From the NCBI GenBank assembly GCA_030605695.1, contig JAUWHX010000021.1, positions 1 to 36,014 of the forward strand: 36,014 nt of DNA, in the 5' to 3' direction. A model generated the notes under the pieces. That model ran no database searches, was not told where the DNA came from, and worked only from the letters and a program-made list of their open reading frames with translations. A program made the translations under genes and the position numbers. Each line of letters begins with the position of its first letter. Within the stretch, counting starts at the first letter, position 1. Source of the stretch: a bacterium. Its GTDB lineage: Bacteria > Hydrothermota > UBA3073 > JACQXS01. This document shows, in pieces, positions 1-36,014 of the stretch.

Positions 1-285
1 TCCGAACATCTCGGAGAGGTATCCGAAAATGTCGGAGAAGTAGCCGAACATCTCGGAGAGATAGCCAAAAATGTCGGAGAAGTAGCCGAATATCTCGGAG
101 AGATAGCCGAGAATGTCGGAGATGTCTCCGAAAGTCTCGGAGAGGTAGCCAAACATCTCGGAGAGTTAACCGAAAGTTTAGGGGAAGCCAATTTTGGAGT
201 GTTTGAGCTTTGGGTAGATAAGAGCAGAAGCTCTCATCTACCCTCTATTTCCACTCAATTATTCTCACATCAAGAAAAGGTTTGA
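1..285 (+). CDS. C-terminal part of a heptad-repeat (coiled-coil-like) protein, 5' truncated by window edge
   Basis: Frame 1 is open from base 1 to TGA at 283-285; translates as SEHLGEV SENVGEV AEHLGEI AKNVGEV AEYLGEI AENVGDV SESLGEV AKHLGEL TESLGEA... (exact 21-bp/7-aa period). Not in the ORF track because it lacks a start in the window. Confidence 0.65.
   Translation, partial: SEHLGEVSENVGEVAEHLGEIAKNVGEVAEYLGEIAENVGDVSESLGEVAKHLGELTESLGEANFGVFELWVDKSRSSHLPSISTQLFSHQEKV
212..243. repeat. Palindrome GGGTAGATaAGAGC-agaa-GCTCTcATCTACCC inside the 3' end of the heptad-repeat CDS
   Basis: Arms complementary except one mismatch; encodes VDKSRSSHLP; related sequence at 5406-5432 encodes DESRESHLP. 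Confidence 0.7.
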
Positions 286-315
286 CATTTTAGATTTGCG
301 TGGCAAGAATATGGT

Positions 316-1200
316 GTGAGAATCACGGACGGTTCGGCTTCGCTCACCACAAGTGAGAGGTTTGGGAGGTTACTTCTTGTCCCGGCAATTCTACTTGTCG
401 GTTCAATTGCCTTTTACCCTATACTCCGGAATGCAATATTAAGTTTCTACAAGGTAGATATTTTATCCGGCATACCCCCCACATTTATCGGGTTTAAGAA
501 CTTTTCCACTCTCCTGCAGGATTCCCGTTTCTTGAAGTCCCTTGGGAATACTGCCTACTTTACTATTGTATCAGTGGTTATAGAATTTCTGCTTGGGCTT
601 GGGTTTGCTCTCCTTCTTAACAGGACATTTCGGGCAAGAAATCTTGTAAGAGCAACTGTTCTAATCCCCTGGGCTCTGCCAACTGCTGTGATGGCAATTG
701 GGTGGCGATGGATTTATAATGATGTTTATGGTGTCTTGAACGATATTCTGCTTAAACTTGGGATAATTTCAACTAAAATTGCCTGGCTTGGTAATCCACA
801 CACTGCAATGATGTGTGCGATATTTGCAGACGTGTGGAAATCTACACCATTTGTGGCACTAATCCTTCTTGCCGGATTACAGTCAATACCGAGAGAGTTA
901 TATGAGGCATCAGAATTGGACGGTGCAACAGAATGGAATAAGTTTAGACTCATAACTTTCCCTTTACTTTTGCCATCTATAGCATTAGCTTTGCTTTTCA
1001 GGACACTCCAGGCAATCGGGATATTTGACTTGATATGGGTACTGACAGGAGGAGGACCGGCAGGGACTACAGAGACAGTCTCTATCTATGTTTATAATTA
1101 TGCATACAGGTATTTAAGATTAGGATACGCATCCTCTGCTGTTACACTTACTTTCTTAATAATTTTAGTGATAGGTGCATTATGGTTAAGAAGAAAATAA
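316..1200 (+). CDS. Carbohydrate ABC transporter permease (MalF/UgpA type)
   Basis: 294 aa, multiple TM segments, EAA-type loop 'ELYEASELDGATEWNKFRLITFPLLLPSI'; GTG start. Confidence 0.9.
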   Translation: MRITDGSASLTTSERFGRLLLVPAILLVGSIAFYPILRNAILSFYKVDILSGIPPTFIGFKNFSTLLQDSRFLKSLGNTAYFTIVSVVIEFLLGLGFALLLNRTFRARNLVRATVLIPWALPTAVMAIGWRWIYNDVYGVLNDILLKLGIISTKIAWLGNPHTAMMCAIFADVWKSTPFVALILLAGLQSIPRELYEASELDGATEWNKFRLITFPLLLPSIALALLFRTLQAIGIFDLIWVLTGGGPAGTTETVSIYVYNYAYRYLRLGYASSAVTLTFLIILVIGALWLRRK

Positions 1201-2018
1201 AACTATTCGGGTTTTTTGTTCTTATTGTAATTGTTGTATTATTTTCTATTAGTCCGTTCCTGTGGCAAATCATTACTTCGCTCAAATCTAATGAGGAGAT
1301 TTTCTCATTGCCAATCTCTTACTTTCCACACAAAATAAACTTCAGAAGCTACATTGAAATATTTACCGAGAGACCCTTTGGGAGATATATCTTAAATAGT
1401 CTTTTCGTAGCGTCTTGTGCTACCTTACTTTGCGTGTTTGTTAGTTCACTTGCCGCATACGCTATCGCAAGAATAAAAATAAAAGGAGGAAGCAAGTTCT
1501 TGATTGTTGTGCTTGTAGTAGCGTTTTTCCCTCAAATAATATATCTAATCCCACTTTATGAGTTATTCGGGGTGTTGGGATTATTTAATAACCCAATTGC
1601 TTTAATATTACCTTATGCGACTATCAATCTGCCTTTTGGGATTTGGGTTCTTACCAGCTTTTTCAAGCAAATTCCAAAGGAGATAGAAGATGCGGCAAAG
1701 GTGGATGGATTTTCTCGGGGCAAGGTTCTCTTTCGCATAATTTTACCACTTTCAGCACCTGCTCTGGCTACTACAGCTATACTTGTATTTATCTTGTGCT
1801 GGAACGAATTCCTTTTCGCTCTCACATTTATGGTAAAAGATTTGGCAAGAACTGTCCCAGTAGGAATTGCTATGCTATCAGGAGCAAGTATGTATGAAAT
1901 CCCTTGGGATAAAATCTCTGCTGCAACTGTGATTACCACACTCCCTCTTGTTATAATAACTATACTTTTCCAGCGACGGATTGTTGAGGGACTGACAGCA
2001 GGAGCAGTGAAAGGATAA
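1182..2018 (+). CDS. Carbohydrate ABC transporter permease (MalG/UgpE type)
   Basis: 278 aa, EAA loop 'EIEDAAKVDGFSRGKVLFRIILPLSAPALA'; start overlaps previous gene by 19 nt. Confidence 0.92.
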   Translation: MVKKKIKLFGFFVLIVIVVLFSISPFLWQIITSLKSNEEIFSLPISYFPHKINFRSYIEIFTERPFGRYILNSLFVASCATLLCVFVSSLAAYAIARIKIKGGSKFLIVVLVVAFFPQIIYLIPLYELFGVLGLFNNPIALILPYATINLPFGIWVLTSFFKQIPKEIEDAAKVDGFSRGKVLFRIILPLSAPALATTAILVFILCWNEFLFALTFMVKDLARTVPVGIAMLSGASMYEIPWDKISAATVITTLPLVIITILFQRRIVEGLTAGAVKG

Positions 2019-2100
2019 TTCAAAATTAGAAATTAATAGAAACTTGTAGAAACTGATGGAAACTTTTCGTATTCTCTGTAAACTCTGTGGTTAGATAAAA

Positions 2101-3171
2101 ATGGCAGAAGTTGTGTGCAAAAACCTTTTAAAAGTATTCGGCAAAAAAGCAGTCGCAGTAGATAAAGTCTCCTTTAAAGTAAAAGACGGTGAGTTTCTTA
2201 CACTCCTCGGACCTTCAGGATGTGGCAAGACAACTATATTGAGACTTGTCGCAGGACTGGAAACACCGGATTCAGGCAATATCTCTATAGACGGCAAACT
2301 TGTAAATGACCTCTCACCAAGCAAGAGAGACATTGCTATGGTGTTCCAAAGCTATGCTCTCTACCCGCATATGAATGTATTTAAGAATATGGGAATACCC
2401 TTGAAAATCAGGAAGTTGAATAAAGATGAGATTACAGAAAAAGTCTCTACTTCTGCGAAACTACTTGGAATCAGTGATTTGCTCCAGAGGATGCCAAAAG
2501 AATTATCAGGTGGACAACGACAGAGAGTTGCTTTGGGCAGAGCAATCGTCAGGGAGCCAAAGGTATTTTTATTAGATGAGCCGCTCAGCAATCTCGATGC
2601 AATCCTGCGAGAAAAGACAAGGGGCGAGCTTAAAGAACTATTCTCAAGGATTGGAGGCACTGTAATTTATGTAACGCATGACCAGGTAGAAGCAATGACT
2701 ATGTCCGACAGGGTAGCAGTGATTAATCAAGGGAAAATCCAGCAAATAGGCACGCCATTAGAAATCTATAACTCACCAAAGAATGTTTTTGTAGCAAATT
2801 TCGTCGGAAGCCCAAGAATGAATCTTATCTCAGGTAAAGTTGAAGGAGAATGGTTCAGAGCTAGCAAATTTAGTTTAGAACTTCCGGATACAGTAGTGAG
2901 AGAGTTTATCTCTCGCGAGAAGATAACTATAGGCATCCGACCTGAGGATATTTATATTGACAATTCGCCCCTTATGGATTATCCTGCAATAGTGAACCTT
3001 ATAGAGCCACTTGGAGCACAGACTCTTATCTTTGTCAAATTGGAAGACATAAACATAAGATTAATCTCCAAATCCGGAGTAAAAGTAGGAGAGAAAATTA
3101 ACATAAGATTTGACTTAAATAAAATCCATTTCTTTGATACCCAAACATCCGAGGCAATAGAAGCAAGATGA
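2101..3171 (+). CDS. Carbohydrate ABC transporter ATP-binding protein (MalK/UgpC type)
   Basis: Walker A GPSGCGKTT, signature LSGGQRQRVALGRA, Walker B VFLLDEPLSNLD, C-terminal TOBE-like region. Confidence 0.95.
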   Translation: MAEVVCKNLLKVFGKKAVAVDKVSFKVKDGEFLTLLGPSGCGKTTILRLVAGLETPDSGNISIDGKLVNDLSPSKRDIAMVFQSYALYPHMNVFKNMGIPLKIRKLNKDEITEKVSTSAKLLGISDLLQRMPKELSGGQRQRVALGRAIVREPKVFLLDEPLSNLDAILREKTRGELKELFSRIGGTVIYVTHDQVEAMTMSDRVAVINQGKIQQIGTPLEIYNSPKNVFVANFVGSPRMNLISGKVEGEWFRASKFSLELPDTVVREFISREKITIGIRPEDIYIDNSPLMDYPAIVNLIEPLGAQTLIFVKLEDINIRLISKSGVKVGEKINIRFDLNKIHFFDTQTSEAIEAR

Positions 3172-4451
3172 AAACACTGCATAAAATAATAATTGGTGAT
3201 TCAAGACAAATGAAAGAAGTCCGGAATGAATCTGTGCATCTTATCATTACCTCTCCACCTTATTGGCAATTAAAGGATTACGGAAATGGGAAACAGATAG
3301 GGTTTAATGATAGTTATGAGGAGTATATCAACAACCTTAATTTAGTTTGGAATGAATGTCGTAGAGTTCTGCATAAGGGTTGTCGCTTGTGCATCAATAT
3401 AGGTGACCAATTTGCTCGTTCAGTATATTATGGAAGATATAAAGTAATTCCAATAAGAACAGAAATAATCAAGTTCTGCGAGAGTGTTGGTTTTGATTAT
3501 ATGGGAGCTATCATCTGGCAGAAAGTTACTACTTGTCATACAACTGGTGGAGCTACAGTGATGGGTTCTTTCCCTTATCCAAGAAGTGGAATTCTCAAGT
3601 TAGATTATGAGTTTATTTTAATCTTTAAGAAATATGGAAATCCTCCAAAGGTAAGCAAAGAAATTAAGGAACTCTCAAAACTAACCAAAGAAGAATGGAA
3701 TCAATGCTTCACCGGGCACTGGAACTTTCCCGGTGAGAGACAAGATAAACATCTGGCAATGTTTCCTGAAGAACTACCGAAACGTCTTATTAAAATGTTC
3801 AGTTTTGTTGGTGATGCTGTGCTTGACCCATTCCTTGGTAGTGGGACAACATCCTTGACAGCTAAAAATCTGAGTAGAAACTCTGTGGGCTACGAAATAA
3901 ATGAGGAATTTTTGTCAATAATAAAAGAAAAACTTGGGATAGAACAAAGCACCCTTTTTCAGGATGCAAGTTTTGAAGTAATCAAACAGGAAGAGTCGAG
4001 GACAAACCTTAAGGAAGAGATTAAAAAAATGCCTTATATTTTCAAAGACCCGATAAGATTTGATAAAAAAGTTGACCCAAGAAAATTGAGATTCGGGTCA
4101 AAGATAGATAATTCTCATTCCGAAAGAGAAATATATTATAGCGTAAAGGAAATAATCTCTCCAGAGATATTGATTTTAAATAATGGATTAAAAATAAGAT
4201 TGTTGGGCGTAAAAGAGAACCCGGAGAAAAACGGAGAGGCAGTTCAATTTCTGAGAGAGAAAACACGTGGACAAAAAATATTTATGAGATTTGATACTAT
4301 AAAATATGATGAGAAAAATAACTTGCTTTGTTATCTCTATTTGTGGAACAAGACTTTTTTAAATGCTCATCTTGTTAAAAAAGATTTAACAGATGTAGAT
4401 ACCACAATGGATTATAAATACAAATCTAAATTTTTGGCTTACAGGGGGTAA
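3168..4451 (+). CDS. Beta-class DNA methyltransferase (TSPPYW; likely m4C) with C-terminal staphylococcal-nuclease-like domain
   Basis: Motif IV TSPPYW precedes motif I DPFLGSGTT; residues ~325-427 (VKEIISPEILILNNGLKIRLLGVKENPEKNGEAVQFLREK...LLCYLYLWNKTFLNAHLVKKDL) resemble the SNase/TNase fold; ATGA overlap with upstream ATPase gene. Confidence 0.85.
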   Translation: MKTLHKIIIGDSRQMKEVRNESVHLIITSPPYWQLKDYGNGKQIGFNDSYEEYINNLNLVWNECRRVLHKGCRLCINIGDQFARSVYYGRYKVIPIRTEIIKFCESVGFDYMGAIIWQKVTTCHTTGGATVMGSFPYPRSGILKLDYEFILIFKKYGNPPKVSKEIKELSKLTKEEWNQCFTGHWNFPGERQDKHLAMFPEELPKRLIKMFSFVGDAVLDPFLGSGTTSLTAKNLSRNSVGYEINEEFLSIIKEKLGIEQSTLFQDASFEVIKQEESRTNLKEEIKKMPYIFKDPIRFDKKVDPRKLRFGSKIDNSHSEREIYYSVKEIISPEILILNNGLKIRLLGVKENPEKNGEAVQFLREKTRGQKIFMRFDTIKYDEKNNLLCYLYLWNKTFLNAHLVKKDLTDVDTTMDYKYKSKFLAYRG

Positions 4452-4455
4452 AATA

Positions 4456-5085
4456 ATGGCAAAAGAGTGGATATTAAATCAAGCAATGAATCGGTGGGGA
4501 TTGAACAAGAAAAAATCTGTAGGACCTGTTTCAGAATTGATTAGAAAATGTGCTCCAAGGAAACTGAAAGATTGGGAGAAATACTACTACGAAAAGGCAT
4601 ATCCAAGAGAATATTTGGAAGAGCTTGGCAGAAAACTCTATGTGAAAATTACAGAAGTTATTCAATACGAAGTTACAGAAGTAACAGAAGAGGACTGTAT
4701 AAACTATCTCAAGGATGTAGTGATTAATAGAACTTTTGATGGGTATCAAACTGAGATTCAAACGATTTACGGTCAATTGCAGAATATTATTGGGGTGCCT
4801 ATAAAACCAGCACCAGATGAATGGGATAGACTCTACAATGTAGATTTCTTTATTGAAATAAATGGTAAACATCTTGGATTACAAATAAAACCTATTACTT
4901 TTGAGCATACCTTTGAAGATTATAAATTGAGAGAGATGCAGGAGACAACACACCTTAAATTTCAGAAAAAGTTTGGTGGTAAGGTTTTTATTGTCTTCTC
5001 TGTTAAAGTTGGAGATAAGAAGATGATAAAAAATACTGATGTAATAGAAGAAATTAGAAACGAGATTGAGAAACTGCGAAAATGA
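4456..5085 (+). CDS. Type II restriction endonuclease, MjaI-like (predicted CTAG)
   Basis: 209 aa; N-terminus MAKEWILNQAMNRWGLNKKKSVGPVSELIRKCAPRKLKDWEKYYYE recalled as MjaI-family; adjacent to cognate-type methyltransferase. Confidence 0.7.
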   Translation: MAKEWILNQAMNRWGLNKKKSVGPVSELIRKCAPRKLKDWEKYYYEKAYPREYLEELGRKLYVKITEVIQYEVTEVTEEDCINYLKDVVINRTFDGYQTEIQTIYGQLQNIIGVPIKPAPDEWDRLYNVDFFIEINGKHLGLQIKPITFEHTFEDYKLREMQETTHLKFQKKFGGKVFIVFSVKVGDKKMIKNTDVIEEIRNEIEKLRK

Positions 5086-6392
5086 AGAATATCTTACTCA
5101 TTGGTATTTTTCTATTGCTTTCTTGTGCGAGGGAGAGCAAGGTAAAGATTAGTGTGCTTATAGGGGCAGACCCTGGCGGTGGGTGGAGACAGATTGAACA
5201 AGAGTTTGAAAAGCAGAATCCAGATATTGATGTAAATATTATAGAAGGACCATCTGCAACCGATACTCGTGAGGATATGTATGCGAGCGCTTTTATAGCA
5301 AAGGATGCTACTTACGATGTGGTATATATGGACATTATTTGGGTGCCGAAATTCGCAAAAGCAGGCTGGATAATTCCATTGGATAGGAAATTCGCAAAAG
5401 AGAGAGATGAGAGCAGAGAATCTCATCTACCCGTGGGTTCAGAAGTTCAAGGGGTCAAAAGTTCAAGGGGTCAAGTGGTCGGGGGTTCAGAGAGAGAAAA
5501 AGAGTTCTTGCCCGGAGATATTGCAGGCTCAAAGTATAATGGTAAAATTTATAGAATACCCTTGCAATCAGATGCTGGTATTCTTTACTATCGTAAGGAC
5601 ATTTTGGAGAAAGCAGGATTAGAGCCACCAGAGACATGGGACGAGTTGGTAAATATTGCAAGAAAGCTACAAAATCCACCAGATTTATGGGGATTCACTT
5701 TTCAAGGTGACCAATACGAAGGACTCATTTGCAACTTCTTAGAGCTCGTATGGAGTGCTGGCGGGCAAATTATGAATGCCGAAGGAAATATACAGGTTGA
5801 CTCAAAGGAATGCCTTTCTGCACTTAAGTGGATGGCAAGTTTAGTTGGAGAAATCTCACCTCCAGGTGTTACTACTTATCAAGAAGAGGAGTCAAGACAT
5901 ATTTTCCAAGAGGGCAGATGTATCTTTCACCGCAATTGGCCTTATGTCTGGACATTAGCACAAAAGGAAGAGTCTCCGATTAAAGGGAAAGTTGGAATTA
6001 TCCCGATGGTTCACAAAAAGGGATACGAAAGTGCAGCTACTCAAGGGGGCTGGGGACTTGGGATTTCAAAGTTCTCAAAACACAAAGAAGAGGCATGGAA
6101 ATTTATAGAGTTCGCTACCTCAACTGAAGGGCAAAAAGTACTGCATCTAAAAAACGGATATATCCCTACAAGACACGAGCTCTTTAAAGACCCTGAAATT
6201 CTGAAGAAAAGCCCGCATTATGAACAATTGTATAGGATTCAACTTAAAGCAAGACCCAGACCTATGCATCCAAGATATAGCGAAATATCAGATGCCCTGC
6301 AAGTAGAGATTCATTCTGCTATCACAGGAATCAAGACCCCGGAACAGGCGTTGAAAGATGCACAGAAGAAAATTGAGAGTATTTTGGATTGA
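5082..6392 (+). CDS. Extracellular sugar-binding lipoprotein of ABC transporter
   Basis: Lipobox LLLSC, SBP family 1 motifs (YNGKIYRIPLQSDAGILYYRKDILEKAGLEPPETWDEL); ATGA overlap with endonuclease gene; contains a low-complexity insert. Confidence 0.9.
   Translation: MKNILLIGIFLLLSCARESKVKISVLIGADPGGGWRQIEQEFEKQNPDIDVNIIEGPSATDTREDMYASAFIAKDATYDVVYMDIIWVPKFAKAGWIIPLDRKFAKERDESRESHLPVGSEVQGVKSSRGQVVGGSEREKEFLPGDIAGSKYNGKIYRIPLQSDAGILYYRKDILEKAGLEPPETWDELVNIARKLQNPPDLWGFTFQGDQYEGLICNFLELVWSAGGQIMNAEGNIQVDSKECLSALKWMASLVGEISPPGVTTYQEEESRHIFQEGRCIFHRNWPYVWTLAQKEESPIKGKVGIIPMVHKKGYESAATQGGWGLGISKFSKHKEEAWKFIEFATSTEGQKVLHLKNGYIPTRHELFKDPEILKKSPHYEQLYRIQLKARPRPMHPRYSEISDALQVEIHSAITGIKTPEQALKDAQKKIESILD
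5406..5432. repeat. Palindromic element GATGAGA...TCTCATCTACCC within binding-protein CDS
   Basis: 7-bp arms GATGAGA/TCTCATC plus shared right flank with 212-243. Confidence 0.55.
5437..5492 (+). repeat. 8-bp tandem array (7 units, GTTCAAGG family) inside binding-protein CDS
   Basis: gttcagaa gttcaagg ggtcaaaa gttcaagg ggtcaagt ggtcgggg gttcagag, exact 8-bp register; encodes GSEVQGVKSSRGQVVGGSE. Confidence 0.85.
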
Positions 6393-6402
6393 AGTTAAAA
6401 GA

Positions 6403-6504
6403 ATCAACCACAAAGACCCAAAGGCACAAAGGTCACAAAGTTTTTATTAGGTTCTTTACTTCTTGGTGTTCTTTGTGTCTCCGTGACTTTGTGGTGAATA
6501 AAGA
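6403..6504. repeat. Intergenic inverted-repeat element built from CACAAAG units
   Basis: Left arm AACCACAAAGACCCAAAGGCACAAAGGTCACAAAG; right arm TTTGTGTCTCCGTGACTTTGTGGTG is the approximate reverse complement. Confidence 0.6.
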
Positions 6505-6648
6505 ACTTTAATTTTCGCATTTATTATGATTCCTATTCTTACTTACCACAAAGTAACGAATTTTGATGTCAGTGGAACCTGGGTTACTCCTCTTCAGTTT
6601 GAACAACAGATGCGATATTTATATAAAAGTGGATACACTACTGTAACA

Positions 6649-6888
6649 GTTCAAGAGTTCAGGAGTTCAAGAGTTCAAGGGTTTAAGGGTTCAAGAGGTC
6701 AAGGGTTTAAGGGGTCAAGGGTTCAAGGGTTTAAGGGGTCAAGAGGTCAAGGGTTCAAGAGTTCAAGAGGTCAAGGGGTCAAGGGTTCAAGAGTTCAAGG
6801 GTTCGAGGGTTCAAGGGTTCAAGAGTTCAAGGGGTCAAGGGTTCGAGGGTTCAAATGTTCGAGGGTTCAAGGGTTCAAGGGTTCGAGG
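6649..6888 (+). repeat. 30-unit perfect-register 8-bp array (GTTCAAGR / GGTCAAGR / GTTTAAGG / GTTCGAGG)
   Basis: Counted unit by unit: 30 consecutive 8-mers with no indel; encodes period-8 peptide SRVQGFKG. Confidence 0.95.
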
Positions 6889-7386
6889 GTCAAAACAAGT
6901 TCTCATTACTTTTGATGATGGATATGAGTCTTTCTATCAAAAGGCACTCCCAATCTTACTTAAATACGGATTCAGAGCCTTGATTTTTGTGGTAACCAAA
7001 TATATAGGTAAAGAAAATCTATGGGATGTAAACTTTGGGCACAAGGAACGGCATCTTAATTTAAAAGAGTTGCAGGAGCTTAAGAGATTGGGCTTTGTAA
7101 TTGGCTCTCATACAAGAAGTCATCCGGATCTCACACAAATCCCCATAAACAAAGCAAGAGAAGAGATACTTAACTCAAAGCTTGAGCTTGAAGATAAACT
7201 GGGCGAGGAAGTGCATTTTTTAAGCTATCCCTTTGGCAGATATAACAATGCAATTATTAAACTTTCATTAGAATCAGGATATAAGCTCTCGTTCACATCA
7301 AACCCATTAGTAAATGGAGAAGGAGTCCGAGGAAGAATGGGCGTATATATAATAGATGGGCTAACACATTTCAAAGCTAAGCTTCA

Positions 7387-7414
7387 AGTCCACAGTCCAC
7401 AGTCCACAGTCCAC
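7387..7414 (+). repeat. 7-bp tandem array AGTCCAC x4 inside deacetylase C-half
   Basis: Exact 7-bp register; encodes QVHSPQSTVHSH. Confidence 0.9.
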
Positions 7415-7545
7415 AGTCATTATAGTATGCCTTATCTGATAGAAGCAAGGAAGTGTCAGGTCATAAATTTCTTTTCTCGTGGGACCTGGATGTGGAAAAC
7501 TTTGAATCCCTTTTCAAGACCTTGCATCTAAAAGATAGTGTTTAG

Positions 7546-7645
7546 AAATAAACCACGAATGGCACGAATTTGACGAATAAACACGAATAAACATAAAAAC
7601 ATAAAAATATAAAATTCGTATTTTTCGTGTAATTCGTGTTCTAAT
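7546..7645. repeat. Intergenic inverted-repeat element built from CACGAAT units
   Basis: ACCACGAATGGCACGAATTTGACGAATAAACACGAA ... TTCGTATTTTTCGTGTAATTCGTGTT. Confidence 0.5.
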
Positions 7646-7658
7646 GAGGAGGTGAAAA

Positions 7659-8111
7659 ATGGAGAAAAAATATCATCCATTGGCTGAGTTTTCAAAGATT
7701 GAGGATATAGTGAACCGCACACTTGACCGCACATTATCAGGTGGACTTTTCCCTGATAGATGGAAAAAATTGGTAGGAGAAGAGATAATGCCTGCGTGTG
7801 ACCTCATTGATAGAGGAAATTATCTATTACTTAGAGCTGAAGTTCCCGGACTCAAAAAGGAAAATGTGGAAATCTCTGTAGATGAAACTTCTATCAGCTT
7901 AAAAGGAGAGATAACGCAGAGCAACGAAGAAAAAGGAGAAACTTATTACCGAAGTGAAAGAACTTATGGCTCTTTTTCGCGAGTGGTTGATTTGCCTGCT
8001 GAGGTAAATCCTAATCAAGTAGATGCAAGTATGAGTGATGGTATTCTTGAGGTCAAACTACCCAAAAAGAAAAGCTCCAAGGCAAAAAAGGTAGAAATTA
8101 AAGTCAAGTAG
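7659..8111 (+). CDS. Small heat shock protein, Hsp20/alpha-crystallin family
   Basis: RAEVPGLKKENVEISVDETSISLKGE...FSRVVDLPAEVNPNQVDASMSDGILEVKLPKK; GAGGAGGTG ribosome-binding site. Confidence 0.95.
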   Translation: MEKKYHPLAEFSKIEDIVNRTLDRTLSGGLFPDRWKKLVGEEIMPACDLIDRGNYLLLRAEVPGLKKENVEISVDETSISLKGEITQSNEEKGETYYRSERTYGSFSRVVDLPAEVNPNQVDASMSDGILEVKLPKKKSSKAKKVEIKVK

Positions 8112-8239
8112 GGGATTGAGAGATTAGAAGATTGAAGATTAACCACAGAGAACACAGAGAAAAAAGAAATCATAAAATAAAAAGACTTTTTAACCACAGA
8201 TGAACACGGATACACACAGATTGAAAGAGAAAGAGATTA

Positions 8240-8343
8240 GAAGATTTATCACGAAAGCACGAAATATTGTCCACAGGATCCGTATGGAGAAACACGAAAA
8301 ACTCTTTATAATTAAGTTAGAAGATTGCAGATTCATTGGTTCA
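8240..8343. repeat. Copy 1 of ~103-bp direct repeat flanking the 8570-9919 gene
   Basis: GAAGATTTATCACGAAAGCACGAAATATTGTCCACAGGATCCGTATGGAGAAACACGAAAAACTCTTTATAATTAAGTTAGAAGATTGCAGATTCATTGGTTCA; second copy at 10013-10114, one apparent 2-bp indel. Confidence 0.9.
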
Positions 8344-8506
8344 AAGGTTCAAGAGTTCAAGAGTTCAGGAGTTCAAGGGTTGAAGAGTTGAAGGGTTGAA
8401 GAGTTGAAGGGTTTAAGAGTTGAAGAGTTGAAGAGTTCAGGAGTTCAAGGGTTGAAGAGTTGAAGGGTTGAAGAGTTTAAGGGTTCAAAGGTTTAAAGGT
8501 TCAAGA
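8339..8506 (+). repeat. 21-unit intergenic 8-bp array (GTTCAAGR/GTTGAAGR/GTTTAAGR)
   Basis: Counted in exact 8-bp register. Confidence 0.92.
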
Positions 8507-8569
8507 TTAGTCGCTCGTGGAGTCTGCCCATACGGGTCTTGAGACGACAGACTTTATGAGCGGTTGAGT

Positions 8570-9919
8570 TTACTTCATCAAAATTAGCTTCTTGATTTCC
8601 TTGTAATCACCTACTACAAGCTTCACAAAATAGATGCCGGTTGTCAATTCTTGTGTGTCAAAGCTGACATCATAACATCCAGCACTTTTCTCTTTATTTA
8701 CCAATGTTTTAACTATCCTCCCAGTTATATCGTAAATCTTGAGAGTTGTTAGTTGCTGTTCGAAGAATCCTGTGGAGTTGTTAGTTGACAGTTCTTCTGG
8801 CAATTGATAACTGATAACTGTTCGTTGAGTAAATGGGTTCGGATGAACCTCTAATCCTAAATCTGTAATCTTGAATCTGTAATCCTCCTCCACATTTGAA
8901 CCCTCACATTTATGGCGCTTGTAATATATCTCCTCGTTGTTGCCACCATCCCGCTCATCTGTCCAAGCTATATGAACATCATAATCATAAGAACAATCCC
9001 AACACGCTACAGAAACATAATGAGACTTCCCGACAGCATCAGTTATCCTCTCATCTATTATCCCCCAAGTCTCTCCATCATTGACTGACCGATTGTAATA
9101 TATCTCCTCGTCGTTATCCCGCCAATCATACCAAACTATATGAACTATTGAATCACAAACTGCTATTGAAGGATTATATGAGGCAGCAAGGTCATCAGTT
9201 ATCCTCTCATCTGAATACCAAAGCATCCCATTATCAATTGACCGATTGTAATATATCTCCTCGTTGCCATCACGATGATCATACCAAACTATATGAACTA
9301 TTGAATCACTAACTGCTACCGAAGGATACCCTGAGTAAGCAAGAGCATCAGTTAACCTCTCATCGCCTCCCCAGGTCTCACCATTATCAACTGACCGCTT
9401 GTAATATATCTCATAGTTGCCCCAACGATCATCCTGCCAAACTATATGGACTATTGAATCACTAACTGCTACCGAAGGATACTCTGAGTCAGCAAGGTCA
9501 TTAGTTAGCATCTCATCGTCTCCCCAGGTCTCACCATCATCAACTGACCGCTTGTAATATATCTCCGGGTTACCATCCCGCGCATCCTGCCAAACTATAT
9601 GGACTATTGAATCACAAACTGCTACCGAAGGAAAATGAGAATCCCTTGTAGTTAGCTGTGTATCCGGCTCAAAGCTACTCCCAGAATTGATAGACCTTAT
9701 ATAATAAAGCTCGCCAGGACCAATATTTCTGTGTTCCCATACAATATGCACCATAGTATCCCGCACAGCTATTGTCCACGCATTATTGTAGCCACCATAG
9801 TCAACATGGCTTGGATAAACAGTTAATCTTTTATCTGGATTCTCCCACTGCCCATACAAACTACAAGCTACCAACACTATTCCACAGGATTCTGCGAACA
9901 AAAATCCCCATCTCTTCAT
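8570..9919 (-). CDS. Secreted BNR-like repeat protein with T9SS type A C-terminal sorting domain
   Basis: Repeats of 'SVAVSDSIVHIVWQDDRWGNYEIYYKRSVDNGETWGGDERLTD'; C-terminus LEVHPNPFTQRTVISYQL...LKIYDITGRIVKTL...GIYFVKLVVGDYKEIKKLILMK. Confidence 0.88.
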   Translation of the reverse strand: MKRWGFLFAESCGIVLVACSLYGQWENPDKRLTVYPSHVDYGGYNNAWTIAVRDTMVHIVWEHRNIGPGELYYIRSINSGSSFEPDTQLTTRDSHFPSVAVCDSIVHIVWQDARDGNPEIYYKRSVDDGETWGDDEMLTNDLADSEYPSVAVSDSIVHIVWQDDRWGNYEIYYKRSVDNGETWGGDERLTDALAYSGYPSVAVSDSIVHIVWYDHRDGNEEIYYNRSIDNGMLWYSDERITDDLAASYNPSIAVCDSIVHIVWYDWRDNDEEIYYNRSVNDGETWGIIDERITDAVGKSHYVSVACWDCSYDYDVHIAWTDERDGGNNEEIYYKRHKCEGSNVEEDYRFKITDLGLEVHPNPFTQRTVISYQLPEELSTNNSTGFFEQQLTTLKIYDITGRIVKTLVNKEKSAGCYDVSFDTQELTTGIYFVKLVVGDYKEIKKLILMK

Positions 9920-9934
9920 CTTAATTAAATATAC

Positions 9935-9956
9935 ATCCTATTTCTAAAAAGTCAAG
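9935..9956 (-). promoter_or_regulatory. Putative sigma70-type promoter for 9919 gene (TTGACT ... TATATT)
   Basis: Minus strand: cTTGACTttttagaaataggatgTATATTtaattaag upstream of the ATG; approximate position. Confidence 0.4.
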
Positions 9957-10012
9957 AAAAAACCGCAACCACAGAGAACACAGATACACACAGATTGAAA
10001 GATTCCAGATTT

Positions 10013-10114
10013 GAAGATTTATCACGAAAGCACGAAATATTGTCCACAGGATCCGTATGGAGAAACACGAAAAACTTTATAATTAAGTTAGAAGATTGCA
10101 GATTCATTGGTTCA
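10013..10114. repeat. Copy 2 of the ~103-bp direct repeat
   Basis: See 8240-8343. Confidence 0.9.
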
Positions 10115-10181
10115 GGAGTTTAAGAGTTTAAGAGTTTAAGAGTTTAAGAGTTCAAGAGTTGAAGGGTTGAAGGGTTGAAGA
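10110..10181 (+). repeat. 9-unit 8-bp array (GTTTAAGA/GTTGAAGR) abutting the stop codon of the next gene
   Basis: gttcagga gtttaaga x4 gttcaaga gttgaagg x2 gttgaaga. Confidence 0.9.
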
Positions 10182-10189
10182 GTTGATAT

Positions 10190-10918
10190 TTATTTCTCTA
10201 CTCGGACTCTATAAACCGCAGTAGGCATAGATTTAAGTCCATTTTGAGCAACAGTCCTCATCTGTATCCTAACTGAACGAGGCACAATTTCCCTCAAGGA
10301 CAATTCCTTCCCCTTATTTCTCACCTTTTCTATCGTTACTTCTATAGGAGAAACCCCTATTATAGGCAGAGGAACAATCGCAATATGAGAAGCACTACCT
10401 CTCCATGCTCCTTTAACCCAAATTTGCACGGCACACGGACTATCATATTCATAAGAGAGCCGAACTTTAAACTTAATTTTCCCTCCGGAATATGTTCCAT
10501 ATTGTTCTATGTCAGTCTTCGGTAGAGGAGGTTTGTTCTTTGAAATCGGGGGTTTCCGCACCTCTTCAAATCCACTCCACTTCAATAGCACGTTCATACC
10601 TAAATATGCCTGACCTCCTCCCATTACCCCTGACCTCCTCGGAATTATACCACCTGATGCCTTAACTTCACTACTCATAATCCTTATCCCTTTGGCATAC
10701 TCTTCCCATAAAGCTTTCTCTATCTCTGTTAGATTATTCCACTCCCCCTTAAAATAACTAAAAATCGCCCCAATCTCCTTCTGCTTCCCTGTAGCCGTAT
10801 TCTCCCTCACCTCACTTCTCTTCCTTACATAAGTCCTGCCCCTACGAGTAAAAAATATATTATCCCCTACCCTTCCTCTTATAGAACTTATCAACCCGCC
10901 CAGAATTACCTTACCCAT
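10190..10918 (-). CDS. Hypothetical protein, paralog of 12749-13483
   Basis: 242 aa; shares GGLISSIRGRVGD..FF..RG..YVRKR / WNNLTEIEKALWEEYAKGI / PPLPKTDIEQYGTYSGGKIKFKVRL / IQMRTVAQNG with the other copy; preceded by a ribosome-binding site and TTGACA/TATAAT-like promoter. Confidence 0.85.
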   Translation of the reverse strand: MGKVILGGLISSIRGRVGDNIFFTRRGRTYVRKRSEVRENTATGKQKEIGAIFSYFKGEWNNLTEIEKALWEEYAKGIRIMSSEVKASGGIIPRRSGVMGGGQAYLGMNVLLKWSGFEEVRKPPISKNKPPLPKTDIEQYGTYSGGKIKFKVRLSYEYDSPCAVQIWVKGAWRGSASHIAIVPLPIIGVSPIEVTIEKVRNKGKELSLREIVPRSVRIQMRTVAQNGLKSMPTAVYRVRVEK

Positions 10919-10993
10919 AATTGCACCTCCTATGTATTATAATAATTCTTATCTTCGTTTTGTCAAGTAAAAAGTGTAAAGAAATCGTAAAGA

Positions 10994-11169
10994 GTTTAAG
11001 AGTTTAAGGGTTCAAGAGTTTAAGGGTTTAAGAGTTTAAGAGTTTAAGGGTTTAAGAGTTTAAGGGTTTAAGGGTTTAAGGGTTTGAGGGTTTAAGAGTT
11101 TAAGAGTTTAAGGGTTTAAGGGTTTAAGAGTTTAAGAGTTTAAGGGTTTAAGAGTTCAAAGGTTTAAGG
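10994..11169 (+). repeat. 22-unit intergenic 8-bp array (mostly GTTTAAGR)
   Basis: Exact 8-bp register counted. Confidence 0.93.
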
Positions 11170-11200
11170 TAGTTAAGATAATAAAAATGGGAGGTGTGAG

Positions 11201-12586
11201 ATGAGGAAATCGTTAATGTTTTTAGGTATCTTGTATCCTCTTATATGCTCTGGAGATTGGTGGATTACGACGGTGGATAGTCATTCAGTAGGTGGGAGTT
11301 CAATTGCAATTGATTCATCGGGAATACCCCATATAGCTTACACCCGATGCGATGCAGGAGGATTTTTTAAGTATGTATCTGGGAATCCCATAGATTCAAG
11401 CTGGACATTAGAATTTACACATGATTCGAGTAGCTTCCCAAATCTAAAACTTGATTCAAAGGGATTGCCTCATATTATAAGTGAAAACGGATGGTATATA
11501 TGGAAGGATACTAATGATATATGGAGTAAAGAGAAGGTACGGTATGAGATTGGCTCAGGCTGGTATTATCATGGACACTCACTTGTTTTAGATACCAATG
11601 ATTATCCCCATATTCTGGGGGTATATAGGAATTTTGATTTACCCCCAGATTATGCTTTTCTTTTTCATTGGTATAAAGACAGCATAGGGTGGCATACCGA
11701 TACAGTGGATACTGTGAGTAACGGTATAGATAATATCTCTATCGTAATAGATAATGAAAATGTAATTCATATAGCGTATCCTTCTCTTCCTGGTAACTAT
11801 CTTTGTTATGCTAAAAAGATTGATGGAGTCTGGGATAAAGAGGTAGTAGAGTTATATCCTGCGGGTTATCGACCATGGATAGCTCTTGATGCTTATGGTC
11901 GTCCTTGTATTACCTGGAAGACAAACGGAGGCGGATTGAAGTTTGCGAGAAAGAACGATAAAGGATGGGAAATAGAAATGATAGATACGGCAGGGTATTA
12001 CGTGCATAACCCGGTCCTGTGCATTGGCAAAGACAATAATCCTCGTATTGCTTATCTTTTTGCAAGAACTCATAGTAATGGGGACTTGAAATATGCCTGG
12101 TTTGATGGTGCTTCATGGAATACTACAACAATTGATACAAATGTTTTCAGCCCCACGAAATCAAAACCTAAAATCCACTATACTTTCATGGGTATGGAAA
12201 TAGATAAGGATGGAATTTCTCATATATGTTATGATTACCAGAAGGGTGCTTTTGAAAAATATGCCAAGGGACATGGTCCGCATATAGGAGTTGAAGAGAG
12301 TGAAGAGTTTAGAGTGAAGAGTTTAGAGTTGAAAGTTTATCCTAATCCATTTACTACAGGGGTTAGGGTTAAGGGGTTAGGGGTTAGTGAAGGACAAAAA
12401 GTTAATCTAAAGATTTATGATATGATGGGAAGGTTGGTGGAAGAGACAAATGTAGGATTAGAAGATTGTAAGATAGGGGAAAGTTTACCGGCAGGTATTT
12501 ACTTTGTGAAGGTTCAAGAGTTTAAGAGTTCAAAGGTTCAAAGGTTCAAGGTAGTTAAGATAATAAAAATGGGAAGGGTGAGATGA
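11201..12586 (+). CDS. Secreted beta-propeller-like protein with T9SS type A sorting domain
   Basis: Signal peptide MRKSLMFLGILYPLICSG; repeated 'G.P.I.Y....G' blades; C-terminus LKVYPNPFTTGVRVKGLGVSEGQKVNLKIYDMMGRLVEE...LPAGIYFVKVQEFKSSKVQRFKVVKIIKMGRVR. Confidence 0.82.
   Translation: MRKSLMFLGILYPLICSGDWWITTVDSHSVGGSSIAIDSSGIPHIAYTRCDAGGFFKYVSGNPIDSSWTLEFTHDSSSFPNLKLDSKGLPHIISENGWYIWKDTNDIWSKEKVRYEIGSGWYYHGHSLVLDTNDYPHILGVYRNFDLPPDYAFLFHWYKDSIGWHTDTVDTVSNGIDNISIVIDNENVIHIAYPSLPGNYLCYAKKIDGVWDKEVVELYPAGYRPWIALDAYGRPCITWKTNGGGLKFARKNDKGWEIEMIDTAGYYVHNPVLCIGKDNNPRIAYLFARTHSNGDLKYAWFDGASWNTTTIDTNVFSPTKSKPKIHYTFMGMEIDKDGISHICYDYQKGAFEKYAKGHGPHIGVEESEEFRVKSLELKVYPNPFTTGVRVKGLGVSEGQKVNLKIYDMMGRLVEETNVGLEDCKIGESLPAGIYFVKVQEFKSSKVQRFKVVKIIKMGRVR
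12361..12391 (+). repeat. GGTTAGGGTTAAGGGGTTAGGGGTTAGTGAA element inside T9SS domain (copy 1)
   Basis: 29/31 identical to 27784-27814, same position relative to the PNPF motif in another gene. Confidence 0.85.
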
Positions 12587-12596
12587 GGCGCTGAGA

Positions 12597-12740
12597 GTTT
12601 AAGGGTTTAAGGGTTTAAGGGTTTAGGGGTTCAAAGGTTTAAAGGTTTGAGGGTTTAAGGGTTTAAGAGTTTAAGAGTTTAAGGGTTTAAGAGTTTAAGG
12701 GTTTAAGAGTTTAAGAGTTTAAGAGTTTAAGGGTTTAAGA
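12597..12740 (+). repeat. 18-unit intergenic 8-bp array (mostly GTTTAAGR)
   Basis: Exact 8-bp register counted. Confidence 0.93.
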
Positions 12741-12748
12741 GTTATATT

Positions 12749-13483
12749 TCAATCTTTTTTCACCTCTATTCTATAAATTTGACTGGACTGAGAGTATCTG
12801 CCATTATTAGCAATAGTCCGCATCTGTATAAGGACTTTGAAATCTCCAATATCTTTTAAATCCTTTTCTATTAGCTCGTTATTCTCTTTTATCCTAAGCT
12901 TATCTATCACTACCCTGGTTTTTGAAGTAGATAAAGGTGCAAGAGTTCTAACATAAGGGTAGCTTCGCTTGCCTATTCTTCTTATCCAAATTTGAGCAAC
13001 ACAATCGGTTATATACTGGCTGGGCAACCAGACATCGAACTCCAGCTTATTTTTATATACACCGAGGTCCATCAAATCAGTCTCTGGTAAATGTGGTTTA
13101 GGTAAATTTGCCAGAGGAGGTTTTTCCATAGGGTCAAACCCACATAATATCAATAACGAATTCACGGATACATAAGCAGTAATACCGGTTCTCGCTCCCG
13201 TAACTGGAATAAGCCCTTGTCTCTTCTTAAACTTTACCTTAAACTTCTTGGCATACTCTTCCCATAAAGCCCAATGAGTAAAACTCAGCTTGCTCCACTC
13301 ATTCAAGAGCTTAGCAACAGTCTGCTGCACCCTTTTCTGTCTCCAAGTGTTAGGTTGTTTTTCTTTTCTCACTCTCTTTTTCACCATAGGAACACCCCTT
13401 GAATTAAAAAAAGTGTAATCACCTGCCGAGCCCGATATCCCAGAAACCAAACCAGAATTTTTATACTTAGCCATTTTTACCAC
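12749..13483 (-). CDS. Hypothetical protein, paralog of 10190-10918
   Basis: 244 aa; MAKYKNSGLVSGISGSAGDYTFFNSRGVPMVKKR...FTHWALWEEYAKKF...PPLANLPKPHLPETDLMDLGVYKNKLEFDVWL...VLIQMRTIANNG. Confidence 0.85.
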   Translation of the reverse strand: MVKMAKYKNSGLVSGISGSAGDYTFFNSRGVPMVKKRVRKEKQPNTWRQKRVQQTVAKLLNEWSKLSFTHWALWEEYAKKFKVKFKKRQGLIPVTGARTGITAYVSVNSLLILCGFDPMEKPPLANLPKPHLPETDLMDLGVYKNKLEFDVWLPSQYITDCVAQIWIRRIGKRSYPYVRTLAPLSTSKTRVVIDKLRIKENNELIEKDLKDIGDFKVLIQMRTIANNGRYSQSSQIYRIEVKKD

Positions 13484-13495
13484 CTCCTATATTCA

Positions 13496-13526
13496 TTATA
13501 TATTATTCTATGCTTTTGTCAAGTAA
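13496..13526 (-). promoter_or_regulatory. Putative sigma70 promoter TTGACA-16 bp-TATAAT for 12749-13483
   Basis: Minus strand: tttttacTTGACAaaagcatagaataataTATAATgaatataggagg. Confidence 0.6.
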
Positions 13527-13552
13527 AAAAGTGAAAAAAATCGTAAAAAGAT

Positions 13553-14040
13553 TCGTTGAAGATTGTAAATTGCGGATTGCACGGAAAAGATTAGCACACA
13601 GATTCACACAGATTAAAAAGATAATCACGGATTGTAGATTACAGAAAAGGTTTTCACCGCAGAGACGCAAAGAACGCAGAGAAAAGAAAAATCATAAAAT
13701 GAAGACTTTTTCATCGCAAAGATTACAGATTACAGATTGCAAAAAATAAATAATTAACCACTCACAGAGTCTGCGACAAAGAACGCAAAGATATGAAACC
13801 ACAGATGAACACAGATAGACACAGATAAAAATTAACCACAAAGACACAAAGGAATACAAAATGCAGATTCAAGATTGCAAAAAGAAAAGAATGAACCACG
13901 AATTACACGAATTAATCGAATAACATAAAGAAATTCATAAAATAAGGAACTTTTCACCACAAAGACACAAAGGGCACAAAGAGATAGAGACTTGAGATAG
14001 AGATTGCAGATTCAAGATTAGAGATTCTGCGAGTGTCTTT
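13553..14040. repeat. ~490-bp intergenic mosaic of degenerate short-repeat elements
   Basis: Juxtaposed AGATTAC/AGATTGC, CACAGAT, CGCAAAG, CACAAAG and CACGAAT motifs, e.g. accacagatgaacacagatagacacagat, accacaaagacacaaagg, accacgaattacacgaatt. Confidence 0.7.
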
Positions 14041-14079
14041 AGCTAAATAGACTCTAAAAGTATGGTTTTGTTTTAGTGC

Positions 14080-14337
14080 TTATTCCTCTTTTGGCTCATA
14101 CCCTTCCATAAAGGTGCAGAGCGAAGTTCTTGGAGTAACGCAGGAAGTGAATTTCAATACGAATTCCATAGCAGCGTTTTCGTTAGGAGCTTCATATATA
14201 ACTACGAAATCAGGCTTCCCGAAAAGTTTTAAAAATTGATGCACCTTTATATCCTCGGGAGGTCGGGTTTTTTTAACTAAATAAAATATATCCTCAGCCT
14301 TCCCGGGGATAATATCAAAGCTGGTCATAAAAAGCAT
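14080..14337 (-). CDS. GYD-domain-like small protein
   Basis: MLFMTSFDIIPGKAEDIFYLVKKTRPPEDIKVHQFLKLFGKPDFVVIYEAPNENAAMEFV; AAGGAGGGG ribosome-binding site favours this start over the longer ORF. Confidence 0.6.
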   Translation of the reverse strand: MLFMTSFDIIPGKAEDIFYLVKKTRPPEDIKVHQFLKLFGKPDFVVIYEAPNENAAMEFVLKFTSCVTPRTSLCTFMEGYEPKEE

Positions 14338-14353
14338 AATCCCCTCCTTTTTT

Positions 14354-14480
14354 AAATATAAAAATTCTAAATTATAAGCACTAAATCCTAAACAATATCT
14401 AAATTCAAAATCCAAAACATATGTCTTGAATTTTGGTCATTTGAATTTGTTTAGAGTTTAGGATTTCGGATTTAGAATTT
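14354..14480. repeat. Large imperfect inverted repeat (AAATTCTAAAT...TAAATCCTAAAC / GTTTAGAGTTTAGGATTTCGGATTTAGAATTT)
   Basis: Outer and inner arms complementary by eye. Confidence 0.65.
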
Positions 14481-14481
14481 T

Positions 14482-15135
14482 TCATTTATAAGGTTTCCAA
14501 GTGTACGGACGTTCAAAAATTCCTGAATAACATTTAAGTTCCTTAACTTTTTTTGTAATACGCGCTGGATTGCCGACAACAACTGTTCTTGCAGGAACAT
14601 CTTTTGTTACACAGGCGCCGGCTCCAACAAGAGCGTGTTCTCCGATAGTAACTCCCGGAAGAATTATACATCCTCCTCCAATTTTAGCAAACTTTTTTAC
14701 TTTGGCGCCACCCAGACATTCACGATATTTTTGGCAAGGCGGATGAGGGTCGTCAAGGAATACAGTTCCGGGACCTATAAAGACATATTCCTCAATTTCC
14801 ACAAGTTCAAGGAAGCAAGATGAATGTATTCTTGTCCCAAAACCAATCTTATTTTCAACCTCAATAACCGTATTAGTGCCTATGCTCACATTATCGCCAA
14901 TTACATTGTTTTCCCTAATGGTAACTCCTTGTCCTGTTTGGAAATTATTGCCTATTTTGTTGTTAGCATATATGGCAGTGAATGGGCGGATAATTGCATT
15001 CTCTCCGATTTCGGTTGTCGGTTTTTGGTTTTCGGTTTTCGGAGGGAAGCCAATGACAACGAAATCATATATTGTGCTATTTTTGCCAATTTTTACTCCA
15101 GGGTATATCTTTACCGATTCTCCAACCTTAACCAT
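14482..15135 (-). CDS. Left-handed beta-helix acyl/acetyltransferase (hexapeptide repeats, WbbJ-like)
   Basis: GVKIGKNSTIYDFVVIG...IGENAIIRPFTAIYANNKIGNNFQTGQGVTIRENNVIGDNVSIG...GGGCIILPGVTIGEHALVGAGACVTKDVPARTVVVGNPA. Confidence 0.92.
   Translation of the reverse strand: MVKVGESVKIYPGVKIGKNSTIYDFVVIGFPPKTENQKPTTEIGENAIIRPFTAIYANNKIGNNFQTGQGVTIRENNVIGDNVSIGTNTVIEVENKIGFGTRIHSSCFLELVEIEEYVFIGPGTVFLDDPHPPCQKYRECLGGAKVKKFAKIGGGCIILPGVTIGEHALVGAGACVTKDVPARTVVVGNPARITKKVKELKCYSGIFERPYTWKPYK
15011..15045 (-). repeat. 7-bp tandem array (CCGAAAA family, 5 units) inside acetyltransferase CDS
   Basis: + strand tcggttg tcggttt ttggttt tcggttt tcggagg in exact register; encodes PPKTENQKPTTEI. Confidence 0.85.
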
Positions 15136-15225
15136 AAATTTATTTCACCACAAAGAACACAAAGAAAAAATCCTTTTAATGTAATCACCGCAAAGACGCA
15201 AAGTTCGCAAAGAAAAAATCCTTTT

Positions 15226-16062
15226 TTAAAACGCTCCTTTTAATGATAACACCGTTGGGATTGTGTATAATAATATTTTCATATCTAACCACAACGACTG
15301 ATTTGATGCATAGTAAAGGTCAAGCATTACCATTTCATCAAATGAGATAAGACTTCTTCCCATAATTTGCCATAAGCCAGTTAAGCCCGGTTTTGCAGAG
15401 AATCTTGCAAAGTGCCACTTTTTATATGATTCTATCTCATAAGGTATAGGAGGTCTGGGACCTACAAGCGTCATATCTCCTTTTAACACATTTAGAAGTT
15501 GAGGAAGTTCATCAATAGAGAGTTTGCGAAGCCATTTTCCAATAGTTGTAGTTCTTGGGTCATCTATTAGTTTATAGACTTTTTGGTCATTACATTTGCC
15601 GTTTATATTTTTTTTCATATATTCTTGATGAAGTTTTTCTCCCTCATTCTCTCTCATAGTCCTGAACTTGTATAGGTCAAATGTGCACATATTGTTATTT
15701 ACTCGCTGTTGACGGAAAAACACCGCTCCCTTTGAGTTTAATTTCACAAAAATAGATGCGATAATAAATATTGGCAACGAAGCGATAAAAAATGGTGTTC
15801 CAAGTATAATATCCATACATCTTTTTAATCGGTAAGGGCGAGATGACGCCCCTACATCTTTTTTCTTGAATATTAGCCATTTATTTTTTGAGATACAAGA
15901 GATATTATCTGTTTTCACATATACATCTCCTTTTTCTTCGTATTTCAAAACGAATTTCACAATTTCTTTAGGGGTAAGCCCGGGACAATTTATTGTATGA
16001 GTTTCAGTTTTATCAGAATGAAATTTCTGCAAATCGCTTTTATTGCTTATATTAAGAACCAT
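15226..16062 (-). CDS. Bacterial sugar transferase (undecaprenyl-phosphate sugar-1-phosphate transferase)
   Basis: LKRCMDIILGTPFFIASLPIFIIA...VFFRQQRV...YKFRTM...WLRKLSIDELPQLLNVLKGDMTLVGPRP...KPGLTGLWQIMGRS. Confidence 0.95.
   Translation of the reverse strand: MVLNISNKSDLQKFHSDKTETHTINCPGLTPKEIVKFVLKYEEKGDVYVKTDNISCISKNKWLIFKKKDVGASSRPYRLKRCMDIILGTPFFIASLPIFIIASIFVKLNSKGAVFFRQQRVNNNMCTFDLYKFRTMRENEGEKLHQEYMKKNINGKCNDQKVYKLIDDPRTTTIGKWLRKLSIDELPQLLNVLKGDMTLVGPRPPIPYEIESYKKWHFARFSAKPGLTGLWQIMGRSLISFDEMVMLDLYYASNQSLWLDMKILLYTIPTVLSLKGAF
15832..15855. repeat. GTAAGGGCG-agatga-CGCCCCTAC palindrome inside sugar transferase CDS
   Basis: 9-bp arms, one mismatch; encodes VGASSRPY. Confidence 0.75.
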
Positions 16063-16092
16063 ATTAGATTACAAATTACAGATTGCAGATTG

Positions 16093-18495
16093 TTAGTTGT
16101 TATTGTTCTCTACAGCTACAAAGTTAATGAGCTTATTTGGGACGAAAATAGTTTTTTTAATAGCATTGATTCTATTTGCTATCTTTGGAATTTGCAAAGC
16201 TTGTGATTTCACAGAATCCTCAGGTGTATCTTTTGGCATCTGAAGCATTGTCCTGACTTTTCCATTAATTTCAATTATTATCGTAACAATTTCTTCTTCA
16301 ATCTCTTCCCATTGTGGCCATTTAGATTTAAATACTGATTCGGTATTTCCAAGTTTTTCAATCCATAATTCTTCAGCCAGATGAGGAGCAAATGGTGCAA
16401 TTAACTGAACAAGAATCTTTAACCCATAACTAAACCAGGAGTCGTTCTCTGATTGATAAAGTTCATTAACAAATGTCATAAGAGCTGCAATAGCTGTATT
16501 ATGACTACGATTTTCAATATCATGAGTTACCTTCTTAATTGTAAAATTTATACTTTTGTAAAGTGTAGATAGCTCCTTTGGAATAGATTGAGCAATGTGT
16601 TTATTCTTATCCACGAGATTATACACCCGTGAGAGGAATCTTGATGCACCAGCAACTCCTTCAACAGACCACACAGAATCGTGTTCAGGTGGTCCTATAA
16701 AGAGTATTGTAACTCTTCCTGTATCAGCTCCCCACTTCTGTACAAATGGGCCAATAGGAACTGCGTTTCCCTTAGATTTTGACATTACCTGTCCGTCTTT
16801 ATCCATTACCATGCCGTGAGTAAATAATTTAATACAAGGTTCATTATGTACCAACAATCCCTCATCATAAAGGAATTTAGCAATAAAGCGGAAATAAATA
16901 AGATGTCCTGTAGCATGCTCAATTCCTCCAATATACTCATCTATTGGGAGCCATTTTTGAGCAGATTCTCGAGAGAAAGGTTCATTGTCATTTTTTGAAT
17001 CTAAATAACGAAGCCAGTACCAGGATGAATCTATAAATGTATCCATTGTATCCGTGTCGCGATGTGCCTCTCCACCACATTGAGGGCAAGAAGTATTGAC
17101 AAAGTCAGAAACAGAAGCTAATGGAGATTTTCCTCTTGGTGTAAAATCAGCTTCTTCAGGTAGACAGACTGGCAGTTCATCAAAGGAGACAGGAACAACA
17201 CCACATCTTGAGCAATGAATTATGGGGATTGGAGCACCCCAATATCGTTGTCTTGAGATAAGCCAGTCGCGAAGACGGTAATTCACTTTTTTTCTTCCAA
17301 GTTTTTTTTCTTCCACATACTTTTCTATTTTAACAATTCCATCATCAGAGGATAAACCAGTAAAGGAATCTGAATTTACCATTGTGCCGTAATCTGTATA
17401 TGCTTCTTGCAGGAACGGTTCGCGAACCGCCCCTACAGGTTGAATAACCATCTGTATGGGAATTTTATGGGTTTTTGCAAACTCAAAGTCTCGCTCATCA
17501 TGTGCTGGAACTCCCATTATAACTCCAGTTCCATACGATGGCAGGACATAATCAACAATCCAAATAGGTATTTTGGTCTCAGAAAGAGGATTAATCGCAT
17601 ACTCTCCTGTAAATATGCCATTTTTAGTTTGAGCGCGCTCGATTTCTGGTCGTTTCAGAGAATTTTCTATATAATTTTTAATTTTTGTGTTTTTTCTACC
17701 CATTTCTTTTGCCAATTTATCAGCAGGAGAAAGAGCTAAGAATGTAACTCCATAAATTGTGTCTGGTCTCGTTGTAAAAACAGAAATCCGCTTCTCATTA
17801 TATTGGAAATCTATTTCCAGCCCTTCGCTTCTACCAATCCAGTTTCTTTGTAAGTTCTTCACCTGCTCGGGCCATTCTGGGAGGTCATCTAAACCAGAGA
17901 GCAGTTTTTCAGCATAAGCTGTAATTTCGAAGAACCATTGAGTAATTTCTTTTTTAATCACAGGAGTTTCACATCTCCAGCACTTTTCGTTTTCTACTTG
18001 TTCATTGGCAAGGGTAGTCTGGCAATGAGGGCACCAATTTACATAAGCCCTTTTTCTGTAGGCAAGTCCTCGCTCAAAGAGTTTCAGAAAAAGCCATTGA
18101 GTCCATTTATAATAATTTGGCTCCGAAGTTATTACCTCTTTACCCCAGTCATAAGAAATTCCCATAAGTTTAAGTGTTTCCCGACTTGTATTTATATTAT
18201 CCATCGTCCATTTACGGGGATTTATTCCTTTGTCAATTGCACATTGCTCTGCAGGAAGTCCGAAAGCGTCCCAGCCAAACGGATGCAAAATATCGTATCC
18301 TTGCATTAATTTAAATCTCGCAATTGTATCGCCAAGCACATAATTTTTGGTATGTCCTATATGAATATCCCCAGAAGGATAGGGATACATTTCAAGGATA
18401 TAATATTTTTTCTTTGGATTAATTGAAGTCTTATAAAGTGAGTTTTTGAGCCAAGAATCCTGCCATCGGCTCTCTATTTTCTGAAAATCATACAT
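16093..18495 (-). CDS. leuS: Leucyl-tRNA synthetase
   Basis: 800 aa; YPYPSGDIHIGHTKNY (HIGH), VMSKSKGN (KMSKS-like), WGAPIPI, TVxPDTIYGVTFLALSP. Confidence 0.98.
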   Translation of the reverse strand: MYDFQKIESRWQDSWLKNSLYKTSINPKKKYYILEMYPYPSGDIHIGHTKNYVLGDTIARFKLMQGYDILHPFGWDAFGLPAEQCAIDKGINPRKWTMDNINTSRETLKLMGISYDWGKEVITSEPNYYKWTQWLFLKLFERGLAYRKRAYVNWCPHCQTTLANEQVENEKCWRCETPVIKKEITQWFFEITAYAEKLLSGLDDLPEWPEQVKNLQRNWIGRSEGLEIDFQYNEKRISVFTTRPDTIYGVTFLALSPADKLAKEMGRKNTKIKNYIENSLKRPEIERAQTKNGIFTGEYAINPLSETKIPIWIVDYVLPSYGTGVIMGVPAHDERDFEFAKTHKIPIQMVIQPVGAVREPFLQEAYTDYGTMVNSDSFTGLSSDDGIVKIEKYVEEKKLGRKKVNYRLRDWLISRQRYWGAPIPIIHCSRCGVVPVSFDELPVCLPEEADFTPRGKSPLASVSDFVNTSCPQCGGEAHRDTDTMDTFIDSSWYWLRYLDSKNDNEPFSRESAQKWLPIDEYIGGIEHATGHLIYFRFIAKFLYDEGLLVHNEPCIKLFTHGMVMDKDGQVMSKSKGNAVPIGPFVQKWGADTGRVTILFIGPPEHDSVWSVEGVAGASRFLSRVYNLVDKNKHIAQSIPKELSTLYKSINFTIKKVTHDIENRSHNTAIAALMTFVNELYQSENDSWFSYGLKILVQLIAPFAPHLAEELWIEKLGNTESVFKSKWPQWEEIEEEIVTIIIEINGKVRTMLQMPKDTPEDSVKSQALQIPKIANRINAIKKTIFVPNKLINFVAVENNNN
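17411..17434. repeat. AGGGGCGGTTCG-CGAACCGTTCCT-type palindrome inside leuS
   Basis: Perfect core CGGTTCGCGAACCG with CCCCTACA flank; encodes VGAVREPF. Confidence 0.7.
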
Positions 18496-18499
18496 CTAA

Positions 18500-18668
18500 T
18501 TTCACCATAAAGTCACAAAGAACCCAAAGGACACAAAGATTGATTTGCCACAAAAACACTAAGGCACTAAATGCCACTAAAGATTTCTTTTTGTGCAGTT
18601 TTGTGATTTGGTGATTTCGTGGCATTTTATTTAATCATTTCTCTGTGCTTTTGAGTCTTTGTGGTAAT
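18500..18668. repeat. Intergenic nested inverted-repeat element (CACAAAG / CACTAAA units)
   Basis: accataaagtcacaaagaacccaaaggacacaaag ... ctttgagtctttgtggt and internal gccacaaaaacactaaggcac ... gtgatttcgtggc. Confidence 0.55.
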
Positions 18669-18671
18669 ACA

Positions 18672-19721
18672 TTAAGGAATTATAGAGTAAATTTCAAAAT
18701 AGCATATTGTAGTCGTTCTTGGATGGACAGATACCTTTTTCTCTGCCCAATGAAAACCAACGCTTCCGGCTCGCACCCAATAAGTTCCGGAAGGCAATCT
18801 CATAGTGCTCGCTCCTGTTTCTCTATCTGTTGGTACACTTGGAATAGATGTTCCGGGAAAAGAAACTACTGCACGTTTAGGATTGCCGCTTTTTGCATCA
18901 GTCACTACTACAGTAAGTATCCCTGTTGAAGACTCACGCCATTTCTTAAAAACTAAGGAATTTACATTAACGCCAATTGAAAAACGTGGATAAAGTATAG
19001 AAGAACCTTTGAGTCTATGTTCAAGTTTTGATGCAGAAATTCCTACCTGAAAAAAATGACTTCTAATCTTAATTCCTGTATTGAAATCTCTACCATCAAA
19101 ATCAAATACTCCAAATAAATGATGCAAAAGTAGTATCTCTGCTCCCCAAAACAATCCTATAGCATTAGAATGATATTTTCCTGAAAACATATCTGAATTA
19201 AAAAATTGGGACCTTGGACCATATCCCACAAAACAGCCATTTCCTATTCCAATATTGTAAATTCCATAAGGGCCCATATCTTTTGTTGCTACAATAAAAA
19301 GTGAGAGTTGCTCTGAAGTTCTTTTAGAATTATATGTTTGGTCGTCATCCCAGCCAACATCTCTTCCAACACCCACTGGACAAATCCACTTATGTGGAGA
19401 TATATACTTACTTCCAATTGCAATGGCTGGCAGTTTATTAGTTTCCTCACTTACTTTGAACTTTACATCAGATGATAGAATCTTATTTGTAAGAACAGAA
19501 AGTCCGAAGGTTAATCTCTTTAGGGCTTCAATTTCAATATATGCATTTCTATCTATAGAATGGGGGTCTTCTGGGGTTGTAATGCTTAAATTTAATCCAA
19601 GACTAAATGCAGTGCCGGATGAATATGCAGTTGGGGTATCAACTAAGTGCGAAGGGTCCTTGAATTCGCTGAATCCAGTAGTAGCAAACAATAACCCTAC
19701 GATTAATAATTTATAGTTCAC
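18672..19721 (-). CDS. Hypothetical secreted/outer-membrane protein with C-terminal carboxypeptidase-regulatory/PEGA-like domain
   Basis: Signal peptide MNYKLLIVGLLFATTGFS; C-terminal STGILTVVVTDAKSGNPKRAVVSFPG...RLPSGTYWVRAGSVGF; adjacent to EPS genes. Confidence 0.6.
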   Translation of the reverse strand: MNYKLLIVGLLFATTGFSEFKDPSHLVDTPTAYSSGTAFSLGLNLSITTPEDPHSIDRNAYIEIEALKRLTFGLSVLTNKILSSDVKFKVSEETNKLPAIAIGSKYISPHKWICPVGVGRDVGWDDDQTYNSKRTSEQLSLFIVATKDMGPYGIYNIGIGNGCFVGYGPRSQFFNSDMFSGKYHSNAIGLFWGAEILLLHHLFGVFDFDGRDFNTGIKIRSHFFQVGISASKLEHRLKGSSILYPRFSIGVNVNSLVFKKWRESSTGILTVVVTDAKSGNPKRAVVSFPGTSIPSVPTDRETGASTMRLPSGTYWVRAGSVGFHWAEKKVSVHPRTTTICYFEIYSIIP

Positions 19722-21778
19722 GATTTTGGAGTATAATATTTATAATAATAATGATAACTGTAATATATTCCATCTTTTACCTTGTTAACAACTACACCAA
19801 GGAAAACTACTCCTGTGGATTTAAACGATGATATTGTTCGAAGTAATAACTCTCTCGGAATTTTCCTCAATTCCAATGCCAAAATTACACCTTCTACCAT
19901 ATTTCCCAATAAAAATCCATCTGCACAAGTAATAAGCGGAGGAGAGTCAATTATCACCATTTCAAAATCCTTCCTCAACCCAGAAATTAAGGTTTTCATT
20001 GATTCAGAATCTATAAGCTCGCTGGGATTCGGTGGTATATGACCTGCTGGAATAACCCAAAGATTTTCTATCTTGGTAGGAAATATCACATCTTCTATTT
20101 TTACATCTCCAATGAGGAAGTTTGATAACCCGACTTTACTTGATATCTTAAACAACTTATGTAAAGAAGGTTTTCTGAGGTCTCCCTCTACCATAACTGT
20201 TTTTTGTAATGCTCTTGCATAAGTCACACCAAGATTGGAGACAAGAGTTGATTTCCCTTCTTTTGCCGCACAGCTTGAAACAAGCAAAGTTTTTAAGCTG
20301 CCAGGTTTTGAAAACTTTAAGTTTATTTGAAGTTTCTTATATGCCTCAGCTGACGGTGATATCTGGTCCTCAATTATATCATCAGAGTGCACCGGAATTG
20401 TTCCTGCCACAGGAATTTTTAATTTCTCTACATCTTCTACTTCTTTAATAGAAGTATCCAAATGTTCTTGAACAATCACTCCCCCAATTCCAATCCCGAT
20501 TCCGAAGACTAAAGCCAATATAAGATTTCTGACTGGATTAGGATATATTGGAAGTTGAGGTGGAATTGCTCGTTCAATTATCACGATATTCCCAATTTCT
20601 CCTACTTCTGTTATTTTAGCTTCCTCGTAACGGTCAATTAGACTTTGGTAGACGCTTTTGTTAAATTCATAAGTTCGCTCAAGTCTTGCAAGTTTATATT
20701 CTTTTGTAGGAAAACGACGCACACGTTCCTGATATTCCTTTATTCTTTTCTCCATAGCACTTTTTGCCGATTGCAATTTAATGAGATTGAACTTTTCATT
20801 AAATATTTTTCCTGATAATTCTTCAATATAAAAGAGTGGATTCATTGAAAGCACTTCTTCTTCAGCTCTACTCGTTGCTTTTTGCTTAAGTCTTCGCTTG
20901 ATGTCCTCTATTTTTTTATTTAGTCCTATTAACTTAGGATGCTCCGGAGCCAGCCCCGCAATTATATACGAAGAATATTCGTTCCCAAGTACCAAAAGTT
21001 GAGCCCTTAAACTTGAAAGCGAGGGATTATCAATTTTAACAATTTCTTCTGCAAGTCTCTCGTTTTCTTTTTTAAGTTCTTGTTTTAATCGTGCGATTAG
21101 CGTCTCCGTTATACTAATTTGAGATACCTTTGAACCATATTCCGATTGAAGTTTAACAAGCTCTTCTTGCAAAGCACTACCACTGGCATCTATTGAGATG
21201 AGCTTCTCTTTTTCCTTGAATTTCTGAAGAGATTCTTCTGCCTCTTTTAGTCTTTTTTGGACTTCTGGAAGTTGAACTTCTATGAACCTTCTTACTTCTG
21301 TCACTTTTGCTCTTGCAATTTCCACAGAATACTCTTTAAAAGCCTCTGCGATATTATTCGTTATTAAAGCAACTTCCTCAGCAGTTCCTGCTTCAACTGT
21401 AACTTGAATGATGATGGAAGCTCTTAAGGGAGTAATTTTAGTTTTCTCAAGCAAAATATCAGGGGCATCTTCAAGATCAAGGAACCCTATTTTTAGTCTC
21501 TTTTCACGCATGCGATTTATTACTTTTTCTGCGAATCCTCTTGACCTTAGTATTTCACAGTTCGTTTCTATCCCAAATGCTTCTTCTAATATTTGACTTT
21601 CACCAAGTAAGGTTGAAATTCCTTTCACTAAAACCTTAGAGGAGGCACGAAATGTTTTTGGAGTTAAAGTAGTCTTTATCGCAGTAAATAGCATAATTCC
21701 ACAAAATATGCCAATAAAAATCCATTTTCTCCGCAAGAAAACACGAATATACCTTCTTATATCTATTTCGCCTTCCAT
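19718..21778 (-). CDS. Polysaccharide biosynthesis tyrosine autokinase (Wzc/BY-kinase with Wzz domain)
   Basis: N-terminal Wzz, coiled coil, Walker A SSCAAKEGKSTLVSNLG, GDLRKPSLHKLF, VIIDSPP, and C-terminal Tyr cluster YYSYHYYYKYY. Confidence 0.95.
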   Translation of the reverse strand: MEGEIDIRRYIRVFLRRKWIFIGIFCGIMLFTAIKTTLTPKTFRASSKVLVKGISTLLGESQILEEAFGIETNCEILRSRGFAEKVINRMREKRLKIGFLDLEDAPDILLEKTKITPLRASIIIQVTVEAGTAEEVALITNNIAEAFKEYSVEIARAKVTEVRRFIEVQLPEVQKRLKEAEESLQKFKEKEKLISIDASGSALQEELVKLQSEYGSKVSQISITETLIARLKQELKKENERLAEEIVKIDNPSLSSLRAQLLVLGNEYSSYIIAGLAPEHPKLIGLNKKIEDIKRRLKQKATSRAEEEVLSMNPLFYIEELSGKIFNEKFNLIKLQSAKSAMEKRIKEYQERVRRFPTKEYKLARLERTYEFNKSVYQSLIDRYEEAKITEVGEIGNIVIIERAIPPQLPIYPNPVRNLILALVFGIGIGIGGVIVQEHLDTSIKEVEDVEKLKIPVAGTIPVHSDDIIEDQISPSAEAYKKLQINLKFSKPGSLKTLLVSSCAAKEGKSTLVSNLGVTYARALQKTVMVEGDLRKPSLHKLFKISSKVGLSNFLIGDVKIEDVIFPTKIENLWVIPAGHIPPNPSELIDSESMKTLISGLRKDFEMVIIDSPPLITCADGFLLGNMVEGVILALELRKIPRELLLRTISSFKSTGVVFLGVVVNKVKDGIYYSYHYYYKYYTPKS

Positions 21779-21787
21779 TAAATTACT

Positions 21788-21866
21788 ACATGGAACAACC
21801 CTTCTATTCCTTGGAACAGGTCATCTGTTCCTTTCAATATGCCATATGTTCCACGGAACATCTCGT
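21788..21866. promoter_or_regulatory. Three consecutive GGAACA/TGTTCC dyads between BY-kinase and SLBB genes
   Basis: GGAACAacccttctATTCC; GGAACAGgtcatCTGTTCC; ATGTTCCacGGAACAT. Confidence 0.45.
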
Positions 21867-21884
21867 ATGCAGACTTGTCCATAT

Positions 21885-22340
21885 TTATTTCTTGAGCATA
21901 TTATATAATTGGAGATATACCAGCACAACAAGAGTAGCTTCTGTAATATTGTGTGTAAAGCCCTTGGCTTTAGAAAAAAATGTCTGATTAATCCGTACCA
22001 TATCTCCGGGTTTCATAATAGGAATACCCTCACGATTTCCTGTTTTAAAGAATTTAGATAAGTTCACATTAACCTTACAGGGAATTGGGAAAGAATGTAT
22101 AAGCTCAACCCTTGAGAGATTAGCACCTTTCAGTAGTCCTCCGGCTAAAGATAAAAGTGTAACAAGGTCTGTTCCGTCTGGGATAGAATAAAGTCCGGAA
22201 GACGCAATTTCTCCCCATATAGACACCTTTATTTGAAGCTCACCTACTCCTCCAAGATATACATAATATTTAGCCCCTGGGGACTGAATGTCTTGAACCT
22301 GTAACAGAAAAAATATTAAGATAGCCACTTTGTTTTCCAT
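21885..22340 (-). CDS. SLBB-domain polysaccharide export-type protein
   Basis: MENKVAILIFFLLQVQDIQSPGAKYYVYLGGVGELQIKVSIWGEIASSGLYSIPDGTDLVTLLSLAGGLLKGAN; start at 22340 gives a hydrophobic leader, shorter than the ORF track. Confidence 0.75.
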   Translation of the reverse strand: MENKVAILIFFLLQVQDIQSPGAKYYVYLGGVGELQIKVSIWGEIASSGLYSIPDGTDLVTLLSLAGGLLKGANLSRVELIHSFPIPCKVNVNLSKFFKTGNREGIPIMKPGDMVRINQTFFSKAKGFTHNITEATLVVLVYLQLYNMLKK

Positions 22341-22450
22341 ACAGATTAAAAAACTCTTTGTCAAGTAAAAAAGTAAACGTTGTAGACTCGTATGAGTGGT
22401 TAAATCATTTTTACTTGACATCTGATTTTTGGTGGTATAAGTTAAAATTA

Positions 22451-23074
22451 ATGAGACTTGATGTATCACCAACTCGGATGGAGCTTTTGGGACTTCGTAA
22501 ACGAACTGCCCTTGCAAAACGGGGACATAAGTTGCTTAAAGACAAACAAGATGAGTTAATGAGAAAACTTTTAGAAGGATTGAAAATTTTAAGAGAGTTG
22601 AGGGAAAAGTTGGAAAGAGAGCTTGAATTCACGATAAAAAGATTTTTATTTGCACGGAGTTCAATGAATTCTGGAGAGGTTGAAGAAGCATTTCTTTTGC
22701 CTGGCAAGGAGCTACGGATAGAACTTGAGAAGAAAAGGTTTTTAAATGTTGAGGTTCCTATTTTCAAAAGGATAGTATCCGGAAAAATACACTGTTATGG
22801 ATTTGCGAGAACAAGCCCGGAACTTGACCTTTCACTTTTGAGTCTTGAAAAAGTAGTAGAGGAAATAATAGAACTTGCAGAGCGTGAAAAATCTATTGAG
22901 CTTATAGCGATGGAGATACAACGGACAAGGAGAAGGGTAAACGCTCTTGAATATGTTTTGATTCCATCGCTTGTAGAGACTGTGAGATATATTCAGATGA
23001 AGTTATCAGAGATGGAGCGAGGTAATCTTTCAAGATTAATGCGTATAAAAGAAATAATAAGAGGCAGTGAGTAA
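22451..23074 (+). CDS. V/A-type ATP synthase subunit D
   Basis: MRLDVSPTRMELLGLRKRTALAKRGHKLLKDKQDELMRK...EIQRTRRRVNALEYVLIPSLVETVRYIQMKLSEMER...RLMRIKEII; TTGACA promoter just upstream. Confidence 0.92.
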   Translation: MRLDVSPTRMELLGLRKRTALAKRGHKLLKDKQDELMRKLLEGLKILRELREKLERELEFTIKRFLFARSSMNSGEVEEAFLLPGKELRIELEKKRFLNVEVPIFKRIVSGKIHCYGFARTSPELDLSLLSLEKVVEEIIELAEREKSIELIAMEIQRTRRRVNALEYVLIPSLVETVRYIQMKLSEMERGNLSRLMRIKEIIRGSE

Positions 23075-23134
23075 ATTATAAGTTATGAATTTTCTATCGT
23101 TAGTTTTTAATTTATAATTCAAAGAGGAGGTAAT

Positions 23135-23473
23135 ATGGAGTTCTTGTTACTTGGAGGAATGATTCTTTTAATGGGAGTTCTAAACAAGATACTTGTTTTC
23201 AAACAAGCGAATAAAGCTCTTATAGGACTTAAACTCCCTATTGGCATTGTAGTATTTTTTGTTGGAGTTAGCTCATTTGCAAAGGGAGTAGGATTTATCT
23301 TTCCCGGTATTATGGGAATAATAGCAGGTGTATTTCTCATAATGGATTTACTTAAACTAATTCCAATGGCATCAGACTCTCTTGAGAGAGTAGATATAGC
23401 AATTACAGGATTTCAAATCCCTATTGGTATTCTTACATCAATATCAGCTATAATAGGGTTGTTTATGAGATAA
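23135..23473 (+). CDS. Small multi-pass membrane protein, unknown function
   Basis: 112 aa, strongly hydrophobic, GAGGAGG ribosome-binding site. Confidence 0.75.
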   Translation: MEFLLLGGMILLMGVLNKILVFKQANKALIGLKLPIGIVVFFVGVSSFAKGVGFIFPGIMGIIAGVFLIMDLLKLIPMASDSLERVDIAITGFQIPIGILTSISAIIGLFMR

Positions 23474-23495
23474 AACAACTGCAAGATAGCCTCTT

Positions 23496-24125
23496 TTGCT
23501 ACATCTTTCGTATAGATTTCCAGACTGTATGTTGACATATAAGTTTCCTTGGATTTTTGAGCTTGCATTTAAAATTCCTCCTCTTTTAATCTGGAGAAAG
23601 AAGAGTTTAAAAACTTTGGTAAGGGCAATTCGTGAATTATCCATACAACCACATAAAATATTGGACATTGGATGTGGAGCTGGAGTTTTGACTCCAGTGA
23701 TTAGAATGCTATATCCTGAGGCAGAAATACTTGGCATAGATAGTTCTGCCGAGATGATAGATTTTGCAAGAATGAAATATGGGAATCTTGCAGAATTCAA
23801 GGTAGTAGATTTTTTAGGATATGAAGGGGCTTATGATTTAATCATCGGGTTTTATAGTTTTGAGTTTTTCCCTTTATTTGAGGGGATAAAAAGAGTGAAA
23901 AAACTCCTTAAACCCGGAGGAGTGTGTATTATAATAACAACCGGGAGAGCTCCTTTTAGTATCTTACATCAGTTTTTTGTGAGCAAACTTTTGAGAACGG
24001 AACTTTATCTTTATTCTCCATCTGATTTTTATAAATTTCTTGTAAAAGAGAATTTTTCCTTGCAGACAAAAATTATAAGTGAGATTGAGGGAAGCTATCT
24101 TCTTTCCATTAAATCTCTGGGATGA
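23496..24125 (+). CDS. Class I SAM-dependent methyltransferase
   Basis: ILDIGCGAGVLTPVIRMLYPEAEILGIDSSAEMIDFAR...LLKPGGVCIIIT; true start may be the internal M of MLTYKF. Confidence 0.88.
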   Translation: MLHLSYRFPDCMLTYKFPWIFELAFKIPPLLIWRKKSLKTLVRAIRELSIQPHKILDIGCGAGVLTPVIRMLYPEAEILGIDSSAEMIDFARMKYGNLAEFKVVDFLGYEGAYDLIIGFYSFEFFPLFEGIKRVKKLLKPGGVCIIITTGRAPFSILHQFFVSKLLRTELYLYSPSDFYKFLVKENFSLQTKIISEIEGSYLLSIKSLG

Positions 24126-24160
24126 ATTCCAAGCTACGAAATTAATTAGTTGTAAAGAAA

Positions 24161-24184
24161 GGGGCAGACACACAGGTCTGCCCC
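24161..24184. terminator. Perfect hairpin GGGGCAGAC-acacag-GTCTGCCCC between convergent genes
   Basis: 9-bp perfect arms, between stops at 24125 (+) and 24223 (-); weak T-tract, so could also be a REP-like palindrome. Confidence 0.55.
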
Positions 24185-24222
24185 CATATCTTCTGTCAAA
24201 CAGAATTTGATAAATCAAATCT

Positions 24223-25929
24223 CTACTTGAGTAAGATAAGTTTCTTTGTCCCAGTTTCTTCTCCAATCTCAAATTTGCAGAAATAGATTCCAGATACTAA
24301 CTCTTTGGTATCAAGTTTGAGTTCGTGCTTTCCTTCTGTTCTAACCTGGTCCAGAAGAGTAGTAACCAGCCTGCCAGTTATGTCGTAGAGTTTGATACTC
24401 ACATGAGCTTTAGTAGGAAGTTCGTAGAGAATTGAGCCGGAAGTTTGAATAGGATTGGAGTAATCTACTTTGAAGCTTGGCTTTACTGAGGATTCTTCCA
24501 CCCCATAAGCTGGCACATGAACAATCCTCATCATAAAATCATGTGCAGCAACAACTTCCCAAACACTTAGGTCATCGGACCAGTACGACCTATTATCTAC
24601 TGGCGAGTTCTCATCTGATCCAATGGCAGGTCCGGTATCATTTTCTGCAAATTTCGCTACAAGCCAGATGTCATCTGTTGTAGTAATTTGTGTCAAAGTA
24701 CTATCAAAGTCTACAACTATCCACTCTGGAGATGCAAATGCCAATGGACCTGTAATTGTTTGATATGGAGAGCCCATATCTGGAGTTGATGCACTCCCGG
24801 GGAACAATCCTATATATTCAAGAGCTTTGGTGCTATTTACATAGACCTTACCTTTTGTAACATAGAATGGCGGGACGACATAAGACGTAAATCTCGCGGC
24901 AAAGGCATCGTCGGCTCCATTTGGAGTATTCACTGCCCACCATCCTTCTTTTTTGAAGTCGTCGTATGCAATTTCACCGTGTTCATAGCTTTGGGAAACC
25001 CGTGATAGAGTATCGTTGTCAGGAACCTCGTCTCCAGCAAGAGATGTAGCAAAAGTAACAGTATGTTCTTCATTATAAAGAAGAGGAGTCCAATTAACGA
25101 ATGTAAGAGGTTGTGTAGCACCTGAAGCTAAATCGTTAACTGTCTGAGAATCTGCATACACAAGGGTGCCAAGATGGTCTGTTATAATGCATCCCACTTT
25201 AAATGTTTCAGTGTTAAGTCCTGTGTTTTTCGCTGTAGCTTTTACCTCGTAGCTTGTTCCAACATACACACCACCAGAAGGAGCTTCTGTTGAGAACACG
25301 CAAACATCGTGATCAACTGAAGTCCATGAGACATATGCGAACTTTGCATGCTCGCCATAAGAGGAATTTGGTAGCCAAACACCAGATGAATCATAAAAAC
25401 TATGTCCTTGAAAAGCATCGTCTGATATACAAAAAGGACTCCCTGATGGAACATCTCCAGGCACTACTGAGAGCCAGAAATCTCCTGACTCAATTTTTAT
25501 TGAATCAGGTAGGTCATGCATTGTTTCACTTGGATAGTTGAGGGCAGTCAAGTCCACGGATTCATAGAGAACTGTCTGTCCGTCACCAGCATAGATTTTG
25601 AACCTGAACTGGTCGCTAATCCAAGGGTTACCTCCATCTTTATAAAATATACTCTTCACCTTTTTAATCCAAAAAGGGTACTGAACCTGTGAGAAGTCAG
25701 ACATTTCAAAGAAAGTTGCTCTCTCAGGAGTCCAAGTGAAGAAAGCACCAGTTCCACTATAATAAGTTATCCATTCTTCAGCTTTTTCCCCCTTTAAGAT
25801 GACCGAGTTCTTGGCACTGGGACCTACCCAACCTGCTTTTACCGTATTGCTTATCACTCTGCCCATATAGTCTCCAAAACAATAACTTGCAATTACCACA
25901 CCTAAAATAAAAAACATAACCTTTTTCAT
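24223..25929 (-). CDS. Secreted protein with CARDB-like region and T9SS type A sorting domain
   Basis: Signal peptide MKKVMFFILGVVIASYCFG; 'DVCVFSTEAPSGGVYVGTSYEVKATAKNTG'; C-terminus VSIKLYDITGRLVTTLLDQVRTEGKHELKLDTKELVSGIYFCKFEIGEETGTKKLILLK; GGAGGAGG ribosome-binding site. Confidence 0.85.
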   Translation of the reverse strand: MKKVMFFILGVVIASYCFGDYMGRVISNTVKAGWVGPSAKNSVILKGEKAEEWITYYSGTGAFFTWTPERATFFEMSDFSQVQYPFWIKKVKSIFYKDGGNPWISDQFRFKIYAGDGQTVLYESVDLTALNYPSETMHDLPDSIKIESGDFWLSVVPGDVPSGSPFCISDDAFQGHSFYDSSGVWLPNSSYGEHAKFAYVSWTSVDHDVCVFSTEAPSGGVYVGTSYEVKATAKNTGLNTETFKVGCIITDHLGTLVYADSQTVNDLASGATQPLTFVNWTPLLYNEEHTVTFATSLAGDEVPDNDTLSRVSQSYEHGEIAYDDFKKEGWWAVNTPNGADDAFAARFTSYVVPPFYVTKGKVYVNSTKALEYIGLFPGSASTPDMGSPYQTITGPLAFASPEWIVVDFDSTLTQITTTDDIWLVAKFAENDTGPAIGSDENSPVDNRSYWSDDLSVWEVVAAHDFMMRIVHVPAYGVEESSVKPSFKVDYSNPIQTSGSILYELPTKAHVSIKLYDITGRLVTTLLDQVRTEGKHELKLDTKELVSGIYFCKFEIGEETGTKKLILLK

Positions 25930-26153
25930 CTTTTTCCTCCTCCTTTTATAAAAACATCTATACATTCTGTCAGCAACTCTATTACTTCATACACACCTCC
26001 TTTTATTAAATCATTGTTTCTCACTTTATAAATGCTACCATTTCCTTTCATTTATTTATTAAGTATAATTCTTAAGATTACTTTTGTCAAGAAAAATTGC
26101 TTTGCATTATACTTATTTTTTTATTCATTTTCTTCAAACTTTAAGGGTTTTTC

Positions 26154-26181
26154 TTGACAAACATCTTTTCTACATTATCTT
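26154..26181 (+). promoter_or_regulatory. Putative sigma70 promoter TTGACA-16-TATCTT upstream of mce-like gene
   Basis: tttcTTGACAaacatcttttctacatTATCTTttcacacaagATG; very short leader; approximate position. Confidence 0.5.
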
Positions 26182-26191
26182 TTCACACAAG

Positions 26192-26587
26192 ATGATAAAA
26201 ATTGAGCATATTGGGATAGCTGTAAAAAATATTGAAGAAGGACTTAAGATTTGGGAAGATATTTTTGGACTCAGGACAGAGAAAATTACTCAAGTAAAAT
26301 CTCGAAATGTAAAAATAGCTCTTATTGATGCAGGAGGAGCAAAAATAGAACTTTTGGAACCTACGGGAGAGAAAAGCCCAATTGCAAAATTCTTGAAAAA
26401 GAGAGGCGAAGGATTACATCATATCTGTTTTGAAACAAAAGATATTGAGACTACTGTAGCCACATTAAAAAAGAAAGGGATTATGTTAATAGACAAATCT
26501 CCGAGACCTGGGGCATTTTCAAAGAAAATTGTTTTCTTGCATCCTTCTTCGTCCCAAGGTGTTCTCATCGAGCTTTGTGAGAAATAA
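26192..26587 (+). CDS. mce: Methylmalonyl-CoA epimerase (VOC/glyoxalase superfamily)
   Basis: MIKIEHIGIAVKNIEEGLKIWEDIFGL...LEPTGEKSPIAKFLKKRGEGLHHICFET...VFLHPSSSQGVLIELCEK. Confidence 0.9.
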   Translation: MIKIEHIGIAVKNIEEGLKIWEDIFGLRTEKITQVKSRNVKIALIDAGGAKIELLEPTGEKSPIAKFLKKRGEGLHHICFETKDIETTVATLKKKGIMLIDKSPRPGAFSKKIVFLHPSSSQGVLIELCEK

Positions 26588-28042
26588 ATGATTTTTCTGA
26601 CTTTTATTATCTTAAACAACTGGTCGCCTGATACTCTTATTAGTGAAGGTTATACTTCCTATCCCAACCAAAATAATATAGTTTGTGATGCAAGTGGAGA
26701 CATGCACATTTCATGGTTTAAATGGAATGGTGGGTCTTCATATTCTATATACTATCAACATTACACAGGGACTCAGTGGATAGGTTATGAAGACTTATCT
26801 ACCGGAATAACAGGAGGATTCAATTATTTACCATCTATAACAAATTGGAGTTCTGCATCTGGAGATTTGTTCCTTTTCGCATTATGGCAAACCAATTGGG
26901 TAAGTCATCGGGGCGAAGGATATTTTAGAATAGCTCTGAGGAAGTTTTCCTCAACTGGAGAATGGGAAGATACTATAGCATTTGTTTCATCTGATTCAAT
27001 GGATGCTTTTGCTCCCTGTGCAGTATGTGATTACAAAGGAGTAGTTCATATCGTATGGGAACAAGGATATGAAATTTGTTACAGGAATCTCACAGTCTTT
27101 GGCTTTTCAGATGAGATTTTTTATCTTTCAAACAGCGGGGTATATACAGCTTATCCTGCAATAGCAACTTTTGAAGAGAAATTATTCGTTGTTTGGGAAG
27201 ATTTAAGGGATGGAAATTTCGAAATATATTTTAAAGAATTTGATGGAAATAAGTGGAGTGATGATAAGAGAGTTACAAATTCAACTTCTGCTTCTCTTTT
27301 CCCAAGTTTATGTGTTGATTCAACTGGTATAGTTCATATCGTATGGCAAGAAGATGCAATCGGAGGATATAAAATCTTTTACACTAATTATACTCAAGGA
27401 AATTTTGATACTCCCAGCGTAGCTGTAGAATCTCCAAGCGAAGCAATGAGATCATCTATCGTAAGTGATGGGGAGAAAATTCATCTTGTATGGTCAGACT
27501 CAAGGGATGGAGACTGGGAAATCTATTACAAAGTTAAAAGTCAAAAGTTAAAAGTGAAAAGTGAATGGGAAGCTCCTGCAAGATTGACATATAGTTCAGG
27601 AGTTTCGGCAGACCCAAGTATCAGTGCAGACAAAGATGGAAATCTTTATCTCTTGTTTTGGGATACTCGTGATGGAAAGGCAAAAATATATTTCAAGAAG
27701 AAAGAACTCAAGAACACAAAAGCACAAGAGCACAAAAGTGTAAATTTAGTCATCTCGCCAAATCCGTTCACTCAAACTACAGTGATTAGGGTTCAGGGGT
27801 TAGGGGTTAGTGAAAAGCAAGCTGACCCTACGATTCACGATTCACGATTCACGATTCACGATATTGCTGGCAGACTCATCCGGGAATTTCCGATCCACGA
27901 TGCAGGGTTTGCGATTCACGAAGTAGTTTGGGATGGCAAGGATGCTAACGGAGTAGAGTTAAATTCTGGAATTTACTTTTTGAAAATTGAAAATCAAGAG
28001 TTGAAGAAGAAAATAGTTGAAAAAATCATTTTGATAAGATGA
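26588..28042 (+). CDS. Secreted BNR-like repeat protein with T9SS type A sorting domain
   Basis: 'GVVHIVWEQGYEI', 'LFVVWEDLRDGNFEIYFKEF', 'IHLVWSDSRDGDWEIYYKV' repeats; ISPNPFTQTTV...DIAGRLIREF...GIYFLKIENQELKKKIVEKIILIR. Confidence 0.87.
   Translation: MIFLTFIILNNWSPDTLISEGYTSYPNQNNIVCDASGDMHISWFKWNGGSSYSIYYQHYTGTQWIGYEDLSTGITGGFNYLPSITNWSSASGDLFLFALWQTNWVSHRGEGYFRIALRKFSSTGEWEDTIAFVSSDSMDAFAPCAVCDYKGVVHIVWEQGYEICYRNLTVFGFSDEIFYLSNSGVYTAYPAIATFEEKLFVVWEDLRDGNFEIYFKEFDGNKWSDDKRVTNSTSASLFPSLCVDSTGIVHIVWQEDAIGGYKIFYTNYTQGNFDTPSVAVESPSEAMRSSIVSDGEKIHLVWSDSRDGDWEIYYKVKSQKLKVKSEWEAPARLTYSSGVSADPSISADKDGNLYLLFWDTRDGKAKIYFKKKELKNTKAQEHKSVNLVISPNPFTQTTVIRVQGLGVSEKQADPTIHDSRFTIHDIAGRLIREFPIHDAGFAIHEVVWDGKDANGVELNSGIYFLKIENQELKKKIVEKIILIR
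27532..27566 (+). repeat. 7-bp array AGTTAAA/AGTCAAA/AGTGAAA (5 units) in CDS
   Basis: Exact 7-bp register; encodes KVKSQKLKVKSE. Confidence 0.88.
27710..27741 (+). repeat. 8-bp array AAGARCAC-type (4 units) in CDS
   Basis: aagaacac aaaagcac aagagcac aaaagtgt; encodes KNTKAQEHKSV. Confidence 0.75.
27784..27814 (+). repeat. GATTAGGGTTCAGGGGTTAGGGGTTAGTGAA element (copy 2)
   Basis: 29/31 identical to 12361-12391. Confidence 0.85.
27830..27862 (+). repeat. 7-bp array ACGATTC x4 in T9SS domain
   Basis: Exact register; encodes TIHDSRFTIHD next to the conserved IAGRLIREF. Confidence 0.9.
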
Positions 28043-31000
28043 GAAAAATTTCTGGATTAGCAATTTGTTGGTTTGCAAGTTTGCTGATAACAGGGAAAGT
28101 AGCAGATTCTTTTAGTTCTGGGAGATTGTGGAAAACCTCGCCTGATGGAGAGACCTCCTGGTATCAATTATCAAAGTCAGAAAATTTCTCCTACAAAGCT
28201 CCTCCTCAACTTATCTCTTCTAACCCAAGTGGTTGTGTAGTTGAAATTCCTTCAGGAGATGAGGAAGTTTTTATTCTTGTAGGTATTCCTCCTCGTGGAC
28301 AAGTTAAATGTAATCAAGGAACCATTGACCAAATTGCGTGGATAAGAAGACATCGGATTGCAAGAATTTCAGTCAAACCCTTCAAGAACAAAAAAAGAGA
28401 GATACACATAAATTGGGAAACAACTAAAGGAAATTTGGGATTACCTGAAAATACACCATTTGAGCATATATTAAGAAAACATCTTGTAAATTATGAAGTC
28501 TCAAAAAATTGGGTAAGACCAAGAAAAGTCAAAAGTCAAAAGTCAAAAGTCAAAAGTTGTAAAATTATTGTGGAACAAGAAAGAATATATCGTGTAAGTT
28601 ATGAAGATATTTGTGACATAATCCCAGAGAATATAGACCCCAGAACTATCAAGCTAACTCATTGTGGATTTGAAGTTCCTATAGTTATAAAGGGGGAAGA
28701 AGATGGAAATTTTAATTCAGATGATTGGTTTGAGTTCTATGCCAAGCGAAGAGAAGGTGAATTTACATACTTGAATTTATATTCTGATACAAATGTCTAT
28801 TGGCTTGAATTTGGAGGCCCACCCGGCGCAAGGTTAGCAAAAGAGAGCTGTGAGCCTTATCAAGCATCGGTTGTTTCTTCTTACCCATCTAAAATTCACT
28901 TTGAGCAAGACAGTATTTATAGACTTTTCGGTGATTACCCGGACACCATTGACCCTTGGTTCTGGGCTGGATTTGACTATGAGAAAAGTTTCTACTTAGA
29001 AACACCAAATCCAGTTACATCTGCCGATTGTAGTTTAAAAATTGTTCTTCGGACATCAAATGGGCCAGGAAAATGTCAGATAAAATTGAACAATAACTTC
29101 ATAGGAGAAATAGATTTTCCAGATGCTCAAGGATTCCCCATTACATTTGAAACATCCTTTTCACAAAATATTCTTAGAGATTCAACTGAGCTTACTCTTA
29201 CGCCAATAGCAGGAAATATTTATCTCAATTTTGTCGAATTAAGTTACTCAAGACTATATAAAGCTCACAACGGCTATATAAAATTTAAACCATCTGTTCC
29301 CGGAACCCACAAATTTAAGATAACTGGATTTGTGAACCCCGAAATCAAAGTTTGGAAAATCGGCACCTCATTTATTGTTGATGGGAAAAACGAGTATGAC
29401 GATAGTTCGCAAACTTACACTTACACTTTTCAAAACACAGCCGATATCTATACTGAGTATATAGCACGGGATTTTGAACTCAAGCATATACGAATTGAGA
29501 CTACTTCCTCAGACCTTAGGTCTCCAGCCAATCGGGCAGATTATATAATCATTACTAATTCGGAGTTCTATAATTCCGTCTCAAGTTATGCAAATTGGAA
29601 AGAGAGGCAAGGATTTACTTGCAAAGTAGTAAATCTTCAGGATATTTATGATGAATTCAATTTCGGACTTGTTTCTCCAAATGCTATTCACAATTTTCTA
29701 AAATATGCTTTTGAAACTTGGAGTCTCCCTCCTGTTTATGTATTATTACTTGGAGATGCCAGTTACGACCATCGCAACATTCTTGGCTTCGGCAATAATG
29801 ATATAGTTCCTTCTAAAACTTTGTTTGATGAAAACTTGATTCTTATCCCCTGTGATAATTTATATGCTTGTATTAGCGGTGATGACCCAATACCAGATAT
29901 CTTCTTGGCAAGATTACCTGCAAAAAATGTTCAAGAATTTAATATTATGTTTGGAAAACTCAAGCAATATGAAGAAGCAAAACTATGGGGAGAATGGAGA
30001 AAAACCTTTTTAATAGGAATCGGAGAAGAAGATTTAACTGATGAAATGGAAAAGCTCATAAAGAATATCCCCCAAAGTTATGAAGTTAAAAGAGCCTACT
30101 ATCCCAAAGTTTCCCAGCCTGAGCTCGTAAATGCCATTAACAAGGGTGCACTTTTTTTATCTTATATGGGACACAGTGGACAAAGAGAATGGGCTGGAGG
30201 ATTACTATGGAAAGATGCTCTCCCCGGACTTATGAATATAGGAAGACTTCCATTTGTAGCAGTGCTTGGATGTTACAATGGAGTTTTTGACCATCCCAGA
30301 GAAGATTTTATGGGTGAACTATTTGTAAAATCACCCGGCGCAGCAATTGCTTACTGGGGACCAGCAGGAGGCGTAGGGATAGGAGCTAAAGGTTTAATAA
30401 AAGGGCCCCTTGATGCTTTGTGCACTGAAGCAAAAAATACTTCTGGAATCCTTGCTCTCCACGGAATAATTGAATGCTTTGAAAGTACAAGACACCCCAA
30501 AAATGTATTGCAACAAGTACTTCTGGGAGACCCAACTACCCCTATTTACTCTCCTCAACAAAATATAGAGCTAACTCTAATACCTCCTTCTTTATTGCCC
30601 GGCGATAGTTGCACAATATTTGGCAAATTTCCTTCTAGTATTTCTGGAGAAGCAATCCTCACAATCTATACCAATGACACAACTCAATTCAAGAAAATCA
30701 GAACTTCTGTGACAGGAGGAAAGTTTGAAACAAGTTTTATATTACCAGACACCGTTGCTGAAGGAAATGGGAAAATCATAGCTTATGCTTGGAGCGATAC
30801 AACTGACTTCACTGGAATAACCCACTTTTCTATTAGTGTTCCTAATATTTACCCAATCCTCATTATACCGGAGAATCCTATAAGTAAAGACTCAGTTCTC
30901 ATAAAGGTAAAAGCTTTTGACCTCGCAGGAATCAACTGGGTAAGATGCCTCTGGGGAATAAATCCTCCTCCCTGGAACATAATCCCTATGCTTCCAGATA

Positions 31001-32367
31001 CTCAAGGTTACTTTACTGCAATAATTCCTCCACACCCTCCGGGAACAATAATATCTTTTGAAATAGAACTTGAAAATTGGAATCAAGAACTCTTTTCCGC
31101 CTGCTCCTCTTATCAAATTTTATCACTTCCAGACCTAACCGTCCATTCCAATTTCTGCTTACAAGGAACCTCTTATGTAAAAATATGTAGGAAAATAATT
31201 AACCGTGGTCAAGAACCAACTCCTCCATTTGAAGTTAGTTTTTATGCAATAGACTCGTCTCTTGATACTTTTTTCCTTGGCACGGATACCCTCGCTCTTA
31301 ATGGTGAAGAATATAAACTTGCGTGTGCCCCCTGGAACTTAAAAGAGGGTAATGCCCTTGTCGTAATAGACCCAACTAATGTAGTTGAGGAAAGTAACGA
31401 GGGAAATAATTATAGTAAGATAACTAACATCCTTGTTAATTTATTCGATGTAACTGAAGAATCTGGAACTAATGGATGGGTAAAAAGCTTTGATTCTTGT
31501 TTCCAATGCTCAATACCGTCACAATCAGTCTCAGCCCCCACTGTTTTAGAATTAAAAGATACTACGCTTGGATACATTGCAAGACTCCGAGCTAAATCAT
31601 CATCGCTCCTTCAACCTATGAGTATAGTAATGCACCCTGATTCCCTAAATCCTGCTATTTACAGATGGTCTTCAGACTACTCACGCTGGCTTCTTATTAG
31701 CACAGACACTCTCGTGAATACCCAGAAATTAGGAATCTTCTCTCTTATTCCACGCGAAGACATTACACCACCTGAAATTGCACTTAATATACAAACTGGA
31801 GCTTCATTTATTGCCACAAATTTGAAAATTGAGGCTATCTTATCTGACCCGAGTGGCATAGACATTCTTGATAATAAACCGAAAATTATCTGCGACCACG
31901 ACACTGTGCCGGACTCACTTTATTCCTATCCAACAGAGAATGCAAGCATTTGTGCACTCCCTCTTGTCTTCAGAAAAAACTTCTCAAACGGTCCACATAC
32001 TCTTTCTTTTATAGCTTGCGATTTTAATGGAAACTGCACAAAAAAGACTATAACAATCCATATAGGTCCATTTGAACCCCCCGGAAAATATTGCTGGGGT
32101 AATTACCCAAATCCAGTCCGAGGCAACAAGACCAAATTTTACTTTGAATTCACTATTCCACCAGATGAATTCAGAATAGATTTATATACGGTATCAGGAA
32201 GACTACTTAAAACCTTTACTCCACAACTTGCGGAGAAAATAGAGTTTGACTGGGATCTTAGAGTAGATGGAAAACTTTGCGCAAATGGTGTGTATTTTTA
32301 TAAAGTATTCGCGAAGAAAAGTGATACAAAAATTACTCGGATATTTAAACTTGCCATATTAAGATGA
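28039..32367 (+). CDS. porU: Peptidase C25 (gingipain-like) family protein, PorU-like T9SS sortase candidate
   Basis: 1442 aa; YIIITNSEFYNSVSSYANWKERQGF...YVLLLGDASYDHRN...ARLPAKN...LSYMGHSGQREW (His), VAVLGCYNGVF (Cys); C-terminal NYPNPVRGNKTKFYFEF...ANGVYFYKVFAKKSDTKITRIFKLAILR; ATGA overlaps on both sides; porV-like gene immediately downstream. Confidence 0.72.
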   Translation: MRKISGLAICWFASLLITGKVADSFSSGRLWKTSPDGETSWYQLSKSENFSYKAPPQLISSNPSGCVVEIPSGDEEVFILVGIPPRGQVKCNQGTIDQIAWIRRHRIARISVKPFKNKKREIHINWETTKGNLGLPENTPFEHILRKHLVNYEVSKNWVRPRKVKSQKSKVKSCKIIVEQERIYRVSYEDICDIIPENIDPRTIKLTHCGFEVPIVIKGEEDGNFNSDDWFEFYAKRREGEFTYLNLYSDTNVYWLEFGGPPGARLAKESCEPYQASVVSSYPSKIHFEQDSIYRLFGDYPDTIDPWFWAGFDYEKSFYLETPNPVTSADCSLKIVLRTSNGPGKCQIKLNNNFIGEIDFPDAQGFPITFETSFSQNILRDSTELTLTPIAGNIYLNFVELSYSRLYKAHNGYIKFKPSVPGTHKFKITGFVNPEIKVWKIGTSFIVDGKNEYDDSSQTYTYTFQNTADIYTEYIARDFELKHIRIETTSSDLRSPANRADYIIITNSEFYNSVSSYANWKERQGFTCKVVNLQDIYDEFNFGLVSPNAIHNFLKYAFETWSLPPVYVLLLGDASYDHRNILGFGNNDIVPSKTLFDENLILIPCDNLYACISGDDPIPDIFLARLPAKNVQEFNIMFGKLKQYEEAKLWGEWRKTFLIGIGEEDLTDEMEKLIKNIPQSYEVKRAYYPKVSQPELVNAINKGALFLSYMGHSGQREWAGGLLWKDALPGLMNIGRLPFVAVLGCYNGVFDHPREDFMGELFVKSPGAAIAYWGPAGGVGIGAKGLIKGPLDALCTEAKNTSGILALHGIIECFESTRHPKNVLQQVLLGDPTTPIYSPQQNIELTLIPPSLLPGDSCTIFGKFPSSISGEAILTIYTNDTTQFKKIRTSVTGGKFETSFILPDTVAEGNGKIIAYAWSDTTDFTGITHFSISVPNIYPILIIPENPISKDSVLIKVKAFDLAGINWVRCLWGINPPPWNIIPMLPDTQGYFTAIIPPHPPGTIISFEIELENWNQELFSACSSYQILSLPDLTVHSNFCLQGTSYVKICRKIINRGQEPTPPFEVSFYAIDSSLDTFFLGTDTLALNGEEYKLACAPWNLKEGNALVVIDPTNVVEESNEGNNYSKITNILVNLFDVTEESGTNGWVKSFDSCFQCSIPSQSVSAPTVLELKDTTLGYIARLRAKSSSLLQPMSIVMHPDSLNPAIYRWSSDYSRWLLISTDTLVNTQKLGIFSLIPREDITPPEIALNIQTGASFIATNLKIEAILSDPSGIDILDNKPKIICDHDTVPDSLYSYPTENASICALPLVFRKNFSNGPHTLSFIACDFNGNCTKKTITIHIGPFEPPGKYCWGNYPNPVRGNKTKFYFEFTIPPDEFRIDLYTVSGRLLKTFTPQLAEKIEFDWDLRVDGKLCANGVYFYKVFAKKSDTKITRIFKLAILR
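28527..28554 (+). repeat. 7-bp array AGTCAAA x4 in porU-like CDS
   Basis: Exact register; encodes KVKSQKSKVKS. Confidence 0.92.
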
Positions 32368-33380
32368 TAGTTACAAGTTACAAGTTGCAAGTCACAAGTC
32401 AGAGGTCTTTGGTTTTATGTTTACTTGCTACTTACTACTTACTACTCTCTACTTCTCTAAATGCCACTTGGTATAGTGCTGAACTCCTATCATTAAATGC
32501 AGGTCCAAGAGCTCACTCAATGGGATGCGCATATACTGCTATTGCTGATGATCCTTTTTCTCCTTGGTGGAATCCTGCCGGCCTTATTAAAAATCACGGA
32601 CCCTACATAGCAGGCATGCAAACGCGTCCATTTGGACTGGAAAACTTTAGTTTTATCAGTGCAGGCTACCCTCATAAAAAATTTGCATTCTCTATACTTG
32701 CCGCTTCTCTCAAAATTGACGAAATCCAGAGACTCCCAGATACCCTTGTCCCAGAGCCCATCGGTTTCTTTAAAGACCAGGAACTCGCTATCTTCCTTTC
32801 TTCCGCATATAAAATAAGGGAAAGTACTGAGGTCGGTATAAATATTAAACACCTGCGATATAATCTGGATGACACGCAGGCAAAAGGTTTTGGAGTTGAC
32901 ATCGGGATTAGTTCTAAACTCAATAATATTCCAATTGGACTCGTTATTAAGGATATCGGAGGAACTCGACTGAAATGGGATACCGGTCAAAAAGATTGCA
33001 GACAAACAAATTCTATTCTGGGAGCTGCTTACTCCTTTAATAACCCCTCTATTGGAAATTACTACCTTCCAGGAGACTTTTTGCTTTCAGCAGACATCGG
33101 ATACGAATACAAACCCTTTTGTGGAATCGGAGTTGAATACTCTTTTATGGATATGTTCTTCTTGCGAACTGGTTTCTCTGGAAAATCAAACAGCTTGAAC
33201 ACAGGAATAGGAATAAAAGTTCGTAATCTCTCTATTGATTACTCATTCTCTCCACATGACTTAGGTGTCTCTCATCAAATATCTGCTTCTATCACTTTCT
33301 TTAAAACGACTTCCCAACCTGAAAAGCGACATCCTCCAAAAACCCGCAAGCGTCGGAAATCGACTCAGCGACCGAAATAG
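32364..33380 (+). CDS. porV: PorV/PorQ-family outer membrane protein
   Basis: LSLNAGPRAHSMGCAYTAIADDPFSPWWNPAGLIKN...FISAGYPHKKFAFSILAASLK; follows the porU-like gene with ATGA overlap. Confidence 0.78.
   Translation: MIVTSYKLQVTSQRSLVLCLLATYYLLLSTSLNATWYSAELLSLNAGPRAHSMGCAYTAIADDPFSPWWNPAGLIKNHGPYIAGMQTRPFGLENFSFISAGYPHKKFAFSILAASLKIDEIQRLPDTLVPEPIGFFKDQELAIFLSSAYKIRESTEVGINIKHLRYNLDDTQAKGFGVDIGISSKLNNIPIGLVIKDIGGTRLKWDTGQKDCRQTNSILGAAYSFNNPSIGNYYLPGDFLLSADIGYEYKPFCGIGVEYSFMDMFFLRTGFSGKSNSLNTGIGIKVRNLSIDYSFSPHDLGVSHQISASITFFKTTSQPEKRHPPKTRKRRKSTQRPK
32369..32403 (+). repeat. 7-bp array AGTTACA (5 units) in porV signal-peptide n-region
   Basis: agttaca agttaca agttgca agtcaca agtcaga. Confidence 0.9.
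32422..32456 (+). repeat. 7-bp array TACTTAC (5 units) in porV signal-peptide hydrophobic core
   Basis: tacttgc tacttac tacttac tactctc tacttct; encodes LATYYLLLSTS. Confidence 0.9.
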
Positions 33381-34461
33381 GTCCTTCCATTAAACTAAAA
33401 ACCGAACTCAACCCTTCCTTGTAAAAACCGTCTATTCCTTCACCTATACTACCCGTTATCCCAATTACAGGAATCTTATGAGTTTTGCCAAATTGCATTA
33501 CCTCCCAAACCACCTTGCCATATCTTGTGTTTTTGTTTATCTCGCCCTCACCTGTGATTATAACATCTGCATCAGATACTCTCTCCTCAAAATCAAGCAA
33601 CTCCATTATAAATTTTGCTCCTCCAACAACTTCTGCCCCGATAACCGAAAGCCCAAACGGAACTCCACCAGATGCTCCCATCCATGGTTTTTTACTTAAA
33701 TCAACCATATCAACGACTTCTGAAAAATGAGTCAATCCGTTCTCAAGAATTTCTATCTCTTTATGAGAAGCACCCTTTTGACCAGCATATACCTTAGCCG
33801 CACCATCCGGACCAACCAAAGGATTCAAAACATCTGCAAGTACTATAATTTCTGGTATGGGCGAGGTTACCTCGCCCATACAAATTTCTTTTATCTTATT
33901 AAGAGTAATTCCAACTGGGATAAAATTATTACCAGATTCATCTAAAAACTTTACTCCCAGTGCCGCAAGAATTCCAGTTCCACCATCGCAAGTCGCACTA
34001 CCGCCTACACCAAGAATTATTTTATTAATGCCTTTTTCAACTATTGTTTTTATGAGTTCCCCAACTCCATATGTCGTTGTATTCATTGGGTTTCTCAAAT
34101 GAACCATTGAACCTTTAACCCCTTTAACCTTTGAACTCTTAAACCTTTCTTTTGGCAAAAGAGAAAGCCCTGCCACCTTCGCAAGCTCTATCACTACGGT
34201 GTCTTCCATAATTAAATATTCTGCTTCTATCTTATCCCAAAGAGGACCGGCAATTTTTCTTTTATAGCTCTCACAGTCTTGCGCTCTTGTGCACTTGTGC
34301 TCTCTTATTACCTCAAGAGTCCCATCTCCACCATCAGCTAAAGGAATCTTTTCAATCTTTGCTATAGGCAAAACTTTCTCTAATCCCTTCTCAATACAAT
34401 TCGCCACTTCCAGACTGCTCATACAATCCTTAAAGGAATTAGGAGCAACTACAATCTTCAT
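33301..34461 (-). CDS. Glycerate kinase (GarK/GlxK family)
   Basis: MKIVVAPNSFKDCMSSLEVANCIEKGL...IPLADGGDGTLEVI...IILGVGGSATCDGGTGILAALG...VGPDGAAKVYAGQKGA...DVIITGEGEINKNTRYGKVVW. Confidence 0.95.
   Translation of the reverse strand: MKIVVAPNSFKDCMSSLEVANCIEKGLEKVLPIAKIEKIPLADGGDGTLEVIREHKCTRAQDCESYKRKIAGPLWDKIEAEYLIMEDTVVIELAKVAGLSLLPKERFKSSKVKGVKGSMVHLRNPMNTTTYGVGELIKTIVEKGINKIILGVGGSATCDGGTGILAALGVKFLDESGNNFIPVGITLNKIKEICMGEVTSPIPEIIVLADVLNPLVGPDGAAKVYAGQKGASHKEIEILENGLTHFSEVVDMVDLSKKPWMGASGGVPFGLSVIGAEVVGGAKFIMELLDFEERVSDADVIITGEGEINKNTRYGKVVWEVMQFGKTHKIPVIGITGSIGEGIDGFYKEGLSSVFSLMEGPISVAESISDACGFLEDVAFQVGKSF
33855..33881. repeat. Perfect palindrome GTATGGGCGAGG-tta-CCTCGCCCATAC inside glycerate kinase
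   Basis: 12-bp perfect arms, total 27 bp; encodes MGEVTSP between 'NKIKEIC' and 'PEIIVLADVLNPL'. Confidence 0.9.
34097..34144 (-). repeat. 8-bp array (6 units, GTTTAAGA/GTTCAAAG family) inside glycerate kinase
   Basis: Minus strand gtttaaga gttcaaag gttaaagg ggttaaag gttcaatg gttcattt; 48 bp; encodes FKSSKVKGVKGSMVH. Confidence 0.88.
34274..34305 (-). repeat. 8-bp array (4 units, AGAGCACA family) inside glycerate kinase
   Basis: Minus strand agagcaca agtgcaca agagcgca agactg; encodes EHKCTRAQD. Confidence 0.75.
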
Positions 34462-36014
34462 ATCATTCCAGAGTATCGCAAAAGTCTGTGCTTCAGAGAC
34501 TCTTGTAAATAAAGACTTCTCATTGTCTCAATCTCCAGTGTATTTCCGTCTGTTGTGATAAGAATAGCTCCTTCCTTATCTGTTCTCAAAACTTGTGCAC
34601 CCAACTCACTATATTTCTTGATTACCCCCGGAGCTGGCTCTCCCCAGCGATTTCTACCACACGATATTATCGCAACATCCGGGTTTATACTTGAAACCCT
34701 TTCACCGACAAAACAAGATTTATTCCCATGTTTAGGAACTGATAACACTGTTACCTTTTGATTGTAGGAGCTTGATTTATCAAGCCCAATGGGTTTTACA
34801 TCACCCGGAAATCTAAAGGAAATATCTCCATACTCAAGCACAAGCCCTACATTATCAGCATCAATAAACTTACAAGGAATATCCTTATATTCTAATAATT
34901 CAAGTAATCTTAACCACGATTTAGAAGAATAAGCCACAGCAGGACAAACAAATTCCTTCACCTTGAAATTATCAATGATATATCTGATTCCTCCAATTCT
35001 ATAAATCTTTGGGTTTATGGCTACAACGAGGTCAAGAGTTTTTACTCCCTTTGCTCTCAAAAACGGAGTAACTATCTTCTCTCCGGCATCAAACCAGGTT
35101 CCCCACTTCCGTGGTCCGCCATCAATTAAGATTTTACGACCTGAGGTTGCACCTCCCCGAGGCATCTCAATAAACACACAATCCCCGTGCCCAACATCAA
35201 GGTAAGTTACTTTAAGCTTCGGATGGCTAATTTTATATACACCTGACCATAGGAAAATATTTGCTAATATCAGCACTCCGTATATAAGTACTTTTCTTGC
35301 TGGGTTAGAAGTCCGAAGATTCACTCCACTCAATATGAAAAGATAAGAGAGTCCAATCAAGAGTATGGATGGCTTCCCGACCCAGAAATGACCATAAAGG
35401 ACTTTGTTAAACCATTCTATGATTGTGAGTGTGAATGTAGTCGCTCCCCAGTTCACACAAGCAAATATATTGCCAAGAAACTCCCATGGCAAAAGATTAA
35501 ATATGCTCATCGCGAAAGTTAATGCAATACACACTCCGGTAAGTGGAATCACGAATACATTCGCAATAATCGATATGATAGGCACTTTCCAAAAGTAATA
35601 AGCAATGAGAGGTGCAAGCCCAATCTGGACGCAGAAGGAAACTACAAAAATCTTGAGAAAATATAGGACTATGCGATTTCTTATATTTATTCTGCCAAAT
35701 AGCAAATTGTATATCTTGGGATATAAATAAACAATTGATAGGACAGCACCAAACGAAAGCTGAAAACTTACATCAAAAAGCGCTTGTGGATTAAGGAATA
35801 AAATGAAGAGGACTGCAAAGGAAATTACATTGAGCGCATCAGTATCTCTTTCTGCGGTAATGGCAATCATTCCGAGTATAGTCATTATTGTAGCCCTCAC
35901 TACCGGCATCCTTAAATCTATCATAAACGCATAGAGTATAAGGAAAATAGATGTGAGAATTTGCTTGGGAATCAATGGAATCCTAAATACACTGAGTATT
36001 ATGAATATTATAAA
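34458..36014 (-). CDS. comEC: ComEC/Rec2-family DNA internalisation protein, N-terminus beyond window edge
   Basis: VVRATIMTILGMIAITAERDTDALNVISFAVLFILFLNPQALFDVSFQLSFGAVLSIV...TYLDVGHGDCVFIEMP...LIDGG; frame stays open to 36014; ATGA overlap with glycerate kinase. Confidence 0.9.
   Translation of the reverse strand, partial: FIIFIILSVFRIPLIPKQILTSIFLILYAFMIDLRMPVVRATIMTILGMIAITAERDTDALNVISFAVLFILFLNPQALFDVSFQLSFGAVLSIVYLYPKIYNLLFGRINIRNRIVLYFLKIFVVSFCVQIGLAPLIAYYFWKVPIISIIANVFVIPLTGVCIALTFAMSIFNLLPWEFLGNIFACVNWGATTFTLTIIEWFNKVLYGHFWVGKPSILLIGLSYLFILSGVNLRTSNPARKVLIYGVLILANIFLWSGVYKISHPKLKVTYLDVGHGDCVFIEMPRGGATSGRKILIDGGPRKWGTWFDAGEKIVTPFLRAKGVKTLDLVVAINPKIYRIGGIRYIIDNFKVKEFVCPAVAYSSKSWLRLLELLEYKDIPCKFIDADNVGLVLEYGDISFRFPGDVKPIGLDKSSSYNQKVTVLSVPKHGNKSCFVGERVSSINPDVAIISCGRNRWGEPAPGVIKKYSELGAQVLRTDKEGAILITTDGNTLEIETMRSLYLQESLKHRLLRYSGMI
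34764..34787. repeat. GTAGGAGCTTGAT-tt-ATCAAGCCC palindrome inside comEC
   Basis: Arms GAGCTTGAT/ATCAAGCCC with one mismatch; encodes IGLDKSSSYN. Confidence 0.75.

Follow-up and report, generated by a model that had tools for sequence, protein, structure and literature searches.

Heptamer and octamer tandem repeats differ in their residence within genes in a candidate division WOR-3 genome

Rickettsia palindromic elements are defined palindromic elements that reside in frame within many unrelated genes. Among long simple sequence repeats (LSSRs), those with a heptamer unit are the most frequent in many prokaryotes and have been ascribed to slippage (Mrazek 2007, as related in PMC4692102 and PMC4679880). 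In the account given in PMC4679880, reported heptamers are mainly intergenic and coding sequence (CDS) favours units that are multiples of three. The TAACTGA direct repeats of Beggiatoaceae, cyanobacteria and Bacteroidetes are scattered through the genome, mostly upstream of start codons with a minority in ORFs, and consist of a single word (PMC4679880). The Xanthomonas/Nostoc GGGAATC and GGGGA(C/T)T heptamers (PMC4692102), which are G-rich and intergenic, and the cyanobacterial STRRs vary in length and sequence at positions shared between relatives. Bacillus carries constant-size, variable-sequence repeats, including a 20-21-nt class, in which size is fixed and sequence is free (PMC8161180).

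The window analysed here, a stretch of 36,014 nucleotides, is the entire contig C8 of a 1.98-Mb MAG (G000), which belongs together with its close relatives to candidate division WOR-3/Stahlbacteria. A literature search found no paper joining candidate division WOR-3 with a tandem repeat. Counts are based on the window and 1.44 Mb of other G000 contigs (1.48 Mb). The main comparisons were with the WOR-3 MAG G001 (RS_17_16), which is 94% identical to the window and 95% identical in the PorU-like protein, and with G002, a repeat-poor congener of G000 in which this protein is 73% identical. Arrays in the window were located with Tandem Repeats Finder. An array was called strict if it had an unbroken run of 12 or more lag matches, runs being merged, and third-order Markov sequence served as the control. 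Genes in all counts are ORF calls; loci deep inside ORFs of at least 150 aa were compared with loci between ORFs. The greedy ORF caller skipped porV and both porV tracts were tallied as intergenic, making the count of heptamers in genes conservative.

Strict arrays numbered 114 for period 7, 65 for period 14, 34 for period 8, 31 for period 16 and one each for periods 6 and 9, and the Markov control gave none at periods 6 to 9. At a looser threshold the counts were 153 (period 7), 89 (14), 44 (8), 23 (16), 24 (9) and 1 (6). Tandem heptamers therefore exceed chance in this genome, as in heptanucleotide LSSRs (114 strict loci versus 0 in the control). Periods 7 and 8 exceed 6 and 9 genome-wide (114 and 34 versus 1 and 1 strict arrays, Markov 0), so the excess of these periods proposed in the original prediction, which was made on the window, stands. 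The arrays it named were recovered in place (Table 1), 27694-27735 (77%) and 34278-34300 being weak, and several repeat words are present, as it had claimed.

Table 1. Repeat arrays and tracts in the window
Feature	Position	Strand	Comparison or support
Octamer/16-mer array (GGGGTCAAAAGTTCAA), in frame, in ABC-transporter substrate-binding protein (5082-6392)	5435-5480	+	SBP_bac_1 domain spans site
30-copy GTTCAAGG octamer array (242 bp) in polysaccharide deacetylase; gene halves in different frames	6649-6890	+	
AGTCCAC heptamer tract in deacetylase	7387-7418	+	Tandem Repeats Finder, ortholog alignment
Intergenic octamer array GTTCAAGR/GTTGAAGR	8339-8506	+	
Intergenic octamer array GAGTTTAA	10116-10184	+	At the same boundary G001 has ~270 bp extra
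Intergenic octamer array AAGAGTTT, stops in both orientations	10990-11168	+	
14-mer/heptamer tract, linker ahead of T9SS tail of protein 11201-12586	12297-12339	+	
AGGGGTT heptamer tract (RVKGLGVSE), T9SS tail of protein 11201-12586	12358-12387	+	
GTTCAAGA octamer array, 3' end of T9SS gene 11201-12586	12512-12550	+	
Intergenic octamer array GTTTAAGG	12597-12743	+	
CCGAAAA-type heptamer tract, hexapeptide acetyltransferase	15009-15042	-	+1 aa vs QdtC (3fs8)
AAAGTTA/AAAAGTC heptamer tract, T9SS protein 26588-28042	27530-27562	+	Identical in G001
Degenerate octamer stretch (CAAGAACA) before T9SS tail, gene 26588-28042	27694-27735	+	Same length in G001 and G002
TTAGGGG heptamer linker, gene 26588-28042	27786-27810	+	Other heptamer-type word (TTCRTTA) in G001
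ACGATTC heptamer tract, gene 26588-28042	27830-27862	+	Present in G001 too; AATTTAC-like and decayed in G002
AAAAGTC heptamer tract, PorU-like C25 peptidase	28524-28557	+	Identical in G001
AGTTACA heptamer tract, polar start of PorV-family N-terminus (VTSYKLQVTSQ)	32369-32399	+	
TACTTAC heptamer tract, pyrimidine-rich, hydrophobic signal-peptide-like stretch (LLATYYLLLSTS), PorV-family	32422-32454	+	
Octamer array in glycerate kinase	34100-34148	-	Clean 16-aa (48-bp) insert vs G002, 3cwc and 1to6
Weak octamer (CTTGTGCA, 2.9 copies) in glycerate kinase	34278-34300	-	15 bp longer than in G002

G000 resembles the heptanucleotide LSSRs, as these are characterised by Mrazek (2007) through PMC4692102 and PMC4679880, in heptamer excess, in many words and in patchy taxonomy, and differs from them in that its heptamers are equally dense in CDS and their words turn over at fixed sites. 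The heptamer excess in bacteria is already known; what is new is that heptamers reside in genes and that their words are replaced while the sites stay fixed. The heptamer systems described so far mostly use one word or a few. Dimers or trimers of TAACTGA and exact dimers of GGGAATC and GGGGA(C/T)T are absent from the 1.48 Mb, and the G000 arrays lie mostly in ORFs, unlike those of Xanthomonas and Nostoc. One size combined with many unrelated sequences, as in Bacillus, was found in G000 both for heptamers (72 classes in 153 arrays) and for 83 arrays of 21 bp. The Bacillus 20-21-nt class corresponds to the latter, a separate set of arrays with no heptamer structure inside the unit.

The two periods differ sharply in location. 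Strict period-7 loci occur at 75/Mb deep in CDS and 70/Mb between genes, whereas period-8 loci occur at 3.5/Mb and 163/Mb, respectively, a depletion in genes of about 46-fold (Fisher p=1e-12 for the contrast). A single invading system that comprises both periods is not supported, as octamers are nearly absent deep in genes and heptamers are not. Both periods cross the reading frame, so simple slippage followed by selection predicts that both will be depleted from CDS. Frame-crossing repeats are expected to be purged from genes, and in G000 this is true of octamers and not of heptamers; octamer depletion is the expected behaviour and the undepleted heptamers are the anomaly. The exclusion of non-triplet units from genes, which is typical of LSSRs though not strictly defining, is not seen for these heptamers. 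That G000 holds two repeat populations, heptamers that are length-conserving and filtered by selection and octamers that arise by classical slippage, is a reading to which we give about an even chance. Periods 7 and 8 in one genome, and repeat-rich and repeat-poor species in one genus, form a natural experiment for the long-standing question of what makes heptamers the most frequent non-triplet repeat of bacteria. Heptamers are also found in genes of relatives (4 of 4 in G001, 3 of 3 in Stahlbacteria L194), while in Poribacteria (1 in CDS, 5 intergenic) and in seven IMG/VR contigs (3 in CDS, 23 intergenic) they lie chiefly outside genes.

Ordinary slippage of long simple repeats, governed by polymerase geometry and with only 21-bp multiples or compensated indels surviving in genes, has in its favour that the known heptamer excess was ascribed to it in the sources related above (Mrazek 2007, via PMC4692102 and PMC4679880), and that two differences of +21 bp and one -7/+7 pair were found here. 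It is nevertheless somewhat unlikely as the explanation, because the CDS depletion it leads one to expect for both periods is seen for octamers only, and the form of the heptamer tracts also speaks against it. The heptamer tracts of CDS form a discrete class: CDS contains 36 lag-7 match runs of 9-10 and 127 of at least 11, against 7 and 0 in Markov sequence, and tract length peaks at 30-35 bp, or 4-5 units (113 of 189), a peak also seen outside T9SS proteins. Higher-order 21-bp structure is lacking, with array identities of 0.802, 0.825 and 0.782 at lags 7, 14 and 21, respectively. A growth step of 21 bp (3 x 7, two helical turns) was considered and rejected, as lag 21 does not rise above lags 7 and 14 and the 21-bp arrays are not heptameric. 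The array vocabulary differs from that of local 7-mers, the 153 arrays containing 72 distinct words where the stop-free 7-mers of the genome itself would give 135 (minimum 123). So restricted a vocabulary speaks against seeding from local sequence alone, and together with the discrete class and the length peak it makes it more likely that tracts are written or copied than that they grow gradually in place. No donor event for the heptamer words was caught in the genomes compared.

Comparison with relatives does not support the original view of arrays as ready-made insertions, since orthologs and PDB homologs mostly reveal little net gain at heptamer sites. In T9SS tail proteins of G000, the stretch from the conserved EE motif to the PNP motif is 10-16 residues long in 23 cases that carry an array and 11-16 in 23 that lack one. 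Relative to solved homologs, the net change at the tract is +1 to +3 in CoaE, +3 in PMM and about -10 in a glycosyltransferase. Some heptamer sites are nevertheless insertions, which counts against the length-conserving reading: an SDR (UXS-like) protein is 7 aa (21 bp) longer at the tract than its G002 ortholog and than human UXS1, and a ferredoxin-like protein shows a gain of the same size. Clean insertion was rejected as a general origin of the arrays, as it fits the glycerate kinase octamer and not heptamers generally. CDS tracts keep their length in the stretch shared with G001, which is also difficult to reconcile with ordinary slippage. Both porV tracts have the same length in G001, where the one at 32422 has changed in step. 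Near the 27786 linker a -7/+7 indel pair leaves the frame unchanged, though a gap-free alignment with substitutions is also possible. The TTAGGGG word of this linker is common to the 12358 tract of the other T9SS gene, and the resemblance suggests that gene conversion between paralogs may have occurred.

In the congener G002, no strict period-7 array was found in 473 kb, and loose arrays number 5 for period 7 and 12 for period 14 in 485 kb (forty stretches and the PorU contig). At sites orthologous to G000 tracts, lag-7 identity in G002 reaches 0.509 (background 0.279), with lags 5, 6, 8, 9 and 10 at background level. These sites hold arrays that have decayed, in some cases with a different word of precisely the same length. 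At constant length, the glycosyltransferase has GACTCAC in G000 and an AGAAGYG-type word in G002, and CoaE has AACTCTC and AACTCAC, respectively. The deacetylase tract at 7387 is of equal length in G002 with a different, decayed word (ATCAACA-like), while the loop is shorter in G003 and G006, giving +9 to +11 aa in the window. Of 59 lag-7 pairs with a change in each copy, 40 show the identical change, against a null that we estimate at about one third to 0.45 because G000 was picked for periodicity.

The heptamer tracts most likely originate in a DNA-level, largely length-conserving process and are then filtered for survival. Length conservation and the survival filters are shown by the data, and the molecular step is probably misalignment or template switching. 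A misalignment or template switch linked to replication (or repair), with an offset of 7 nt, would write or copy heptamer tracts, and such events would give mostly length-neutral or multiple-of-3 changes. Purifying selection would retain only tracts that are stop-free, compatible in polarity and neutral to the frame. The tracts mostly coincide with residues that were already part of the protein, in permissive segments such as domain linkers and surface loops, and their words then change and become uniform while period, site and length persist. Such turnover is a source of new protein sequence other than point mutation or insertion. A bolder form, in which a dedicated or unusually active DNA process of this WOR-3 lineage overwrites coding stretches with shared-word heptamer tracts of ~33 bp, largely keeping length and frame, is doubtful and is put forward tentatively. 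If it were true, hundreds of proteins would have their linkers and signal peptides continually rewritten.

That arrays lie inside protein-coding genes is borne out by Pfam domains and PDB homologs, and extends to essential enzymes. Array-bearing ORFs with Pfam domains include adenylate kinase (Adk), MurD, phosphomannomutase, SelA, CoaE, UbiA, SDR and glycosyltransferases, and 97 of 168 array-bearing ORFs had an ortholog match in the partial relative sequence searched. The CDS heptamer tracts occupy loops, linkers and signal peptides. Hydrophobic tracts make up 14 of 27 N-terminal tracts and 13 of 165 internal ones (p=2e-7), and those at the N-terminus constitute signal peptides, of which some lead into a lipobox-like LSGC or LGC. 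The repeat-coded residues (KVKSQKSKVKS, NSQLTTHNSQL, DSRFTIHDSR) carry little homology information in WOR-3 proteins. Matching of the repeat strand to the host gene, noted originally in the window, holds genome-wide for recurrent heptamer words, with AACTCAC (8/8), AACTCTC (7/7), AAAATGC (7/7) and ACGATTC (8/9) each occurring nearly always on one strand with respect to the gene. The reverse strand of most heptamer words has a stop in every reading frame, and AAAATGC is stop-free on both strands, yet all seven copies are in the polar orientation. Strand matching can therefore be attributed to survival filters, namely stop codons and polarity, and targeting is not needed. One strand of a heptamer array gives the same cyclic heptapeptide whatever the frame, so that a gene is affected only by strand and net length.

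The placement of polar tracts in linkers and hydrophobic tracts in signal peptides, and the start of 21 T9SS tracts exactly 14 aa ahead of the PNP motif, would fit selection for the encoded peptides, the DNA period being a by-product. We consider this improbable, as peptides at the same site are wholly different among relatives and paralogs, heptamers are equally dense between genes, and a selected peptide does not require a 7-nt period in the DNA.

Octamer arrays look like ordinary slippage arrays, being long, variable and intergenic, and those in genes are either a frame-preserving insert or disruptive. The deacetylase array, for which a matched phase had been claimed, is of the latter kind, as the two halves of the gene are out of frame. 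The upstream ORF (6526-6915), on emerging from the array, is not in the frame of QVLITFDDGYE, and it is only in the other frame that Pfam detects the deacetylase domain. In G002 the ortholog is intact in one frame and has a heptamer-type tract (LTHDSQPTTRN) at the loop of the 6649 array. The split may mean that the gene is a pseudogene or a switch now set to OFF, or that the assembly has miscounted the repeats. The OFF-like arrangement of the gene, with open halves in different frames, and the different length in G001 of the octamer array at 10110 would suit phase variation, in which change in copy number toggles surface genes. This is hardly likely to explain the repeats, since heptamer tracts have 4-5 copies, are of the same length in G001 and are also found in housekeeping enzymes, and the 242-bp deacetylase array, being in a MAG, may be mis-assembled. 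A mobile element inserting in frame, for which the recurrence of the same words in unrelated genes and the in-frame residence shared with Rickettsia palindromic elements might argue, is very improbable, because the heptamers have no common ends, palindrome or fixed sequence and mostly no net insertion, and flanks of same-word tracts are as unrelated (identity 0.284) as those of different-word tracts (0.273), which disfavours an element with defined ends.

Two candidate causes were rejected. A Y-family polymerase as the agent of slippage is not supported, as PF00817 had no match in six WOR-3 genomes while 11 of 14 controls were positive, and loss of MutS does not account for the repeats because MutS_V is present in both repeat-rich G000 and repeat-poor G002. 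Among 147 genomes of the phylum, AACTCNC occurs almost exclusively in the genus of G000 and in G005 and G008.

An octamer array starts at or beside the end of each of the paired intergenic segments, and another lies directly at the 3′ end of each of the two genes for similar-looking proteins (see table). The protein encoded at 10190-10918 gave no match in a Pfam search, and an NCBIfam search found none for either product. The 51-aa repeats of the T9SS-tail protein 8570-9919 have a weak match to a beta-propeller repeat.

Repeats, hairpin elements and paired features in the window
Position	Feature	Size or identity	Location or remark
6395-6505	Hairpin-forming element		arms CACAAAGG
8202-8343; 9976-10114	Intergenic segment pair	94% identical	flank gene 8570-9919, one each side
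9037-9632	Repeats	153 bp (51 aa)	within T9SS-tail protein 8570-9919
10190-10918; 12749-13483	Two similar-looking proteins	242 aa; 244 aa	family unknown
14360-14486	Near-perfect inverted repeat	~127 bp	MITE-like hairpin

Both hairpins recur elsewhere. The MITE-like inverted repeat has a copy with 95% identity in another compared sequence, L070, and copies on both strands in G001, a close WOR-3 MAG. The other element is scattered over 10 sites within the 1.48 Mb scanned of G000, the MAG that includes the window, and over many more in G001. At 33378-34799 of the window, the greater part of the gene for glycerate kinase has no counterpart in G001, nor does the stretch immediately upstream of that gene, with synteny retained on both sides.

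A search for Y-family DNA polymerase (PF00817) gave no match in any of the six WOR-3 genomes covered (G000, G001, G002, G003, G005 and G008); 11 of 14 control genomes gave a match.

Tandem arrays with a 21-bp (also 42-bp) unit were found in G000 at 2-175 of the window and in ∼80 other places, with 83 arrays of this class totalling 8 kb in the 1.48 Mb. Their unit size is constant, their sequences are unrelated to one another and the units are not internally heptameric. They resemble a class of 20-21-nt repeats reported from Bacillus (PMC8161180).

Several heptamer arrays were also seen in two viral-collection contigs, L273 (IMG/VR) and L275. Nearly all are intergenic, the reverse of the WOR-3 pattern.
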